DNA from: Nitrospira japonica
GTDB lineage: Bacteria > Nitrospirota > Nitrospiria > Nitrospirales > Nitrospiraceae
Direction of reading: 5' to 3'
NCBI RefSeq assembly: GCF_900169565.1
Contig: NZ_LT828648.1
Location: 2,234,876-2,298,875 of the forward strand
DNA: 64,000 bases
Shown: one piece after another, positions 1 through 64,000 of the stretch
Numbering within the stretch: the stretch's first letter is position 1
How the letters are laid out: the number at the start of each line of letters is the position of its first letter
Notes under the pieces: model-generated
What the model was told of the DNA's origin: nothing
Databases searched by the model: none
What the model saw: only the letters and a program-made list of their open reading frames with translations
Program-made: the position numbers and the translations under genes

Positions 1-176
1 AACTGTTCAAGTTCCTCATCCCGCTTTTTGAGCGAGAACGTCGCAGCTACCTCAATGTCGCGATTGGCTGTACGGGCGGCCGGCATCGATCAGTGTCCGT
101 GGCCAAGCGATTGCAGGAAAGCTTTGCTGCGGCTGGCTATCCGAGCACCGTCGTCCATCGGGATTTAGGTAAATAA
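1..176 (+). CDS. rapZ: RapZ family nucleotide-binding protein, C-terminal end (partial)
   Basis: The reading frame is open from the window edge and stops at TAA 174-176, giving the last 57 residues. They contain the block IGCTGGRHRSVSVAKRL, which is the conserved C-terminal signature of the RapZ/YvcJ family. In Enterobacteria RapZ is an RNA-binding adaptor that links glucosamine-6-phosphate levels to small-RNA decay; in other phyla its role is less clear. The start lies outside the window, so domain completeness cannot be judged. Confidence 0.85.
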   Translation, partial: LFKFLIPLFERERRSYLNVAIGCTGGRHRSVSVAKRLQESFAAAGYPSTVVHRDLGK

Positions 177-263
177 CGGCCCGCCCCTCCAGTTCCTCCT
201 CCCTGGATCGCATCAGATTGCATCCATTTCGCTGAAAGCGCAGCCTCCATTTCTTTCGATTTC

Positions 264-291
264 TTGACACATGAGAGACATGAACTATACT
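264..291 (+). promoter_or_regulatory. sigma-70-like promoter of the pil operon
   Basis: TTGACA at 264-269 and TATACT at 286-291 are separated by 16 bases, about 130 bases upstream of pilM. The 177-422 gap holds no other convincing gene. Transcription would start near 298. Confidence 0.6.
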
Positions 292-422
292 TGGCCTGTG
301 TCGTAACGATTTCCGCTCTGGTGGCATCGTTTTCGTGACAGGCTCAGCGGTGATCATGCGATGCAAGAAATCGAAAAATGATTTTGCCGGTTGCATGAAG
401 TGAGATACAGTCTGAGGCGCGT

Positions 423-1526
423 ATGCTGAATTCCCTTAAAAGTCTGGTGGAAACCGATATCTTTTCGATGCTTACCCCGAAGCGTCAGCTCGTGGGGCTG
501 GACATCGGGTCAAGCGGCATCAAGCTTGTCCAGCTCAAAGAACATCGCGGACGCTATCTGTTGCAGAAATTCGGCGTCAAGCCGCTCGAACCTGAGGTGA
601 TCGTCGATGGAACGGTCATGGATGAGGGACGGGTTGTCTCGGCAATCAAGGAGCTGTTCGAAGAATTGAAGGTCAAGGTGAAGCAGGTGGCCGTTTCCAT
701 ATCCGGCCATGCGGTCATCATGAAAAAAATCAGTCTCCCCCCGATGCCGGACGATGAGCTCGAGGGGCAGGTCAGACTCGCCGCGGAGCAATACATTCCT
801 TTTGACATCAACGAAGTGAACATCGATTTTCACGTGCTTCCCCCGTCGGAGGGCGATGCGGAGGAAGGCGAGATGTCCGTGATTCTTGTGGCGGCAAAGA
901 AGGACAAGATCAACGAGTTGACGGAATTGGTCAAGGGAGCCGGTCTGTTTCCCATGGTCATGGACGTCGATGCATTTGCCATCGAGAACATGCACGCGAT
1001 CAGTTACCCCGTGTCTCAGGAGGACACCACCGCCCTCGTCAACATCGGCGCGAGCGTGATGAACATCAACATCGTGCGCGGCGGTGTCTCGGTGTTTACC
1101 CGAGATATTCCGATCGGAGGAAACCGCTACACCGAAGCGATGCAACGGGAGTTAGGGCTCTCGTATGAAGACGCCGAGGAAACGAAAAAGGGTGGCCGCA
1201 GTGCCGGTTCGAGTCAGGCCGTCACGGGCGTGATCGACAGCGTCAATGCCGAAGTGGCTTCGGAAATCGCGCGTACGGTGGATTACTTCAAGTCCACGAT
1301 GTCCGATGCCGAAGTTCAGCACGTGGTGCTGTGCGGAGGCGGCGCTCAAGTGGCAGGTCTCGAGCAGCAGTTGCGCGACCGTATGAACGCCATGGTCGAG
1401 ATTGCCAATCCGTTCGGAGAAATCGACACGTCAGGGTGTGACATGGATCAAGCCACTCTTGCGGAGATGGCTCCGATCGCCGCGGTCGGAGTCGGTTTGG
1501 CTCTGAGATCGGTAGGGGACCGATGA
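423..1526 (+). CDS. pilM: type IV pilus assembly protein PilM
   Basis: 367 residues, the usual PilM length. PilM is a cytoplasmic actin-like ATPase that docks on the N-terminus of PilN and links the pilus motor to the inner-membrane alignment complex. The actin-like phosphate loop VGLDIGSSGIKLVQL is near residues 24-38, a second nucleotide-binding segment (NIGASVMNINIV) lies mid-protein, and LCGGGAQVAGLEQ lies near the C-terminus. It is the first gene of pilMNOPQ, and its TGA overlaps the pilN ATG by four bases, suggesting translational coupling. The ribosome site is weak, but no better start is visible. Confidence 0.93.
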   Translation: MLNSLKSLVETDIFSMLTPKRQLVGLDIGSSGIKLVQLKEHRGRYLLQKFGVKPLEPEVIVDGTVMDEGRVVSAIKELFEELKVKVKQVAVSISGHAVIMKKISLPPMPDDELEGQVRLAAEQYIPFDINEVNIDFHVLPPSEGDAEEGEMSVILVAAKKDKINELTELVKGAGLFPMVMDVDAFAIENMHAISYPVSQEDTTALVNIGASVMNINIVRGGVSVFTRDIPIGGNRYTEAMQRELGLSYEDAEETKKGGRSAGSSQAVTGVIDSVNAEVASEIARTVDYFKSTMSDAEVQHVVLCGGGAQVAGLEQQLRDRMNAMVEIANPFGEIDTSGCDMDQATLAEMAPIAAVGVGLALRSVGDR

Positions 1527-2074
1527 TTCGCATCAATCTATTGCCCGGGCCAAAGGGGCGAAAGGCGAAGCCTCAGTATGATGTTCGTGCACAAGCCATG
1601 CTCGGGGTCGGCCTTTTCATCATCACGATCGCCGGTTGCTGGTGGTACTCTGCGTCTCTGGACGAGGAATTGGAAGTCCGACAGACCGAGAAGAGCGACA
1701 AGACCAAACAGGTGGCATCCCTGAACGAGCAGGTCAAGCAAGTCGCGGACTTTGAGCAGCGTAAGCGGCACCTGGAAGACAAGAACCGTATTATTGATCA
1801 GTTGGAAAAATCTCGTGTTGGTCCGGTCAAGGTATTGGACCATGTGAGTCAGAGTCTCGACCCCTTGAAGCTCTGGTTGGTTCGTATCGGTGTCAACGGC
1901 CAGAACATCGACTTGGAGGGACGTGCCCTGTCCAATGACGACGTGGTGGAGTTCGTCAACAATCTTCGGCGAACCGATTATTTTACCGCCATCGATCTTC
2001 AGGAGAGCCGTTCCGCCACGGAAAGCCAGCTCAGTGTCTATCAGTTCAAACTCGCGTTTAAACTGAAGGGATAA
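1523..2074 (+). CDS. pilN: type IV pilus assembly protein PilN
   Basis: 183 residues. PilN is a bitopic inner-membrane protein whose short cytoplasmic N-terminus (here MIRINLLPGPKG, the typical INLLP motif) binds PilM. One transmembrane helix spans about residues 26-46, followed by a periplasmic coiled coil and a ferredoxin-like fold that pairs with PilO. It overlaps pilM by four bases and is followed by pilO after four bases. Confidence 0.92.
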   Translation: MIRINLLPGPKGRKAKPQYDVRAQAMLGVGLFIITIAGCWWYSASLDEELEVRQTEKSDKTKQVASLNEQVKQVADFEQRKRHLEDKNRIIDQLEKSRVGPVKVLDHVSQSLDPLKLWLVRIGVNGQNIDLEGRALSNDDVVEFVNNLRRTDYFTAIDLQESRSATESQLSVYQFKLAFKLKG

Positions 2075-2078
2075 GCTG

Positions 2079-2702
2079 ATGACCTTGCCTGCGATCAATC
2101 TGGAAGTGCTGCGCACCGTCCCGCTGGCGCAGAAAATCGGATTGCTGGTGCTGACGCTGGCCGGCATAGTGGTGGGATTCTACTACTACATCGTGGAACC
2201 AAAGACGACCGAGATCGCCGGGCTCCAGTCTGAAATCAGCAAGCTTGATGGAGACATCCAAACCCTGTCCATCAAGGTCAAACATCTCGACGAATTGATC
2301 GCCGCGAGCAAGCAATTGGAAATCGAACTGGCCAAAAAGAAGGAGCGTCTCCCGCCGGAAGAGGAGGCGGTGATGCTGCTCAAACAGGTTTCCGATCTCG
2401 CGATCCGCCTTGGACTTGACGTGAAGCTCTGGAGGCCGAGCGTGAAGTCGGAGGATCCTTCAAAACTCTTTGTGAGGATGCCGGTGAACGTAGAAGTTGC
2501 CGGCGGATACCATACGGCGGCTCTTTTCTTTGACCGGATCAACAGTTTGCCCAGGATTGTGACCGTGTCGGGTGTAAAGATGGGAAGCCCCAAGAGCGAT
2601 AAAGGCCGCGTTGTCACGCAGACGGTATTTGATTTGATCGCGTATGCGGCGCCTCAGGAATCCAAGACCGTGGCGGCGGTGCCGGCAACTCAGGGCAAGT
2701 GA
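2079..2702 (+). CDS. pilO: type IV pilus assembly protein PilO
   Basis: 207 residues. PilO is the inner-membrane partner of PilN in the alignment subcomplex. A transmembrane helix spans about residues 17-37, followed by a coiled coil (about 45-95) and a periplasmic globular domain. Placement between pilN and pilP and the length are both standard. The stop overlaps the GTG start of pilP (GTGA). Confidence 0.9.
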   Translation: MTLPAINLEVLRTVPLAQKIGLLVLTLAGIVVGFYYYIVEPKTTEIAGLQSEISKLDGDIQTLSIKVKHLDELIAASKQLEIELAKKKERLPPEEEAVMLLKQVSDLAIRLGLDVKLWRPSVKSEDPSKLFVRMPVNVEVAGGYHTAALFFDRINSLPRIVTVSGVKMGSPKSDKGRVVTQTVFDLIAYAAPQESKTVAAVPATQGK

Positions 2703-3331
2703 AGGCGGTTAACCACGTGAAGGTGATGCTCGTGTTCCAGGTAACAAAGGCGACCGCGCTGTTGGCAGGCTGCTGCGTCATCGTCTTATCCGGCGAAATC
2801 GCGTTGAGTCAGCCGGGCCTGGCGATCAACGCCAAGCAGGTGGCACCAATGCGGCAGGATTCCGTGAAGATGCCGTCTCCCGCCGATATGGGGATCCGGT
2901 CTACCTCGGATGTCGTGCCTTCCGTGTCGGAAGGTCTCGCGCCGCAGGTCGATCCCCAGCAACCGTCCGTATCCTTGTCGGTCAACGGGTATGATCCCTC
3001 CGGACGTCGAGACCCGTTCGCTCCGGTGCTTCAGCAACTCGTGCCGGGTCAGATCGACCTTACGGTGCCTCCACTGCAGCGGATCGGATTGACCGACATG
3101 AATCTGATCGCCGTCATTTGGGGAGCCTACGGGTACACCGCGATGGTCCAAATGCCTGACGGTAATGGTTACGCTGTGAGAAAAGGGACGCGCATCGGGC
3201 CAAACAATGGCGTGGTCAGCGCCATCACCGAAAAGGGAATTGTGGTTCAGGAACGGTTCACCGATGTCTATGGGCGAAAGCAAGAGCGGGAGTACGTCAA
3301 GCTCCTCCATCCGAAAGAGGGTTCAGAATGA
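2699..3331 (+). CDS. pilP: pilus assembly protein PilP
   Basis: 210 residues from a GTG start that overlaps the pilO stop. An N-terminal hydrophobic segment ends in LLAGC, a plausible lipobox, which fits the PilP lipoprotein family. The SGRRDPFAPV motif and the C-terminal beta domain (residues about 110-205) match PilP. PilP connects the PilNO inner-membrane complex to the PilQ secretin. An internal GTG/ATG a few codons downstream (residues 7-10) is an alternative start. Confidence 0.88.
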   Translation: MKAVNHVKVMLVFQVTKATALLAGCCVIVLSGEIALSQPGLAINAKQVAPMRQDSVKMPSPADMGIRSTSDVVPSVSEGLAPQVDPQQPSVSLSVNGYDPSGRRDPFAPVLQQLVPGQIDLTVPPLQRIGLTDMNLIAVIWGAYGYTAMVQMPDGNGYAVRKGTRIGPNNGVVSAITEKGIVVQERFTDVYGRKQEREYVKLLHPKEGSE

Positions 3332-5295
3332 CACCTAAGACGATGCACACAACCACGGTCGTTCGCATTCTTTCTGCGGTGGGGGCGGTCGGCCTCCAGC
3401 TGTCGATCCCCTCGCTGGGTATCCCGGCCGACCTCGACAACAGTCAGCCTGCGCTCTCAGTGGACGCGGCCTCAGCGATCGATTCGGCCGTCTCTCCAAT
3501 TGAGGAGCCTGCCCGCAGCCTGACCGCCATCGACATTCAACGGAATCTCCAGGATGTGTCCGTGACGATCGCCGGAGATGGATCCTTGCTCCATGAAGCC
3601 AATCTCGTGGCAGGTCGTCGGCTCGTCATCGATGTGCCGAACGTGACCTCGACGATCCGAAAGCCGGTCTGGACGGTCAATCATCCTTTGCTTCGCCGGG
3701 TGCGCGTAGGAACCTATGCGGAAAAAGTGAGAGTCGTCCTCGACATGAACGCGGATGCTGAATATGCAGTTCAAGCACGCGGCAACAGTCTCGTCGTCAG
3801 TTTGAAGGGGAACGTCGCCGATCAGAGTGAACGAGTCGAGAGCGGAGATCGTCAGACCCTTCTCAACAACCGTGCCGAAATGTTGGAACGGACCGCCAAT
3901 CTTATCGCCAGGCAGGAAGACGTCCGGACTGTGCGGACGTCCAATCTTCAGCGAATCCCCGCTGCGTTCCGTGTTCGGCCCGCCCAGATGATGGTCGGAG
4001 GAGAGGAGTCTGAAAAAAGCACGCCCAAAGAAGATCTGGTGCTCGGGGAAACACGATACGTGGGGCGACGGATTTCGCTGGATTTTCAGCAGGCCGACAT
4101 CAGCAATGTCCTGCGGTTGATCGCCGAGGTAAGCGGTTTCAATATCGTTGTGGGCGAGGGCGTCAAGAGCAAGGTCACCATGAAGCTGGTCAGCGTCCCT
4201 TGGGACCAGGCACTTGATATGATCCTGAAGATGAACGGTTTGGGAAAGATCAGGCAAGGAAACATTCTTTGGGTCGACTCCCTGTCGAACATTGCCAGAC
4301 AGGAGGATGAAGAGGCTCGAGCCAAGGATGCCAAGACCAAGGCCGAAGAACTGGTCGATCGTGTGTTCTATGTCCGAAATCTTCAGGCGCAGGAACTCAT
4401 GACGGCGCTTCGCCAGAATTTGAGCCCGAGGGGTGTCATGCAGATCAGTCAGGGCACGAACGCCCTGGTGGTCAGAGACACCGAGAGCAAGATGAACGTA
4501 CTCAAGCAGTTGATCGACGGATTGGACCTCGCCGTGCCTCAAGTTCAGATCGAGGCCCGTATCGTCCAGGCCGACACCACCTATTCTCGGTCTCTCGGCG
4601 TTCAGTGGGGTGTTCAGAACCTCAATTCCGGCCAGTCGTTTGGGGTGGCCAACTTCAGATCGGGAACGGCCGGTCCGTTCGGAGCCCAGACGTCGGACTT
4701 TCTCGTAAATCTTCCCGCCACCGTCGGAGGTTTAGTCACGACGCCGGGCGCCGGGTTCACGTTCGGAAAGGCGGATGGCGCGATGCTCGATGTGCGGCTT
4801 TCCGCGGGAGAACTGTTGGGGCTGAGCAAGGTCATCGCTGCGCCGAAGGTGACGACGCTCGACAAACGTGAAGCCAAGATCTCACAGGGCGAATCGATTC
4901 CGTTCCAAACGACATCGTTGCAAGGAACGCAGACGACATTCGTTGACGCGAACCTCGAGTTGAACGTGACGCCGCAGATCACGTCGCGTGACCCGAAAGA
5001 GATCGGCAAGCAGATCCTGATGCGCGTGCGGGCAACGAGAAACGCCGTGGGAGCGCGCAGCAATCCGGCCGGTCCCAGCATCGACCGTCGCGAAGCCAAC
5101 ACCCAGGTGATCATCCGGGACGGTGAGACGATGGTCATCGGCGGGGTGTTCATCGACACTCAGAACAATAACGTGGCAGGAGTCCCGTACCTTTCCCGAA
5201 TTCCTGTGCTCGGCTGGCTCTTCAAATCGAAGTCGGAATCTGTGGCCAAACAGGAACTGTTGATCTTCCTGACCCCGTCCATCGTCAAGACGTAA
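3328..5295 (+). CDS. pilQ: type IV pilus secretin PilQ
   Basis: 655 residues. PilQ forms the outer-membrane gate for the pilus fibre. The order of domains is: signal sequence (about 1-35), one AMIN domain (about 65-160) for peptidoglycan binding, a secretin short N-domain (FQQADISNVLRLIAEVSGF, near 250-300), an N1-like domain, and the secretin barrel (about 430-655) with the closing signature GVPYLSRIPVLGWLFK. The ATG overlaps the pilP TGA by four bases. A strong intrinsic terminator follows, so this is the last gene of the operon. Confidence 0.94.
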   Translation: MTPKTMHTTTVVRILSAVGAVGLQLSIPSLGIPADLDNSQPALSVDAASAIDSAVSPIEEPARSLTAIDIQRNLQDVSVTIAGDGSLLHEANLVAGRRLVIDVPNVTSTIRKPVWTVNHPLLRRVRVGTYAEKVRVVLDMNADAEYAVQARGNSLVVSLKGNVADQSERVESGDRQTLLNNRAEMLERTANLIARQEDVRTVRTSNLQRIPAAFRVRPAQMMVGGEESEKSTPKEDLVLGETRYVGRRISLDFQQADISNVLRLIAEVSGFNIVVGEGVKSKVTMKLVSVPWDQALDMILKMNGLGKIRQGNILWVDSLSNIARQEDEEARAKDAKTKAEELVDRVFYVRNLQAQELMTALRQNLSPRGVMQISQGTNALVVRDTESKMNVLKQLIDGLDLAVPQVQIEARIVQADTTYSRSLGVQWGVQNLNSGQSFGVANFRSGTAGPFGAQTSDFLVNLPATVGGLVTTPGAGFTFGKADGAMLDVRLSAGELLGLSKVIAAPKVTTLDKREAKISQGESIPFQTTSLQGTQTTFVDANLELNVTPQITSRDPKEIGKQILMRVRATRNAVGARSNPAGPSIDRREANTQVIIRDGETMVIGGVFIDTQNNNVAGVPYLSRIPVLGWLFKSKSESVAKQELLIFLTPSIVKT

Positions 5296-5322
5296 CCCGC
5301 CACTCGATCGTCTTCAGTCTTT

Positions 5323-5354
5323 GGAAGGCCGAGCTGAGAGCAGCTCGGCCTTCC
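5323..5354 (+). terminator. intrinsic terminator of pilMNOPQ
   Basis: A perfect 14-bp stem (5323-5336 with 5341-5354) closes a four-base loop AGAG and is followed by a short T-rich stretch, 28 bases after the pilQ stop. It may work in both directions. The rest of the gap to aroB (5355-5538) shows only a weak promoter-like TACTAT near 5446. Confidence 0.85.
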
Positions 5355-5538
5355 GTACTTTTCGCGTTCTATCAGATGAACCGGCCGCGGCCTCAGCGTG
5401 TGATCGTTTCGGGCTTCTGACCTTTCGCCCGTACCTCGGTTGTGTTACTATCCCATCTCTCGTAAGCCATTGATATATCGTTCAAGATTTGAAATCCTTT
5501 GGACATTTCCCAGCCTCGCCCATACCACCTGCTGAAGA

Positions 5539-6711
5539 ATGAAGCTAAAAACGTCCGATAAAGTTTCCAACGTCCCGTTTCAGGCTGAAAAAGTTGTCCG
5601 GGTGGATTTGGGAATGCGGAGTTATGAGATTGCCGTCGAACCCGGGTTATTGCCAACCGTCGGGAGCCGTCTTGCAGGGCTCACGCGTGGCCGTAAAGTG
5701 GGAATCGTGACCGACACCCATGTGGCATCCCGCTACCTCACAGGGCTTCGCCGTTCTCTTTCGAGAGAGGGACTGGAGCCGGTCGCGATCATTCTTCCTC
5801 CGGGAGAACGATCGAAGACCTTGAGGACCGCGGGCACGGTGCTGGATGTACTCGCCCGCCACAAGTTCGATCGCCAATCGATGCTGGTCGCGCTCGGAGG
5901 CGGGGTCGTTGGCGACATCACCGGCTTTGCCGCGGCGATCTATCTGCGAGGAATCCCTTTCGTCCAGATTCCCACTACCCTGGTGGCACAAGTGGATTCC
6001 AGTGTAGGCGGCAAGACCGGTGTGGATCATCGATTGGGCAAAAACCTGATCGGGGCTTTTCATCAACCGCGCGCGGTGTTCATCGACCCCGACACGCTTC
6101 GGACGCTGCCGCGGCGAGAATGGGTGGCCGGATTGGCGGAGGTGATCAAGTACGGCATTATCGCCGATGAAGCCATGTTTTCCAGCCTGGAGCGGACCAT
6201 GCCGGCTCTGTTGAAACTGGATCTATCCGCCGTTGTGCCGGTGATTGTTCGATCGTGCGAGATCAAAGCGCAAATCGTCGTCGAGGATGAGAGGGAAACG
6301 GACCGGCGGAGGACTCTGAACTACGGCCATACGATCGGACATGCCTTGGAGTCGTTGGGAGGTTACCGCGGCCTGATACACGGGGAGGCGGTCGGTATCG
6401 GGCTGGTCCAGGAGGCGAGCGTGGCCTCGTTTATGGGGTTGTGCGGAGAGGACGTCGTGAACCGGATCACGTCACTGGTACGGCTTGCCGGGCTTGCGGA
6501 TCAGATGGGTCCTGTTTCTCTGCCGAGTCTCTGGGAAGCGATGCTTCACGACAAAAAGGCCGTGGCCGGTCAGGTCATCGGCGTGTGGCCTGTGCGGATC
6601 GGTGAGACCGTCATCAAGCCGGTCGACAAGAAAGTCTTCGGGGACTGGTACAAAAAGCGAGTCAAGCATACCAAGGGCCTCAGGGCTCGCAATCAGCGGA
6701 GTATCTTGTAA
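5539..6711 (+). CDS. aroB: 3-dehydroquinate synthase
   Basis: 390 residues; the family is usually about 360, so the start may be at the internal ATG 5614, but a short GAAG precedes 5539. AroB converts DAHP to 3-dehydroquinate, the second step of the shikimate pathway, using NAD+ and a divalent metal. Visible motifs are the NAD-binding block LGGGVVGDITGFAAAIYLRG, the QVDSSVGGKTGVD loop, the catalytic stretch AGLAEVIKYG, and the metal histidines in NYGHTIGHALE and LIHGEAVG. The next gene starts 25 bases downstream and may be co-transcribed. Confidence 0.95.
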   Translation: MKLKTSDKVSNVPFQAEKVVRVDLGMRSYEIAVEPGLLPTVGSRLAGLTRGRKVGIVTDTHVASRYLTGLRRSLSREGLEPVAIILPPGERSKTLRTAGTVLDVLARHKFDRQSMLVALGGGVVGDITGFAAAIYLRGIPFVQIPTTLVAQVDSSVGGKTGVDHRLGKNLIGAFHQPRAVFIDPDTLRTLPRREWVAGLAEVIKYGIIADEAMFSSLERTMPALLKLDLSAVVPVIVRSCEIKAQIVVEDERETDRRRTLNYGHTIGHALESLGGYRGLIHGEAVGIGLVQEASVASFMGLCGEDVVNRITSLVRLAGLADQMGPVSLPSLWEAMLHDKKAVAGQVIGVWPVRIGETVIKPVDKKVFGDWYKKRVKHTKGLRARNQRSIL

Positions 6712-6736
6712 GCCGCATCAGTTGGGATGATCATCC

Positions 6737-8002
6737 ATGGCGTCGACACGTCCGTTATCCATCGCGCAGCTTGAGCAAGCCTTCCGGGAAAAGTCCCGCG
6801 AAGTCGATGTCTTGCATCGGATTACCGATTCCATCAGCAATACGTTGGACCTTGAAGCGGTTCTCAAACACATCGTCGAAGTCGTGGTTGAAGTCACCAA
6901 GGCCGACGCGTGTCTCTTATATCTGTTGTCCGACAAGGGCGACGAACTCATTCTTCGGGCTTCGAAGAACCCTCATCCGAAGCTGATCGGACGCATCACC
7001 ATCGGCATGGGCGAAGGTATTACCGGTTGGGTCGCGCAGGAGCGCACCAGGGTGGTGATTCCGAGCAATGCCAGCGACGATTCCCGCTTCAAGTTTTTTC
7101 ATAATCTTCCGGAAGATCGGCACCAGGCCTTCGTGTCCGTCCCCATCATGGCCAAGAAGGAAGTGGTCGGGGTCATCAACGTGCAACATCGGCGGCCCAA
7201 ACGGTATCGCCCCGATGAACTGGCATTGCTCTCCACCATCGCCAATCAGGTGGGAGGTGCCATCGAAAATGCGCGTTTGTATGAGCAAATGCGACGCAAA
7301 GCATTGCAGGTCGAAACGCTGTCCCAGGTGTCCGAAACGGTCGCGTCGAATCGGCTCATCGAGGACGTCCTGCAGTTGCTCGTTACCATGACGGCGCAAA
7401 TGATGAACTCGAAAATTTGCTCCATCATGTTGCTCGACGGAGCCACCGGAGATCTGCGCATCGAAGCGACGCAGAGTCTGAGCGAGCTCTACCGGCGCAA
7501 GCCCAATTTGAAGATCGGGCAAAGCATCAGCGGGCGTGCGGTACAAGAACGGCGGCCGATCATCGTGGCCGACGTCATGAAGGAACCGAACTACATGTAT
7601 CCGGACATGGCGAGGAAGGAAGGACTGTGTTCGCTGTTGTGCGTTCCGATGCTCGTGAGGGAAAAGGCGGTCGGTGTCATCAACAGCTATACCTCTGCGC
7701 CGTACTCATTTACGAGCGAGGAGGTCAAGCTGCTGCAGGCGATCGCCAACCAGGCAGCCATCGCAATCGAACATACGACCCTGCTTGAGAAGTCATTTGA
7801 AATGCAGGAAGCATTGGCCGTGCGAAAGCTGCTCGATCGCGCCAAAGGCTACCTGATGCGGTCCAAAAAACTGTCTGAAGAAGAAGCTTTCAGGCTCATT
7901 CAGCGGCAGAGCATGGATCTCAGAAAGTCGATGCGGGAAATTGCCGAAGCCGTGCTATTGGCGGGAGAACTGGATGAGCGGGCGGACAAACAACGAGGAT
8001 GA
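6737..8002 (+). CDS. GAF-GAF-ANTAR RNA-binding antitermination regulator
   Basis: 421 residues. After a short helix there are two GAF domains (about 25-185 and 195-345), which usually bind small ligands. A C-terminal ANTAR domain (about 356-410) shows the family pattern LLDRAKGYLM, then EEEAFRLIQRQSMDLRKSM and REIAEAVL. ANTAR three-helix domains dimerise and bind RNA with two hexaloop hairpins, preventing terminator formation. There is no receiver domain, so activity is probably set by GAF ligands or partner proteins and not by phosphorylation. Its inferred targets are the leaders at 9104-9204, 25432-25522, 33346-33441, 33517-33579 and 37458-37550. The domain call is firm; the targets are inference. 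Confidence 0.88.
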   Translation: MASTRPLSIAQLEQAFREKSREVDVLHRITDSISNTLDLEAVLKHIVEVVVEVTKADACLLYLLSDKGDELILRASKNPHPKLIGRITIGMGEGITGWVAQERTRVVIPSNASDDSRFKFFHNLPEDRHQAFVSVPIMAKKEVVGVINVQHRRPKRYRPDELALLSTIANQVGGAIENARLYEQMRRKALQVETLSQVSETVASNRLIEDVLQLLVTMTAQMMNSKICSIMLLDGATGDLRIEATQSLSELYRRKPNLKIGQSISGRAVQERRPIIVADVMKEPNYMYPDMARKEGLCSLLCVPMLVREKAVGVINSYTSAPYSFTSEEVKLLQAIANQAAIAIEHTTLLEKSFEMQEALAVRKLLDRAKGYLMRSKKLSEEEAFRLIQRQSMDLRKSMREIAEAVLLAGELDERADKQRG

Positions 8003-8036
8003 GTGCGAGCGGTCGTCCATTCGCATCGGTCGTGAG

Positions 8037-8978
8037 CTACGGTGACTTCGGTGTTCCGGAGGGTTTGGGTGGAGCCGGCTGTCTCCGCGTATCTTGATCC
8101 GCCAGTTGACGTTTGATGTCTTCCAGTTCCTTTCGCAAAGCTTCCAATTCTGGATCTTTTTTATTCGTGTCTCCCACCTTGGCAGGTGCGCCTTGGGCGG
8201 ACGCGGGTGCAGGCGCAGCGGGAGGTGGCTGGCGTACGATCTCGCGGCCGGCGTCGAGCGGAAGACCGGCCAGTAATTCGTAATCGATCACCAGCGTCGT
8301 ATCGGTGGACAGAGCGGTTCGATATTTGTCGTCGCGCTTGGCCGATTCCGGGATGAACATCACGGTGTGATTCAGTAGGCCGGTGCGGTCAGGGACGCGG
8401 CGATTGGGCATATTGATGGTATCAGGGCGCTCAACCCGGTATCGATATTGAGTCAAGGTGACGTAGAGCGAGCGGCCGTACGCATAGATGGACCCCGCGG
8501 TGGTTTCCGGCGGAGCAAGACGCAACGGGGGCTCGGAGGAACCGACGGCTGCCCCCACCCGTTGAGAATAGACCGGCGGTCCCTGCTGATTGACCGTGAA
8601 TCCCACCTGCTGGTCGGAAGCGGCGCGGCTCAGTCCGTCTGTGATCAGCGGAGCCAGGTACGCCACGTCTTCTTCAGAAAAAGCCTGTAAGGCATCTGCT
8701 TTGCGGACTCCAATATCCTGCAGAAATCCTTGATCGTCCCGTACGAGTACACCGCGCAACACGCGCGCGACTGTGCCGGCGGGAAGCTTGATGGGATGGG
8801 CGGCCTGAAAGGAGCGATCGGTGATCCGTTCGAGAACGACGGTGCCGCGATCTGACTCCTGTAGCATGAGATCCAGTTCCGAGGACGTGGCGCAGGCGGC
8901 CAGGCTGAGGATGGAAACGACCGCCGCATTACGCAGGAAACTAGAAGGTAACCCCATTCGAAAATCTCGCTCGGGCAT
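8037..8978 (-). CDS. putative lipoprotein with C-terminal coiled coil
   Basis: 313 residues on the minus strand. The N-terminal signal ends in SLAAC, a lipobox, so the mature protein should be membrane-anchored. The middle (about 30-220) is a beta-rich region I do not recognise. The C-terminus is proline/alanine-rich, with a charged coiled coil (ELEALRKELEDIKRQLADQ) and another proline-rich tail. The ATG eight codons in (MGLPSSF) is an equally good start. No operon partner on this strand. Function unknown. Confidence 0.7.
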   Translation of the reverse strand: MPERDFRMGLPSSFLRNAAVVSILSLAACATSSELDLMLQESDRGTVVLERITDRSFQAAHPIKLPAGTVARVLRGVLVRDDQGFLQDIGVRKADALQAFSEEDVAYLAPLITDGLSRAASDQQVGFTVNQQGPPVYSQRVGAAVGSSEPPLRLAPPETTAGSIYAYGRSLYVTLTQYRYRVERPDTINMPNRRVPDRTGLLNHTVMFIPESAKRDDKYRTALSTDTTLVIDYELLAGLPLDAGREIVRQPPPAAPAPASAQGAPAKVGDTNKKDPELEALRKELEDIKRQLADQDTRRQPAPPKPSGTPKSP

Positions 8979-9048
8979 CCGTGCAGTCTAGCACACGACC
9001 ACGGTAGACGATATGGAGGCCTCGATCTCAACCCTTGAAAGTATCCGC

Positions 9049-9078
9049 TTGACAGGTGGGGGCGGCAGCTTTTATAAG
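9049..9078 (+). promoter_or_regulatory. promoter of the porin-urt leader
   Basis: TTGACA at 9049-9054 is followed, after 17 bases, by TTATAA (9072-9077), with TATAAG as the one-base-shifted alternative. Transcription would begin near 9084, just upstream of the first leader hairpin. The -35 reads TTGACAGGT, the same nine bases as at the leader upstream of nadE (25388-25396). Confidence 0.7.
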
Positions 9079-9103
9079 TACGCCCGTCTAACGGCTTCAG
9101 CGG

Positions 9104-9204
9104 CGGACAAGGGAGTCCGAATCTGGACCGCCAAAGACGAGGACATGAGAAAAGGACAATGGCGTCCTTTTGGTCCATCATGTGGGCCGGAAGGGCGCTT
9201 TTTT
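9104..9204 (+). promoter_or_regulatory. ANTAR-type antitermination leader A (porin-urtABCDE)
   Basis: Hairpin P1 is CGGAC (9104-9108) and GTCCG (9115-9119) around the six-base loop AAGGGA. Hairpin P2 is an 8-bp stem (9150-9157 with 9164-9171) around AATGGC. Both loops have A at position 1 and G at position 4, the two bases ANTAR proteins require. The 3' side of P2 is also the 5' side of the terminator at 9162-9198, so the two structures exclude each other. ANTAR binding should favour P2 and allow transcription into the porin and urt genes. The sequence match is direct; regulation is inferred. Confidence 0.82.
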
Positions 9205-9209
9205 ATTTT
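9162..9209 (+). terminator. conditional terminator in leader A
   Basis: Bases 9162-9176 can pair along all 15 positions (with several G-U pairs) with 9184-9198 around a seven-base loop, followed by TTTTTTATTTT. The 5' arm begins inside the P2 loop, so formation of P2 blocks this terminator. It sits 63 bases upstream of the porin ATG. Confidence 0.82.
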
Positions 9210-9271
9210 GAATTGAAGTCTGATCCCAACTGGCCAGGGCATTGAGTCAACCAAGAGGGAGATCCACTGTT

Positions 9272-10762
9272 ATGAAGGGCGGAAGAAAACGTCACCATGT
9301 ACTTGGAAGCATTGGCGTCGCGGTAGTGACCCTGGCGCTCTTCAGTGCTGTCGCCTCGGCTGCGGAGGCACAGAGCGCGGGAGAATCAACCGGTGCGGGT
9401 CGCAAGTCTCGTGAGATGCAGAGTCCCCCTGCCTCATCCGAGCCGTCTATGGGAAATGAAGAAGGACAGAGTGCAGGTGAGTCAACCGGCGGCGGTCGTC
9501 TGTCACGTGAAACGCAGACTCCTCCCGCGGTCATCTGCGGAGGGTGCGTGACCCATACTCATGATGCCCAAGCCAAAGGCAGCATCGTTCCATACGGCCG
9601 CATCGAATTGGACGGCATCTACAGCACCCGCAATACCAATCCGCTCGATCCCGGTCAATTCAATGGATACGCCACGGCAGCAGGAAAGAGCAGCAATTCC
9701 TCCTCGACGTTCAATCCGCGCTACAGCGTCTTCGGTCTTCGTGCCGACCGCACGGACGGCGCCAACGTGATCACCGGCGTGGTCGAAACGGATTTTTATT
9801 CGCAGACGGACAACGCGGGAAACATCTCCCCGCGCCTTCGCCTTGCGTTTGCACGGTACTCTCCCAACAACAGCAGGACGAGTGTTACGGCTGGTATGGA
9901 CTGGACGCCGGTCATGGGCCTGCACCCAAATCTTGTCGACTTTTCGATCATGGGTTACAACGGCAATCTCTGGCAGCGTCTCCCGCAGGTCACGGTTCGG
10001 CACCAGTTCAGCGAGCATATCGATGCGCTCGTGACGGTGTTCCGGTTTGAACGAGGGCTGTCGGCGATCCAACCGCAGACGCAGCGGCGTCCGTTCACAG
10101 GCAATGGCGTCGGCGGCGTGCCTCCGGTCTCCTGCAACAATCCGACGGGGAACTTTGCCTGTTCCGAGAACGCCTTCAATGATCCCGTCCAGATGCCGTA
10201 CACGGGAACGAGGTTTGGGTATAACGGAACGGGTAAGCTCCAGGGGATGATGGTGGCGGTGAGTGGTGCCTATCGTTGGTATCGTTCGGCTCCGACGGCC
10301 TTGGTCGGTGGTATTCCCTCGGGTCAAGACATCAACTCATATGTAATCGGCGGGGAATTGGTGGTCCCGATCACCAGGCAGTTGAAGTTTTCCGGAGAAA
10401 TTGCCTACGGTCAGGCACTTGGCGTCGAATTCTTCCGGTTCGGTCAGGATCGCAACCTCGGAACCGGAAAACCGATTCGCACGACGGTGGGATGGGGCGA
10501 AATCGATTACGCGCATGATAAAGATACGACTTTTATTGCGGGCTACGGCTTCGACAATCCTCTCAATTCCGATCTGAAAGGGGATGTGGCTGGTCCGGAC
10601 ACCCAGTACCTTCTGAACCATCGCACCTATGTGACGGCCGTTCGTCACATCTGGAGCGACTTCTATATGTCGTTCGAGTGGAACCATCTGATGACCGAAT
10701 GGTCGACCAATGAACGCTTTGCCGGCGACAACTTCATGTTGTCGACCTGGTACAACTTCTAA
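9272..10762 (+). CDS. outer-membrane porin of the urea uptake operon (FmdC-like)
   Basis: 496 residues from ATG 9272, preceded by GAGGGAG at 9255-9261. A signal peptide (about 1-30, ending VASAAEA) leads into a low-complexity region with a duplicated 21-residue unit beginning QSAGESTG (DNA 9371-9433 and 9467-9529). Next comes a CGGCVTHTHD segment and then a beta-barrel of porin type ending in aromatic YNF. It lies directly upstream of urtABCDE under leader A, so passage of urea or short amides across the outer membrane is likely. The porin class is well supported; the substrate comes from context. Confidence 0.8.
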   Translation: MKGGRKRHHVLGSIGVAVVTLALFSAVASAAEAQSAGESTGAGRKSREMQSPPASSEPSMGNEEGQSAGESTGGGRLSRETQTPPAVICGGCVTHTHDAQAKGSIVPYGRIELDGIYSTRNTNPLDPGQFNGYATAAGKSSNSSSTFNPRYSVFGLRADRTDGANVITGVVETDFYSQTDNAGNISPRLRLAFARYSPNNSRTSVTAGMDWTPVMGLHPNLVDFSIMGYNGNLWQRLPQVTVRHQFSEHIDALVTVFRFERGLSAIQPQTQRRPFTGNGVGGVPPVSCNNPTGNFACSENAFNDPVQMPYTGTRFGYNGTGKLQGMMVAVSGAYRWYRSAPTALVGGIPSGQDINSYVIGGELVVPITRQLKFSGEIAYGQALGVEFFRFGQDRNLGTGKPIRTTVGWGEIDYAHDKDTTFIAGYGFDNPLNSDLKGDVAGPDTQYLLNHRTYVTAVRHIWSDFYMSFEWNHLMTEWSTNERFAGDNFMLSTWYNF

Positions 10763-10833
10763 ACCTGCGTTCCGCCTGACGGCGTTCATCGCCCATGGTC
10801 CGGCGTCACGTTCACGGCGAAAGGAATCTGACG

Positions 10834-12195
10834 ATGGAAAATAAGAAGCAACAGACCGAAATTACATCAACCGAGCCATCCATGGACGGCGGTCCGTCCC
10901 GACGGGATTTTTTGGTGCGAGGCGCCAGGCTCACGGCCGGCGTTGGTGTGGCGGCCCTGCTGGGGAATCTGGGGCAATGGGCGCTCTCTTATGCGGCGGA
11001 CAAGGAGCCGATCAAGATCGGCGTGCTTCATTCTTTGAGCGGAACGATGGCGATCAGCGAGGTGTCGCTCCGTGACGTCGTCCTCATGGCCATCGAAGAA
11101 ATCAATGCAAAAGGTGGCGTGTTGGGACGTCAGGTAAAACCGGTGGTGGTGGATCCGGCTTCCAACTGGGACCTGTTCGCGGAAAAGGCCAAGCAGCTCC
11201 TGCTCCAGGACAAAGTGTCCGCCGTATTCGGATGCTGGACCTCGGTGAGCCGCAAGTCCGTCCTGCCCGTGTTCGAAAAAAACAACGGATTGCTGTTCTA
11301 TCCGGTTCAATACGAGGGAGAAGAGTGCTCCCGGAACGTGTTCTACACTGGGGCGGCGGTGAATCAGCAGGCGGTGCCGGCGGTGGAATATCTGATGAGC
11401 AAGGATGGCGGCAGCTACAAGAAGTTCTATTTGCTGGGGACCGATTACGTGTATCCGCGCACCACGAACAAGATCCTCCGTGCCATGCTCCTGGCAAAGC
11501 ATGTTCCGGAAGCCGGCATCATGGAAGAGTACACCCCGTTTCATCACCAGGACTATCAGACCATCGTCGGCAAGATTAAGAAGTTCGCCGCGGGCGGGGG
11601 CGCGGCGGTGATCAGCACCATCAACGGCGACAGCAACGTCCCCTTCTACAAAGAGTTTGCCAATCAGGGGTTGCGGGCCGAAGATGCGCCGATCATGGCA
11701 TTCAGCGTGGCGGAAGACGAATTGCGCGGGATGGATACGACGGCCCTGGTCGGACACTTGGCGGCCTGGAACTATTATCAGAGCGTCGATACGCCGCAAA
11801 ACAAGCAGTTCGTCTCGAACTTCAAGGCCTATTGCAAGAAGAACAGTCTGCCGGACGGCGACAAGCGGGTGACGGACGATCCGATCGAAGCGGCGTATTT
11901 CGGAGTCTATATGTGGAAGCAGGCGGTCGAGAAGGCCGGCGCCGTCGATGTCGACCAGGTTCGTAAGGCCGTCTACGGCCAGAAGTTTCTCGCGCCGGGC
12001 GGCGAGGTCATGATGGACACCGGCAACCATCATACGCACAAGCCGGTGCTCATCGGGGAGATCTTGAAAGACGGACAGTTCAAGGTCGTCTCCCGCTCAA
12101 AGGGCCTGGTCAAGCCGGAGCCCTGGAGTGAATACACGAATCCGGACAAGGGCTGTGACTGGATCAGTCATCAGGGCACCTACCAGAAAAAGTAG
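10834..12195 (+). CDS. urtA: urea ABC transporter substrate-binding protein UrtA
   Basis: 453 residues from ATG 10834 with AAAGGA upstream. The N-terminus carries a twin-arginine signal (SRRDFLVRG plus a hydrophobic stretch), so it is exported folded. The mature part begins IKIGVLHSLSGTMAIS, the type I periplasmic-binding fold used for urea and short amides. It is the periplasmic receptor for UrtBC and is followed by a stem-loop and urtB. Similarity across the full length is to UrtA and not to the branched-chain amino-acid LivK group; the gene order agrees. Confidence 0.93.
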   Translation: MENKKQQTEITSTEPSMDGGPSRRDFLVRGARLTAGVGVAALLGNLGQWALSYAADKEPIKIGVLHSLSGTMAISEVSLRDVVLMAIEEINAKGGVLGRQVKPVVVDPASNWDLFAEKAKQLLLQDKVSAVFGCWTSVSRKSVLPVFEKNNGLLFYPVQYEGEECSRNVFYTGAAVNQQAVPAVEYLMSKDGGSYKKFYLLGTDYVYPRTTNKILRAMLLAKHVPEAGIMEEYTPFHHQDYQTIVGKIKKFAAGGGAAVISTINGDSNVPFYKEFANQGLRAEDAPIMAFSVAEDELRGMDTTALVGHLAAWNYYQSVDTPQNKQFVSNFKAYCKKNSLPDGDKRVTDDPIEAAYFGVYMWKQAVEKAGAVDVDQVRKAVYGQKFLAPGGEVMMDTGNHHTHKPVLIGEILKDGQFKVVSRSKGLVKPEPWSEYTNPDKGCDWISHQGTYQKK

Positions 12196-12209
12196 CCGGT
12201 GAGAATACG

Positions 12210-12242
12210 GCGGGTGACGCGGACGAATGTGGCGTCACCCGC
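12210..12242 (+). other. stem-loop between urtA and urtB
   Basis: An 11-bp perfect stem (12210-12220 with 12232-12242) encloses an 11-base loop, 14 bases after the urtA stop. No T-run follows. Such hairpins behind binding-protein genes commonly stabilise the upstream mRNA and raise the ratio of binding protein to permease. That role is inferred here. Confidence 0.6.
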
Positions 12243-13826
12243 TTGTCATGTTCGGGAGTTCTCTGGATTGTGATACGATCGGGCCGGTTCTCGTCACTCT
12301 GCGCAGTCCTCCTCTTGTTGTGTTTGTGTTTTGTTCGAGATCGCGCCGCGGCGACCGAACTCCCGCCGGCTTCCGCTCCCGACTCACCGCTCGAACGGGC
12401 ATTGAATCAGCTCACCAGCGACGATGAGACCGTCCGTGAGTCGGCGATTCGCACGGTCATCGAACAGGGAGACGTCAGTCTGGTCCCTCGTCTCGACGCG
12501 ATCCGCGCCAATGCGGATCGCTCGGTCCGGCAAGCCATCAAGCCCGTCATGGACCTGCTGAAGAACCGCGCCAATCTCGAGAGTCCCGACCAAGACGTCC
12601 GCCGGTCCGCCGCCACGGATCTCGGGCTGTCCCGTCGCGGGATCGCGATCCCCTGGCTGGAGCGGGCTGCGAACAAGGAAACACACAAATGGGTCCGCTA
12701 TACGATGGAGGAGTCGGGCGCCCTGCTTCGCCTGGCCGTGGACGATCAGACGACGAAACTCGCGGCCATCGACACATTGGCCGCGCTGTCGAGTCAGAAC
12801 GCCGTCCCGGGACTCAAGGAACTGGTCGAGGCTGGAGGGACGGTTGACGCGAGCGGTCCCCAGCAAGAATTGTCGCGGGCGGCTGCCGCGGCCATCGAAC
12901 GGATCGAAACCTGGGCCGCCTGGTCCAACGCCATTGAAACGATCTTCCGCGGGATCAGCCTGAGTTCCATTCTCCTCATCATGTCCGTCGGCCTGGCCAT
13001 CGTGTTCGGCCTGATGGGCGTGATCAACATGGCCCACGGGGAACTGATGATGGTGGGGGCCTACGGAACTTTCCTGACCCAGGAATTCTTCAAGGCGTTT
13101 CTGTCTCCCGCGTTCTTTGACTACTATTTCGTTTTGGCCATGCCGGTCGCATTTCTCTTGGCTGCGGCCTGTGGATTACTGCTGGAAGCGACGGTCATTC
13201 GGTTCCTCTACGGCCGGCCGCTGGAGACCATGCTGGCGACGTGGGGAGTCAGCCTGATTCTCATGCAAGCGGCACGGGTATATTTCGGAGATCTGACGGC
13301 GGTGGTGGCGCCGGCATGGCTCAGCGGGGGCCAGCAGGTGATGGTCGGGGTCTTTCTCCCCAACAACCGTTTGTTCGTGATCGGGTTATCGGTGATCTGC
13401 GTCATGGTCATCTATGCGGTGTTGTTCCGGTCCGCGCTTGGATTGCGCGTCCGCGCCGTGACGCAGAATCGCAACATGAGCGCGTGTCTTGGCATTCCGA
13501 CCCGGAAAGTCGACGCGTATACGTTCGCCTTCGGATCCGGGCTGGCAGGGATCGCCGGCTGGGCGTTGACCTTGATCGGGAACGTGGAGCCAGGACTGGG
13601 CCAGAACTACATCGTCGACTCCTTCATGGTCGTGGTGACCGGCGGTGTGGGCAAGCTCGCCGGGACGATCGTGGCGTCGCTGGGCATCGGCGGGCTCAAC
13701 AAGCTGCTCGAGCCTGGTCTGGGGGCCGTGTACGGCAAAGTCTGTATTCTCGTCCTGGTCATTCTGTTCCTACAATGGCGACCCTCGGGCCTGTTCGCCG
13801 TGAAAGGGCGCCACGCCGACTCCTAG
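12243..13826 (+). CDS. urtB: urea ABC transporter permease UrtB
   Basis: 527 residues if read from the TTG at 12243; a GTG at 12270 lies outside the preceding hairpin and is a credible alternative. UrtB has a signal-like N-terminus, a periplasmic helical-repeat region (about 45-215), then the LivH-like permease domain with about eight membrane helices (from about 230). The long N-terminal extension is normal for UrtB and absent from LivH. It forms the inner-membrane channel with UrtC. Confidence 0.9.
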   Translation: MSCSGVLWIVIRSGRFSSLCAVLLLLCLCFVRDRAAATELPPASAPDSPLERALNQLTSDDETVRESAIRTVIEQGDVSLVPRLDAIRANADRSVRQAIKPVMDLLKNRANLESPDQDVRRSAATDLGLSRRGIAIPWLERAANKETHKWVRYTMEESGALLRLAVDDQTTKLAAIDTLAALSSQNAVPGLKELVEAGGTVDASGPQQELSRAAAAAIERIETWAAWSNAIETIFRGISLSSILLIMSVGLAIVFGLMGVINMAHGELMMVGAYGTFLTQEFFKAFLSPAFFDYYFVLAMPVAFLLAAACGLLLEATVIRFLYGRPLETMLATWGVSLILMQAARVYFGDLTAVVAPAWLSGGQQVMVGVFLPNNRLFVIGLSVICVMVIYAVLFRSALGLRVRAVTQNRNMSACLGIPTRKVDAYTFAFGSGLAGIAGWALTLIGNVEPGLGQNYIVDSFMVVVTGGVGKLAGTIVASLGIGGLNKLLEPGLGAVYGKVCILVLVILFLQWRPSGLFAVKGRHADS

Positions 13827-13847
13827 CCGGCTGACGCATCATCTCCC

Positions 13848-14987
13848 ATGGCCGACGCGCGCGACATCCAACCTTCCGCTCCACGCGAAGCGAGCCTGGC
13901 GTTCTGGGTCTCGGGGTTCGTATTGCTGGTGGTAATGCCGTTGTTGAACGTCCTGCCGGCCGAAGATTCCTGGTTGCATCTGTCCGACTTCTCGCTGAAT
14001 CGGTTCGGAAAGTTTCTTGCGTTTGCCATTCTGGCGCTCGGGCTCGATCTGATCTGGGGATACACCGGCATCCTCAGTCTGGGCCAGGGGGTGTTCTTCG
14101 GACTCGGAGCGTACTGCATGGGCATGCATCTCATGCTCACGATCGGCAAGGAAAGCGTCTACGGCAGCGACCTGCCTGACTTCATGGTCTGGAACCAAGT
14201 CAAGGAACTTCCACTGTTTTGGCAACCGTTCCACAGCTTTCCCCTCGCGGTGCTCGGGGCCGTCCTGGTTCCCACCTTCTTTGCCCTGGTGTTCGGATTT
14301 CTGGCGTTTCGCAGCCGGATCAAAGGCGTGTACTTTGCCATCATCACCCAGGCGCTGGCCTTGGTCGCCTGGCTCGTCTTCAATCGAAACGAGACGAATC
14401 TCGGCGGCACCAACGGCCTCACCGATTTCAAACAGCTGCTCGGATTCCGCCTCTCCGAACCCGGGACGCAGCGGGCGTTGTACGTGATCACGGTGCTCTG
14501 TCTCGGAGGCGCCTATCTGCTGTGCCAGTGGATCATCCGGTCACGAGCCGGAAGAGTGCTCATCGCCGTCCGCGACAGCGAACAGCGCGTTGCGTTTTCT
14601 GGTTATGCCCCGGCGAACTATAAGCTGTTCGTGTTCGTCGTCGCCGCGGCATTGGCCGGACTGGCGGGGCTGCTCTACGTGCCCCAGGTCGGCATCATCA
14701 CGCCCGCGCAGATCGGCGTCCTGCCTTCGCTGGAGATGGTCATTTGGGTGGCGGTCGGAGGGCGTGGGACGCTGGCGGGCGCCGTGCTCGGCGCGGTCAG
14801 CGTGAACCTGGGCCGCAGCGTGCTGACGAACTATTTTCCCGAGCTGTGGCCGTTTATGCTGGGGGGATTGTTCGTCACGGTGGTGTTGCTGTTTCCTGAC
14901 GGCCTGGTCGGCATCCTCCACAAACTGAAGGACCGGGTTGCTTCGCGAAAGACCGCTCGGCTGGCCGAAGGAGAGGCACAGATATGA
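13848..14987 (+). CDS. urtC: urea ABC transporter permease UrtC
   Basis: 379 residues with about nine to ten membrane helices, the LivM-like second permease. The conserved stretch LGLDLIWGYTGILSLGQGVF is visible near residues 63-82. It starts 21 bases after urtB and overlaps urtD by four bases (ATGA). Confidence 0.92.
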   Translation: MADARDIQPSAPREASLAFWVSGFVLLVVMPLLNVLPAEDSWLHLSDFSLNRFGKFLAFAILALGLDLIWGYTGILSLGQGVFFGLGAYCMGMHLMLTIGKESVYGSDLPDFMVWNQVKELPLFWQPFHSFPLAVLGAVLVPTFFALVFGFLAFRSRIKGVYFAIITQALALVAWLVFNRNETNLGGTNGLTDFKQLLGFRLSEPGTQRALYVITVLCLGGAYLLCQWIIRSRAGRVLIAVRDSEQRVAFSGYAPANYKLFVFVVAAALAGLAGLLYVPQVGIITPAQIGVLPSLEMVIWVAVGGRGTLAGAVLGAVSVNLGRSVLTNYFPELWPFMLGGLFVTVVLLFPDGLVGILHKLKDRVASRKTARLAEGEAQI

Positions 14988-15748
14988 GCGAACGGGGCTC
15001 GATCATCTATCTGGAAGGGGTCACCGTCGACTACGACGGCTTTAAGGCGCTCAACAGTCTTAATTTCATCGTGAACTTCAATGAATTGCGCGTCGTGATC
15101 GGACCCAACGGCGCGGGAAAAACCACGCTGCTCGACGTCATCTGCGGCAAAGTGAAGCCGGCGGCGGGCCGGGTGATCTTCGGCAAGGATACGGATCTGA
15201 TAGGCAAGCGGGAAGACGACATCGTCAAGCTCGGAATCGGAAGGAAGTTCCAGGCTCCGTCCATCTACGCGAACCTGACCGTCTGGGAGAATCTCGATCT
15301 CTCGTTGAAACGGCCCAGCAAGGGCGTTTTCCACACGCTCTTGAGTCAATCGACCCGAGAAGAACAGGCGAGAATCCACGAGGCGCTGGCCACGATCAGT
15401 CTGGAAGGATTTTCGAGGACGCGGGCAGGTTCCTTGTCGCATGGACAGAAGCAGTGGCTGGAGATCGGCATGGTCATCCTGCAGGATCCCTCGTTGCTCC
15501 TGGTGGATGAACCGGTCGCCGGCATGACGGACAAGGAGACCGAGCAGACCGGAATCCTCTTGCAGTCTCTCGCGGCCCGCCATGCCATCATCGTGATCGA
15601 GCACGACATGGAATTCGTCCGCCAGATCGCGCGGATCGTCACCGTGTTGCACGAAGGCACGGTAATCTGCGAGGGGACGGTCGAAAAGGTGCAGGGCGAC
15701 GCGCGCGTGCGTGAAATCTACCTGGGGCGGCAGAAAGTGCATGCTTGA
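14984..15748 (+). CDS. urtD: urea ABC transporter ATP-binding protein UrtD
   Basis: 254 residues. Walker A is GPNGAGKTT, the signature is LSHGQKQWLEIG (the SHGQKQWLEI form typical of UrtD), and Walker B is LLLVDEPVAGM. Powers urea import with UrtE. The start overlaps the urtC stop. Confidence 0.94.
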   Translation: MSERGSIIYLEGVTVDYDGFKALNSLNFIVNFNELRVVIGPNGAGKTTLLDVICGKVKPAAGRVIFGKDTDLIGKREDDIVKLGIGRKFQAPSIYANLTVWENLDLSLKRPSKGVFHTLLSQSTREEQARIHEALATISLEGFSRTRAGSLSHGQKQWLEIGMVILQDPSLLLVDEPVAGMTDKETEQTGILLQSLAARHAIIVIEHDMEFVRQIARIVTVLHEGTVICEGTVEKVQGDARVREIYLGRQKVHA

Positions 15749-16451
15749 GCTGAGCCACATCAACGCCTACTACGGGGAAAGCCACATTCTTCGGAACGTG
15801 TCGTTCGCCGTTTCCCCCGGCGAAGTGGCCTGCCTGATGGGGCGCAACGGTGTGGGGAAGACGACCACGCTGAAAGTCATCACGGGGCTGCTGGCGGTCC
15901 GGTCCGGAAACTTGAAATTCGATGGAGCGGATGTCACCAAGCTGCCGACCGACCGGAGAGCGCGGCGGGGGTTGGCCTACGTTCCTCAGGGCCGCGAGAT
16001 CATTCCTCATCTGACGGTGCGGGAAAATCTGCAATTGGGATTTTGGGCGAGGGCCGAGGCGCCCGGACGCGGGGTCGAGCGCGAGGCGTTCGACGAGGTG
16101 TATCAACTCTTTCCCAAGCTCACCCACATTCTCCATCGTCCGGGCGGGGTCTTGAGCGGCGGAGAGCAGCAGCAGCTTGCGATCGGGCGGGCCCTGCTCT
16201 CGTGTCCGAAACTCCTGCTGCTCGACGAGCCGACTGAAGGCATTCAACCCTCCGTCGTCGATCAGATCGAGGACGTGATCATCCAGTTCAAGAATTCCAG
16301 ACGGTTCGCCATTCTTCTGGTCGAACAGGGCCTGCATTTTGCCGCTCGATTGGCGGAGAAGTATGTGGTCATGGCCAAGGGGGCGGTCGTGGCCTACGGC
16401 AGGAGCGACGAATTGAACGCCGACATGGTCAGGCAGCACCTGACGGTGTGA
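15741..16451 (+). CDS. urtE: urea ABC transporter ATP-binding protein UrtE
   Basis: 236 residues from ATG 15741, giving the family N-terminus MLELSHINAYYGESHIL; this start overlaps urtD by eight bases. Walker A is GRNGVGKTT, the signature LSGGEQQQLAIGRAL, and Walker B LLLLDEPTEGIQP. Second ATPase of the urea importer and last gene of the porin-urt operon. The following 286 bases have only weak dyads and no clear terminator. Confidence 0.94.
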   Translation: MLELSHINAYYGESHILRNVSFAVSPGEVACLMGRNGVGKTTTLKVITGLLAVRSGNLKFDGADVTKLPTDRRARRGLAYVPQGREIIPHLTVRENLQLGFWARAEAPGRGVEREAFDEVYQLFPKLTHILHRPGGVLSGGEQQQLAIGRALLSCPKLLLLDEPTEGIQPSVVDQIEDVIIQFKNSRRFAILLVEQGLHFAARLAEKYVVMAKGAVVAYGRSDELNADMVRQHLTV

Positions 16452-16737
16452 CGGCCCGATGTTTCCACTCCGTCGCGAGACGAATTCGCGCGACTTCCCG
16501 TCGATCCACGAGGCCAGTGGGTCCCGACTCTTCGGTCCTTCAGCCATGAATGGCTCCTGATTCATCCGCGTGTTCCCCGCCGCTGGTTCATCGATCATGT
16601 CGCGAATTCCATGCCGACAGAGTATGATCTTTCTCGGCATCGAGCAAAAGTGAATGCACGAGGAAGACAATCTCCATCAACCGGTGGAACTGCGGAGTGA
16701 TTCATCACGGCAATGTCGGAGGAAGTTGTCCTTTCCG

Positions 16738-17157
16738 ATGATTAGACGGCGCCGGACATTCCAGGTCCGAACTATCTTGGCGAAAAGCGGTCCGGGGCAT
16801 GTTGTGATATGCGCCATGACGCTGGTCCTAACGGTCACCGGCTGCGCGACCAAACACTACACGCCGTTGGCCGAGGCCGACGACGACCAGGTCGAGCAGC
16901 TCACTGAAAACGTCTTTCGAGTCGAATATCGCGTCAGCGCCTTTACGTCCCAGGCGGCATTGGATCGATATTTCCTCCGTCGCTGCGCGGAGCTGACGTT
17001 GCGGGAATCCTACGACTATTTCCACGTCGGACGGCGATTCGATATACTCATGCTTTCGCGTCGCACCTCCATGACGCTGACCATGTTCAAAGGGGAAAGA
17101 CCGGCCGATAATCCGGATCTCATCGACGCCAGGTCGGTGTTGCGCGAGTCCGAATAG
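16738..17157 (+). CDS. small lipoprotein, CC0125/CC1285-like
   Basis: 139 residues from ATG 16738, preceded by GGAGGAAG at 16719-16726. The signal ends in TVTGC, a lipobox. The mature part FRVEYRVSAFTSQAALDRYFLRRCAELTL resembles the small lipoprotein family named after Caulobacter CC0125/CC1285, whose function is unknown. A longer frame opens at 16654 but lacks a ribosome site. Confidence 0.65.
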   Translation: MIRRRRTFQVRTILAKSGPGHVVICAMTLVLTVTGCATKHYTPLAEADDDQVEQLTENVFRVEYRVSAFTSQAALDRYFLRRCAELTLRESYDYFHVGRRFDILMLSRRTSMTLTMFKGERPADNPDLIDARSVLRESE

Positions 17158-17175
17158 TCCAGGAGGCATCCCTGC

Positions 17176-17199
17176 ATGGTGGAACGCAAGACATCCTGA
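17176..17199 (+). CDS. seven-codon minicistron upstream of porin gene
   Basis: ATG 17176 follows an ideal AGGAGG (17161-17166) at nine bases and encodes MVERKTS before TGA 17197-17199. The stop overlaps the ATG of the next gene (TGATG), which has no ribosome site of its own. Translation of the porin may therefore depend on reinitiation after this short peptide. No codon bias suggests a classical amino-acid attenuator. Confidence 0.5.
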   Translation: MVERKTS

Positions 17200-18515
17200 T
17201 GCATGGCCCGACTGTGTCAGAAGTGGCGCGGCACCGAATGCGACGAGTTTCCGTCCGCGTGTTGGCCTCCTTCTTTGCTCTGGTTCTGTCCGGGGTGACG
17301 GGATACGTCATTGACGCGAGGGCTGACGGACCGGTCCATGTTCCCTTCGAGCGATTGGAACATCTGGGCTTACGGGTGAAAGAAACGGAAGAGGCGATTG
17401 AGAAGACCATTGTGTCGAAATCCTTAGGTCTCAAGTTCTACGGATACCTCGAGGGTTCGTATACCCAGAATTTCAATAATCCATCCAACCGCATCAACCA
17501 GCTGCGAATTTTTGACGTGAATTCCAACGAATTTCGACCGAATCTTGCGCAGTTGGTGCTGGAGCGTGAAGCCAAGTCCGACGGTTCTGGGCTCGACCGG
17601 CTGGGAGGCAAGGTCAAGTTCAATGCCGGGCGCGATTCGGATTTCATCGGAGGCATGAATCTGAGCGATTGGGCGGATTTTCAGGAGGTCTATGCCCAAT
17701 ACATCGTACCGGTGGGTGCGGGTTTAGACATCAAGCTGGGTCAGGTGAACAGCCTGGTGGGGTATGAGGTCGTCGAAAGCCCCTATAATGGGAATTATTC
17801 ACGGTCATGGCTGTTCGGTCTCGGCCAGCCCTTTACAACTCGCGGTGTACGCGGCACCTATGCTTTCGACAAACATGTGTCCCTCTCTGTCGGTGTGATC
17901 GCGTTCATCAATTCGGCTCGCGCCAATACGCGATACGATCCCTTGACGGAAGCGGCATTGACGATCTCCCCCTCCGATCGTGTCACCCTGGTGCTCTACA
18001 ACCTGCTTGGACAAAGGCCGGGTGCCGTTGGCACGCCGGGAGGCATGCTCGTTCAGGTTGGTGGTTATCTCAGTCTGCACCTGACGGATCGGGCATCGGC
18101 TATCATCGAATCCTACTATGCGAATCAGGCTAACAGCAGCACAATCAGCCCCGCCGGCAACGCGCGGTGGAACGGAGTCGCAGGGTACTTGATCTACGAT
18201 ATGACCAAAGAATGGGGCATTCGTGTGCGAAGCGAGCTCTATGAAGATGCGGGAGGATTCACGACCTGTGAAGGAACGACAGCGTACCAACCAAGAGCGA
18301 ACGTCTGTTTCGGGGCCACGTCGACCACGTCGGCGCCTCCGGTCGGGCAGACCTTGTGGGAGGTGACGACGACGCTTCAATACAAACCGTTCAAGTCGTT
18401 GACGACCCGGTTGGAGTATCGGTACGACAAGTCCAATCAGCACGTCTTCCAGATTGGAGAACGAGCAGCCACTTACCAACCCACTCTCTCGCTGGACGTG
18501 ATCTATCTCTTTTAA
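17199..18515 (+). CDS. outer-membrane beta-barrel porin (BBP2/OmpL-like)
   Basis: 438 residues from ATG 17199, or 425 from ATG 17238 (MRRVSVRVLAS). A signal peptide ends near residue 43 (ARADG). The mature protein starts FYGYLEGSYTQNFNNPSN and contains the WADFQEVYAQYIVP and LGQVNSLVGYEVVESPYNGN blocks of the putative porin-2 (OmpL-like) family. It ends in a beta strand finishing VIYLF, typical of outer-membrane barrels. Substrate unknown; its place between the urt operon and the urease cluster makes a nitrogen solute possible but not shown. A weak 6-bp dyad (18525-18549) follows. Confidence 0.8.
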   Translation: MHGPTVSEVARHRMRRVSVRVLASFFALVLSGVTGYVIDARADGPVHVPFERLEHLGLRVKETEEAIEKTIVSKSLGLKFYGYLEGSYTQNFNNPSNRINQLRIFDVNSNEFRPNLAQLVLEREAKSDGSGLDRLGGKVKFNAGRDSDFIGGMNLSDWADFQEVYAQYIVPVGAGLDIKLGQVNSLVGYEVVESPYNGNYSRSWLFGLGQPFTTRGVRGTYAFDKHVSLSVGVIAFINSARANTRYDPLTEAALTISPSDRVTLVLYNLLGQRPGAVGTPGGMLVQVGGYLSLHLTDRASAIIESYYANQANSSTISPAGNARWNGVAGYLIYDMTKEWGIRVRSELYEDAGGFTTCEGTTAYQPRANVCFGATSTTSAPPVGQTLWEVTTTLQYKPFKSLTTRLEYRYDKSNQHVFQIGERAATYQPTLSLDVIYLF

Positions 18516-18578
18516 CCGTCAGATCAGTGGCGTAGACAGCGAACCACTGTTCTGGGCCGGAAGGCGGTAGGGAATACG

Positions 18579-19493
18579 TCATCGCCATGCGGATTTTGGC
18601 TGGACGGACGCTCCGGTCACCGTTCGGCGGACAATGGACCAGAACTCCCGGACCCGGGCCTGCACCGGTTCGGATTCCTGGCCGAGGACTTTAAAGACCA
18701 GACCGGCGTCGTTGGGAAGTCGTGACGCACCGGCGGCCCACTGTTCCTCCCGATTCACGATCGCGGGCACCTGGCTGAAGACCGCGTCCGCGTGGTGCCG
18801 GGGCGTCAGCAACAGCACGTTGGCAAACACGTCGTACGCGCCCATGACTCCCACCTGCCGCACGTCGTGCACGCGGGGTTCGATGACGAACTTCTCGGTG
18901 AACAACTCGGTGCCGTCGGGTCGTTGTCCCCGGACGGTGGAAGAGAGCACGTCGTACTGAAACAACTCTCCCTCATTGTGGTGCTTGCGTCCCCCCATCA
19001 AGATCTCCGAATAGAGCGCCGTGGCGGTGGGATGCACGTCCATGCGCGTGAAGGCGGCGAAACGGGCCTGCGCATGGGGGATGATCGGGTCGGGGAGATA
19101 TTCCAGGTAGGCGTTCTCGCCCAATACGATGCGTTGTGTCTGGGCGGCATAGTTGGCATCCATCGAATGGATCTTGGTGGCGGCTTGCGTTGTGATGTGC
19201 GCCCGCGCGTCGGGCGCGAGGTCGATTTCAATGTTGAATCGGTCGCCTTGCAGGATGCTGCCGGTGGTCGTGATCATGAACACGCATGGCAGGTCGGGGA
19301 GCGCCTCGTCCCAGTACAGCGCCTGCTGCACGAGAAGCGGAGCACGCCGATCGAGATGCGCCAGGACGGTGCGATCCCCCCGGCGTTCGAAACCGAGACG
19401 CAGGAATGCATTCTTGCCCACGGCGCCGCTCGGCATCTGCGAGGGCTCATCCTGAAACGAGGTTAATTCGGGCAGGTGACGAAACGCGGTCAT
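18579..19493 (-). CDS. ureD: urease accessory protein UreD
   Basis: 304 residues from the ATG at 19493, which overlaps the ureG stop by four bases; the longer frame upstream is not needed. UreD (UreH) binds the urease apoprotein and scaffolds UreF and UreG for nickel insertion. Conserved UreD blocks are [13 protein letters not shown] and the [21 protein letters not shown] region. Last gene of the minus-strand urease cluster. Confidence 0.92.
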
Positions 19494-20128
19494 GTGTGCG
19501 TCTTGCCGAACGTCATGTCGAACAGCACATTCTGCTGGATGAGTGTGACCAGGTCCATGATGCCTTCGCCGGTCTTGCAATTCGTGAAGACGAAGGGCTT
19601 CTCGCCCCGCATCATTTTTGAATCTTTGTCCATCACCTGCAGGCTCGCGCCCACGTAGGGAGCGAGGTCGGTCTTGTTGATGACCAAAATATCGGACTGG
19701 GAAATGCCGGGGCCGTTTTTCCGTGGAATCTTGTCGCCCGCGGCGACGTCGATCACATAAATAAAGAAATCGACCAATGCGGGACTGAAGGTCAGGGTGA
19801 GATTGTCGCCGCCGCTCTCGATGAGCACGAAATCGCTGTCGGGGAAGCGGGATTCCATGTCTTCCACGGCCGCAAGATTCATGCTGGGATCCTCGCGCAC
19901 GGCCGTATGCGGACAGGCCCCGGTTTCCACTCCGATAATCCGCTCCTCGAGCAGGATGCCTTTCAGGGTGCGCTGGACGTGCTTGGCATCTTCCGTCGTG
20001 ACGATATCATTGGTAATGATCAGGACCTTGACGCCCATGTTGACGAAGATGGGCGTCATGGCTTCGATGATGGCGGTCTTTCCGGATCCAACCGGGCCGC
20101 CTACGCCGATTCGTGTGATTTTCTTCAT
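19490..20128 (-). CDS. ureG: urease accessory GTPase UreG
   Basis: 212 residues. The P-loop [10 protein letters not shown] is at the N-terminus, followed by the metal-binding CPH motif ([13 protein letters not shown]), [17 protein letters not shown], and the guanine-specificity motif [10 protein letters not shown]. UreG hydrolyses GTP to deliver nickel to urease. It is preceded by ureF and overlaps ureD. Confidence 0.95.
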
Positions 20129-20146
20129 GATGCGCCTTATGGAGGG

Positions 20147-20926
20147 TTAGTTCATGAACATTCGCACGTGCGCCTTCACGTGCGCCGCCGCCATGACATC
20201 GAGCGAAGGTGAAAATGTCGCCATGTCGTCGAGCGTGGCCCCCGAGACGCGCGCGTATTCCGCTTCCGCCGTCGCGTTGACCTCGAAGAGAATGGATTGC
20301 GCGTCCAGATGATGAATCTTCATCAAGCGCAATGACGCGCTCACGATCATGCTGGCCGTCCCGTACTGGTGCGCGGCGAAGGCATCGTGCTCGGGCAGGT
20401 TCAGTTCGGCGAACAGAAGCCCGAGACAGACCGGATAGGTGCCGGGTGTTTCTTTGCGTTCGATGTGCCCCAACCAGTTCGTCACGAGCGGCGTTCGGTT
20501 CAGATGGCTCGACAGTTCAGCCAGCTTCTTTCCCATTCGCACGCTCATGGTCCTCATCTCTTCGTTGATCTTGCGGTTGAAGAGGGCGGTGTCGGCTCGC
20601 AGCGCGTCACGCAGGTCATGCGCGCGGGCCGCTCGGTGCGCCGCCAACAAGGCGATGGCATCCGAGGAGGCCGATTGGCGGGTGGCGGTCATGACGAATT
20701 GGCGCAGGGTCTCGAGGTCGCGAACAAACTGGAGTTGAATGGCGGATTCCAGCCCGTTTGAAAAAGAAAACGCCCCGACCGGCACGACCGAGTCTCCAAA
20801 CTGCAGGACGCGCATCAACTCGGTGATCGTGAGCCGTAAATCCCGGCCGGGGACGGTCGAAGACGGAGAGTGGGTTGGCTGAGCATGCCCGGGAGAATCG
20901 GGGCCAGGCGCGTGCTTAATGGGCAT
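20147..20926 (-). CDS. ureF: urease accessory protein UreF
   Basis: 259 residues from ATG 20926, which overlaps the end of ureE by 11 bases; the upstream extension of this frame only reads the histidine-rich ureE tail out of frame. UreF is the GTPase regulator in the UreDFG complex. The family block LMRVLQFGDSVVPVGAFSFSNGLE is present near residues 40-65. Its N-terminal 40 residues are proline-rich and unusually long. Confidence 0.9.
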   Translation of the reverse strand: MPIKHAPGPDSPGHAQPTHSPSSTVPGRDLRLTITELMRVLQFGDSVVPVGAFSFSNGLESAIQLQFVRDLETLRQFVMTATRQSASSDAIALLAAHRAARAHDLRDALRADTALFNRKINEEMRTMSVRMGKKLAELSSHLNRTPLVTNWLGHIERKETPGTYPVCLGLLFAELNLPEHDAFAAHQYGTASMIVSASLRLMKIHHLDAQSILFEVNATAEAEYARVSGATLDDMATFSPSLDVMAAAHVKAHVRMFMN

Positions 20927-21536
20927 GATCGTGCGGATGCCCGTGTCCGTGCGGGTGAGCATGGTCATGCGAATGATCGTGCCCGTCTTCGTGAGAGTGA
21001 ACCGGTCCCTCTGCTCCGCCGAACAGGCGACGGGATTCATGGGGGGCGAGATAGGGAATGACCTCGGATCCGGGAACAAAGTGATACGTGATCCCGCGAA
21101 AGGCATGCGTCTTCATGACAGAGGCCATGACTTTCTGATCAACCGTCAGAGGAACATAGATGCGATCGCCCTTGACCACCGCCGGCCAGTGCTGATTGCC
21201 CAGGGCATGGCCCAATTCCACGCAGGTGCGAATCAGGATGTCCGATGCATGCGTCTGCAGCGCGGTCAATTCGACCACCATCACGTCTTTGAGACTGACC
21301 CGAGCGACGATAGCGGCCTGTCGCGATTCCTCCCACATCAGCACGTCGCCGTCGCGCAGGAGGATGCCGCGGGGCAACGAGATGGCCACGTCGACACCGT
21401 TCTGACTCAGCTTCCGCAGGCGGCTCTTTTGCGCCTCCCACTGATCGAGCGCCAGCCAGTCCAGCGTTGCGTGCTGCAGGCGTGCGCTCCATGCGCTTTC
21501 GTGAATGTTGCCGATGATGGCTTCGATGACAAGCAT
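20916..21536 (-). CDS. ureE: urease nickel metallochaperone UreE
   Basis: 206 residues. The UreE N- and C-domains cover about 1-150, and the protein ends in a 27-residue histidine/aspartate-rich tail of HDHSHDHAHPHGHGHP type that can store nickel. It passes nickel to UreG. The start lies 17 bases downstream of the ureC stop. Confidence 0.93.
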   Translation of the reverse strand: MLVIEAIIGNIHESAWSARLQHATLDWLALDQWEAQKSRLRKLSQNGVDVAISLPRGILLRDGDVLMWEESRQAAIVARVSLKDVMVVELTALQTHASDILIRTCVELGHALGNQHWPAVVKGDRIYVPLTVDQKVMASVMKTHAFRGITYHFVPGSEVIPYLAPHESRRLFGGAEGPVHSHEDGHDHSHDHAHPHGHGHPHDHAH

Positions 21537-21553
21537 AGGAGTGATATGGCGGC

Positions 21554-23272
21554 TCAGCTGAAAAAGTACAGCTGGTTCAGGGAGATGGATGTTGCCGGTT
21601 TGACGGTCGCGTGGACCCCGTCCACCTTGACGGCAAACGTTTCAGGATTCACCTCGATTTTCGGCGTCAGTCCGTTGCGAACCATGTCACGCTTCGTAAT
21701 CGTGCGTGTGCCGTAGACCGGCATGACTTTGCGCTTCAGGTCCAGCTTCTCCGCGATCCCGTTGTCATAGGCGGCCCGCGAGACGAAGCTGATGCAGGTC
21801 TCGGGCAGGGCCCTGCCGAACGCACCGAACATCGGACGGTAGGTCACCGGCTGAGGCGTCGGCAGGGACGCGTTCGGATCCCCCATGATCGACCAGTTGA
21901 TCAGGCCGCCTTTGATGACCATCTTGGGTTTGGCGCCGAACATGGCCGGTTCCCACAGGACAAGATCGGCCATTTTCCCCGGAGTGATCGAGCCCACGAC
22001 GTGGGAAATGCCCTGGGTGATCGCCGGATTGATCGTCACCTTCGCCACGTAGCGCAAGACACGGAAGTTGTCGTTATTCGGAGCATCCTCCGGCAGCTTG
22101 CCGAGGCCCTTTTTCATCGCATCCGCCGTCTGCATCGCACGGAGCCAGTTCTCACCCACGCGGCCCATGGCCTGCGAGTCGCTCGAAAACATGGAGATCA
22201 CGCCCATGTCGTGGAGGACGTTTTCGGCGGCGATCGTCTCGGGTCTGACCCGGCTCTCGGCAAACGCCACGTCCGACGGCACCTTGGGATTGAGATTGTG
22301 GCAGACCATGATCATGTCGAACAATTCCGCCATCGTGTTGATTCCGTAGGGCAGGGTCGGATTCGTGGAGCTGGGCAACACGTTGAGTTCGCCCGCCACC
22401 TTGATGATGTCGGGCGCGTGGCCGCCTCCGGCGCCTTCGGTGTGATAGGTGTGGATCGTGCGGCCTTCGAAGGCTGCGATGGTGTCTTCGACAAACCCGC
22501 CCTCATTGAGGGTGTCGGTGTGGATGCAGACCTGCACATCCATGTCGTCGGCGACCGAGAGGCTGGCTCGAATCGTGGACGGGGTGGTTCCCCAATCTTC
22601 GTGGATCTTGAAGCCAGCGGCGCCTGCCAATACCTGCTCCACCAGCGGCGCCTTGCCCGAACAATTGCCCTTGCCGAGAAATCCGAAGTTGATCGGCAAC
22701 CCCTCGACCGCCCGAAGCATCATCTCCATGTTCCACCGTCCGGAGGTGATGGTCGTGCCGTTCGTGCCGTCGGTCGGCCCGATGCCGCCGCCGAAGAAGG
22801 TGGTCACGCCGTTGCTCAATGCGGCATAGACCTGCTGCGGAGAGATCATATGGATGTGTCCGTCGTTCCCGCCCGCGGTCAGAATCAAGTGCTCGGCGGT
22901 GATGGCATCGGTGGCGGGGCCGACCGTGAGTCCGGGCGTCACGCCGTCCATGGTGCCGGGGTTGCCGGCCTTGCCCACGCCGACGATCTTGCCGTCCTTG
23001 ATGCCGACATCGGCCTTGACGATCCCCAGCAACGCATCCACCACCGTCACGTTGGTGATCACCAGGTCGAGCGCGCCCCCTTCGCTCGTGAGCTGGTTGT
23101 CCATTCCCATCCCGTCGCGCAATGTCTTGCCGCCGCCGTAGATGGCCTCATCACCATACACCCGCAGATCCTTCTCGATCTCGATATACAGGTCGGTATC
23201 ACCCAGGCGAATCTTGTCTCCGACGGTCGGTCCGAACAGACTCGCGTTCTCCTTCCGAGATATCTGTGACAT
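21554..23272 (-). CDS. ureC: urease subunit alpha
   Basis: 572 residues, normal length. It holds the dinickel site that hydrolyses urea to ammonia and carbamate. The carbamylated lysine lies in [14 protein letters not shown], nickel ligand histidines in [12 protein letters not shown] and [10 protein letters not shown], and the mobile flap in [20 protein letters not shown]. The catalytic flap histidine is kept, while the adjacent second histidine of many enzymes is asparagine here. Residues [12 protein letters not shown] are also standard. Confidence 0.97.
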
Positions 23273-23331
23273 GCGTCTATCCTCTTTCTCGGCCCTCGCG
23301 GCCGATTAGTATCCCGTGCCGGCGTGTCTCA

Positions 23332-23763
23332 TCAGGGCTTCTTGTTCTTCGATTTGAAGCCGCGTTCGTTGGCGCGCTCCAATCCCTTGTCGAGATTCGG
23401 CCTGTAGCCGGGGGTGGGGCCGGCGCCGGTCCAGCCGTCTACCAGATTGTTGAATCCGTGGATCCGTTGCTTGCCTCCGAACGGGACGAGCGTCACTTCC
23501 TTCTCGTCGCCCGGCTCAAAACGCAAACCTGTCGATGCCGGAATGTCCAATCGCTGCCCAAATGCCGCTTTCCGGTCGAATTCCAGGGCGCGATTGACCT
23601 CGAAGAAATGAAAATGAGAGCCCACTTGGATGGGGCGGTCGCCGGTATTGCGCACCTTGATCTTGACGGTCGGCCGTCCCGCGTTGATTTCAATCGGTTT
23701 GTCGGAAAGGACATAGCCGCCGACAGGCGTCTTGGCCGAGGCGGGTGGTTTTTGCGTAGCCAT
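23332..23763 (-). CDS. ureB: urease subunit beta
   Basis: 143 residues from ATG 23763, with GAGGAGCAAGGAAG upstream. The conserved block [20 protein letters not shown] is present. It has a longer charged C-terminal tail ([15 protein letters not shown]) than the roughly 100-residue Klebsiella subunit. Lies between ureA and ureC. Confidence 0.95.
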
Positions 23764-23814
23764 CTTCCTTGCTCCTCTGTGGGGTTGAACGTGCGTGCGG
23801 CAAAGTCTTTCCAA

Positions 23815-24117
23815 TTACTGGATCGGCCCGTGAACGGTCACCAGGCGGCTGCCGTCCGTGAACACGGCTTCCAACTGGACCAATGGGATCATCTCGGCCA
23901 CGCCCTCCATGACGTCATCCCGCGTCAACGTTGACCGGGCTTCCTTCATTACCTGCTCGAGCGACTTGCCTTCTCTCGCGCCGTCTAGGGCGGAGGCGGT
24001 AATCACCGCCACCGCTTCCGGGTGATTCAGCTTCAAGCCTTTCGCTTTCCGCTTCAGAGCGACCTCGGCCATCATGTAGATCAGCAACTTGTCCATTTCT
24101 CTGGGCGTGAGATGCAT
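23815..24117 (-). CDS. ureA: urease subunit gamma
   Basis: 100 residues from ATG 24117, the standard UreA size, beginning [15 protein letters not shown]. The family block [13 protein letters not shown] is present. Preceded by the urea channel gene after about 70 bases, probably in one transcript. Confidence 0.96.
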
Positions 24118-24187
24118 GGGCGACTCCTTTACGAATGATGTCCCGAGACGGGACGGATAGCAGTCTGAGACAGGGTCTCCTGGTCGG

Positions 24188-25270
24188 TTACTTTCGTTGG
24201 CGCTCTCGATACCTGCGCAGGTTGTCCTCCGGCGTCGTGGCATCAGCCGGCGCGACTGGAATCAAACCTGGGAGGCCATTCATCGCGAGGAGCATCAGCC
24301 AGGTCACGAAGACAAAGGCGGAGGTCAAAACCGGCATACCGGACGGCTCCAAAAAGACGCCGAGCGAAGCCCAGACGCGCGCCGTGACCAAGACGCCGAT
24401 AACTGTATAGATGAAGCTCTGCCAGTTCAAGACGAGAAACATGCCGCCGAGCGCCATGGCCGTCAGCGCGGCGTTATAACCGAACAGGCCGTCGCGGATG
24501 GCCTCGTCATGGGCTCCATAGAACATCGCCGTGACGACGGCCAAGGTCGATCCCATGAGCGCCATGGCGGCGCCGATTCGGGTGTTGATCGCGATTCCGA
24601 TCAGAATGACGATGCCGGTCACCCAGTTGTCCTGGAAAAAGATTTCGGCGATGCCCATCGTGATGCCGTGAAACCAGGTGATGCCGGTATAGTCCGGCCT
24701 TGGACCTGTAAAGTCCGATGGTGAGGTCGGCTTGAGCGCATTGGAGACGTCGATCGTCGTGAACGAGAACAAGGCGCCGAGAAAGAACCAGGTGGCCAGC
24801 ACGAACGGCATCGTCAGCCCCGGCACTTTATGGGGACCGAGTATGGCTCCGAAAGCGGGGACGATCACGGCCGTGAAGGCCGCACAGAGCACGATGTAAA
24901 GCCCGAGATAGAGATTGGGCGGCGCGCCCGTCGTGAAGTTGGGGCTCGTGTAGGCGACGAGTGCAATGGCGATCAAGGCTCCATTGAATCCGAAGAGCCC
25001 GTCCTTGATCATGCCTTTGTCCGCCTTGAAAAACAGCGCGGTCGCCGTGCTGATGATTGTTCCGAGCAGGCATACGGTGCCGTAGATCCAGGAATTGTAG
25101 AAAATCCCGGCGAGAATCACGGCTCCCGAGAGCGGATTGTTCTGGAAGACCACCTGGCCGATGCCTCGCAAGACCCAGTCAAGGAACCCGAATGACGGAT
25201 GGTCTCGAAACTGGTCTTGAAAGGCAGTCGATGCCACGGAGCCTCCTCTGGGCTTTTTTGACGAGCCCAT
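24188..25270 (-). CDS. utp: urea transporter, UT (SLC14) family
   Basis: 360 residues with about ten membrane helices arranged as two homologous halves. The two UT signature loops are visible as [11 protein letters not shown] (first half) and [14 protein letters not shown] (second half), and each half has a GLFGFNGAL / GLFGYNAAL repeat. UT proteins are passive urea channels, so this complements the energy-dependent Urt system. First gene of the minus-strand urease transcript. Confidence 0.92.
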
Positions 25271-25287
25271 CTCTCTTCGCCGGGTCG

Positions 25288-25316
25288 ATTCTAGCCAATC
25301 GATAGGGGCGCAGTAA
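25288..25316 (-). promoter_or_regulatory. promoter of the utp-urease transcript
   Basis: Read on the minus strand, TTACTG (25316-25311) and TAGAAT (25293-25288) are 17 bases apart, placing the start near 25281, only about ten bases before the utp ATG, with GAAGAGAG as ribosome site. No two-hairpin leader fits in this short untranslated region. Confidence 0.55.
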
Positions 25317-25327
25317 CTGTTAATTTT

Positions 25328-25341
25328 GACAGGCCTGTCAC
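25328..25341. promoter_or_regulatory. 14-bp perfect palindrome, candidate operator
   Basis: TGACAGGCCTGTCA lies between the divergent utp-urease promoter and the nadE-amtB-gln leader promoter, centred about 53 bases upstream of the inferred utp start. Position and symmetry suit a dimeric activator or repressor. The regulator is unknown. Confidence 0.45.
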
Positions 25342-25387
25342 CTCATCGGTCTGCGAGATACCGAGCGGTGTGCAGCGAGGATACCGT

Positions 25388-25417
25388 TTGACAGGTCGAA
25401 GGGTCGAATGGTACCGT
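25388..25417 (+). promoter_or_regulatory. promoter of the nadE-amtB-gln leader
   Basis: TTGACA at 25388-25393 with a poor -10 (TACCGT, 25412-25417) 18 bases away. The weak -10 suggests help from an activator. The -35 context TTGACAGGT is the same as at leader A. Confidence 0.45.
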
Positions 25418-25431
25418 GGCGCCAGTTTTTC

Positions 25432-25522
25432 GGAGACAACGGAGTCTCCAAATCGGACTTTCTCGAACACAGGACAATGACGTCCTCGATCCCGCCCCCA
25501 GGGGTTGAGGGCGTTTTTTTTT
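25432..25522 (+). promoter_or_regulatory. ANTAR-type antitermination leader B (nadE-amtB-glnB-glnD-glnA)
   Basis: P1 is GGAGAC (25432-25437) and GTCTCC (25444-25449) around the loop AACGGA. P2 is AGGAC (25471-25475) and GTCCT (25482-25486) around AATGAC. Both loops have A1 and G4. The P2 3' arm is contained in the 5' arm of the terminator (25480-25493), so the two are exclusive. Controls entry into nadE and the gln genes by inference. Confidence 0.82.
25480..25522 (+). terminator. conditional terminator in leader B
   Basis: Bases 25480-25493 pair at all 14 positions (three G-U) with 25501-25514 around a seven-base loop, and a run of nine T follows (25514-25522). The nadE ATG is 13 bases later, so termination would prevent any nadE translation. 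Confidence 0.83.
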
Positions 25523-25535
25523 GGGAATTGACCGG

Positions 25536-27311
25536 ATGCGCACGTTCCGCATCGCCATGGTGCAGATGAACCCGACGGTCGGCGATTTGGGTGGCAATGT
25601 GCGACGTATTCTCCGTTGGCTGCGCGAAGCGCGTAAGGCAAAGCCCGACCTCGTCGCGTTTCCTGAGCTGGCCGTCACCGGATATCCTCCGGAGGATCTT
25701 CTGCTGAAGCCGAAGTTCGTCGAGGACAATCGTTGTGCCCTGAACGAGGTTGTGCGCGCCGCGAAGGACGTGGTGGCCGTCGTTGGCTACGTCGGTCAGG
25801 GCGACTCCGCCGGTCACCATCCGCCGTCGTCTCCGGTCGTGGCGGCGGGACGGCACGACATCTACAATGCCGCCGCGCTGTTGGCCGGGGGGCGGCTGGT
25901 GACGACCTATGCCAAGCGGCATTTGCCAAATTACGGCGTGTTCGACGAGAGCCGGTATTTCACGCCGGGGCGCAGGTTGCCGCTGGTCACGATCAACGGC
26001 ACCGCCGTCGCGGTCAACATTTGCGAGGATATCTGGCTGCCTCACGGCCCCACGAGACGACAGGCCGCGGCCGGGGCAGAAATCATCGTGAACATCAACG
26101 CTTCCCCCTTTCACCTCGGCAAGAGTCGCTCGCGCGAACAGATGCTGGCGACCCGCGCCAGGGATAACGGCGTCATCGTGACCTATACGAACATGGTCGG
26201 GGGACAGGACGAATTGGTATTCGACGGCCACAGTGTGGTGCTCGACCATACGGGGGATCTCGTCGCCAGAGCGAAGGGTTTCGAAGAAGATCTGCTGGTC
26301 GTGGACCTGAACGTCGAAGCGGTGGCCAGGTCCAGATCCGCCGGAGGCCGGGCGCCGCGCACGGAGCCGCCGGCCGCGATGTCCGTCGAGAGGGTCGTCC
26401 TGGGACCCAAGCCCCGGAAGAAACAGTCCAGGGTCGTCGCACCGGTCGAACCCCTTGCCGATCCGTTGGACGAGGTCTACGAAGCATTGACCATCGGGGT
26501 GCGCGATTACGTGAAGAAGAACGGATTCAGGCACGTGCTCATCGGACTGAGCGGCGGCATCGATTCCGCGTTGACGGCCGCGATCGCCGTGGATGCCCTG
26601 GGAGCGGACAACGTGCTGGGGCTGTTCATGCCGTCTCCGTATACGTCGCGCGAAAGCCGCGAAGACACGATCGAACTGGTCCGGCGGCTGGCCATTCGGA
26701 TGAAGACACTGTCGATCAGTCCGACGTTCAAGACGTATCTCAGAACGTTGGACGGGGTGTTTGCCGGCGCGAAAGCCGACACGACGGAGGAAAATCTCCA
26801 GGCCCGCATCCGTGGAAATCTGTTGATGGCGCTGTCGAATAAGTTCGGCCACTTGGTCCTGACGACGGGCAACAAGAGCGAGATGAGCGTGGGCTATGCC
26901 ACGTTGTACGGCGACATGGCCGGCGGGTTCGCGGTCATCAAAGATGTCCCTAAAACGATGGTCTACGAGCTGGCGCATCGCAGGAATCGTCGAGGTGGGC
27001 AGCCGGTGATTCCCAAGCGGATCATCGACCGCGCGCCGACGGCGGAGTTGAGAGACAATCAGAAAGACGAAGACAGTTTGCCCCCGTATGCCGTCCTGGA
27101 CCCCATTCTGAAGGCCTACGTGGAGGACGACCGGTCCGTGGAAGAGATGGTGGACATGGGCTTCGATCGCAGGACGGTACTGCGAGTCGTGGCGTTGGTG
27201 GACCGCAGCGAATACAAACGCCGCCAGGCGCCGGTCGGCATCAAGATCACGCATCGGGGGCTTGGCAAGGATCGCCGGATGCCGGTGACCAACGGGTATC
27301 AGGGGATGTAG
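25536..27311 (+). CDS. nadE: glutamine-dependent NAD+ synthase
   Basis: 591 residues from ATG 25536 (MRTFRIAMVQMNP); an upstream TTG at 25521 falls in the terminator T-run. The N-terminal carbon-nitrogen hydrolase domain (about 1-260) has FPELAVTGYPPED, YAKRHLPNYGVFDE and the nucleophile cysteine in NICEDIWLP. The C-terminal synthase domain has the pyrophosphatase loop GLSGGIDSALT. It makes NAD+ from deamido-NAD+, ATP and glutamine. Its place ahead of amtB-glnBDA ties a glutamine-consuming step to nitrogen supply. Confidence 0.95.
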   Translation: MRTFRIAMVQMNPTVGDLGGNVRRILRWLREARKAKPDLVAFPELAVTGYPPEDLLLKPKFVEDNRCALNEVVRAAKDVVAVVGYVGQGDSAGHHPPSSPVVAAGRHDIYNAAALLAGGRLVTTYAKRHLPNYGVFDESRYFTPGRRLPLVTINGTAVAVNICEDIWLPHGPTRRQAAAGAEIIVNINASPFHLGKSRSREQMLATRARDNGVIVTYTNMVGGQDELVFDGHSVVLDHTGDLVARAKGFEEDLLVVDLNVEAVARSRSAGGRAPRTEPPAAMSVERVVLGPKPRKKQSRVVAPVEPLADPLDEVYEALTIGVRDYVKKNGFRHVLIGLSGGIDSALTAAIAVDALGADNVLGLFMPSPYTSRESREDTIELVRRLAIRMKTLSISPTFKTYLRTLDGVFAGAKADTTEENLQARIRGNLLMALSNKFGHLVLTTGNKSEMSVGYATLYGDMAGGFAVIKDVPKTMVYELAHRRNRRGGQPVIPKRIIDRAPTAELRDNQKDEDSLPPYAVLDPILKAYVEDDRSVEEMVDMGFDRRTVLRVVALVDRSEYKRRQAPVGIKITHRGLGKDRRMPVTNGYQGM

Positions 27312-27382
27312 CGGCGGCATTTGGGCAGAAGCGCGTCAGATTCACGGGTCGATTCGTGCGACCATCGTCAGCGGGAGGCGGT

Positions 27383-29147
<1,765 letters not shown>

Positions 29148-29151
29148 ACAC

Positions 29152-31830
29152 ATGGATCAGGACGCATCGAGGACATTGCTGTCGGAAGTCCAGCCGTCCG
29201 CGCTGGGCGCCCTGCTCGAGGAACACCGCCGTGCCGTGGCGCAACGGGTCATGGGCGAGGCGTCGGGCGCCGAGACCCTTGCCGCCATGACCGAATTCGT
29301 CGACGGCCTCATCGTCGGCCGGTATCGCGACGCCGTGAAGCGCGGCGGCGACGAGTCGGCCGCGGTCGGCTTCCGCCAATGCTGCGTCGTGGCGCTGGGC
29401 GGCTACGGCCGGCGCGAATTGGCTCCCCATTCGGACATCGATCTGATGTTCCTCTTCAAGCCCGGTTCGGACAAGGCCGTCGAGTCACTGGTCCGGGCGG
29501 TGCTCCATCCACTCTGGGACTGCGGATTTCAGGTCGGCCACAGCGTGAGGACCATCGCCGACAGCATCGAACTGGCCGAAGCGGACTCGACCGTCAAGAC
29601 GTCCATGATGGAGGCGCGATTTCTGGCCGGCAGTGCGGATCTCTTTCAAGATTTTCACCGGCGGTATCTGCGCAAGGTGGTGGCGAAGAATACCGACGTC
29701 TATCTGGATCAGAAGCTCGAAGAACGCCGCCGCGAGTACGAAAAATTCGGTGAGACCGTCTACTTGCTCGAACCGAACGTCAAGAAGAGCAAGGGAGGGC
29801 TTCGGGACCTGCACCTGCTCCAATGGGCGGGCATGGCCCGGTATCAAGCCCCCACGATCAGGGAGCTGTCCGACCGGGGCATTCTGTCGAGGCCGGATAT
29901 GCTGGCCCTCGCCGAGGCGCGGGATTTCCTCTGGCGGGTCAGGGCTCTGTTGCACGTCCATGCGGGAACGGCCCAGGAGATCCTGACGTTCGACGAACAG
30001 GTCTGGCTTGCCGGCCACTTCGGTTATCAGGATCAGCCGCACCTTCTGGCGGTCGAACAGTTCATGCAGCAGTACTACCAGCATACGATGGGGTTGCATG
30101 AACGCTGTACGCGGTTTGTGGAACGATGCCGGAGCGTGCCGTTCTGGCACCGTGTTGCGCGGCTGTTGCCGGCTCCCCGGGTGGAGGACGCATTCGTGAT
30201 TCGCGCGGGCGTGTTGACGGTGGCCGAGGAACATCGCGCGAAGGTCCTGGAGGATCCGGCTTTGCTGCTGCGCCTGTTCGATCTCGCCCGCGAGCGGCAT
30301 GTGACGATCGAGCCCTCCCTGCTGGAGGACATTCACCGGCACATCGGCCACGTGGAAGCCGGTGTGTATCGTGCCCCGGAAGTCAGCCGGATTTTTCTGA
30401 GGATTTTGGCCGGACCGGGGACGACCAAGACACTGGAGGCCATGCATCGCGCCCATCTCCTCGAAAAGCTGGTGCCGGCGATGGGCACGGTCCGCGGGCT
30501 CATGCAATTCAACCAGTATCACAAGTACACGGTCGATGAGCACAGCCTGCTGGCGGTCGGCCGGGCCGAGGCCCTGGCCGGAGAAGCGGGCTTGCTGGGC
30601 GAGATCTATCGGAGCATCAAGCGGAAGGACATTTTGCATCTTGCGGTCCTGATGCACGACTTGGGTAAGGGGCAGGAAGAGGATCATAGCGACGTGGGAC
30701 GGCGCCTGGCCGAAGAGGTCGGCGTCCGTTTGGGATTGGACGAGCAGGACCAACGGACGTTGTCTTTTCTGGTCCATCGGCATCTGCTGATGGCCCACAC
30801 GGCGTTCAGGCGGGACCCCAACGATGAAAAGGTCGTGCTGCCCTTCGCCCGGGAGGTCGGAACTCCCGAGGTCTTGAAGAAACTGGCCGCCTTGACCGCG
30901 GCGGATATTGCGGCGGTGGGACCGGGAGTGCTGACCAAGTGGAAAGAGTCGCTGTTGATCGAGCTGTACGAACGGACGATGCCGGAGTTGTCCGGTGACC
31001 GGGACGCCCTCTGTTCTCCCGGAAGGTTGGCGCAGGTGGCGGAGGAAGTCGTCGGCCTTCCGCTCCTGGCCCAACGGACCGACGTCGACCGTGCCTGGGT
31101 CGAGGCGCAGTTGAAGCTGTTTCCCGAGCGGTACGTCCATGGTACGGTGCCGGCCCGTATTGCCGCCCACCTGTCGGCGGTCAAACGTCTTGTGTCCGGC
31201 GAAGTGGTCATGGAGTCCGGCTTCAACCCTGAATTGGGGATTTGCGAATATACGGTTATCACGCACAATGATTTGACGCCTGGAATTTTTTCCAAGATCG
31301 CGGGAGTGATGGCCGGCAGCGGGCTGCAGATCCTGGACGCCCAGATTCTCACCAGGGAAGACGGGATCGTCGTCGACACGTTTCAGGTGACGGATCCGGA
31401 CTATCAGGGAGAGCCGCCCGCCGAGCGGCGGCTCACGGTCGGAGAGCGAATCGCGGCAGTCCTGAAGGGATGGGAGCACGTGGACGACGTGGTGCGACGG
31501 GGCGCGCGCCTGAAGCTCACCCGTCCGCTCCCGAAAGCCCGGGAGGCGACCGAAGTGCGGCTCGACAACGAAACATCGGACCGATGCACCATTATCGACG
31601 TCTTTGCCGACGATCGACTGGGTCTGCTCCATGTGATGACCAATGCGATTTTTCAGCTCGGTCTGTCGATTCACGCGGCGCGCATCTCCACCAGGTTGGA
31701 TCAGGCCGCCGACGTGTTCTACGTCACGGACCTCTCGGGCAAGAAGTTGTCCGATCCGGTCCAGCTGGAGCGGGTGCGGGTGGGCGTCGAACAGGCCATC
31801 GAAAAGTTTCTCGCCGTCAAGGCGGCATAG
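29152..31830 (+). CDS. glnD: bifunctional PII uridylyltransferase / uridylyl-removing enzyme
   Basis: 892 residues, full length. Nucleotidyltransferase motif GGYGRRELAPHSDIDLMFLF (about residues 83-102), HD hydrolase domain with VLMHDLGKGQEEDHS, and two C-terminal ACT domains (beginning near YTVITHNDLTPGIFSKI and CTIIDVFADDRLGLLHVM) that bind glutamine. It uridylylates PII when glutamine is low and reverses this when high. Starts four bases after glnB. Confidence 0.96.
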   Translation: MDQDASRTLLSEVQPSALGALLEEHRRAVAQRVMGEASGAETLAAMTEFVDGLIVGRYRDAVKRGGDESAAVGFRQCCVVALGGYGRRELAPHSDIDLMFLFKPGSDKAVESLVRAVLHPLWDCGFQVGHSVRTIADSIELAEADSTVKTSMMEARFLAGSADLFQDFHRRYLRKVVAKNTDVYLDQKLEERRREYEKFGETVYLLEPNVKKSKGGLRDLHLLQWAGMARYQAPTIRELSDRGILSRPDMLALAEARDFLWRVRALLHVHAGTAQEILTFDEQVWLAGHFGYQDQPHLLAVEQFMQQYYQHTMGLHERCTRFVERCRSVPFWHRVARLLPAPRVEDAFVIRAGVLTVAEEHRAKVLEDPALLLRLFDLARERHVTIEPSLLEDIHRHIGHVEAGVYRAPEVSRIFLRILAGPGTTKTLEAMHRAHLLEKLVPAMGTVRGLMQFNQYHKYTVDEHSLLAVGRAEALAGEAGLLGEIYRSIKRKDILHLAVLMHDLGKGQEEDHSDVGRRLAEEVGVRLGLDEQDQRTLSFLVHRHLLMAHTAFRRDPNDEKVVLPFAREVGTPEVLKKLAALTAADIAAVGPGVLTKWKESLLIELYERTMPELSGDRDALCSPGRLAQVAEEVVGLPLLAQRTDVDRAWVEAQLKLFPERYVHGTVPARIAAHLSAVKRLVSGEVVMESGFNPELGICEYTVITHNDLTPGIFSKIAGVMAGSGLQILDAQILTREDGIVVDTFQVTDPDYQGEPPAERRLTVGERIAAVLKGWEHVDDVVRRGARLKLTRPLPKAREATEVRLDNETSDRCTIIDVFADDRLGLLHVMTNAIFQLGLSIHAARISTRLDQAADVFYVTDLSGKKLSDPVQLERVRVGVEQAIEKFLAVKAA

Positions 31831-31874
31831 CGCGAGTCGTCGGGCAACGTCAGAATGTTTGAAAGGAGGAGGGA

Positions 31875-33284
31875 ATGAACGTTCGCGAGGTGTTGGAGTT
31901 TGCCAAAAAAAACAAGGTCCAGGTGGTGGACCTCAAATTTGTCGACTTGATCGGCACGTGGCAGCATTTCACGATTCCGGCCAGCGAGTTGACGGAAGAC
32001 CTGTTCAAAGACGGTTCAGGGCTGGACGGGTCGTCCATCCGCGGATGGAGAGCCATCAACAACAGCGACATGCTGGTGGTGCCGGATCCCTCGACCGCAT
32101 GCATGGATCCGTTCACCGCGGTGCCGACCTTGAGCCTCACCGGCAACGTCATCGACCCCATCTCGCGGGAAAATTACGAACGCGATCCCCGCTACATTGC
32201 CCAGAAGGCCGAGAAGTATCTGCAGAGCACGAAGATCGGGGACATCTCCTTCTGGGGACCCGAGGCGGAGTTCTTCATCTTCGATCATGCGCGCTATGAC
32301 CAGACCGGACACAGCGGCTATTACTTCATCGACTCCGAAGAGGGTGTCTGGAACATGGGGCAGGATGGCGTCAACCTGGGCGCCAAGATCCGCCACAAGG
32401 AGGGGTATTTCCCCGTTGCGCCGACCGATACCCAGCAGGACATCCGGACCGAGATGATCATGGAGATGGAGAAGGTGGGCATCGCGGTGGAAAAACACCA
32501 CCACGAAGTCGCGACCGCCGGTCAGGCCGAAATCGACGTGCGGTTCGATTCGCTGCTCAAGATGGCCGACAAGATGATGATGTACAAGTACATCGTCAAG
32601 AACGTGGCGCGCCGTCACGGCAAGACGGTGACCTTCATGCCCAAGCCGATTTTCGGAGACAACGGCTCCGGCATGCACACGCATCAAAGCATCTGGAAGG
32701 ACGGCAAGCCGTTGTTCGCCGGCAAGGATTACGCCGGGGTGTCGCAAATGTGTCTGTATTACATCGGCGGCATCCTGAAGCACGCTCCAGCCTTGGCCGC
32801 CATTACGAATCCGACCACCAATTCGTACAAGCGTCTGACGCCGGGATTCGAAGCGCCGGTGCTGCTGGCCTATTCCAGCCGCAACCGTTCCGCGGGCATT
32901 CGTATCCCGATGTATTCGCCGAGCCCGAAGGCCAAGCGGATCGAAGTCCGGTTCCCGGATCCCGGCTGCAATCCCTATCTGGCCTTCGCCGCCATGCTTA
33001 TGGCCGGGCTGGACGGCATCGAGAACAAGATCAATCCCGGCGAACCGGCCGAAAAGGATCTCTACGACCTCGAGGCGAAGGAAGCGGCGAAAATCCGCAC
33101 CATGCCCGGAAGCCTGGACGAAGCGCTGAACAATCTGGAGAAAGACCATAAGTTCATGCTCAAGGGCGGCGTGTTCACCGAGGATGTGATCGAGGCGTGG
33201 ATCAACTACAAGCGGACCAAAGAGGTGGATCCGATGCGGTTGCGGCCGCATCCGTATGAGTTCTTCCTGTACTATGACGTGTAA
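31875..33284 (+). CDS. glnA: glutamine synthetase type I
   Basis: 469 residues with GGAGGAGGG upstream. Conserved GS blocks: DGSSIRGW, the EAEFFIFD metal site, the [11 protein letters not shown] region, NRSAGIRIP and RFPDP. The adenylylation-loop tyrosine is present in KDLYDLEAK, fitting the GlnE-type enzymes encoded at 59701-63767. Last gene of the nadE-amtB-glnBDA run; the stretch after it contains a promoter and two leader RNAs. Confidence 0.97.
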
Positions 33285-33304
33285 AGCGCCGTCGGACGAT
33301 AGGC

Positions 33305-33332
33305 TTGACGCCGTTCCGATAGTCGTGATACA
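33305..33332 (+). promoter_or_regulatory. candidate promoter for the cyanate/nitrate transporter leaders
   Basis: TTGACG at 33305-33310 and GATACA at 33327-33332, 16 bases apart, downstream of the glnA stop. The -10 is poor. Read-through from glnA could also supply the leaders. Confidence 0.4.
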
Positions 33333-33345
33333 CATACTACCCAGT

Positions 33346-33441
33346 CGATCGTAAACAAGGGCGTTTGCGGTCGCTGACATAAGGCACACGGACAAAGGCG
33401 TCCGTCATTCTGCAAAGGATGGCGGGCGCCTTTTAGTTTTT
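33346..33441 (+). promoter_or_regulatory. ANTAR-type antitermination leader C1
   Basis: P1 is an 11-bp stem (33346-33356 with 33363-33373, two G-U) around AAGGGC. P2 is ACGGAC/GTCCGT (33388-33393 with 33400-33405) around AAAGGC. Both loops have A1 and G4. The terminator at 33394-33433 uses the P2 loop and 3' arm as its 5' arm. This is the longest P1 of the set. Confidence 0.83.
33394..33441 (+). terminator. conditional terminator in leader C1
   Basis: Bases 33394-33410 pair at all 17 positions (three G-U) with 33417-33433 around TGCAAA, with TTTTAGTTTTT overlapping the 3' arm. It could also terminate glnA transcripts. Confidence 0.83.
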
Positions 33442-33516
33442 CGGCCGGCCGAGGAGTCTTCCAGGAAGGTCTCCTCCGCGGCTTCGGTGACTGCATCAAG
33501 ACAGCATTAGACGGGT

Positions 33517-33579
33517 CGGCGGAGACTCGTCGCTCTTGGACAAAGGCGTCCTTCCCCGATGAGGGGGAGGACGCCTTTT
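33517..33579 (+). promoter_or_regulatory. second ANTAR-like element C2 in tandem
   Basis: A P2-type hairpin GGAC (33538-33541) and GTCC (33548-33551) encloses AAAGGC (A1, G4). The terminator 33542-33578 pairs at 16 of 16 positions around a five-base loop and is followed by TTTTGTGTTT. The only hexaloop hairpin just upstream (CGGCG/CGTCG, 33517-33532) has loop GAGACT, which lacks A1 and G4. This may be a degenerate or terminator-only copy. The stretch 33442-33516 holds an unrelated hairpin (33451-33476). Confidence 0.65.
33542..33579 (+). terminator. second terminator upstream of the nrtA-like gene
   Basis: Stem 33542-33557 with 33563-33578, one G-U pair only, loop GATGA, then TTTTGTGTTT. It is the most stable terminator of the series, 46 bases before the ATG at 33625. 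Confidence 0.8.
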
Positions 33580-33624
33580 GTGTTTGAAGCGCTTGTACCC
33601 AACGAATTGGAAAAGGAGCAGACC

Positions 33625-34938
33625 ATGAACGAACCAACGCCACCGCGAGTGCTCAGCCCGGCGCCGGACGCGCTGTCGCCCGACGAATATTTCGATCGCA
33701 CGCTCGAGCGGTCCGTCGCCGCCGCGGTGTTGAATGCGGCCGATCCCACGCGCCGTCAAGTCCTTGCGGGGTTGGGGGCGGCAGCCCTGACGGCGCTGAT
33801 CGCCGAGCTGTTTCCCCTGGGGAGCCTCAAGGCATTCGCCGCGGATCCGGTCGGCAAGCCTGAAAAAACCGACGTGAGCATCGGCTTCATTCCGATCACC
33901 TGCGGCACGCCGATCATCATGGCGGAGCCGTTGGGGTTCTACAAGAAGCACGGCCTGAACGCGTCGGTGAAGCGGGCCGCCGGCTGGGCGATGATCCGCG
34001 ATTGGACGGTGAACGAGGAGGTCGACGCGGCGCACATGCTCACGCCGATGCCGCTGGCCATCACGCTGGGGGCCGGCTCGGTGCCGACACCCATCTACAT
34101 GCCCGCCATCGAAAACATCAACGGGCAAGCGATCACACTCCACGTGAAGCACAAGGGCGTGAAGTCCGCCGCCGAGATGAAGGGTTTCCGGTTTTGCGTG
34201 CCGTTCGACTATTCGATGCACAATTACCTGCTGAGGTACTACCTGGCGGAAGGCGGCATCCATCCCGACAAGGACGTGCAAATCCGGGTCGTCCCGCCGC
34301 CCGAAATGGTGGCCAACCTCAAGGCCGGCAACGTCGACGGCTATCTGGGACCCGATCCGTTCAATCAACGGGCGGTCTACGAGAACGTCGGCTTCCTCTA
34401 CAAGCTGTCACGCGAGATTTGGGACCGGCATCCCTGTTGCGCCTTCACGGTGAAGAAAGACTATGCGACGGCGCATCCCAATACGTTTCTTGCGATGTGG
34501 CGGGCGATCATCGACGCCACGCACTATGCGTCCGATCCCGCGCATCGGAAGGAGATCGCGGCGGCGATCGCTCCGACCAATTACCTGAATCAACCCGTCA
34601 CGGTGCTGGAGCAAGTTCTGACCGGCACGTACGCGGACGGGCTGGGAAGCATCAAGAAGGATCCGCATCGCATCGATTTCGATCCCTATCCCTGGCATTC
34701 GATGGCGATCTGGATTCTTACGCAGATGAAACGCTGGGGACACGTGAAGGGGGACGTCAACTACAAGGCGGTTGCCGAGCAGGTCTATCGCGCGGCGGAC
34801 TGCGACCGGATCGCCAGGGAACTCGGGTATCCGGCCCACCAAGCCACCTCGATGACTCACGTCATCATGGGGAAAGAGTTCGATCCGAACAAGGCCGAGG
34901 CATACGTCAAGGGATTCACCATTCACAGCATGGCATAA
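33625..34938 (+). CDS. nitrate/cyanate ABC transporter substrate-binding protein (NrtA/CynA-like)
   Basis: 437 residues from ATG 33625 with AAGGAG at 33613-33618. A twin-arginine signal (TRRQVLAG plus a hydrophobic stretch ending FAADP, residues about 45-75) is unusually far from the N-terminus. The mature protein is of the NrtA/CmpA/SsuA group, starting DVSIGFIPITCGTPIIMAEP. The cynS gene three genes downstream makes cyanate the more likely substrate, with nitrate possible; sequence alone does not settle this. Confidence 0.85.
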   Translation: MNEPTPPRVLSPAPDALSPDEYFDRTLERSVAAAVLNAADPTRRQVLAGLGAAALTALIAELFPLGSLKAFAADPVGKPEKTDVSIGFIPITCGTPIIMAEPLGFYKKHGLNASVKRAAGWAMIRDWTVNEEVDAAHMLTPMPLAITLGAGSVPTPIYMPAIENINGQAITLHVKHKGVKSAAEMKGFRFCVPFDYSMHNYLLRYYLAEGGIHPDKDVQIRVVPPPEMVANLKAGNVDGYLGPDPFNQRAVYENVGFLYKLSREIWDRHPCCAFTVKKDYATAHPNTFLAMWRAIIDATHYASDPAHRKEIAAAIAPTNYLNQPVTVLEQVLTGTYADGLGSIKKDPHRIDFDPYPWHSMAIWILTQMKRWGHVKGDVNYKAVAEQVYRAADCDRIARELGYPAHQATSMTHVIMGKEFDPNKAEAYVKGFTIHSMA

Positions 34939-34947
34939 GGAGCCGCT

Positions 34948-36000
34948 ATGGAATCCACGAACGACGCAATGGTGTCAGAAACGGCTTCTCCGGCAGGCCG
35001 GACCGGGGAGCCCCCCCGGATCATGGTCCGGTCGCTGACGCACCGTGTGGGGGAGTCGTTGAAAAGAGCCGGCATGTCGGCCGTCCGCAGCGTCCACGTC
35101 AAAGGCGGTACGTCGGGAGGCCGGGCGGCGGGCAACCCGTGGTTCATCTCGGTCTTCGTGCTGGTGATGTTTCTCCTGGCTTGGCACTTCTTCACGCTGC
35201 GCCCGACGTTCGACCCTATCGGATTGACGGAGGAGCAGCTCCAACTCATGGAGTTCAACGGGGACATCGTACGGACGCCGGAAGGTGCCTATGTGTGGAA
35301 TCCTGAAAAAGAGAAAGTGAAGGGGATTCCCGGACCCTTGGCGGTCGTGGAAAAGGCCCGTACGGAGCTGGCCGAAGCCTTCGTGAAAAAAGGAACGAAC
35401 GATCACGGCATCGGCTACCTGGTGCTGTATACGGTATCGCGCTTCGGGGCGGGATTTCTGGCGGCATCCGTGATCGCGATCCTGTTGGGCGTCGTCCTCG
35501 GGCTGAACAAGGTCCTCTACCGCGCGGCGAATCCGTTCATCCAAATTCTGAAGCCGATCTCGCCGCTGGCCTGGATGCCGCTGCTGCTCTACACGGTCAA
35601 GGATCCAAAGTGGACGGCGATGCTGGTCGTGTTCATGGCGGCCGTGTGGCCCACGCTCGCGACGACCGCGTTCGGCGTCAGTTCGTTGAAAAAGGAATAC
35701 CTGCACGTCGCGTCGATCGTCCAGCTCTCGTGGTTCAAGCGCTTGTTCAAGGTGATTTTGCCGGGCGCCGCGCCCACCATCGTCAACGGCCTGCGCATCT
35801 CGTTCGGAAGCGCGCTGGTGGCCGTGGTGCCCGCCGAAATGCTGCTGGGAGAGCTCGGCGTCGGGTACCTGAGCTGGATCGAGTGGAACAATCTCGACAT
35901 TGCCGGCGTCATCTTCGCCATTCTCGTGGTCGGCGTCGTCGGCGTCGTGCTGGACTCCGGGTTCAATAAATTGGCGGGCCTCGTCACGTATCAGGAGTAA
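34948..36000 (+). CDS. nitrate/cyanate ABC transporter permease (NrtB/CynB-like)
   Basis: 350 residues. One N-terminal membrane helix (about 68-88) precedes the transport domain with five or six helices in the second half, where the coupling loop lies near FGVSSLKKEYLHVASI. The N-terminal extension of about 65 charged residues is longer than in most NrtB proteins. It starts nine bases after the binding protein and is followed by the ATPase after three bases. Confidence 0.87.
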   Translation: MESTNDAMVSETASPAGRTGEPPRIMVRSLTHRVGESLKRAGMSAVRSVHVKGGTSGGRAAGNPWFISVFVLVMFLLAWHFFTLRPTFDPIGLTEEQLQLMEFNGDIVRTPEGAYVWNPEKEKVKGIPGPLAVVEKARTELAEAFVKKGTNDHGIGYLVLYTVSRFGAGFLAASVIAILLGVVLGLNKVLYRAANPFIQILKPISPLAWMPLLLYTVKDPKWTAMLVVFMAAVWPTLATTAFGVSSLKKEYLHVASIVQLSWFKRLFKVILPGAAPTIVNGLRISFGSALVAVVPAEMLLGELGVGYLSWIEWNNLDIAGVIFAILVVGVVGVVLDSGFNKLAGLVTYQE

Positions 36001-36003
36001 CCC

Positions 36004-36870
36004 ATGGCTTTCTTACAAATCGATCACGTCAGCAAGTTTTTCCCCAATCCGTCGGGCGCGGGGCAAGTCTGCATCTTCAGGGATGCGACGATCAAGATCG
36101 ACAAGGGCGAGTTCGTCACGGTGATCGGGCACTCGGGCTGCGGCAAAAGCACGCTGCTCAACATCATCGCCGGGCTGGAAACGCCGTCCGAAGGCGGCGT
36201 CATTCTCAACGGGAGAGAGGCCTCCGGGCCCGGTCTGGACCGCATGGTCGTGTTTCAGAACTTTGCGCTCATGCCATGGATGACCGTGTTCGAGAATATC
36301 GCCCTCGCGGTGCGGTCGGCCTATCCCGAGTGGACGGCCGCGCAAGTGTCGGCGCATGTCACGAGATATATCGCCCTGGTCGGGCTCAAGGGCGCCGAGA
36401 ACAAGCGGCCGGCCGCGCTCTCGGGCGGTATGAAGCAACGGGTTGGACTGGCGCGCGCGTTCTCGATCGAACCGAAAGTGCTGCTGTTGGACGAGCCGTT
36501 CGCTCAAATCGACGCGTTGACGCGCGGCGTGATTCAAGAGGAATTGATTCAAATGTGGAACACCTCGAGGAACACCGTCTTCATGGTCACGCATGACGTG
36601 GACGAGGCCATTCTCTTGTCGGACCGGATTCTCCTGATGACGAACGGGCCGGAGGCGCGGATCGCGGAGATGGTGCACGTGTCGATCGCGCGGCCGCGGT
36701 CGAGGGAAACCGTCATCGACCATCCGCACTATTACAAGATCAGGAACCACATCATCCATTTTCTGGTTCGTCATGCGAAGCACGGAGGTCACTACGGGAC
36801 GGGGCACCAGGCGGAGTCTGGAGATCCCGTCGTCGTGAACTTCGATGAGGCAACAGTTTCGGCCGGTTGA
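36004..36870 (+). CDS. nitrate/cyanate ABC transporter ATP-binding protein (NrtD/CynD-like)
   Basis: 288 residues. Walker A GHSGCGKSTLLN, signature LSGGMKQRVGLARAF, Walker B LLLDEPFAQID and the switch histidine in MVTHDVDEAI. Only one ATPase gene is present and it has no fused binding domain, so the transporter resembles cyanobacterial CynABD and not NrtABCD. Confidence 0.9.
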   Translation: MAFLQIDHVSKFFPNPSGAGQVCIFRDATIKIDKGEFVTVIGHSGCGKSTLLNIIAGLETPSEGGVILNGREASGPGLDRMVVFQNFALMPWMTVFENIALAVRSAYPEWTAAQVSAHVTRYIALVGLKGAENKRPAALSGGMKQRVGLARAFSIEPKVLLLDEPFAQIDALTRGVIQEELIQMWNTSRNTVFMVTHDVDEAILLSDRILLMTNGPEARIAEMVHVSIARPRSRETVIDHPHYYKIRNHIIHFLVRHAKHGGHYGTGHQAESGDPVVVNFDEATVSAG

Positions 36871-36922
36871 ATCGGTGGAGCAAACAGCGGGTCATCACTT
36901 CACTCAAGGAGGGGGCGCCAAC

Positions 36923-37363
36923 ATGGACAAGGAATCCGTACGGAAGGCGATTAAGGCCAGGCGACTGGCCAAGAAACTCACGATTGCCGATATTGCGAAG
37001 GACATCGGAAGGAACCCCACGTTCGTCGCGGCGGTGCTGCAGGGGAATCACAAGCTGCCGGCCGATGAGGGGAAAAAAGTCGGAGAGTTGTTGGGGCTCG
37101 ATGCGGATCTGACCGCCTCGTTGAGCAAATTCCCCGTGCGCACGGATTTCCCGAATTCGAGCGATCCGTTCAAATACCGCCTGATGGAAATCATCGGCGT
37201 CTACGGCGATTCGATGCGGGAGCAGGCCAACGAGATGTTCGGCGACGGCATCATGAGCGCGATCGATTTCACGCTCGACATGGAAAAGGTGACCGGCAGT
37301 CAAGGGGAGGCACGCTGCAAGATCACCTTGAACGGCAAGTGGCTGGAGTACAAAACGTTTTAA
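36923..37363 (+). CDS. cynS: cyanate hydratase (cyanase)
   Basis: 146 residues from ATG 36923 with AAGGAGGGGG upstream. Cyanase converts cyanate and bicarbonate to ammonia and CO2. The catalytic residues are all in place: Arg and Glu in FKYRLMEIIGVYGDS and Ser in GDGIMSAIDF. The N-terminal helix-turn-helix-like domain is structural. Paired with the transporter upstream, it yields assimilable ammonia. Confidence 0.96.
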   Translation: MDKESVRKAIKARRLAKKLTIADIAKDIGRNPTFVAAVLQGNHKLPADEGKKVGELLGLDADLTASLSKFPVRTDFPNSSDPFKYRLMEIIGVYGDSMREQANEMFGDGIMSAIDFTLDMEKVTGSQGEARCKITLNGKWLEYKTF

Positions 37364-37457
37364 GGAGTTGGCCGCGGGGTTTCATCTAAGGAGACGAACC
37401 GGATGTCGAATTGAACAGTACGTCAGCACACGGCGTCGGCTGCCGGCGAACCGGGAC

Positions 37458-37550
37458 GAAGACAACGCAGTCTTCCGTTCCCCCTCCGCAGCGGACAACA
37501 TGCGGACAAAGGCGTCCGTCGTTCTCTTCAGTGGAATGGCGGCGCCTTGT
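37458..37550 (+). promoter_or_regulatory. ANTAR-type antitermination leader D (amtB2 to octaheme cytochrome)
   Basis: P1 is GAAGAC (37458-37463) and GTCTTC (37470-37475) around AACGCA. P2 is GCGGAC/GTCCGT (37502-37507 with 37514-37519, one G-U) around AAAGGC. Both loops have A1 and G4. No convincing promoter is seen between the cynS stop (37363) and P1, so this may be a read-through control point inside a longer transcript. It precedes amtB2 by about 80 bases. Confidence 0.8.
37509..37550 (+). terminator. conditional terminator in leader D, imperfect
   Basis: Bases 37509-37525 pair with 37532-37548, with one bulged base and G-U pairs, followed by GTGTGTTTGTGG, a poor T-run. Termination here is expected to be leakier than in the other leaders. 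Confidence 0.6.
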
Positions 37551-37633
37551 GTGTTTGTGGACCCTGGAGCGAGGCGGAGACGTCGAAGCGGATATCGGGC
37601 GGGCGAGGGCGCGGCGGAAAAAAGGAGCGGTTG

Positions 37634-38965
37634 ATGGCGATCATGATCGAACGACGTGCGGCGATAAGTGGGGCGGTGGTCGTAGGGGCGGCGCCGGGAA
37701 TATTGCCCGGTTGGGCTTGGGCACAATCTGCGCCTCAAGCGTCATTGATCAGCGGAGCGGATACAGCGTGGGTGCTCCTGTCCGCCGCGTTGGTTCTGAC
37801 GATGATCGTGCCGGGTCTGGCACTGTTTTACGGCGGATTGGTCCGCAGCAAAAACGTATTGGGCACCATCATGCAGAGCTTCGCCATTCTCTGCGTAGTC
37901 AGCCTCCTGTGGGTGACCGTCGGATACAGTCTGGCCTTCGGCCCGGACGTGAGCGGGGTAATCGGCGGGCTCGAATGGATCGGTCTGGCCGGGGTGGGGC
38001 TGACGCCGCACGCCGTGTACGGTCCTACGGTTCCGCACCAAGCGTTCATGATCTTTCAACTCATGTTTGCGGCCATCACCCCGGCGCTGATCACCGGCGC
38101 GTTTGCCGAGCGGATGAAGTTCAGCTCGGTCATGCTCTTCTCCGTGCTGTGGTCCCTGGGCGTCTATTGTCCGGTTGCCCATTGGCTGTGGGGAGGGGGG
38201 TGGCTGGCGCAATTGGGCGCGTTGGACTTCGCCGGCGGCGCGGTGGTGCATGTCAGTTCCGGAATCAGCGCGCTGGTCTGCGCGCTGGTGCTGGGAGCCC
38301 GTCACGGATACGGGACGGATTATATGGCGCCGCACAACCTGCCATTGGTGCTGCTGGGGACCGGTCTCCTGTGGTTCGGCTGGTTCGGATTCAACGCCGG
38401 GAGCGCCTTGGGGGCCAATGAAACGGCCGTGGTGGCGTTTGTGGCGACCCATACGGCGGCGGTGACAGGGGCGCTGACGTGGACGGCGGTCGAATGGTGG
38501 CACCGCGGCACGCCGACCGTGCTGGGCCTGGCGAGCGGGGCCATTGCCGGGTTGGCGATGGTCACACCCGGGGCCGGCTATGTGAGCCCGTTGTCGGCCC
38601 TGCTGATGGGCCTCGCCGCCGGCAGCCTTTCCTACCTCGCGATCATGAAAAAAGGGCGGTGGGGCTATGACGACTCGCTGGACGTCGTGGGCATTCACGG
38701 CGTGTCGGGCGTCGTCGGCGTGCTTTTGACGGGTCTGGTCGCCTCCAAGGCCGTGAATCCTGCCGGGGCCGACGGGCTGGTCTTCGGAAACGTCGCGTTC
38801 TTTGCGGCACAGACGCTGACGGTGGCGGTCGTGGGTGTGTACTCCGCGTTCGGCACGTGGGCTGCGCTGAAGATGGCGGACCGTCTCGTCGGGCTGCGCA
38901 TGCAACCGGATGAGGAGCGCATGGGGTTGGATATCAGTCAACACAATGAACGGGCCTATTCATGA
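37634..38965 (+). CDS. ammonium transporter AmtB (copy 2)
   Basis: 443 residues from ATG 37634 with AAAGGAG upstream. Signal peptide with an ERR start, ending GWAWAQSA, then eleven helices. It is clearly paralogous to copy 1, sharing PGLALFYGGLVRSKNVL and GGGWLAQLGALDFAGGAVVHV. The pore histidines (ATHTAAVTGALTW, GIHGVSGVVGV) and the Phe-gate region (LMFAAITPALITGAFAERMKF) are intact. Unlike copy 1, no PII gene follows. Confidence 0.94.
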   Translation: MAIMIERRAAISGAVVVGAAPGILPGWAWAQSAPQASLISGADTAWVLLSAALVLTMIVPGLALFYGGLVRSKNVLGTIMQSFAILCVVSLLWVTVGYSLAFGPDVSGVIGGLEWIGLAGVGLTPHAVYGPTVPHQAFMIFQLMFAAITPALITGAFAERMKFSSVMLFSVLWSLGVYCPVAHWLWGGGWLAQLGALDFAGGAVVHVSSGISALVCALVLGARHGYGTDYMAPHNLPLVLLGTGLLWFGWFGFNAGSALGANETAVVAFVATHTAAVTGALTWTAVEWWHRGTPTVLGLASGAIAGLAMVTPGAGYVSPLSALLMGLAAGSLSYLAIMKKGRWGYDDSLDVVGIHGVSGVVGVLLTGLVASKAVNPAGADGLVFGNVAFFAAQTLTVAVVGVYSAFGTWAALKMADRLVGLRMQPDEERMGLDISQHNERAYS

Positions 38966-39047
38966 GGTTGGAAAAGGCCAACCCACCTGCGGCCTTGCGA
39001 AGGTCCTTTTTGAGCCTCATGCGATCCATTGTCGGAAAGGAGGAGCC

Positions 39048-39278
39048 ATGAGCATCATTCGGGAAGATAGAGTCGAGGCGACGATCTGTGAAACGCGTCT
39101 CAAGGACATATTGCGTGAGAAGGGGCCGCAAACGCTCGATGCCCTCTGCGCGATGCCTGATTTCGGCTGGGCGCAAGCGCTGCTCGCCGTCGATCATCTC
39201 AGCCGGTCGCATGAGATCGTGCTCAAACTGATCGCGCCCCGCGAGTATCAAGTGTCGCTGGCCGGGGAAGCCCTGTGA
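39048..39278 (+). CDS. small protein with winged-helix-like fold
   Basis: 76 residues from ATG 39048, with AAAGGAGGAG upstream. The pattern of three predicted helices and a short beta pair (LKDILREKGPQTLDALCAM, then EIVLKLIAPREYQVSL) suggests a small winged helix, but I do not recognise a named family. It ends TGATG, overlapping the start of amtB3, so the two are translationally coupled. Role unknown. Confidence 0.6.
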   Translation: MSIIREDRVEATICETRLKDILREKGPQTLDALCAMPDFGWAQALLAVDHLSRSHEIVLKLIAPREYQVSLAGEAL

Positions 39279-40444
39279 TGGAGTCGACCGTGCACACCCT
39301 GTGGCTGCTAGCCTCGGCGACGCTGCTGGTTCTGACCGTCACCGGCATCGCCCTGTTCTACGGCGGGATGGTGCGAAAGAAGAACGTGATGAATACCATG
39401 GCGTTGCCGTTCGCCGCCCTCGCGCTCGCCTCGATCGCATGGGGGCTCGTGACCAACCTCACGGGATTGGGGCGGGACATGGAATCGTCGATCGGCCAAG
39501 CCGCGATCGGTCCGCTGTGGTCGGCCTATCACGGGATCATGGCGGCGATTGCGTTGGCGTTGGTTGCCGGCGGCATCGTCGAGCGGCTCCGCTTTTCATT
39601 TTTTCTCCTCTTCGGACTCTGTTGGATCGGAGCGGTCTATGTACCCCTGGCATGGTGGATCTGGGGCAACGGCTGGCTGGCGTCCCTGGGATGCCTGGAC
39701 TTCGCCGGCGGGGCCGTCATCCACATCAGCGCGGGCGTCAGCGCGCTCGTGCTGGCCCTGGTGGTCGGGCCGCGCAGGGGCTATGGGCGGATCGACATGA
39801 TGCCCAATCACCTGCCCCTGTCCTTCTGCGGCGCCGGGCTCATGTGGGTCGGCTGGTTCGGCTTTACCGGAGCGGCGGTATCTGCGCCGATGACCACGGT
39901 GACGGGTGCGTTCGTGGCGATTCACCTCTCGGCGGTGACGGCGGCGCTTTCCTGGGCTGCGGCCGAATGGCTCCAGCGCGACAAACCCACGGCCCTGGGA
40001 GCGGTAAGCGGAGCCGTGGCCGGATTGGTGGCGGTGTCGCCCGCCGCCGCGTATGTCAGTCCGGCGTCTGCGTTGGTGATCGGCCTCGGGGCGGGGAGCC
40101 TCTGCTACATGGTGGTGAACTACGTGAAGCTCATTCTGGGCTACGACGACTCGCTGGACGTCTTCGGGATGCACGGGGTCGCGGGAACCTGGGGAATGAT
40201 CGCCACCGGTCTGTTCGCTTCGACCGAGGTCAATGCCGCCGGGAACGACGGGCTATTCTTCGGCTATCCCTATCAATTCTTCGTCCAGGTCGTCGCGGTC
40301 TGCGCCGCCTGGGCGTTGGCCGGGGGCGGGAGTTGGCTGTTGTTGAAGGGGCTCATGTGGTTCGTGGATCCGCGAGCGGGCGACGAGGCGGAGACGATGG
40401 GATTGGATCTCCATCAACATGGAGAGAAAGGTTATACGGGATAA
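39278..40444 (+). CDS. divergent Amt-family transporter (copy 3)
   Basis: 388 residues from ATG 39278 (a GTG at 39275 is possible). Eleven predicted helices and the twin-histidine segments (AIHLSAVTAALSW, GMHGVAGTWGMI) are kept. The usual Phe-gate stretch FAxxTPALI is replaced by GIMAAIALALVAGGIVERLRF, and there is no signal peptide. It is followed after two bases by the Rieske gene, an unusual coupling. Transport or a sensing role linked to the electron-transfer cluster are both possible. Confidence 0.85.
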   Translation: MESTVHTLWLLASATLLVLTVTGIALFYGGMVRKKNVMNTMALPFAALALASIAWGLVTNLTGLGRDMESSIGQAAIGPLWSAYHGIMAAIALALVAGGIVERLRFSFFLLFGLCWIGAVYVPLAWWIWGNGWLASLGCLDFAGGAVIHISAGVSALVLALVVGPRRGYGRIDMMPNHLPLSFCGAGLMWVGWFGFTGAAVSAPMTTVTGAFVAIHLSAVTAALSWAAAEWLQRDKPTALGAVSGAVAGLVAVSPAAAYVSPASALVIGLGAGSLCYMVVNYVKLILGYDDSLDVFGMHGVAGTWGMIATGLFASTEVNAAGNDGLFFGYPYQFFVQVVAVCAAWALAGGGSWLLLKGLMWFVDPRAGDEAETMGLDLHQHGEKGYTG

Positions 40445-40446
40445 CC

Positions 40447-40893
40447 ATGGCGATCATTCACGACGACGTCGGGCGCCGACGGTTTCTCAGCCAGGCGGTG
40501 ATGGGATTCGGGATGCTGTTCGGCATGGGCACCCTCGGTTTTCGATTTGTCCAGTTTCTGCTGCCGAACGGAGCGCCACGGCAGCCGGAGACCGTGCTGA
40601 TCGGATCGGAGTCCCGTATCCCGCTGGGTGAAGCGGTTCCCATGGATCTCGGAGGCCAAAAGATTCTGGTGCTGCGGACGGAAGGCGGGGTCGCCGCCTT
40701 TTCCAGGCGCTGTACCGATCTGGGTTGTCTCGTGTCGTGGAATCGGGAACGGGAACAATTCATCTGTCCGTGTCATCAGGGCACGTTCGACAAGACGGGG
40801 CTCAACATCAGCGGGCCGCCTCCGCGGCCGCTGGACCGGCTCGACGTCGTCAAACGCGGCGATCAGCTGTACGTCAACATTCAGAGCACGTAA
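40447..40893 (+). CDS. Rieske iron-sulfur protein with altered cluster motif
   Basis: 148 residues from ATG 40447. A twin-arginine anchor (GRRRFLSQAVMG) precedes the Rieske fold. The second cluster motif is normal (CPCHQGTFD, C107, C109, H110). The first, normally CTHLGC, reads CTDLGC (C89, D91, C94), so one histidine ligand is aspartate (GAT, 40717-40719). It should partner the cytochrome b downstream in quinol oxidation. With only one histidine ligand the cluster could have a different potential or be labile. Confidence 0.88.
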   Translation: MAIIHDDVGRRRFLSQAVMGFGMLFGMGTLGFRFVQFLLPNGAPRQPETVLIGSESRIPLGEAVPMDLGGQKILVLRTEGGVAAFSRRCTDLGCLVSWNREREQFICPCHQGTFDKTGLNISGPPPRPLDRLDVVKRGDQLYVNIQST

Positions 40894-40947
40894 TGCGAAG
40901 AGTATTGGATCGTGATGGTTCAACATTTCTTCCATCAGGGGTAGTCA

Positions 40948-41976
40948 ATGGCCGTCGACACGGTAAAGACCGAAAAAAATGACGTCGGTACGGATAAGTC
41001 CTGGGTGGACTACATCCAAAAGGACCTGCCGGAACACCTGGAATGGTGGCCCTACACCCTGGGCGCCATTCCCCTGACGCTGTTCGGGATTTTGGTGACC
41101 ACCGGCCTGTTGCTGACGTTCTACTACGTGCCGGCTTCCGATCAAGCCTACGAGAGCGTCGATCAGATCACCCACGAGATCTATCTGGGCTGGTTCGTCC
41201 GCGGGCTCCACAAGATATCCGTGGATCTCATGATCCTGTTCCTGTTGTTCCATGTCATCCGGGTGTTCATGACCAGGGCCTATCAGGGCGGCGGCGAGCT
41301 GAAGTGGGTGAGCGGTTCGATCGTGTTGTTCGTCACGCTGGCGATGGGATTCACCGGATATTCGCTGGTCTACGACAACGTGTCCTATTGGGGCATGACG
41401 GTCGTGACCAACATGGTCGGAACGCTGCCGGTCGCCGGACGACCCCTGCTGCATCTGCTGCGGGGCGGCGAGGAGGTGTCGGGGGTGACGCTCCTGCGGC
41501 TGTACGACCTGCATACCAAACTCCTGCCCGTGCTGCTCGGAGGATTGGCGCTCGGACACGTGGTGACGGTGCGTCTGCTCGGCTTTACGACGGTGGCGGG
41601 AAGCCGGGCGTTCCATCCGTTCTATCCCGAACACACGATGAAGATGGGTGCCGTCGCGGTGGGATTTCTCCTGTTCATGGTGGACCTGGTCATGATCTTT
41701 CCGCCGACGCTCGGCCCGCCGGCCAATTTTCAGGAGGTGGCCTCCGACGTCTCGCCTCCCTGGTATTTCTCGGCGCCGTTCATGTGGATCTCGTTGCTGC
41801 CTGGTCCGCTGGCCCTCTGGAGCCTGATGGCCGGCGCGGGACTCTTCGTGGCCTATCCGTTCGTCGATCGCGTGCTGGCCGCGCGCGGATGGCCCATGAC
41901 GTTCATCAACGGGGCGGTGGCCGCGGCGGCGGTCGGAGCGATGGTGGTGCTGATGTATCTGGACTTGCAAGGTTAA
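40948..41976 (+). CDS. cytochrome b of a bc-type complex
   Basis: 342 residues with about eight membrane helices. Four haem-ligand histidines form two spaced pairs: LHKISVDLMILFLLFHVIRV and DLHTKLLPVLLGGLALGH. The b6/subunit-IV parts are fused in one chain, ending soon after the last helix. It is preceded by the Rieske gene and followed by an octaheme cytochrome in place of cytochrome c1. Confidence 0.88.
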   Translation: MAVDTVKTEKNDVGTDKSWVDYIQKDLPEHLEWWPYTLGAIPLTLFGILVTTGLLLTFYYVPASDQAYESVDQITHEIYLGWFVRGLHKISVDLMILFLLFHVIRVFMTRAYQGGGELKWVSGSIVLFVTLAMGFTGYSLVYDNVSYWGMTVVTNMVGTLPVAGRPLLHLLRGGEEVSGVTLLRLYDLHTKLLPVLLGGLALGHVVTVRLLGFTTVAGSRAFHPFYPEHTMKMGAVAVGFLLFMVDLVMIFPPTLGPPANFQEVASDVSPPWYFSAPFMWISLLPGPLALWSLMAGAGLFVAYPFVDRVLAARGWPMTFINGAVAAAAVGAMVVLMYLDLQG

Positions 41977-42007
41977 CGACAGGAACACAGGAGGCAGAAG
42001 GACGCAC

Positions 42008-43432
42008 ATGGACGAGCCCGTGACGGTGTCAGGCGAGGATTCCGGCGCATCCGAGCATGCGAGCGACGGCAGAAGGAATTTTACGCGATACATGATCGGA
42101 GGATTGTGTCTCGTGCTCTTTCTGGCCCTGACAGGCGTCGGATACGTCCAGGTCGAGGAACGTCGCGGCGGCGGCATCAGGCCTTTCGTGTCGGCGGACA
42201 ACAAGAAGTGCATCGATTGCCATACGGCGAAGGACGTGGGCGTCGGCGTCATCAACGACTGGAAGGTCAGCCGCCACGCGCCGAAGGGGATCGGGTGCGT
42301 GGAGTGTCACCGGGCCGAACACGGCGACGCCGACGCCTATGACCACGAAGGATTTCTCATCTCGACGCTGGTGACGCCGAAGGACTGCATGCGCTGTCAC
42401 GATCGTGAAGCGAAAGAATTCGGCAAGTCTCACCACGCCAAGGCGGCGCAGTTCACCGGGTCGCTCGACAATTTCCTGGGCAACGTCGTCGAAGGTCCGG
42501 AGGTCGTCACCACCGGATGCGCCGGCTGCCACGGAAGCGTGGTGAAGGTCCTCGACAAAGGCAAGCTGCATCCGGCCACCTGGCCCAACAGCGGGATCGG
42601 CCGGGTGAACCCGGACGGCTCCAAGGGGACGTGCTCGGCCTGCCATGCGAGGCACAGCTTTTCGGTCGCGCAAGCCAGGCAGCCGGAAAGCTGCGGCCGG
42701 TGCCACATGGGGCCGGATCATCCGCAGATCGAGGCCTACTACGAGAGCAAGCACGGGGTGCTCTATGAGGCAAACAAGGAAAAAATGAAGCTCGCCGAGC
42801 CGGCGGAGAAGTGGCGGCCGGGGAAAAATTATCTCTATCCGACCTGCGCCACCTGCCATATGGGCGCGACAGGATCGCAAGAGGTGACGCACGACGTGGG
42901 GGACCGGATCAGTTGGACCCTGCGGCCGGTCGTCTCGACGAGGCTCGAGAATTTCGAAGACCGGCGGAAGGCCATGAGGCAGGTCTGCGCCTCGTGTCAC
43001 AGCGAACAGATCGTGGAGCGGTTCTTTATTTCGATGGATCAAGGCATCAACTTGTACAATGACAAGTTCGGCAAGCCGGCGAAGGAGGCAATGGACAAGC
43101 TGACGGCCATGAAGAAGATCACGCCTACGCCGTACGACGAAAAGATCGAATGGGTCTTCTACGAGCTGTGGCACCACGAGGGACGCAGGGCCCGGCACGG
43201 GTTGTCGAAGATGGCACCCGACTATGTCCACTGGCAGGGCTTTTACGAAGTGGCCAAGAGCTTTTACACGAAGTTTCTGCCGCTGGTACGGGACCTGTCT
43301 CCGCAAGTGGCCGAGGAACTCCTGCGCAATGAAGGGCACCGCTGGATCGAGCGCGGCATGAGCAAGGAGGACATCTCGCAGATGTTGGAATTTTACGACA
43401 AGGAGATGCAGGGGAAGCGCGGCGGCAGCTGA
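42008..43432 (+). CDS. membrane-anchored octaheme cytochrome c, HAO-like
   Basis: 474 residues. One N-terminal helix (about 29-50) anchors a periplasmic domain with eight CxxCH motifs in order: CIDCH, CVECH, CMRCH, CAGCH, CSACH, CGRCH, CATCH, CASCH. The C-terminal segment HHEGRRARHGLSKMAPDY and QGFYEVAKSFY resembles the hydroxylamine-oxidoreductase family of octaheme cytochromes. Whether the catalytic haem cross-link tyrosine exists cannot be judged by eye. In this cluster it most likely takes electrons from, or gives them to, the Rieske/cytochrome b pair. Confidence 0.85.
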   Translation: MDEPVTVSGEDSGASEHASDGRRNFTRYMIGGLCLVLFLALTGVGYVQVEERRGGGIRPFVSADNKKCIDCHTAKDVGVGVINDWKVSRHAPKGIGCVECHRAEHGDADAYDHEGFLISTLVTPKDCMRCHDREAKEFGKSHHAKAAQFTGSLDNFLGNVVEGPEVVTTGCAGCHGSVVKVLDKGKLHPATWPNSGIGRVNPDGSKGTCSACHARHSFSVAQARQPESCGRCHMGPDHPQIEAYYESKHGVLYEANKEKMKLAEPAEKWRPGKNYLYPTCATCHMGATGSQEVTHDVGDRISWTLRPVVSTRLENFEDRRKAMRQVCASCHSEQIVERFFISMDQGINLYNDKFGKPAKEAMDKLTAMKKITPTPYDEKIEWVFYELWHHEGRRARHGLSKMAPDYVHWQGFYEVAKSFYTKFLPLVRDLSPQVAEELLRNEGHRWIERGMSKEDISQMLEFYDKEMQGKRGGS

Positions 43433-43512
43433 TCGACACTGCCGGCAGGTCCCCTTGAGCGTGCCGGTCCGATGGGGTATCCTGCTGGCCCAACACTGGA
43501 GACGAAGAGACT

Positions 43513-44295
43513 ATGCCACGACGTAGCAGGACCGGGTTGCAACGGGCGGACATTCTGGAGCGGTATCTGGCGCGGTTTCGCAAGCAGCTGGGAACGTTTC
43601 AAATGTTCTTGTCCCGCAAACGGCCCTCCATGCCGCTGGAGGACTTTGACGAGGCCGCCGAAGAACTGATCAGCCAGGTCTACGGCCAGGCGTCCGACGA
43701 AGTGGAAGCCTACTTCTATGCGAAGAGCGGCGAAGCGGCAAATTTGCCCGAAGAGGCCCAGGAAAATGGGACGCACGACGTCGAACGGGAAAGCTTGCAG
43801 CAGCGCCGGCAGGTGCTCGAAAGCTGCTTGTCCGATTTGGAAATGCGCTACCGGCTGCAGGCCAAACGACAGCCGGGCGCCAACGGCCAGGCGATGGGCA
43901 AGCGGACCGTGGAGGACTATATGTCCCACGAGGTCCACAGTATTCACCGGGCCGCCACCATCAAGGAAGCGGGTCGGTTGCTGCAAAAATACAAAGTCGG
44001 TTCCCTCATCGTGGACGACGGCTCGCGGTACATCGGGATCGTGACGGATTCCGACCTGAGCCGCAAAGCGGTCGCCAAGGGCCTCGATCCCAATACCACG
44101 GCGGTTCTGGCCTGCATGAGCAAGCCGGTCGTGTCGATCGAGGAGACCGAGCCGATTTCGGAAGCCCTCGGCTTGATGAAACAGGAAAAGATCCGACATC
44201 TCGCCGTCACGGCCGACCGGACGATCATCGGAGTCCTGTCGATTTCCGACGTGCTGCGGGCGTACGAAGAAGTGACCGGGTCACCTGCCAGCTGA
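43513..44295 (+). CDS. CBS-domain protein
   Basis: 260 residues. The N-terminal half (about 1-130) is helical and charged, with no family I recognise. The C-terminal half has two CBS domains, from VEDYMSHEVHSIHRAATIKEA and from LACMSKPVVSIEETEPISEA. CBS pairs bind adenosine nucleotides and often act as energy sensors. Ribosome site GGAGACGAAG is close to the ATG. Stand-alone, 80 bases after the octaheme gene. Confidence 0.75.
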   Translation: MPRRSRTGLQRADILERYLARFRKQLGTFQMFLSRKRPSMPLEDFDEAAEELISQVYGQASDEVEAYFYAKSGEAANLPEEAQENGTHDVERESLQQRRQVLESCLSDLEMRYRLQAKRQPGANGQAMGKRTVEDYMSHEVHSIHRAATIKEAGRLLQKYKVGSLIVDDGSRYIGIVTDSDLSRKAVAKGLDPNTTAVLACMSKPVVSIEETEPISEALGLMKQEKIRHLAVTADRTIIGVLSISDVLRAYEEVTGSPAS

Positions 44296-44310
44296 TACCT
44301 CATTGCCTCG

Positions 44311-44337
44311 GCCGGGCGGACGGTTCGTCCGCCCGGC
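44311..44337. terminator. strong hairpin after the CBS gene
   Basis: 11-bp perfect GC-rich stem (44311-44321 with 44327-44337), five-base loop, no T-run. Probably a terminator or mRNA-end stabiliser. Its loop has five bases, so it does not fit the leader set. Confidence 0.5.
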
Positions 44338-44369
44338 GAACCCATCACGCCTGACACCAAGAACCGACC

Positions 44370-46211
44370 ATGCCGCCGACTCTGCTCCTCAGCTGCGAAT
44401 CCCTCGGCAAACAGTACGGCGTCAAAGCGCTCTTCTCCGACTTGTCGCTCACGCTCAACGACGGCGATCGCGTCGGCTTGATCGGTCCCAACGGCTCCGG
44501 TAAGTCCACCCTCCTCAAGATTCTGGCCGGATTGGAAGAGCCGGATGAAGGATCGCGGTCTCTGCGCCGCCACACCCGCATCGGATATGTCGCTCAGGAG
44601 CCGTCGTTTCCCGATGGACATACGGTGGAGGAGACCTTGACGGCGGCGTTGATCGCGGAGGGGCTGGATCCTCACGAACAGAGCGATCGCATCGCCAGGG
44701 CCGTCGGTCTCGGACGGTTTGCGCGCGCCGATCAGCCGGTTGCGGAACTGTCAGGAGGATGGAAAAAGCGGCTGGCGATCGCACGGGCCCTGCTCACGGA
44801 GCCGGACGTCTTGTTGATGGACGAGCCGACCAACCATCTCGACCTCGAAGGGATTCTTTGGCTGGAGGCCGTGCTCCGGGACGAGGCCCATGCCTGCCTC
44901 GTCGTCAGCCATGACCGTCGCTTTTTGGAGTCCATCGCCTCGCGGATCTGGGAACTCAACCGCGTCTATCCGGGCGGCCTCTTCGAAGCGCAAGGACGGT
45001 ACAGTGATTTTCTGGAGCAGCGCGACGCCATCCTGCACTCGCAGGCCGAGTATCAGGCCTCGCTGGCCAATCGCGTCCGGCGCGAGGTGGAATGGCTCAG
45101 GCGCGGACCGAAAGCGAGGACGACGAAAGCCAAGTCCCGAGTGGATGCGGCCGGCCGCATGATCGAGGAACTGGAAACCCTCGAAGACCGCCGACAGCAG
45201 GCCTCGGCGGCGATCGATTTCTCCTCGTCCGGACGAAAATCCAAACAGCTGCTTGCGGCCTCAGGCATCGGCAAGTCGTTGGGCGGCCGGCCGATCGTGT
45301 CGGATTTGGATTTGCTGCTCGGACCGGGAGAACGCATCGGACTGCTCGGTCCAAATGGAAGCGGCAAAACGACGCTCTTGCGCATGTTGGCCGGTACGTT
45401 GGAGCCGGATCGAGGGACCCTTATCCGGGCGGACCGTCTTCGAGTCGTCGCGTTCGAGCAGCACCGGGACTCATTGGACCAGGACGACACGCTGAGGCGC
45501 GCGCTGGCGCCGGCGGGCGACGCGGTTGTCTATCAGGACCGGTCGGTTCACGTGATTTCCTGGGCCAAGCGGTTCCTCTTCAGGCCGGAGCAACTCGATC
45601 TGCCGGTCTCGCGCCTCTCCGGAGGCGAACAGGCTCGCCTGCTCATTGCCCGGTTGATGCTGGAGCCAGCCGATTTGCTGATCCTTGACGAGCCGACGAA
45701 CGACCTGGACATTCCGACGCTCGACGTGCTGGAAGACAGTCTGCTGGAGTTTGCCGGGGCTCTCATTCTGGTGACGCACGACCGCTGGCTGTTGGATCGT
45801 GTGTCGACCAGATTGCTGGCGCTGGACGGTTCGGGGCGCGCCGACTGGTTTGCCGATTACGCGCAGTGGGAATCCGGCCAACTGCGGCGGGAACGGGCGC
45901 AGGAGAGGGAGGTCAAGCCTCGATCGGAGGTGTCCGAAGCCGTGGCGGCCGCACCGTCCGGCTCTCAGAAACGAAAGGGGTTGTCCTACCGCGAGCGCCA
46001 GGAATGGGAGAAAATGGAAGCCGTGATTCTCGAAGCGGAGCGCACGGTGTCGGTGTGCGAAACGGCGGCCAACGATCCGACGATCGCCTCGTCCGCCGGG
46101 CAACTGCAAGAGAGATTTGCTGCGCTTCATGCGGCGCAGGTCGACGTCGAACGACTCTACGCCCGCTGGGCCGAACTGGAAGAAAAACGGTCGCAGGGGG
46201 GAGACGTTTAG
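44370..46211 (+). CDS. uup: ABC-F family ATPase, Uup-like
   Basis: 613 residues with two ATP-binding domains and no membrane helices. First site [12 protein letters not shown] with [16 protein letters not shown] and [14 protein letters not shown]. Second site [14 protein letters not shown] with [16 protein letters not shown] and [17 protein letters not shown]-terminal coiled coil (about 540-610) supports the Uup subgroup. ABC-F proteins act on ribosomes or branched DNA. Its 3' end overlaps rnhA convergently by four bases. Confidence 0.85.
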
Positions 46212-46693
46212 AACAACCGGTCGTATGGCGGTGAGTCCGCCGCGCTGCCGGATCGATGGCCGGTGCGCCGCGCCTGTTCCAGGCCTGCCCTGGCCAGCGC
46301 GTCCGCCCGTTCGTTCTCCGGGTGGCCGGCATGACCCTTGACCCAATGCCATTCGAGAACATGGCGGGCGGCCAGCGCGTCGAGACGTCGCCAGAGGTCT
46401 TCGTTCTTCACCGGATCCCTGCCGGCCGTTTTCCACCCGCGCCGTTTCCAACTGTGGATCCACTCGCTGATACCCTTCTGCACATACTGTGAGTCGGTAT
46501 AGACGTGCGCCTCCATCGGTTCGGGAAAGGATTGCAGGGCATGGATCACCGCGAGCAGCTCCATGCGATTGTTCGTCGTCGCCGGCTCCCCGCCGCACAG
46601 CTCCGTCTCGATCTCATTGACGCGCAACAGTACGCCCCAACCGCCGGGGCCGGGATTTCCGCTGCAGGCTCCGTCCGCATAAATTTCAATCAT
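46208..46693 (-). CDS. rnhA: ribonuclease HI
   Basis: 161 residues from ATG 46693. It degrades RNA in RNA-DNA hybrids. Catalytic acids are in [16 protein letters not shown] (Asp), [12 protein letters not shown] (Glu), YTDSQYV (Asp) and ENERADALA (Asp). The longer upstream reading frame has no support. Length is standard apart from a 15-residue tail. Confidence 0.95.
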
Positions 46694-46887
46694 CGATCCG
46701 GCCTTTGTTATGATGATAGATCGTGCGTGGGAGAGAGTACGTGTCCGATCCGTAAAGGTCAATTCCGTTGACGCACGCGTGTCGGAACGTCCGCGAAGGG
46801 ACTTGGCACTCCACCCATCCAAAATGGCGCACGCTCCGTAGGTAAAAAGAGCACTCACATTTCATTCTCACCCCAAGGAGGTTTCTC

Positions 46888-47262
46888 ATGATGCTGCGAC
46901 GAGGATTGGCGGCGATACTCTGCACGGTGTTCCTGGGCGTAACGGCGGCCTATGCCGACATGGGCCATGGGCATGCGGCGGCACCTCTCAAGGCCGGCGC
47001 CGGCTCCAAGGCCGAAACCCATATTACCGAAGGGATCATGCATTACGAGAAGGGACATATGGACGAGGCCAAGAAGCATTTCACGGCGGCCGTCCAGGAC
47101 GATCCGCAATCGGCGGAAGCCCACTATAATGTCGCGTTGGTGTTGGACAAGACGGGCGACCACAAGGGAGCGAGCGAGCACTTCAAAAAGGCGAAAGAGC
47201 TGGGCAAGGACAATCCCGACATTCAGAACTCCGAGATTCTGAACAAGCACGTAAAAATGTAA
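46888..47262 (+). CDS. exported small TPR protein
   Basis: 124 residues with an ideal ribosome site (AAGGAGG). Signal peptide ends near AAYADMG. A histidine-containing linker (MGHGHAAA) is followed by two tetratricopeptide-like units (HITEGIMHYEKGHMDEAKKH and SAEAHYNVALVLDKTG). Probably a periplasmic protein-interaction module. Partner unknown. Stem 47276-47285 with 47301-47310 follows it. Confidence 0.75.
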   Translation: MMLRRGLAAILCTVFLGVTAAYADMGHGHAAAPLKAGAGSKAETHITEGIMHYEKGHMDEAKKHFTAAVQDDPQSAEAHYNVALVLDKTGDHKGASEHFKKAKELGKDNPDIQNSEILNKHVKM

Positions 47263-47275
47263 CCGGCGGCGGCTT

Positions 47276-47310
47276 GTGAGGCCCGGTCACCGAACGTCAT
47301 CGGGCCTCAC
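47276..47310 (+). terminator. hairpin after the TPR gene
   Basis: 10-bp perfect stem GTGAGGCCCG/CGGGCCTCAC with a 15-base loop, 13 bases after the stop. No T-run follows. Confidence 0.45.
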
Positions 47311-47418
47311 GACCGAGGTGTCAGAGAGGAGTCGCCCTCTATCCCAGCCGTGTGCTCTGTCTTCATCGGGAGTGGCTGGGTGCCGAAGTGTATGGCGGAT
47401 TCTGGTTTTCGGTCCCGA

Positions 47419-48663
47419 TCAGCTTGATGCGTTCGACGAGATCACAAACCCTTTTCGATAGGTCGTGACTTTCTCCAGGTAGTTTCTGGTTTCTTGGTAG
47501 GGGAGCTTGCTCCGCAATCTGTCGTAGAGGGCGGCCGGCTGGAGGTCGTTGATTTGCTGCAAGGCAGTCGTCCGATTCTTGGAGAAGGTTTTGAACACAT
47601 TTCCGGCGCCGGTATTGTAGGCGGCGATCACGCAGTACTCGCGCGATACCTGATTGGCCACGTCGTCCAGCTGGCTGAACATCAGGACGTTCAAAAAGGC
47701 CGTCCCGAGTTCGACGTTGTGCTCTGGATCGAAGAGGTAGTCACGCGTGGGAGTGACATCCTGCCCTTTGGCGCGCCGGTAGGCCTCGCGTCCACCGCTG
47801 GTCGGCACCAGCTGCATCAGGCCGTAGGCCGGAACCGGGCTGACGGCGTAGGGATTGAAATTGCTCTCCGTCCGCATGATCGCCAGGACGAGACTCGGAC
47901 TCATCGTATAGTGTTCGGCGAACCGCATGACGTAGGGCCGGTACTTTTCAGCCTGCTTCTGGGAGAGATTGGCCACCATCTTCATCGTGACGTAGGTGGC
48001 CTGCTTGCTGGTGCCGTTTTGGTCGATCGTTCTGGTGGCGGCTTTCTTCTCGACCAGATAGTTTGCAAAGGACTCGGCCGCCTCGGGCGTTCGTACGGGT
48101 TTATTTTGCTGATCCAACACAAGCCCGAGCAGGTAAGGCTCCTCCTCGCCGGTGACCGGAGTCTCCTTGTCCGAAAACAGATCGACCGTTCTCGGATCCT
48201 GCGGAGTCAACAAGGCGGCCGTAATCGCCCGGTTGAGACTCCTGCGCGCGTCCCCCGCGTCCAGCGTTTCCACGGTGATTTCCGCCTTGTCGAAATCCAC
48301 GATGGCGCGACTCTTGTAGCTTTGCGTGTACTTCACGTACTTTTTCTTTTCCGGAAGCTTCACTTCCTTCGGCCCCCATTTCTCCGCCACCTTTCCGTTG
48401 AGCGCCTTGTATAGCGTCTGGAAATCGTGTTGCGCCGCTCGCAGGTCGCTGAGCAGCCGATCGGGATCTTGGGCGTATTGGTCGAGGCGCCGCTGGACGG
48501 CCTTGGAAGGATCTTTGCTCTGGACGACTTCGAGGACGGTTCTTCCGGTGCGGCTGGCGAGCGCCTGCTCCGTGGCGGCGACCATGCGATCGGTGGACTC
48601 GCAGCTGAGAAGAGCGGTGGAGAGCACAGCTGAGATCAGAAACCTGATTCGCCGGTCTGGCAT
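47419..48663 (-). CDS. mltC: membrane-bound lytic murein transglycosylase, MltC-like
   Basis: 414 residues. Lipobox LLSC at the N-terminus, a MltC-type N-terminal domain (about 25-235), then the SLT domain with the catalytic glutamate in LAIMRTESNFNPYAVSP, followed by YGLMQLVP and AAYNTGAGNV. It cleaves peptidoglycan with formation of anhydromuramic ends. Single gene on its strand. Confidence 0.88.
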   Translation of the reverse strand: MPDRRIRFLISAVLSTALLSCESTDRMVAATEQALASRTGRTVLEVVQSKDPSKAVQRRLDQYAQDPDRLLSDLRAAQHDFQTLYKALNGKVAEKWGPKEVKLPEKKKYVKYTQSYKSRAIVDFDKAEITVETLDAGDARRSLNRAITAALLTPQDPRTVDLFSDKETPVTGEEEPYLLGLVLDQQNKPVRTPEAAESFANYLVEKKAATRTIDQNGTSKQATYVTMKMVANLSQKQAEKYRPYVMRFAEHYTMSPSLVLAIMRTESNFNPYAVSPVPAYGLMQLVPTSGGREAYRRAKGQDVTPTRDYLFDPEHNVELGTAFLNVLMFSQLDDVANQVSREYCVIAAYNTGAGNVFKTFSKNRTTALQQINDLQPAALYDRLRSKLPYQETRNYLEKVTTYRKGFVISSNASS

Positions 48664-48715
48664 GGCGGCATTGTACTACAAGGCATGCGGAAACCCAGCT
48701 CTTCGTAGAAATGCT

Positions 48716-49771
48716 TCAGGCCTTTGCCTGGTCCGACCGATCCTCTTTCCCAAGATTCCATATCGTTTCCGCTTTGCTGCCGATGTACCAGAAGCTGGCG
48801 GCCAGGAGCGCAAAGAAGAGAGCTTTGTGCAAGCCGTCCCAGAAGAATTCGAAATAGCGTGTATAGAGGTTGATGCCGAGGAACGTCAGGCCGAAACCTT
48901 TGGTGACGTCGTCGTCGTGTCGCAGGCCGTAATAGACCGCCCAGCCGGCCACGGCCCCAAACAGGATCGACCAATGGAACAATTCGATCTGTTTCACTCG
49001 TTCCCAGGAGGCCATGTCGCCGTGGTTGCCAAAAATAGACAGAATCCACAGGGCGATGAAGAGATATAACAGGCCCATCACGAGCGTGCTCCGATAGAAC
49101 CTCGATGCGATCGGATGGCGTTCCGATGCCAGCGCGCAACCGGTCAGCAGGCCGCCGAATAGGACGAAACGCAACGGATAGTTCATGCCCAGGTAGTAGG
49201 CTCCCCAGCCGGACATATAGCCGGTTTCCGTTCCCATCCAGCCGCCGAGCGCGGCCAGCCCAAACACCCAAATCAGATTCGATTCAAGCATCACCCCCAG
49301 GACGGCGTAGAGAATGAACGAGAGCAGCAGCAGAAGGGAATAGTGCCCGCTGCCCGTGTCGAATGCCACGCCGAGTTGGGTGACGGCTCCGGCCGTCGCC
49401 AACACGCCGAGAAAGAAAATCGCCTCGTTGCGATAGACCTTTTCCGGATCCTGGAGCCGCTTTGCGAGACCCAGCCGGTAGAGTGCGGTGGCGGCGAGAG
49501 CCAGGCAGGCGCACTTGAGCATGGCGGGGGCGTTGAAGAGGATCTCGAACAACTCTTGCAGCATACGGTCGGACAGCGCGGCGCTTACCGACGTGATAAT
49601 GGAAAACAGCGCAATCCAGAACGAATACTTCGCGAGTTTCCGCCAGTCGAAGTATTGGACTTCGATGGTGCCGGTGAGCGTCGCAGCTTGCGACTCGGGA
49701 ATGATGCCGTCCCGTTTCCATCGCTCGATGGCATCGCGGACCACGGCGGCTTGTTTGCGCGGAAGCTTCAT
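48716..49771 (-). CDS. DUF2157-type polytopic membrane protein
   Basis: 351 residues from ATG 49771 (an upstream TTG at 49798 is less likely). A soluble N-terminal region of about 55 residues (KQAAVVRDAIERWKRDGII) is followed by about ten membrane helices, as in the DUF2157 family. A TATAAT lies at 49824-49819 on the minus strand. Function unknown. Confidence 0.7.
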   Translation of the reverse strand: MKLPRKQAAVVRDAIERWKRDGIIPESQAATLTGTIEVQYFDWRKLAKYSFWIALFSIITSVSAALSDRMLQELFEILFNAPAMLKCACLALAATALYRLGLAKRLQDPEKVYRNEAIFFLGVLATAGAVTQLGVAFDTGSGHYSLLLLLSFILYAVLGVMLESNLIWVFGLAALGGWMGTETGYMSGWGAYYLGMNYPLRFVLFGGLLTGCALASERHPIASRFYRSTLVMGLLYLFIALWILSIFGNHGDMASWERVKQIELFHWSILFGAVAGWAVYYGLRHDDDVTKGFGLTFLGINLYTRYFEFFWDGLHKALFFALLAASFWYIGSKAETIWNLGKEDRSDQAKA

Positions 49772-49960
49772 GACGAGTCTCTTCGAGGTGAGAAGCAAGT
49801 GGGGGTTCGAGTGGACGGATTATACGGCAGAAGGAGAGTGTCCGCTATCCCGCTCCGCTCAAGCCATGCGGCGCATCTCTCGTCGCGGTCGGTGGCGTGG
49901 TCGGCGATGCGCTCCATGCTCCGGCCGTGGGGACCTTCGGACTTGTTGTCGAGAAGAGGG

Positions 49961-50287
49961 TCACGGTTCGCCGATGACTTGAAGGCAGCTGGACCCGATC
50001 AGCAAGATGTAGAAATCGGTTATCTGAATCGTGCGTATTCGGCTGATGGCCGTCCGATCATTGAGATGAATGCGCTCGCGAAATGTTCCCGCATCTCCCA
50101 AGAGCCTTCCGTCTCTCTTCGCATTCTCAATGGTGTTTGTCCCGAGTGCCATACCGAGGACAATAGGTGTGCAATCCTCTCCTTGCAGGACGCCTTTCAC
50201 CTCGGGATTACTGGGCTGTAGCTCATTGGTGATGTTGAGACAACCTGGAAGGATCGCAAAACATAGAAAGACGAGCGCCAATCGCAT
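49961..50287 (-). CDS. TRL-like lipoprotein
   Basis: 108 residues from ATG 50287, supported by AAAGGAG upstream. Signal ends in ILPGC. The pattern of GMALGTNTIENAKRDG and ISRIRTIQITDFYILLIGSS resembles small TRL-like lipoproteins. Function unknown. The 50288-50585 gap has no further gene I can support. Confidence 0.65.
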   Translation of the reverse strand: MRLALVFLCFAILPGCLNITNELQPSNPEVKGVLQGEDCTPIVLGMALGTNTIENAKRDGRLLGDAGTFRERIHLNDRTAISRIRTIQITDFYILLIGSSCLQVIGEP

Positions 50288-50585
50288 CGAGTGAGCTCCT
50301 TTGTCCTCTCTGTGTATCATGATTCTGCAGCCCTGCCCGCTTGACCTGTTCGAATCGTCTCGCCATGTCCTGGGTGCTCGATGTGCGAAGCGGCCTCGGC
50401 CACACTTGTGGTCTTCAGAGTATCCCAGAGGAGAGGGGTTGATCAATGAGTGGAGGAGGGGAGCGCGGCTTCACGATCGACAATGATTCGATGTGAATCT
50501 CAAGAGATGAATCATTGTCCGGAGGTCCGGACCCCGATGTCTGCACCGAGGTCCGGATGGGCCGACTACGCCGTTTCCCGGCGCC

Positions 50586-50915
50586 TCACTTCTGCTGGTC
50601 CGTCATGCCTGCGTCCTCGGCATTCTGAGGAACCGGAGCGGTGAGTTTTTCGCGAATCTCCTGTTCGGCCGGAGTGGACGGCAGACTCTGCATGGCATGG
50701 ACGTCATCAAACGCCGCGGATTCCATGAGCGCTGCATTTCCGGTCGCGTTACCCCGGCCCGGATCATTGGCGAGCGGTTTGCCTGCAACCGGATCGATGG
50801 CCTTGTCCATCGGATACCCGGGATGTTTGGGCAATGTTGCCGGATTGGCAGAGGCGGCCACGCTCGTCAGGCACACAAACAGTGTGATCGCCAACAGCAT
50901 CACAAAAGGTTTCAT
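50586..50915 (-). CDS. small secreted protein of unknown function
   Basis: 109 residues from ATG 50915 with a near-perfect ribosome site AAAGGAGGTGA. Signal peptide ends at SASA, and the mature part is proline-, asparagine- and glutamate-rich without cysteines, hence probably disordered and periplasmic. No family recognised. The 312-base gap to the protease gene holds no other gene. Confidence 0.65.
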   Translation of the reverse strand: MKPFVMLLAITLFVCLTSVAASANPATLPKHPGYPMDKAIDPVAGKPLANDPGRGNATGNAALMESAAFDDVHAMQSLPSTPAEQEIREKLTAPVPQNAEDAGMTDQQK

Positions 50916-51227
50916 GGTGTCACCTCCTTTGTAGAGAAAACGGGGCATCACTGTGGGAGGCGGAGCGTCGCGAGGTTCTCTTTTAGCCTGCCTCCCGCTC
51001 GACGCCAGAGTCAAGCCGTCGATTCTGGGCAGTGGGGGCCGGCCTGGCGGTTTCGAGGGCTAACATTGGGCTGGTAATATCGTGATCCACAAACCATTCC
51101 GGTGATTCGGATTGGCTGTTGTAACTGTTTCCGTGGCTGGAACGACTGAGAATCGAGGCGTGAGCGACGGAGCATCCCTGTCTTGGTGTGGGATTATGAA
51201 TGATCTTCTATGAAAGAGAGGCCCTCT

Positions 51228-52418
51228 ATGAATCGTTGCGATGCAATGACCGGTCGTGCCGGATCCGACATGCGCCGATCTGCTCTGATCACGATGCTGT
51301 CATCGATCCTGTCCATTGTATTGTTTGTTCTCGCCTGCGGACCGTCCCCGGCCTCGGCTCTGAACACGCAAGAGGAAATTAATACCGTTCGCGTCTACAA
51401 GAAGATTTCCGTGGCGACGGTGCTCATCACCTCCGCCTATGCCAGCACTCATCATGTGAACCAGGAAATGGGAAAGGGCATCGGTTCCGGCGTCCTGATC
51501 GACGACCAGGGCCTGATCGTGACGAATGCCCACGTGGTTCAGGGAGCGGCGAAGCTGACCGTCATGCTCCACGACGGCACCAGGCTTCCCGCCCAAATGA
51601 TCGGAAGCGATATGGTATACGACGTGGCCTTGCTGCGCGTCGCGATTCCGAAGGGCAAATATCCCCACGCCCAACTGGGCAATTCCGACAAACTGGAAGT
51701 CGGGCAGAAGGTCATCGCCATCGGACACCCGTTCGGCCTGGGTTACGCGATGTCGACCGGTATCATCAGCGGATTCGGAAAGCTCCTGGAGACCAAGCAA
51801 GAAGTGTTTCAAGACCGCATCATCCAAACCACGACGCCGATCAATCCCGGCAACAGCGGGGGGCCATTGGTGGATTCGGACGATCGGGTGATCGGAATCA
51901 ACACGGCGATTCTGCTGGGTGCGCAGAATATCGGATTTGCGATTCCCATCAACACCGTGAAATCGGTCATGGCCGACTTGCAGACCTATGGCCGGGTCAT
52001 TCGACCCTGGCTCGGGGTCAAGGGCAAGTTCGTGACCGAAGAACTGCGGACGCTGATCGCTCTGCCCATGGTGGACGGTCTTCTCGTTCAGGACGTCGAG
52101 GAAGGCAGTCCGGCGGCAAGGATCGGGCTGGAGGCCGGTGAATTGGACGTGGCGATCGAGGGCGAACCCTGGGTGCTCGGAGGAGATATTCTCGTGTCCA
52201 TTAACGGCCAGGATTTGCGAACGATTAGCCACTATACCAAGACGCTTCAGGGTCTCAAGGCCGATCAAGCGGTCGAGTTGCGAGTGTTCAGAGACGGTGA
52301 CTATCGGACCATCAACCTGACGCTCGGCGAGCGGCCGATGCCTCCGCTCCCGCAGCAGCGGCCAAAGACCGATGTCCCGCCGCTGATTCCGCAGATGCTG
52401 CCCTATTCACAATTTTAA
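51228..52418 (+). CDS. HtrA/Deg-type serine protease with one PDZ domain
   Basis: 396 residues from ATG 51228 (GAGAGG seven bases upstream); ATG 51270 is also possible. An N-terminal hydrophobic segment with LACG could be a lipobox or an anchor. Catalytic triad: His in VTNAHVVQG, Asp in VYDVALLRV, Ser in NPGNSGGPL. One PDZ domain (about 270-370) and a proline-rich tail. Acts in periplasmic protein quality control. Confidence 0.9.
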   Translation: MNRCDAMTGRAGSDMRRSALITMLSSILSIVLFVLACGPSPASALNTQEEINTVRVYKKISVATVLITSAYASTHHVNQEMGKGIGSGVLIDDQGLIVTNAHVVQGAAKLTVMLHDGTRLPAQMIGSDMVYDVALLRVAIPKGKYPHAQLGNSDKLEVGQKVIAIGHPFGLGYAMSTGIISGFGKLLETKQEVFQDRIIQTTTPINPGNSGGPLVDSDDRVIGINTAILLGAQNIGFAIPINTVKSVMADLQTYGRVIRPWLGVKGKFVTEELRTLIALPMVDGLLVQDVEEGSPAARIGLEAGELDVAIEGEPWVLGGDILVSINGQDLRTISHYTKTLQGLKADQAVELRVFRDGDYRTINLTLGERPMPPLPQQRPKTDVPPLIPQMLPYSQF

Positions 52419-52542
52419 GTCCGAGGGTGCGATGCATCGGTGTAAGCCGTGCCGTACTCCATTGGTGCCTATCGGAGCTTGCCGCGGGCGATCCACGGTT
52501 CTAGAATATTCCTCTCCGTGTCCGACTCACAGGGAGGTGGCC

Positions 52543-52905
52543 ATGCTCGTTCATCAACTTCTTGCCAATGAAGGCATCTTGCTGATCAGGCCGGATGGAC
52601 CGATCGCCGCCGGCGACTTCGAGTTGGTCGCCAAGACGGTCGATCCGTACATCGAGAACAAGGGGACGCTTCGTGGCGTGATGATCGAGGCTCCGTCGTT
52701 TCCGGGGTGGGACAGCTTTGCCGCGCTCATGTCGCATTTGTGCTTCGTTCGTGATCACCACCGATTCGTCGCCAAGGTTGCCGCTGTTTCCGACAGCCCC
52801 ATTCTTTCCATCGCACCGGAAATCGCCAAACATTTTGTCCAAGCCGAAGTCCGCCACTTCAACGCGACCGACCGCGACGCCGCTCTCGCCTGGCTGCGCG
52901 AGTGA
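52543..52905 (+). CDS. SpoIIAA-like (STAS-fold) protein
   Basis: 120 residues from ATG 52543 with GGGAGGTGG upstream. Matches the SpoIIAA-like family of small proteins with ENKGTLRGVMIEAPSFPGWDSF and FVRDHHRFVAKVAAVSD. Members are stand-alone STAS-fold proteins of unknown role. Confidence 0.8.
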   Translation: MLVHQLLANEGILLIRPDGPIAAGDFELVAKTVDPYIENKGTLRGVMIEAPSFPGWDSFAALMSHLCFVRDHHRFVAKVAAVSDSPILSIAPEIAKHFVQAEVRHFNATDRDAALAWLRE

Positions 52906-52968
52906 TCCCAGGGCTGCAACAGGTATGGAAGTCCAGCGACGAACGACGGTCGTCGGAACGACCGATCT

Positions 52969-53475
52969 ATGACAAACATCGGCATCAAACGCTTGCGGGG
53001 GTTGTTCATGATCCGATCAGGCACTGAAAGATCTTCTTCGGCCGCAGACCGAGCTTGCTCCAAGTTGATGATGGGAGTGGTGATTCTTGTGACCGTCATG
53101 GGGTGCGTTTCTACAGAAACTCGAGAGCGGCGGGCGTTGTCCGAGGAGTTTGACAGATGGCTCGGGCAATATAAGGACACTCGGATCATAGAAATTGGTC
53201 AGCCGGACCGCTGCGTCGGGCAGGGTGGAGGGAGCGAAATCTGCGAGTGGCGGGTCGATGGAAATGCGTTGTGGTATTTGTATGACGCGGACGGCATCGC
53301 GAGACGTTGGAAGTATACGGATCGCCGATTCGGAGAGATGAAAGGAGCCCAGGATCCGTCAGCGGCCGCAGGTCAGACTCATGAGTCGGAAGCGGACGTG
53401 GCGTGGAAGGCCGTCAAGGACACCTTCGATGACATGCAGTTCATGCCCGGCCTTGGTGCTCTTGGCGGTCAATGA
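52969..53475 (+). CDS. putative lipoprotein
   Basis: 168 residues from the first ATG; the lipobox VMGC suggests a later start (ATG 53008 or the MMG near residue 34). The mature part has the block IEIGQPDRCVGQGGGSEICEW and a conserved-looking WYLYDADGIARRWKY, similar to small bacterial lipoproteins of unknown function. Confidence 0.6.
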   Translation: MTNIGIKRLRGLFMIRSGTERSSSAADRACSKLMMGVVILVTVMGCVSTETRERRALSEEFDRWLGQYKDTRIIEIGQPDRCVGQGGGSEICEWRVDGNALWYLYDADGIARRWKYTDRRFGEMKGAQDPSAAAGQTHESEADVAWKAVKDTFDDMQFMPGLGALGGQ

Positions 53476-53555
53476 GAGCTGGAAGAACATAATTAACCGT
53501 CGTGGTCTCAAATTACACTATGCCAAGATGGTTACCTGACCGCCATCGGACCCCA

Positions 53556-53584
53556 TTGCGGGTGATTTTGAGAACTGCTATCAT
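53556..53584 (+). promoter_or_regulatory. fecI promoter overlapped by a Fur-box-like site
   Basis: TTGCGG (53556-53561) and TATCAT (53579-53584) are 17 bases apart. The sequence TGAGAACTGCTATCA (53569-53583) matches 11 of 14 informative positions of the 7-1-7 Fur pattern and overlaps the -10, the usual place for iron-dependent repression. Fur control is inferred. Confidence 0.55.
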
Positions 53585-53619
53585 TCACTCCCTTCGTCTG
53601 CTGCATCCCGAGCATCCTG

Positions 53620-54144
53620 ATGATTCTGACTGTGGGGGAAATCGAGCGTCTCTTCGATGAGCAGCGTCATCTGCTCACGCGACATCTGACGCGTCTTGTG
53701 AGCTCACGCGAACTGGCCACGGACCTCGTCCAAGAAGCGTTCGCTCGGCTCTTGGGGATGGTGGGCAAACAGCAGGTCGCATATCCACGGTCCCTCCTGT
53801 ATCGCACCGCAATCAATCTCGCGATTGATCATCTCCGGACCCGAAAAACAGAGACACATTCTCTTGCTGATGCCTCGATGCTCGAAGCCGCGCTGGAGGT
53901 TGCCTCTCCCACACCGGCGGCCGATCGCGCATTATCGGCAAAACAACAACTTCAGATAGTGGCGAGCGCAATTGACCAACTCCCACCACGCACGCGCCAA
54001 GCATTCCTTCTGCACCGGGTACACGGGTACTCCTACGCTCAGATCGCGACACAGTTAGGTATCTCGGAGAGCGCGGTCGAGAAGCTGATCACCCGGGCAC
54101 TGAAGCAGTGTTGGCATGCCGTCAACCTGCTCGACCTCGATTGA
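53620..54144 (+). CDS. fecI: ECF sigma factor, FecI-like
   Basis: 174 residues. Region 2 is seen in SRELATDLVQEAFARLL and YRTAINLAIDHLRTRK; region 4 in LPPRTRQAFLLHRVHGYSYAQIATQLGIS. Followed by fecR and a TonB receptor, so it is an iron-starvation sigma factor of the FecI type. No good ribosome site precedes the ATG. Confidence 0.9.
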   Translation: MILTVGEIERLFDEQRHLLTRHLTRLVSSRELATDLVQEAFARLLGMVGKQQVAYPRSLLYRTAINLAIDHLRTRKTETHSLADASMLEAALEVASPTPAADRALSAKQQLQIVASAIDQLPPRTRQAFLLHRVHGYSYAQIATQLGISESAVEKLITRALKQCWHAVNLLDLD

Positions 54145-54216
54145 GCCGGGCTGGGGGCGTGACCTCCTTTCTCGTCATAGCATATACTTGGTCCGTTCAA
54201 GCCGATGCCCGGAGCC

Positions 54217-55209
54217 ATGTCTATGTCCAACGAACAAGCCAGTTCGTCGCCGCGTCCTGAGGAGGCCAGGATCGTTGAAGAGGCGATCGATTGGTTTGGA
54301 CGATTACGCGCGGGTAATGTGTCCGCGGCCGATCGAGCGGCCTTCGACCAGTGGTGTCAACAAGATCCATTGCATGCCCGCGCGTTTCGCCGCATCAACG
54401 CGGGGTGGGACCACCCGATTCTCAAGGAGGCGGCTGCCCTCGCCGCCTCAACGGAGTTTCCCGCTGTCCCGCTGAAATCCCAACCTCCAACGTGGTGGCG
54501 CCCGGCACTGGCTGCTGCGGCGGTCGTGGCGGCCTTGGTCGTACTCGCACAGGCGTCGTGGGACCTGTGGACCCGCATGCAAGCCGACTATTACACCACG
54601 GTCGGTGAGCGTCGGACGATTCAGTTGCCCGATCAGTCGACGGTGACCTTGAATACCCAAACAGCGATCGTCGTGGCGTATGAAGGCGCGGTGAGAACAA
54701 TTCATCTATTAAAAGGTCAGGCCTTCTTCAAGGTGGCCGCTGATCGACAACGGCCATTCATCGTCGAGTATGCCGGAATGGCTACAAAAGCCGTGGGAAC
54801 GGAATTCGTGGTGCATGCACAGCCGAGAGGCCTCGACGTGACCGTGGTCGAGGGGCTGGTGCAAGTCGCCGATGAAAAGCATTCCTGGCCAGACATTGCG
54901 CTGGCTGCGGGGAATGAAGTGCATGTGGAGCAAGGTAGGGCGGACCCACCGCATGCCATTGATCCACGGATGGCGACCGCCTGGCTCCGCGGACATTTGA
55001 TGGTCACGGACGCGCGGCTCGGTGATGTGCTCGATGAAGTTCGACGCTACTATCCCGGCACCATCATTATCCTGAATCCCACGTTGAATCAGATTCATGT
55101 GACTGGTACCTATCACTTAGACCAGCCGGCCGCGCTGCTCACGACGCTGTCTCGGACGCTTCCCTTCCACATGGTCACGGTCGCTGACCGCCTGGCTGTC
55201 CTGTACTAG
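54217..55209 (+). CDS. fecR: FecR-type anti-sigma/transmembrane sensor
   Basis: About 330 residues (start at ATG 54217; 54205 and 54223 also possible). N-terminal FecR domain with EEAIDWFGRLRAG and FDQWCQQDPLHARAF, one membrane helix (about 95-112), periplasmic FecR core (GERRTIQLPDQSTVTLNTQT) and a C-terminal STN-like segment. It relays the receptor signal to FecI. Confidence 0.9.
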   Translation: MSMSNEQASSSPRPEEARIVEEAIDWFGRLRAGNVSAADRAAFDQWCQQDPLHARAFRRINAGWDHPILKEAAALAASTEFPAVPLKSQPPTWWRPALAAAAVVAALVVLAQASWDLWTRMQADYYTTVGERRTIQLPDQSTVTLNTQTAIVVAYEGAVRTIHLLKGQAFFKVAADRQRPFIVEYAGMATKAVGTEFVVHAQPRGLDVTVVEGLVQVADEKHSWPDIALAAGNEVHVEQGRADPPHAIDPRMATAWLRGHLMVTDARLGDVLDEVRRYYPGTIIILNPTLNQIHVTGTYHLDQPAALLTTLSRTLPFHMVTVADRLAVLY

Positions 55210-55303
55210 CTTCGACAAAGAAATTTCTCTCTGAGGGCTGGGGGGAACCCGCCTCATTCCGTCAAGGCAACGTACGGTGCCTACAGACGAAGGAGGCTCG
55301 GTG

Positions 55304-57802
55304 ATGTCGAAGGTCTTCCAGGAACTGGTGGCGATACTCAAGCACGCAAGTCGCGGAGCCCTGTGCCTCGTGGCGTTGGCCGGTGCGCTCACCTCTCCGG
55401 TTGCGGCGCAAGAGGAGACCCCCTCCGTCGTGTTCACGATTGCATCACAGCCCTTGTCTTCGGCGTTGCACATCTTTGCAGAAACGACCGATTGGCAGGT
55501 GAGTATTCCGTCCGAGATCGTCGCGGATATGGCGTCTCCTGGCGTGAACGGAACGCATACGCCCGAGGAGGGCTTGAAAGCGCTCCTAGTCGGAACGGGA
55601 CTCACCTATCGCGTAGTGAGCCCAAAGATCGTCACGCTGGAGCGTGAGAGTTCAACAGCGTTTGTGCCTGGGATGATCGCTGCGGGAACCGCGGGAGCGG
55701 CCGGCGCTATGGCGGCCACCAACGGCGACGCTACGGCCACTGGTCCAGCGATGGCAAAACCTGTGCAGGTGCCCGAGGTGGTGGTGAAGGATACCCGCCA
55801 ACGTGACAACGACACGCAATCGTATGTGGCCGAGGAATCCAGCACCGCCACACGAACCGACACCCCGTTCATTCAGATTCCGCAGTCAGTAGGGGTCGTG
55901 ACGCAGCGAGTAATTCAGGATCAGCGTGCCGTGCGTATGGACCAAGCGCTCCGCAACGTCAGTGGTATTGCCATTGCCCAATCGAATGAGGGAGAAGCCA
56001 ACAACGACAAGATGTTCTGCCGAGGATTCCCCTGCGCGTTCTTCAAGAACAACCTTCGCAACGAGGATACGAATCAGGTGCTGACGTTTAGGGACATCTC
56101 CAATGTGCAACGGTTGGAGGTCTTGAAGGGTCCTCCGTCGGTGCTATACGGCCGAAGCGAACCCGGTGGGATTATCAACATTCTGACGAAGCAGCCGCAG
56201 GCTGAACGGTATGCCTCCATCGATCAAATCATCGGCAGTTTTAACTTCTATCGGACGATGGTCGATGTCACCGGACCCATGAATGAGAGCAAAACGCTCC
56301 TCTTTCGCGTCAACGGTGCCTACGAAAACCGGGAGAGCTTTCGGGATTTCGTCGAAGGACAACGATATTTTATTGCCCCGGTATTTACCTGGAAGGCGAG
56401 CAACAAGACGACCATCACCATCGAAGGCGAATATATCCATGATCGAACGACGTTTGATGCGGGCTTGCCGGCAGTCGGCGAGGGGATTGCTCAAGTACCA
56501 CGGAGTCGCTTTCTCGGCGAGCCCTACAATCTCTCCAAGACAGAAGAAGGACGGGTCAGTCTGTTAGTGGCCCATCGGTTCACTGACAGTTGGCGGATCG
56601 AGAGTCAATTCCGGGCGGATGAAAGCAACATCCAGGGTAACTTCGCCTTTTCGGATGGATTGTTACCTGACAATCAATCGTTGGCACGCACCTTCTTCGC
56701 ACTGTCCCCGGACATTTCCAGTTACTACTGGCGCAATGATGTCATTGGGAAGGTGGCCACGGGATCCCTGAAGCATGAACTCTTGGGCGGCGTCGAGCTC
56801 GGCCATCAAACGGCGTCCCTCAAATTCGGCTTCGCGCCTCTCAATAACATCGATATCTTCAATCCCATCTACAACCAATTACCTGAGCCGACTGCACCGG
56901 ATTTCCTCCCCAACTCGAGAATGTTCGCGAATGCCGCGGGCGCCTATGTGCAGGACCAGGTGGCCCTTCTAAACAACCTCCATCTCTTGGTGGGGGCCCG
57001 CGGAGATTATTTCTATCAGAACAGCACCGTCGGCACCGACGTCACCAAAGCGGAGAATTGGGGGTTTAGCCCACGCATTGGCGTGTCGTATCAACCGATT
57101 GCCCCAGTATCGTTGTATGCCAATGTCACCCGCTCGTTTCAGCCGATCTTTACGCCATTTTCGGCGATCTCCAACGTGTCCAAGCCCACCACCGCGACGC
57201 AATATGAAGCCGGGGTCAAGACCGTGCTCGTGCCCGACCGGCTGACCTCGACACTCGCCATCTACCAAATCAACAAACGTGATGCGCCGGTGGTCGACCC
57301 GGCGAACCCGTTTCTCATCCTCCAAACCGGCGCGCAGCGCAGCCAGGGGGTGGAATTCGACATCGCGGCCCAATTGCTGGCAGGGTGGAGGGCCATTGCC
57401 ACCTATGCCTATACCGATGCGCGGGTCACCGCCGACACCACGATTCCAGTCGGGAATCGCTTGCCGCTCGTCGCCAGAAATACGGGCAGCTTCTGGACCA
57501 CCTATGACATTCAAGAGGGCCTCTTTAAAGGGGTAGGAGCCGGAACCGGCATCTTTGCCGTAGGCCAGCGTGCGGGCGATATTACCAATTCATTCTATCT
57601 GCCTGGCTATGTGCGGTGGGATGCCGCACTGTACTATCGCAAACAGGAGATATTGCCCCACACCAATCTCGTTGCGCAGCTGAATTTCTTAAATCTTCTC
57701 AATCAAGAGTACTTTTTCGGCGGGCAACAAAGTCGCGGCGCAGCCGCCTTTCCCGGTGCACCACTGAGCCTGCTTGGATCTATCAAGCTGGAATTTTTCT
57801 AG
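55304..57802 (+). CDS. TonB-dependent siderophore receptor with STN domain
   Basis: 832 residues from ATG 55304. Signal peptide ends PVAAQ. The STN domain (about 40-115) identifies a transducer receptor that signals to FecR. A low-complexity alanine/threonine linker precedes the TonB box region and plug (SVGVVTQRVIQDQRAVRMDQ, VLKGPPSVLYGRSEPGGIIN), followed by a 22-strand barrel ending in EFF. The group is the FhuE/FpvA type; the ligand is unknown. Confidence 0.92.
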   Translation: MSKVFQELVAILKHASRGALCLVALAGALTSPVAAQEETPSVVFTIASQPLSSALHIFAETTDWQVSIPSEIVADMASPGVNGTHTPEEGLKALLVGTGLTYRVVSPKIVTLERESSTAFVPGMIAAGTAGAAGAMAATNGDATATGPAMAKPVQVPEVVVKDTRQRDNDTQSYVAEESSTATRTDTPFIQIPQSVGVVTQRVIQDQRAVRMDQALRNVSGIAIAQSNEGEANNDKMFCRGFPCAFFKNNLRNEDTNQVLTFRDISNVQRLEVLKGPPSVLYGRSEPGGIINILTKQPQAERYASIDQIIGSFNFYRTMVDVTGPMNESKTLLFRVNGAYENRESFRDFVEGQRYFIAPVFTWKASNKTTITIEGEYIHDRTTFDAGLPAVGEGIAQVPRSRFLGEPYNLSKTEEGRVSLLVAHRFTDSWRIESQFRADESNIQGNFAFSDGLLPDNQSLARTFFALSPDISSYYWRNDVIGKVATGSLKHELLGGVELGHQTASLKFGFAPLNNIDIFNPIYNQLPEPTAPDFLPNSRMFANAAGAYVQDQVALLNNLHLLVGARGDYFYQNSTVGTDVTKAENWGFSPRIGVSYQPIAPVSLYANVTRSFQPIFTPFSAISNVSKPTTATQYEAGVKTVLVPDRLTSTLAIYQINKRDAPVVDPANPFLILQTGAQRSQGVEFDIAAQLLAGWRAIATYAYTDARVTADTTIPVGNRLPLVARNTGSFWTTYDIQEGLFKGVGAGTGIFAVGQRAGDITNSFYLPGYVRWDAALYYRKQEILPHTNLVAQLNFLNLLNQEYFFGGQQSRGAAAFPGAPLSLLGSIKLEFF

Positions 57803-57819
57803 TCACAAGGATTTCGCAC

Positions 57820-58977
57820 GTGACGATCGTGGCCTTCAAAAAGTGGTACGTCGTCCATAAGTGGACCAGTTTGGTCTGTACCCTCTTTCTGCTGCTGCTG
57901 TGCTTGACCGGCCTGCCGCTTGTCTTTCGAGACGAGTTGTCGGTCTGGCTCGGCGAAGCCGTGGAACCGCCTGAGCAGGTAGTGGCCACGAAGTCGGTCA
58001 CGCTCCAAGCGTTGGTCGACGATGCGCAGCGACGACGGCCGAGCGATGCGGTACAGTTTTTGACGCTGGATGATGAGCATCCGGCCTGGTTCGTCTCGCT
58101 CGGCGCCTCTCCGGCAGCCATCGACAGTAGCGGGATTTACATGTATGACACGCGAACGGGTGACTTCCTCCACGCGGTCCCGACGAACACAGGCGTCACG
58201 AACTTCTTTTTCAAGCTCCACACAGAATTGTTTGCCGGTCTGCCTGGCATGTTGTTTTTAGGCAGCATGGGACTACTCTTCTTGGGGTCCACCGTCTCCG
58301 GCGTGGTGGTCTACGGTCCCTTCATGCGAAAGCTGGCATTCGGCACAATCCGGCAGGAGCGGCATCTTCGCCTGACCTGGCTTGACCTGCATAATCTGCT
58401 AGGGATCACAACCCTGTTGTGGGCGCTCGTGGTGGGCGTTACGGGGGTGGTCAATACCTTGGAACGCCCGTTGCTAGGTTATTGGCAACAGACGGAATTG
58501 GCAGGAATGCTGGCGCCCTGGAGCGGCAAGCCAGCTCCTCGAACTCTGCTGCCGGTGGATCGAGTCATCGAAGCTGCACAAGCTGCTGCACCTGATTTGG
58601 TCCCGCGGTTCGTCGGATTTCCCGGGACCGTCATTGCCACGCCCTATCATTATGTGGTGTTCATGCGCGGCCAGAATCCCCTGACCTCTCGACTCTTGAC
58701 CCCATTTTTGTTTGATGCAGAGACGGCACAGCTCGCGGATACGCGCTCGCTGCCGTGGTATCTCACCGTACTCGTGCTCTCTCAACCCCTCCATTTCGGG
58801 GACTATGGTGGCATGCCGCTGAAGATCATCTGGGGCATGCTTGATCTGCTCATCATCATCGTGCTGGTCAGCGGGCTGTACTTATGGTGGAGAAAACGCC
58901 CCTTCGCTCTGGAACACGTCGTCGACGACGGGGAGTCTAAGGCGCGCCACGGCTTCGATCGCGTGGTGCCACGGTGA
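57820..58977 (+). CDS. PepSY-associated transmembrane protein
   Basis: 385 residues from GTG 57820 (VTIVAFKKWYVVHKWTSL). Four membrane helices and PepSY-like periplasmic domains. Such proteins follow TonB receptors and are thought to reduce ferric siderophores at the inner membrane. Conserved histidines are in VVHKWTSL and LDLHNLLGITT. Overlaps the next small gene by four bases. Confidence 0.85.
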   Translation: MTIVAFKKWYVVHKWTSLVCTLFLLLLCLTGLPLVFRDELSVWLGEAVEPPEQVVATKSVTLQALVDDAQRRRPSDAVQFLTLDDEHPAWFVSLGASPAAIDSSGIYMYDTRTGDFLHAVPTNTGVTNFFFKLHTELFAGLPGMLFLGSMGLLFLGSTVSGVVVYGPFMRKLAFGTIRQERHLRLTWLDLHNLLGITTLLWALVVGVTGVVNTLERPLLGYWQQTELAGMLAPWSGKPAPRTLLPVDRVIEAAQAAAPDLVPRFVGFPGTVIATPYHYVVFMRGQNPLTSRLLTPFLFDAETAQLADTRSLPWYLTVLVLSQPLHFGDYGGMPLKIIWGMLDLLIIIVLVSGLYLWWRKRPFALEHVVDDGESKARHGFDRVVPR

Positions 58978-59153
58978 GCCAATCACTCTCATCCCGTCAA
59001 ATCTGGGGCATGCCGATCGTACTGGCCGCCCTCAGCGCTATCGGCCTTCTGTCGGCACTCTTGGCTGACGGGATCTGGGATGTCCTTTCCTGGGTCACCT
59101 TGTCGAGTCCGCTCGCGGTGATGGTGTGGTCCATGGCTCGACGTTGTGGTTGA
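58974..59153 (+). CDS. 59-residue membrane protein of the iron-uptake operon
   Basis: GTG 58974 overlaps the preceding TGA (GTGA). The product starts MSQSLSSRQIWGMPIVLAAL, has two predicted membrane helices and ends ARRCG. Similar very small proteins are often found behind PepSY-TM genes in siderophore operons. Translational coupling and conserved context support it despite its size. Confidence 0.7.
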   Translation: MSQSLSSRQIWGMPIVLAALSAIGLLSALLADGIWDVLSWVTLSSPLAVMVWSMARRCG

Positions 59154-59205
59154 TCGATGTCCTACATATGGCGTGATCATTGATGAGATACGTCGCGACT
59201 GAAAT

Positions 59206-59370
59206 CATAGGCGCAGCGGGAAAACGGTACGACTCCAAGAAGTGAAGACGAACGGGACGGTCACCGCCACGTATAGTTATGACTCGAACGGCAATCGGCT
59301 AAGTCTGGTCATGCCGAGCGGCACGACGAATGGGACGTATGATGCGCAGGACCGACTCACTACGTACTGA
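59206..59370 (+). pseudogene. Rhs/YD-repeat fragment
   Basis: A reading frame without a start encodes [20 protein letters not shown] and [20 protein letters not shown], then a stop at 59368-59370. The YxYDxxGNR pattern is the Rhs/YD repeat. Upstream parts of an Rhs gene are missing, so this is a remnant of a larger toxin-type gene. It lies in 59154-59700, a stretch with no intact gene. Confidence 0.7.
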
Positions 59371-59593
59371 GGGAAAGCCGCGTGTAACGCTGGAAGACCA
59401 CGAAGGAGAAAGATAGAAAACACATCTCTCACTGGCGGGTGGCGGTGGTGAATCGGGCTATTTTCTCACCCTCCCACCCTGCCGCGACGAGACGCGGCTT
59501 TCACCGGGCGCGCGCAACGGAAGAGGCCCACTCCCACCGAGCTTGCTGATACTTCTTCCCCCTTTGGGTGTTTGAGAGAATCTTCAAGCGGGT

Positions 59594-59680
59594 GCCGCTG
59601 ACCTACCCCCATTCGCCCACAGCGGAAGGGCCCCGCTGGGGGATGGGTGGAGCGAGGACGAATGGGGGTAGGTCAGCGGC
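59594..59680. repeat. 22-bp perfect inverted repeat with inner stem
   Basis: Arms 59594-59615 and 59659-59680 are exact reverse complements. Inside, CCCACAGCGG and CCGCTGGGGG form a second stem with one mismatch. It lies between convergent genes, so it may act as a bidirectional terminator; the long arms also suit a MITE-like remnant beside the Rhs fragment. Confidence 0.7.
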
Positions 59681-59700
59681 AGGACCCGCGTCAGTTCGAC

Positions 59701-61968
59701 TCACAACTTCCCAAACATCCTCTCCCAAAAATCCCTCACCTTCTTCATATGCTCCTCAATGTCATCCTTCAAATGCCGCGCTCCCGCCTGCCAATCATCC
59801 GTGGTGTAGCCGACCCGCCTGGCGAGGAAAATAAACTCGTCTGAGTCGCTCGGGGGCAGTACCAGATCCTTGGCGTGGCCTCTGACCATCCGGAGACCGT
59901 CGATGAGCATGCGGATGAACAGGTAGGCTTTCCGAAGATGGTCGCCGTCCTGTCTGCTGACGATGCCGGATTCCACAAGGCCGTTCAACGCCAGCATCGT
60001 GTTGGGCGTGCGTAGGATCGGATGGCGGTGGCCGTGCATGAGCTGGAGATACTGTACGGCGTACTCGATGTCGATGACGCCGCCCGGACTGAGCTTGACG
60101 TTCACGGTGCCTCGTTCGACGAGTTGCTTGAGCTGCTGCCGTCGCAGATCGAGCGCCGTGGGGAGCTCCCAGGGCTCGCCGCTGTATACGTAGCGATCGC
60201 GATGGGCTTCCACGTGTTTGCCTAGGGCCGCGTCGCCGGCCACGTGGCGCAATTTGATCAAGGCCTGGCGCTCGAACGGCGCAGCCAAACCGTCCTTGCC
60301 GTAGTACTTTGCGATCTCGTCGAGCGGGTTGGCAAGCGAACCCTTGCCTCCGTGCGGGCGCAGGCGCACGTCGAGATGGAAAATGCCTTCCTGTTTGGCC
60401 TCGATCCATTGCAACAATTCTTGCGCGAGCCGCTCGAAATACTCCCCGTTGTCGATGCCGTCTTTGCCGCTCGTCCGTCCCGTTCCCCCATAGACGAACA
60501 GGACTTCGATGTCGGAGGCATAGCCCAGCTCTCTGCCGCCGAACTTGCCCATGCCTAAGATCGTAAACGGGCAGGCTTTCTTTCCCGCGAGGCGCGGTTC
60601 TCCGTACTCTTTCTTGAGCTTGGCGCGGCAGTCGGTCACCGCCCGGTCCAGGATCACTTCCGCCAATTCCGTCAGCGCGAGGGAGAAATCGGCAAGGCCG
60701 GTCGTCGGTTCGACGATGTGCTTCATGTCGATGCGGAACAGCTCGCGATCCTTGAAGCCGTTGAGAGCGGCCTTGCGCTCCTCTTCGGTCTTGGCGCGCG
60801 CAACCGACCGGTCGAGTTCCTTGCGCAGCGACGTCTTGGGTTTGATGAGCGGAGAGTCGCGATAGTCCTGCAGCAGTGGTAGTAAATTATCGTGCTGGCG
60901 GCGGAGGAAATCCTCCCAGAGAAAATCGCTGGCGCCGAGCAATCGGGCGAGGAGCGGAAAGGTCTTCTTATCGGCCAGAAACGCCAGCGCTTCCTGCCTC
61001 GCCTTGCCCGTGCGCTCTTGGACGGTTAGGTCGAGGAATTGATCGAAGGCCTCCAGCGCTTTCGTAGGATCCGGGGCCCAGGTGAGGGCATGGGTGAACT
61101 GTTTGATGAGGACGGCCGTGAGCCGGAGTTGTTGTTGCTCTTCGGCATCCGTCAGCTTCTGCCCGTAGCGGTTGCGGACGTAGAACCGGTCGTGAAGCTT
61201 CTCGCCCTCCAGGGCGATGCTGGCTTTGGCGATGTAGACGTTGCGCATGGCCAGGGCGTTGGCGAAGGCATAGAGAAAGGCGGGCGTGTCGTCCGAGCGG
61301 ATGTCCATGATGGTGTCGGTCGGCGACTGGCCGTTGTCGAAGCTGATCTGGACAGGATGGAGGAGGCCGCTGAAGGAGCCGCGCCGCTGGGCGAGTTGCT
61401 CAACCAGATGGCGGTTGACCGAGTGCCGCGCCTCTTCGACCTGCCCGCCGTCGAGAAGGCCGATGACGGCGCGCAGCTCATCGGCCAGACGGCGGTGTTC
61501 CGCCTCGTCAAACGGCACGCCCTGGACAGGCTGCACCCGGAACACGTCGACGATCTTTTTTCTGCCGAGTCCGGGCCTGGGCGTATTGCGCGCCCGAGAG
61601 CTGTTTCCCGCCGCTCCCTTCGTCGTGGACGGAGCGTGATCGGCAAAGGTATAGATCCGTCCTTCCTCGATGTTGAGCCCGAATGCCGACAGCAGCCCGC
61701 AGATCGTGGCGAATAGCGCAAAATAGTCGTAAGCCACGATCGCCAGTTCCAGACTCCCGTTCGTCGACTCGCCCAGGGACAGTTCACTGAGGTGATCGGG
61801 TGTCAGAGCGGCGGCCATGCGCAGGTGGCGCGCGACCGTCTCCGCCTCGAAGCGACGGAAATATTCCGGATCCATGCGGTCGACGAAGTCGTCGAGAATA
61901 TCCCGCGGCACGTCGCCGGTCATGGGCGACAAGTCTTGGAGAAGGGCTTCGCGCTCCGTGGCATTCAT
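59701..61968 (-). CDS. single-domain GlnE-like adenylyltransferase with N-terminal ACT pair
   Basis: 755 residues from ATG 61968. Two GlnD-like ACT regions come first (YDYFALFATICGLLSAFGLN near 75; MDIRSDDTPAFLYAFANALA near 235), then one nucleotidyltransferase domain with ILGMGKFGGRELGYASDIEV. Classical GlnE has two such domains and no ACT. The usual DxD reads DIE here; the third acidic motif FHLDVRLRPHGGKG is intact. It probably adds or removes AMP on glutamine synthetase under direct glutamine control (inference). Divergent from the other GlnE half. Confidence 0.82.
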   Translation of the reverse strand: MNATEREALLQDLSPMTGDVPRDILDDFVDRMDPEYFRRFEAETVARHLRMAAALTPDHLSELSLGESTNGSLELAIVAYDYFALFATICGLLSAFGLNIEEGRIYTFADHAPSTTKGAAGNSSRARNTPRPGLGRKKIVDVFRVQPVQGVPFDEAEHRRLADELRAVIGLLDGGQVEEARHSVNRHLVEQLAQRRGSFSGLLHPVQISFDNGQSPTDTIMDIRSDDTPAFLYAFANALAMRNVYIAKASIALEGEKLHDRFYVRNRYGQKLTDAEEQQQLRLTAVLIKQFTHALTWAPDPTKALEAFDQFLDLTVQERTGKARQEALAFLADKKTFPLLARLLGASDFLWEDFLRRQHDNLLPLLQDYRDSPLIKPKTSLRKELDRSVARAKTEEERKAALNGFKDRELFRIDMKHIVEPTTGLADFSLALTELAEVILDRAVTDCRAKLKKEYGEPRLAGKKACPFTILGMGKFGGRELGYASDIEVLFVYGGTGRTSGKDGIDNGEYFERLAQELLQWIEAKQEGIFHLDVRLRPHGGKGSLANPLDEIAKYYGKDGLAAPFERQALIKLRHVAGDAALGKHVEAHRDRYVYSGEPWELPTALDLRRQQLKQLVERGTVNVKLSPGGVIDIEYAVQYLQLMHGHRHPILRTPNTMLALNGLVESGIVSRQDGDHLRKAYLFIRMLIDGLRMVRGHAKDLVLPPSDSDEFIFLARRVGYTTDDWQAGARHLKDDIEEHMKKVRDFWERMFGKL

Positions 61969-61976
61969 CGAGTTGC

Positions 61977-62028
61977 AGTATACCCGAAGCGATGGTTCGT
62001 TGTGCGTGTGCGAGCCGGCCAGTATAAT
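61977..62028. promoter_or_regulatory. divergent overlapping promoters of the two glnE-like genes
   Basis: Plus strand: TTGTGC (62000-62005), 17 bases, TATAAT (62023-62028), start near 62035, one or two bases before the ATG at 62037. Minus strand: TATACT (61982-61977), start near 61970 with the ATG at 61968 and a weak -35 overlapping the plus-strand one. Both mRNAs appear leaderless and neither gene has a ribosome site. Confidence 0.55.
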
Positions 62029-62036
62029 GCCGCGCC

Positions 62037-63767
62037 ATGACGCACCGACCTGTCTCATCATCCGCCGGCGCCGGCGATCCTGTGTCGACGCCGCTGCCGG
62101 TTCGGCCCGACCCGACGCCGGTCCTGCTGGCGAAAGAACGGAACGTTCAAGAGGTCCGGGCGATCCTGTCCGCCTATGGCCTGGCCGACCCGGATCAAGC
62201 CGATCGCAATCTGCAGGCCATGGCCGGAGATCCGCATCAGCGCCGCCAGTTGGCCGAACTCTTGCCGATCTTGCTCGAGTCCGTGGGACGCACCGCCGAT
62301 CCCGATCAAGCCCTCAATCATTGGGAACGGTTGCTCGATACTGTCACCCGCTCGTCCTTTCTGGATTATCTGCGCAGCTCTCCCCGGATGCTCGACCTCC
62401 TCTGCACGATTTTCGGCAACAGCGACTCGCTGGCGTTCACCCTCATCCGGGATCCGATGCTGATCTATTGGCTCGCGGAGCAGGATATCTTGTCGCGCCC
62501 GCCGACCTCTGCCGGTATGCACAAGGGACTTCGGGAGCAACTCGGCCAGCTCACGGTGAAGGAACTGAAGCTCGAGGCGGTGCGCCGATTCCGGAGGCGG
62601 GAAATGCTGCGGATCGGGGTGCGCGATTTATTGCGGCTGGCCGACGTGCGGGAGACGACCGGATCGTTGTCCGATCTGGCCGGTTTGCTGATCCATGCCG
62701 TCTACGAAATCGTCGACGCCGACCTGCGCCGGCAGTACGGCGTGCCCATGCACCGGGATCGCCGCGGCAAATGGGTCGAGACGGGCTTTGCCGTCATGGG
62801 GATGGGTAAGCTCGGCGGGCATGAGTTGAACTACAGCTCCGACGTGGACTTGATCTACGTCTATGAGTCCCATGACGGGGAGACCCGGGCGCCGCGCGGA
62901 CGGGTCGCGAGCCGCGCGGCTGCGGCGGGGATCTCCAATGAAGAATACTTTGAGATCCTGGCGCGGGAACTGACCAAGGCCTTGGTGGAACCGAGCAAAG
63001 AAGGACGCATTTTTCGCGTCGATTTGCGTTTGAGGGCCGAAGGTTCGATCGGGCAATTGGCCCGCTCGCTGGACGAGTACCGCTCCTACTATCGAACGAG
63101 AGGACAGGTGTGGGAGCGACTGGCGTTGCTCAAGGCGTGGCCCATCGCCGGCTCGATCGAGGTGGGCAAGGCGTTTCTGCGGCTCGTCAAACCCTTCATT
63201 TTCGGCGCCGCCGCGAGGCTGCGCCGTTCCGAGGCGCTTGCGATCGTGGAGGACGTGCGGGCGGTGAAGGACATGATCGACGCCAAGATCGCGGAACGGG
63301 GACACGAGGGCCGAAACGTCAAGCTCGGCACCGGCGGGATCAGGGAGATCGAATTCCTGGTCCAGACCATTCAAGTCCTGGCCGGCAAGACGGTCCCGGC
63401 CGTACTCGACCGCGGCACGCTCGGCGCGCTGGATCGGCTCGTGGCCAAGACCGTGCTGACGGCGAAGGAACGCGACGCGCTGGCGCAGGCCTATGTCTTC
63501 CTCCGGGACGTGGAACACAAGCTGCAGATGGTGCACGACCTTCAAACTCACGCGCTGCCGCAGGAGGAGGATGAGTTGGAGCGTTGCGCAATCAGGATGG
63601 GATACGAAGAGGGGAGCCGCTCGGCTGCCAGCCGGGCCTTCAGCGCCGACCATCGCCGGCATACGGCATTGGTCAATGGGGTGTTCCGCTCCTTCTTCAA
63701 CGAGCCCAATACGTCGGCGCTCTTGAAGGTGACCCTGAAGATGTCCGGGCTTCGCGCCGTGCGGTGA
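62037..63767 (+). CDS. glnE: single-domain GlnE-like adenylyltransferase
   Basis: 576 residues. One GlnE nucleotidyltransferase domain with VMGMGKLGGHELNYSSDVDL, third motif FRVDLRLRAEGSIG, and the following helical domain (NVKLGTGGIREIEFLVQTIQ) typical of adenylyltransferase halves. The second catalytic domain of full-length GlnE (about 950 residues) is absent and probably supplied by the divergent gene. Acts on the adenylylatable tyrosine of GlnA. Confidence 0.85.
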   Translation: MTHRPVSSSAGAGDPVSTPLPVRPDPTPVLLAKERNVQEVRAILSAYGLADPDQADRNLQAMAGDPHQRRQLAELLPILLESVGRTADPDQALNHWERLLDTVTRSSFLDYLRSSPRMLDLLCTIFGNSDSLAFTLIRDPMLIYWLAEQDILSRPPTSAGMHKGLREQLGQLTVKELKLEAVRRFRRREMLRIGVRDLLRLADVRETTGSLSDLAGLLIHAVYEIVDADLRRQYGVPMHRDRRGKWVETGFAVMGMGKLGGHELNYSSDVDLIYVYESHDGETRAPRGRVASRAAAAGISNEEYFEILARELTKALVEPSKEGRIFRVDLRLRAEGSIGQLARSLDEYRSYYRTRGQVWERLALLKAWPIAGSIEVGKAFLRLVKPFIFGAAARLRRSEALAIVEDVRAVKDMIDAKIAERGHEGRNVKLGTGGIREIEFLVQTIQVLAGKTVPAVLDRGTLGALDRLVAKTVLTAKERDALAQAYVFLRDVEHKLQMVHDLQTHALPQEEDELERCAIRMGYEEGSRSAASRAFSADHRRHTALVNGVFRSFFNEPNTSALLKVTLKMSGLRAVR

Positions 63768-63779
63768 ACGGCTAGACGG

Positions 63780-64000
63780 TTAGAAGGATGCCCGCACCGT
63801 GTTCGGTGCGCCGGGAGTTCCGCACTTGTTGCAGACTCCCGAGGTGATCTTCGCCTGGAGTTTTTCCTCGAGATAGTCTTCGAGGCGTTGCCAGATCCCG
63901 CCGCCGGTCTTGACCCGCTTGCACTTGGCGCAGAGGCAGAGGGTGCCGCGGAGCGATTTCAACTCCTGGACCGTCTTACCCAACTGCTTGGCCTGCTCGT
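63780..64000 (-). CDS. C-terminal part of a signalling-type protein with paired-cysteine motif (partial)
   Basis: The minus-strand frame is open to the window edge (the codons before LGKTVQEL read EQAK), so the start is outside. A coiled coil leads to CAKCKRVKTGGGIWQRLEDY and GVCNKCG, the motif often found between or after domains of PAS-type kinases, GGDEF and response-regulator proteins. The upstream domain is not visible. Confidence 0.7.
   Translation of the reverse strand, partial: EQAKQLGKTVQELKSLRGTLCLCAKCKRVKTGGGIWQRLEDYLEEKLQAKITSGVCNKCGTPGAPNTVRASF

Follow-up and report, generated by a model that had tools for sequence, protein, structure and literature searches.

Results

A GAF-GAF-ANTAR gene and paired-hexaloop leaders lie beside nitrogen-acquisition operons

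The window, i.e., the whole 64,000-nucleotide stretch of Nitrospira japonica DNA that was analysed (NZ_LT828648.1:2234876-2298875), carries on one strand the gene for a GAF-GAF-ANTAR protein, four leaders, a tandem fifth element and the operons behind them. Positions are counted from the first letter of the window, and the source of the assignment is given in brackets.

6737-8002, + strand: GAF-GAF-ANTAR protein, proposed antiterminator (Pfam, two GAF domains and ANTAR)
9104-9119, + strand: leader 1, P1 hairpin, loop AAGGGA at 9109-9114 (motif and fold)
9150-9171, + strand: leader 1, P2 hairpin, loop AATGGC at 9158-9163 (match of model R1, 66.4 bits)
9161-9205, + strand: leader 1, intrinsic terminator with the P2 3' arm in common (terminator scan)
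9272-16451, + strand: target 1, porin-like gene, urtA, urtB, urtC, urtD, urtE (NCBIfam)
25432-25449, + strand: leader 2, P1 hairpin, loop AACGGA starting at 25438 (motif and fold)
25471-25486, + strand: leader 2, P2 hairpin, loop AATGAC starting at 25476 (motif)
25479-25522, + strand: leader 2, intrinsic terminator with a long U-tract (terminator scan)
25536-33284, + strand: target 2, nadE, amtB, glnB (PII), glnD, glnA (NCBIfam)
33350-33369, + strand: leader 3, P1 hairpin, loop AAGGGC starting at 33357 (motif and fold)
33388-33405, + strand: leader 3, P2 hairpin, loop AAAGGC starting at 33394 (motif)
33394-33441, + strand: leader 3, intrinsic terminator (terminator scan)
33510-33531, + strand: tandem element 5, P1 hairpin, loop GGCGGA, a G1 variant (fold)
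33538-33551, + strand: tandem element 5, P2 hairpin, loop AAAGGC (motif)
33542-33585, + strand: tandem element 5, intrinsic terminator (terminator scan)
33625-37363, + strand: target 3, NMT1/nitrate-cyanate type substrate-binding protein, nrtB-like, nrtC-like, cynS
37458-37475, + strand: leader 4, P1 hairpin, loop AACGCA starting at 37464 (motif and fold)
37503-37518, + strand: leader 4, P2 hairpin, loop AAAGGC starting at 37508 (best R1 match)
37510-37556, + strand: leader 4, imperfect terminator with one bulge and a weak U-tract (fold)
37634-43432, + strand: target 4, amt, small gene, amt, cytochrome b, multihaem cytochrome of the octahaem nitrite reductase type

The domain assignment that the initial annotation had made for the gene at 6737-8002 was borne out by the Pfam search, in which two GAF domains and an ANTAR domain (PF03861, 69.3 bits versus a cut-off of 27.3) were found. 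No other ANTAR protein is encoded in the complete genome (4,084,817 bases). The AlphaFold model shows the order GAF, long helix (coil), GAF, long helix (coil) and ANTAR. The Pfam search returned GAF and ANTAR only, with no match to a NIT nitrate-sensing domain or to a receiver domain. The ANTAR domain is near-invariant across 29 homologues. When the 11 RNA-touching residues of EutV, taken from its crystal structure (PMC8934654), were compared by alignment, six were identical (R142, K143, K149, E160, M172 and R175), two were conservatively replaced (K147R and Y164F) and three differed (R168Q, N173D and R177S).

Two consecutive hairpins with six-base loops are present in each of the four leaders according to motif and fold analysis. 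All eight hexaloops of the initial annotation were recovered where it had placed them, each with the AC...GT closure it had described. Its claim that P2 shares its 3' arm with an intrinsic terminator held well for leaders 1-3, where the 5' arm of a strong terminator starts within the P2 loop or the P2 3' arm. In the case of leader 4, the terminator is imperfect: one base bulges out and the U-tract is poor. There, a generic terminator scan gave the P2 hairpin alone. The fifth element had been under-described: the reported P2 hairpin and terminator were both seen, and the missed P1 hairpin was identified by folding as GACGGGTC-GGCGGA-GACTCGTC, with G1 and G4 in the loop and its end six bases 5' of P2. 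A consensus promoter scan run with a strict rule found no promoter near the leaders; TTGACA-18-TATAAG is readable by eye at 9049-9078, 5' of leader 1.

The annotated urea uptake operon indeed contains urtABCDE, headed by an uncharacterised porin-like gene for which no family match was obtained. Similarly, the putative amt-bc cluster is an amt cluster that can be refined to amt-amt-cytochrome b-octahaem nitrite reductase (ONR), i.e., assimilatory nitrite reduction, the role of the multihaem cytochrome being taken from published work (PMC6606698, PMC6311188). A Yut-type urea channel, described as unique to N. japonica NJ1 among the Nitrospira genomes reported (PMC5767232), is also encoded.

Paired hexaloops are specific to the window within the N. 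japonica genome

The single motif GACAANGNNGTC occurred 75 times in the genome versus 74 times for the reversed control; lone hairpins therefore carry no meaning, and the bare hexaloop motif was rejected as a genome-wide marker. Genome-wide, motif pairs no more than 60 nt apart were found in this window only, and none of 20 examined motif copies elsewhere in the genome overlapped a terminator. The covariance model R1, built from the four window leaders only, revealed no further targets, as its matches in the N. japonica genome at E<=10 were the four leaders themselves. A known riboswitch or RNA family was rejected as an identity for the leaders, since no Rfam family matches them; over the window, nothing exceeded the gathering score except a ureB antisense match. 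Sub-threshold Rfam matches to P11 were noted near leader 3.

The element is conserved and covaries in Nitrospira

In six further genomes of the genus, R1 detected two to six elements apiece. These matches were located 5' of the porin-urt operon, nadE, the cyanate/nitrate transporter after glnA, and amt after cynS. With the R2 model, the element was found in 107 of the 147 family genomes. Within the phylum, its occurrence is limited to the order that contains Nitrospira (Nitrospirales), families f1 and f2; five matches beyond this order (E 0.0015-0.005) were near chance expectation, and the extension was rejected and left out of the counts.

Among 90 distinct elements, the covariation score was 0.346 versus 0.143 for shuffled alignments, and no slid register exceeded 0.121; 127 cells showed stem pairs altered on both sides versus 45.7 expected from shuffles. 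The effect of fitting the alignments to the structure is corrected only in part by the slid and shuffled controls. The pair of small hairpins with six-base loops is conserved in 91 elements, and the P1 stem covaries strongly. The P2 stem is near-invariant and therefore uninformative alone on covariation. In the same 90 sequences (alignment A5), G4 of the loop was present without exception in both hairpins, as was the closing C-G pair in every element, while A1 was found in 87 P1 and 89 P2 loops. A terminator using the P2 3' arm was detected in 94% of 83 distinct elements versus 2% of controls (mononucleotide shuffles of the downstream bases, with a score threshold applied). The P1-P2 linker measured 15-33 nt with a median of 26 (A5). 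Published linkers span 5-12 nt in eut, and 2-25 nt has been allowed for actinobacteria; the Nitrospira values lie at the limit of these lengths or past it. Tandem elements were common, amounting to 41 distinct pairs, many of them close kin. P1 was recognised in 26 of the 41 second units, with a G-initial loop in 17 of these and G4 in 23; in first units, A1 was present in 34 of 35 P1 loops.

A blastp comparison placed 57 of the 83 elements 5' of nadE, the urt porin, the substrate-binding protein, cynS, amt or a BBP2 porin. A manual count of the unmatched list added 17 elements 5' of a formate/nitrite transporter, a call checked on one representative (PF01226, 220 bits). The remaining elements stood before genes for porin-like proteins or small lipoproteins, apart from one orphan. 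In N. moscoviensis, elements stand before nadE-amt-glnB-glnD-glnA, before the substrate-binding protein-nrtBC-cynS genes (in tandem) and before amt-amt-cytb; no leader was found in front of its urtA. Ca. N. defluvii has elements before nadE and a tandem copy after glnA. When N. moscoviensis was grown with nitrite as the sole nitrogen source, its urt and ure genes were moderately transcribed, whereas transcription of the rest of the region was strong except for one amtB (PMC6606698). These levels match the presence of leaders, for this one condition. The covariance-model search that the initial annotation had named as a check gave a positive result: the leaders are conserved and covarying in other Nitrospira genomes and have the same gene sets behind them.

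The element and the ANTAR gene occur together and were lost together

The co-occurrence with a GAF-GAF-ANTAR gene, the other computational check named in the initial annotation, was also found: across the 147 family genomes, 97 had both the ANTAR gene and the element, 38 had neither, two had the gene only and 10, including several incomplete genomes, had the element only. Almost all ANTAR-positive genomes carried exactly one copy of the gene. In genus g5, nadE was present in all 30 genomes, and an element lay within 1.5 kb of it in 9/9 ANTAR-positive and 0/21 ANTAR-negative genomes. The ANTAR-negative genomes fall into two groups in the NadE tree; therefore, about two losses, not 21, are to be assumed, and the genome counts overstate independence. 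One genome, G086, basal in the large ANTAR-negative group, carries the first approximately 60 ANTAR codons and a stop between aroB and nadE, as well as an orphan leader behind the urease genes. In five other ANTAR-negative genomes examined, aroB is directly followed by nadE-glnB-glnA with no leader.

The amoA gene was detected in most ANTAR-negative g5 genomes, including G086, and in none of the nine ANTAR-positive ones. The amoA-bearing genomes of genus g9, which by record names includes clade B comammox, keep the ANTAR gene. The ANTAR-less g5 clade is mostly ammonia-oxidising, clade A-type comammox. Clade A comammox have Rh-type in place of Amt ammonium transporters, and the comammox genomes then known were without nitrite assimilation (PMC6311188). 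Both traits fit the loss of a regulon for nitrogen scarcity.

Discussion

The anatomy of the leaders, their conservation and covariation, the terminator overlap, the single regulator, and the co-occurrence and co-loss of gene and element are observed in the genomes. They very probably reflect a one-component antitermination regulon for nitrogen uptake under scarcity, run by the GAF-GAF-ANTAR protein, and the sequence evidence supports co-regulation of the urea, nadE-amtB-gln, cyanate/nitrate and amt operons by this one protein. In such a system, each leader would be transcribed from a promoter just upstream. By default, the P2 3' arm would pair downstream to form the intrinsic terminator, and little mRNA would extend into the operon. 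Under nitrogen scarcity, the dimeric protein would bind the P1 and then the P2 hexaloop of the nascent RNA, keeping P2 folded and the terminator blocked. Read-through would then switch on, all at once, the operons for urea, ammonium/glutamine, cyanate and nitrite assimilation. The binding of the protein to RNA, the read-through and the nitrogen-status signal are predictions from sequence. The linkers longer than those of eut, the weak terminator of leader 4 and the three differing EutV contacts count against the regulon.

Other explanations of the leaders were considered. Leaders 3 and 4 directly follow glnA and cynS, positions in which intrinsic terminators are common, and the elements might be ordinary terminators of upstream genes with coincidental hexaloops. 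This is hardly credible and largely refuted already, as leader 1 sits between divergent genes, G4 is invariant while the stems covary, the P1 hairpin is conserved, the element persists in front of moved operons and disappears where the ANTAR gene is gone, and none of the 20 other single motifs overlaps a terminator. A metabolite-binding riboswitch next to an unrelated ANTAR gene would equally show a conserved leader structure and terminator 5' of metabolically related operons; it is nevertheless very improbable, given the co-occurrence with the ANTAR gene, the lack of an Rfam family for the leaders and the limitation of the conserved part to a pair of small hexaloop hairpins such as known ANTAR targets have. 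The ANTAR protein might also bind the leaders but act constitutively, or mainly on translation or RNA stability, in place of regulated antitermination; some actinobacterial ANTAR targets overlap ribosome sites (PMC8164766). In Nitrospira, however, the terminator overlap is near-universal and the leaders stop short of the start codon, which makes this reading improbable.

As regards the signal sensed by the proposed antiterminator, cellular nitrogen status (2-oxoglutarate/glutamine), acting via GAF1, would be the likeliest inducer and is the least certain step of the model. GAF1 gave 135.5 bits with the PtsP GAF, 103.5 with the NifA GAF and 25.5 with the nitrate-binding NreA, and it matched PDB entries 3ci6 and 3trc by sequence and by fold; the fold search returned generic tandem-GAF matches, the PtsP GAF being the best single-domain match for GAF1. 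PtsP senses the glutamine/2-oxoglutarate ratio and the NifA GAF binds 2-oxoglutarate (PMC5024086), and we infer a nitrogen-status signal from this closeness. An antitermination regulon responding instead to nitrate or nitrite, as NasR does, is unlikely. It would agree with the presence among the targets of a nitrate/cyanate ABC transporter and of nitrite-assimilation genes (ONR, and FNT/NirC in relatives), with NasR being a one-component ANTAR protein that senses nitrate/nitrite, and with the ability of a GAF domain to bind nitrate (NreA). The targets are, however, mostly ammonium, urea and glutamine genes, such a signal would be ill-suited to a cell always in nitrite/nitrate, and GAF1 scores 135 and 103 bits with PtsP and NifA versus 25 with NreA.

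The proposed antitermination system has relatives among characterised ones. The EutV-controlled eut leaders of Enterococcus faecalis likewise have dual hexaloop hairpins with A1 and G4 and a P2 overlapping the terminator (PMC3369931, PMC8934654), and one ANTAR protein serves several leaders (PMC3369931). EutV differs in being a phosphorylated response regulator, the eut genes degrade ethanolamine, and the eut linkers are 5-12 nt long versus 15-33 nt in Nitrospira; for eutP, a linker of 14 nt already impaired induction (PMC3369931), and in vitro antitermination was lost when 20 nt were added (PMC3369931, PMC8934654). NasR, acting on the nasF leader of Klebsiella oxytoca, is also a one-component ANTAR antiterminator of a nitrogen-assimilation operon, with a SELEX motif that includes the C-G closing pair, A1 and G4 (PMC7496416). 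It senses nitrate/nitrite through a NIT domain and controls a single operon, whereas the Nitrospira protein carries a pair of GAF domains and would control several operons. PtsP (enzyme I-Ntr) and NifA, the closest curated relatives of GAF1, have a phosphotransferase or sigma-54 activator output in place of the RNA-binding domain of the N. japonica protein. Ramesh 2012 established the mechanism and reported ANTAR elements before nitrogen genes in diverse bacteria; the regulons predicted there for Desulfotomaculum acetoxidans and others comprise several attenuators per genome, associated with PII, ammonium, urea, nitrate and glutamine genes (PMC3369931). That prediction started from eut, nas and ami leaders as search seeds, and the main text of that study names no Nitrospira. 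Mechanism and nitrogen-gene targets of this kind are thus already known, and the Nitrospira case adds variant features.

Consistent with the statement in the initial annotation that no description in Nitrospira was known, full-text searches covering part of the literature turned up no study of ANTAR-based or antitermination control in this group. Published work, in its accessible text, gives the conserved Nitrospira gene cluster and names no dedicated regulator. The GAF-ANTAR architecture had no characterised member as of 2020 (PMC7496416), and predicted RNA targets are now available for such proteins. Tentatively, and with somewhat less than even confidence, we propose a new one-component type in which a PtsP/NifA-type GAF-GAF-ANTAR protein would be a 2-oxoglutarate/glutamine-responsive antiterminator and the master regulator for nitrogen scarcity in both canonical and clade B comammox Nitrospira, acting on dual hexaloops with unusually long linkers and on tandem attenuators with a G1 loop in the second unit, and would have been dropped when clade A took ammonia as fuel.

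Nitrospira are the dominant nitrite oxidisers, and the same partial search found no paper on the control of their nitrogen acquisition. The present analysis supplies one candidate regulator, an RNA element searchable with one covariance model, and a target list in the reference strains N. moscoviensis and Ca. N. defluvii. Element and regulator were lost together in a mostly amoA-bearing clade of the clade A type and were both kept in amoA-bearing genomes of the clade B type. This pattern ties the regulator to whether ammonia serves as a nutrient or as a fuel.

Loop variation in tandem attenuators

Where attenuators stand in tandem, the P1 loop of the downstream unit usually has G rather than A as its first base but retains G4, as observed at window positions 33510-33531 and among 41 tandem pairs in relatives. 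These G-first P1 loops form a variant loop class alongside the normal A1 loops.

Leader-associated genes and their distribution

The leader 1 operon is headed by a gene (window 9272-10762) encoding a porin-like protein of 496 aa, for which Pfam and NCBIfam returned no match. Its position ahead of the urt genes is conserved, and the protein is a candidate urea porin. A 5' ureB sRNA (Rfam) match (73.7 bits; window 22822-23117, + strand), antisense within ureC, probably reflects merely conserved urease coding sequence.

In N. moscoviensis, the ANTAR gene is followed directly by urtA, and the dual-hexaloop leader is absent between them (L181 11236-11653). ANTAR leaders were also found in some relatives on small lipoprotein genes of unknown family (L041 387-441; L076 285-342; L090 5091-5150; L081 7208-7267). 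The basal ANTAR-less, amoA-bearing genome G086 carries an ANTAR pseudogene fragment (L097 7107-7172) and an orphan leader (L110 1184-1345), together a fossil of recent loss.

Follow-up and report, generated by a model that had tools for sequence, protein, structure and literature searches.

In the 64,000-nucleotide stretch of Nitrospira japonica DNA analyzed here (hereafter, the window), a Rieske-type protein encoded beside a cytochrome b and an octaheme cytochrome c (OCC) carries aspartate at the first histidine ligand position of its cluster, and the cytochrome b has PPWY in place of the PEWY motif of the Qo site. The genes form the published ONR/OCC-Rieske/cytochrome b assimilatory nitrite reductase of canonical Nitrospira (PMC6606698, PMC6311188, PMC12342949); the unit itself is not novel, and the first-pass annotation that singled it out had rediscovered a known system. 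The His-to-Asp change in the Rieske protein, in turn, is apparently unreported so far, as we found no mention of it or of PPWY in the literature searched on this unit. We see about an even chance that the unit contains a Rieske/cytochrome b complex that is dedicated to an octaheme nitrite reductase, has two Cys, a single His and an Asp as ligands of its [2Fe-2S] cluster, and has a Qo site devoid of the PEWY Glu. The gene unit is known, and electron transfer through it has so far only been guessed; if true, this reading would mean that a naturally occurring, quinol-oxidizing bc-type complex breaks the 2Cys-2His rule of Rieske proteins. The clade-wide Asp together with the loss of the Qo Glu would then allow the roles of the His ligands and of this Glu in quinol oxidation to be tested in a natural setting, and the Asp/PPWY clade would show a bc complex tuned toward nitrite reduction.

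The broader account, which we consider likely, is that of an assimilatory nitrite reductase of canonical nitrite-oxidizing (not comammox) Nitrospira, with electrons passing from quinol through Rieske/cytochrome b to the OCC. A reduced bc-type complex in the membrane, consisting of cytochrome b and a Tat-anchored Rieske protein without cytochrome c1/f, would oxidize quinol, and the Rieske head would hand the electrons over in the periplasm to the octaheme cytochrome, itself anchored in the membrane, with all three proteins presumably forming one complex. The OCC would then catalyze a putative six-electron reduction of nitrite to ammonium; nitrite is the probable substrate and ammonium the probable product, the sequence not separating ammonium from NO or hydroxylamine in the latter role. 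AmtB3 would import ammonium for the GS, GlnB and GlnD proteins of the same cluster.

Gene order and surroundings of the unit

The four genes from amtB3 to the OCC gene are all encoded on the + strand and separated by only 2, 54 and 31 nt, confirming the tight spacing noted in the first-pass annotation (Table 1). Its wording, 'fused in operon', could also be taken to mean a protein fusion, a reading that we dropped because the ORFs are separate. Upstream, the end of a small ORF and the start of amtB3 share a single nucleotide (TGATG). AmtB3 retains the Asp and twin-His motifs of the transporter pore (DFAGGAVIH; GYDDSLDVFGMHG). The order amtB3-Rieske-cytochrome b-OCC, with the OCC gene directly 3' of the Rieske and cytochrome b genes, recurs in all Nitrospira loci of sufficient length, indicating that the arrangement is not due to chance. 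The surroundings form a nitrogen uptake and assimilation cluster (amt, glnB, glnD, glnA, cynS and urea uptake). An octaheme protein standing in for cytochrome c1/f and linked to ammonium transport, as proposed earlier for c1, is supported.

Table 1. Features of the unit and its leader region, in window positions
Feature	Position	Strand	Description
ANTAR protein	6737-8002		sole one of the genome
ANTAR-type two-hairpin leader of amtB2	37458-37519	+	P1 37458-37475, P2 37502-37519
Terminator-like site	38991-39005		between amtB2 and amtB3
Small ORF	39049-39278	+	start codon 39049, ~76 aa; without Pfam family
amtB3	39278-40444	+	divergent Amt ammonium transporter, 388 aa; Pfam PF00909 E 8.9e-89
Rieske-type iron-sulfur subunit	40447-40893	+	148 aa; PF00355 E 3.1e-12
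Codon GAT of Asp91	40717-40719	+	first His ligand position of the Rieske cluster
Cytochrome b	40948-41976	+	342 aa, b6 plus subunit-IV-like part; PF00033 E 1.1e-45
Qo motif	41755-41766	+	PPWY instead of PEWY
OCC ('ONR' in the Nitrospira literature)	42008-43432	+	474 aa; Multi-haem_cyto E 2e-31
Asp237-His238 of OCC	42716-42721	+	HAO active-site Asp267-His268, kept (1fgj alignment)
Arg306 of OCC	42923-42925	+	position of HAO active-site Tyr334 (1fgj alignment)
His408 of OCC	43229-43231	+	column of HAO cross-link Tyr467, without Tyr (1fgj alignment)

The unit is shared by N. moscoviensis, N. japonica and other canonical Nitrospira, with identical gene set (ONR/OCC plus petBC), order and nitrogen-assimilation surroundings; the OCC is 83% identical to that of N. 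moscoviensis, and we see no essential difference from the published Nitrospira unit. The His-to-Asp change and PPWY are likewise common to the Nitrospira loci examined.

The Rieske and cytochrome b subunits

Rieske proteins share a conserved 2Cys-2His coordination motif (PMC11138216). Here, box I reads CTDLGC instead of CTHLGC and box II reads CPCH, giving Cys-X-Asp...Cys-X2-His rather than Cys-X-His...Cys-X2-His, and Asp91 aligns opposite the His of CTHLGC in PDB sequence alignments. The box I Asp is the most unusual feature of the unit and was absent from the first-pass annotation. First counted in 12 loci selected for their OCC plus the window, it is present in 24/24 distinct ONR-linked Rieske proteins, encoded by GAC as well as GAT among orthologues, and CTDLGC...CPCH also occurs in all ten OCC-bearing Nitrospiraceae genomes examined. 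The His is kept in 17/17 other Nitrospirota Rieske proteins adjoining a cytochrome b, and the second bc-type Rieske protein of the same N. japonica genome carries CTHLGC; this distribution was assessed within Nitrospirota and a few aligned PDB Rieske proteins. The sole CTDxGC match outside Nitrospiraceae (genome G328) contains an in-frame stop and was discarded as spurious. The box II Ser is additionally lost (CPCHGS to CPCHQG). The Rieske fold is supported by an AF2 model (pLDDT 73.5), the best Foldseek matches of which are Rieske proteins, and which is least confident precisely at residues 90-92, the Asp91 site. The closest solved Rieske sequence is Kuenenia 9rk4.

Complementarily, the cytochrome b, the nearest PDB relative of which is cytochrome b6, keeps all four heme-ligand histidines (H88, H102, H189 and H204, invariant in orthologues). 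SPPWYF is found in 21/21 distinct orthologues, and the other Nitrospirota cytochromes b with a readable Qo motif, 14 in number, all have PEWY.

Together, these substitutions suggest a low-potential, Asp-ligated Rieske protein or an altered Q cycle: Asp91 would ligate the [2Fe-2S] cluster, as opposed to the cluster being lost or three-coordinate, and Asp91 and the loss of the box II Ser may both lower the Rieske potential, suiting a low-potential quinol. With one His ligand and the Qo Glu, which is among the groups thought to accept quinol protons, both missing, one could also picture a lost or three-ligand cluster in a Rieske protein of purely structural function, the cytochrome b passing electrons directly to the OCC in a non-bifurcating quinol:nitrite reductase like NapC/NrfH-NrfA, the more so as OCC relatives use NapC, where no Q cycle is required. 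However, ONR-linked Rieske proteins show no variation in any of the four Cys, in the box II His, in the GPP loop or in the twin-Arg motif for export (GRRRFLSQ in the N-terminal anchor of the window protein), and their dN/dS of 0.10 indicates strong purifying selection, while drift would be expected at a cluster site that had lost its function. We consider a merely structural Rieske protein unlikely and favor the Asp-ligated cluster.

The octaheme protein and its likely reaction

The OCC contains eight CXXCH heme sites, no CXXCK and an uncleaved, hydrophobic N-terminal segment acting as membrane anchor. Its suggested membership in a superfamily active on nitrogen oxides is supported. In our tree, it forms a 100/100 clade together with other OCCs of Nitrospirota and the Ignicoccus hospitalis protein IhOCC, apart from HAO, and IhOCC is also its closest solved structure (PDB 4qo5, E 4.7e-44). 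With HAO (N. europaea 1fgj; comammox HAO), the OCC shares the eight CXXCH hemes, the core and the active-site Asp-His pair, whereas it has Arg for Tyr334 and lacks the cross-link Tyr467, the counterpart of which is His408 or Trp409, as the 1fgj alignment register is weak near this C-terminal position. HWQGFYE around His408 is invariant in 21 distinct orthologues. The active-site geometry is read from this alignment, the predicted structure, built with 13 close sequences, reaching a pLDDT of 41. We rejected HAO identity on account of the absent cross-link Tyr and the separate clade. A TvNiR-type ONR in the strict sense was rejected as well, CXXCK being absent from all OCCs examined; TvNiR chains were not among the PDB matches of the OCC at E <= 1. 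IhOCC likewise lacks Tyr in the cross-link column, but HAO His268, retained in the Nitrospira OCC, is replaced by Val in IhOCC. The Nitrospira enzyme is thus an octaheme protein of the IhOCC type, for which the name 'ONR' is misleading.

The initial suggestion of a quinone-linked system acting on hydroxylamine, nitrite or another nitrogen compound holds for the quinone link, with nitrite reduction favored; hydroxylamine oxidation is unlikely, because His/Trp replaces Tyr467 and the OCC falls outside the HAO clade. Many octaheme enzymes are active on hydroxylamine and NO, and membership in the HAO/OCC superfamily would fit an enzyme that handles these compounds, in detoxification or disproportionation, rather than serving mainly as an assimilatory nitrite reductase. 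The same two features speak against this role, as does the location of the OCC gene in a nitrogen-assimilation cluster that also encodes Amt, GS, PII, cyanase and urea transport. Moreover, expression tracks the absence of ammonium: the ONR and Rieske/cytochrome b genes are highly expressed in N. moscoviensis with nitrite as sole nitrogen source, and ONR expression in N. japonica is lowered with ammonium (PMC6606698, PMC7522533). We regard a hydroxylamine- or NO-handling role as improbable and retain nitrite reduction. In the literature searched, we found no biochemistry of a Nitrospira OCC.

The octaheme query returned one match in the N. japonica genome (E <= 1e-3), indicating that HAO is absent, and NrfA was not found in this genome. 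A NirA/sulfite-reductase-like protein, below every NCBIfam cut-off, is also encoded, so ONR may not be the sole assimilatory nitrite reductase.

Related systems and control of expression

Elsewhere in Nitrospirota, relatives of the OCC occur without Rieske/cytochrome b. In three loci, the same OCC family adjoins a quinol-oxidizing membrane cytochrome, namely a tetraheme NapC instead of Rieske/cytochrome b, for which a Q cycle is not expected; NapC adjoins the OCC relative in L093, and L095 and L097 contain an OCC-Amt-NapC array. These neighbors support a quinol-to-nitrite-to-ammonium route and again connect the OCC family with quinol oxidation and the uptake of ammonium.

In Kuenenia stuttgartiensis Kuste4569-4574, an HAO-like octaheme protein likewise takes the place of c1/f beside Rieske/cytochrome b (PMC12954380), but the Rieske protein carries CTHLGC, there are additional subunits of NAD(P) oxidoreductase and multiheme type, and no Amt is mentioned. 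This likeness, along with 9rk4 being the closest solved Rieske sequence, would allow electron bifurcation as proposed for anammox Rieske/b, with high-potential electrons going to nitrite and low-potential ones to another acceptor; we deem this very improbable for the Nitrospira unit, which has no NAD(P) oxidoreductase gene, and the substitutions of which point to lower potentials than those of the Kuenenia Rieske proteins, which keep both His and lie above +300 mV.

Finally, the first-pass annotation had placed the unit, together with amtB2, behind an ANTAR leader. The leader itself is real: both amtB2 leader hairpins carry ANNNGN hexaloops with A1 and G4, and the second could compete with a terminator, binding of the ANTAR protein being putative. 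Such leaders were missed by a strict tandem-hairpin scan and found by a looser one. The 4.08 Mb genome contains three exact copies of the P2 14-mer, all within the 64-kb window, which also encodes the only ANTAR protein of the genome. Control of the octaheme unit by this leader, in turn, is doubtful, given the terminator-like site ahead of amtB3 and the expression of amtB_2 in N. moscoviensis, which is far below that of amtB_3 and the ONR genes (PMC6606698); the leader probably does not drive the unit. An Rfam scan yielded a single match, 5_ureB_sRNA, antisense to a probable urease alpha gene, which we judged to be an echo of the coding sequence.

Organization and transcription of the ONR unit

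The window lies within a complete Nitrospira genome of 4.08 Mb (positions 2234876-2298875) and holds an amtB3-Rieske-cytochrome b-octaheme cytochrome (OCC) array, here termed the ONR unit, with intergenic gaps of 2, 54 and 31 nt. Its 5' neighborhood comprises genes for cyanase, nitrate/cyanate-type and urea-type (branched-chain family) ABC transporters, glutamine synthetase, GlnD, PII and another Amt. A small ORF shares 1 nt with the start of amtB3 (TGATG), to which it is possibly translationally coupled.

Features of the ONR unit and its surroundings (window positions)
Feature	Position	Strand	Remark
ANTAR-type hairpin/leader	about 9102-9170		before ORF 9242
ANTAR-type hairpins/leaders	33347-33405, 33538-33551		before nitrate/cyanate-type ABC transporter gene
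amtB2 leader, hexaloop hairpins	37458-37475 and 37502-37519		before amtB2
amtB2	37634-38965	+	
Small ORF	39049-39278	+	without Pfam family
amtB3	39278-40444	+	
Rieske protein	40447-40893	+	
Cytochrome b	40948-41976	+	
OCC	42008-43432	+	
5_ureB_sRNA match	22822-23117	+	Rfam
Probable urease alpha gene	21554-23272	-	ORF
GlnE-like adenylyltransferase ORF	59701-62061	-	
GlnE-like adenylyltransferase ORF	62037-63767	+	

In canonical Nitrospira, the ONR/OCC-Rieske/cytochrome b unit is a known system, described for N. moscoviensis, N. japonica and the order Nitrospirales as 'ONR' or 'OCC' beside Rieske/cytochrome b in a nitrogen assimilation cluster and proposed to draw on the quinone pool for the electrons that convert nitrite to ammonium (PMC6606698, PMC12342949, PMC6311188, PMC5767232). 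The OCCs of N. moscoviensis and Nitrospira sp. CR1.3 share 83% and 90% identity with the window protein, respectively. With nitrite as the sole nitrogen source, N. moscoviensis expresses ONR, Rieske/cytochrome b and amtB_3 highly and amtB_2 weakly (PMC6606698), and the N. japonica ONR transcript falls upon ammonium addition (PMC7522533).

The first-pass annotation had placed the unit, together with amtB2, behind an ANTAR leader. The amtB2 leader is real, with hexaloop hairpins and a folding z of -2.4, but separate transcription of the ONR unit is favored by a terminator-like site (38991-39005) and by the weak expression of amtB_2 in N. moscoviensis. The second-hairpin 14-mer, GGACAAAGGCGTCC, has three exact copies in the whole genome, all inside the window (two upstream of the ABC transporter gene at 33559, one upstream of amtB2), and a one-mismatch copy precedes ORF 9242. 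Leader 33343-33445 folds with a z of -7.2, its terminator overlapping the second hairpin. The sole ANTAR protein of the genome, GAF-GAF-ANTAR (6737-8002), is also encoded in the window.

Elsewhere in the window, the 5_ureB_sRNA match runs antisense to the probable urease alpha gene and probably only reflects conservation of that coding sequence, and the two GlnE-like ORFs lie head-to-head with a 25-base overlap.

Class and neighbors of the octaheme cytochrome

The OCC carries eight CXXCH motifs and an N-terminal membrane anchor, and its best PDB match is IhOCC of Ignicoccus (4qo5, E 4.7e-44), followed by the Kuenenia HAO-like protein 6h5l (7e-25) and HAO (1e-23). Phylogeny was a check suggested in the first-pass annotation; in a maximum-likelihood tree of 57 sequences, in which the placement of some long branches is uncertain, the window protein, other Nitrospirota OCCs and IhOCC formed one 100/100 group, separate from N. 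europaea HAO, comammox HAO and Kuenenia HAO-like proteins. Aligned to HAO (1fgj), the OCC retains the Asp267-His268 pair, has Arg306 at the Tyr334 position and, in the column of the cross-link Tyr467, shows His408 adjoining an invariant Trp409; the only Tyr nearby, at position 406, gives way to Phe in 7 of the 21 distinct orthologues. Lacking the cross-link Tyr and falling outside the HAO clade, the protein was rejected as an HAO, making HAO-kind hydroxylamine oxidation unlikely. A TvNiR-type ONR was likewise rejected, as a motif count found no CXXCK in the window OCC and no TvNiR chain was among its PDB matches at E up to 1. Judged from its sequence, reductive chemistry appears the better reading.

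Searching 196 Nitrospirota genomes, we inspected 40 stretches around matches; in these, no OCC relative outside Nitrospiraceae had a Rieske/cytochrome b neighbor. In family f2, a NapC-like tetraheme gene adjoins the OCC in two genomes (confirmed by Pfam for locus L093), in agreement with what has been published for lineage IV (PMC12342949). An OCC with Amt and a NapC-type gene behind it occurs in families f24 and f31 (L095 in genome G192; L097 in G122). The recurring linkage of OCC, quinol dehydrogenase and ammonium transport independently supports the proposed conversion of nitrite to ammonium.

The L095 and L097 arrays lie outside Nitrospiraceae, where they independently pair an octaheme cytochrome with an ammonium transporter. 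At loci L080-L082 of other Nitrospirota, OCC genes are followed by two small proteins (~270 and ~160 aa), with weak TPR matches in L080.

Rieske box I aspartate and the partner cytochrome b

The Rieske protein reads CTDLGC in box I and CPCH in box II, and PDB alignments set the Asp (Asp91) opposite the His ligand of CTHLGC; apart from this residue, its spacing fits the conserved coordination motif given in a review, Cys-X-His-X15-47-Cys-X2-His (PMC11138216). The Asp is present in the window, in 12/12 OCC-selected Nitrospira loci that show a Rieske gene and in all 24 distinct ONR-linked Rieske sequences, a set for which the motif had in part served as selection criterion; a check free of this bias found CTDLGC...CPCH in 10/10 OCC-bearing Nitrospiraceae genomes of the survey. 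Among distinct sequences, 11 encode the Asp by GAC and 8 by GAT, and the Asp form stays one clade in a Rieske tree (100/94; short alignment). The other bc-type Rieske of the genome that contains the window carries CTHLGC. A literature text search did not find CTDLGC together with Rieske.

The main rival reading of a box I with Asp opposite a His ligand is a dead cluster. ONR-linked Rieske proteins, however, show no variation in any of the four Cys, in the second His or in the GPP loop and twin-Arg motif, so that the site looks functional rather than decayed. Estimates of dN/dS were ~0.10 for Rieske, ~0.06 for cytochrome b and ~0.05 for OCC. An AF2 model adopted the Rieske fold (pLDDT 73.5, lowest confidence at residues 90-92), with Chlorobaculum Rieske and kuste4569 as top Foldseek matches.

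The partner cytochrome b retains the four heme His and, in 21/21 distinct ONR-linked sequences, has PPWY instead of PEWY as Qo motif. For comparison we took the 20 cytochrome b loci that scored next highest in Nitrospirota; these showed box I His in all Rieske genes present (17/17) and PEWY in all readable Qo motifs (14/14). The ONR cytochrome b model scored its own full-length genes at ~660-700 bits and the next best in the phylum at 200, which marks ONR cytochrome b as a separate branch. Any Q cycle in the ONR-linked complex would have to run without the PEWY Glu.

The change from a neutral His to Asp, together with the lost box II Ser (CPCHGS to CPCHQG), is expected to lower the potential of the Rieske protein; a lower value would match a low-potential quinol. 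Yeast Rieske Ser mutants drop by ~130 mV (PMC12954380). Kuste4569, the closest solved Rieske, has both His and a potential of +303 mV, whereas the window Rieske has Asp for one His.
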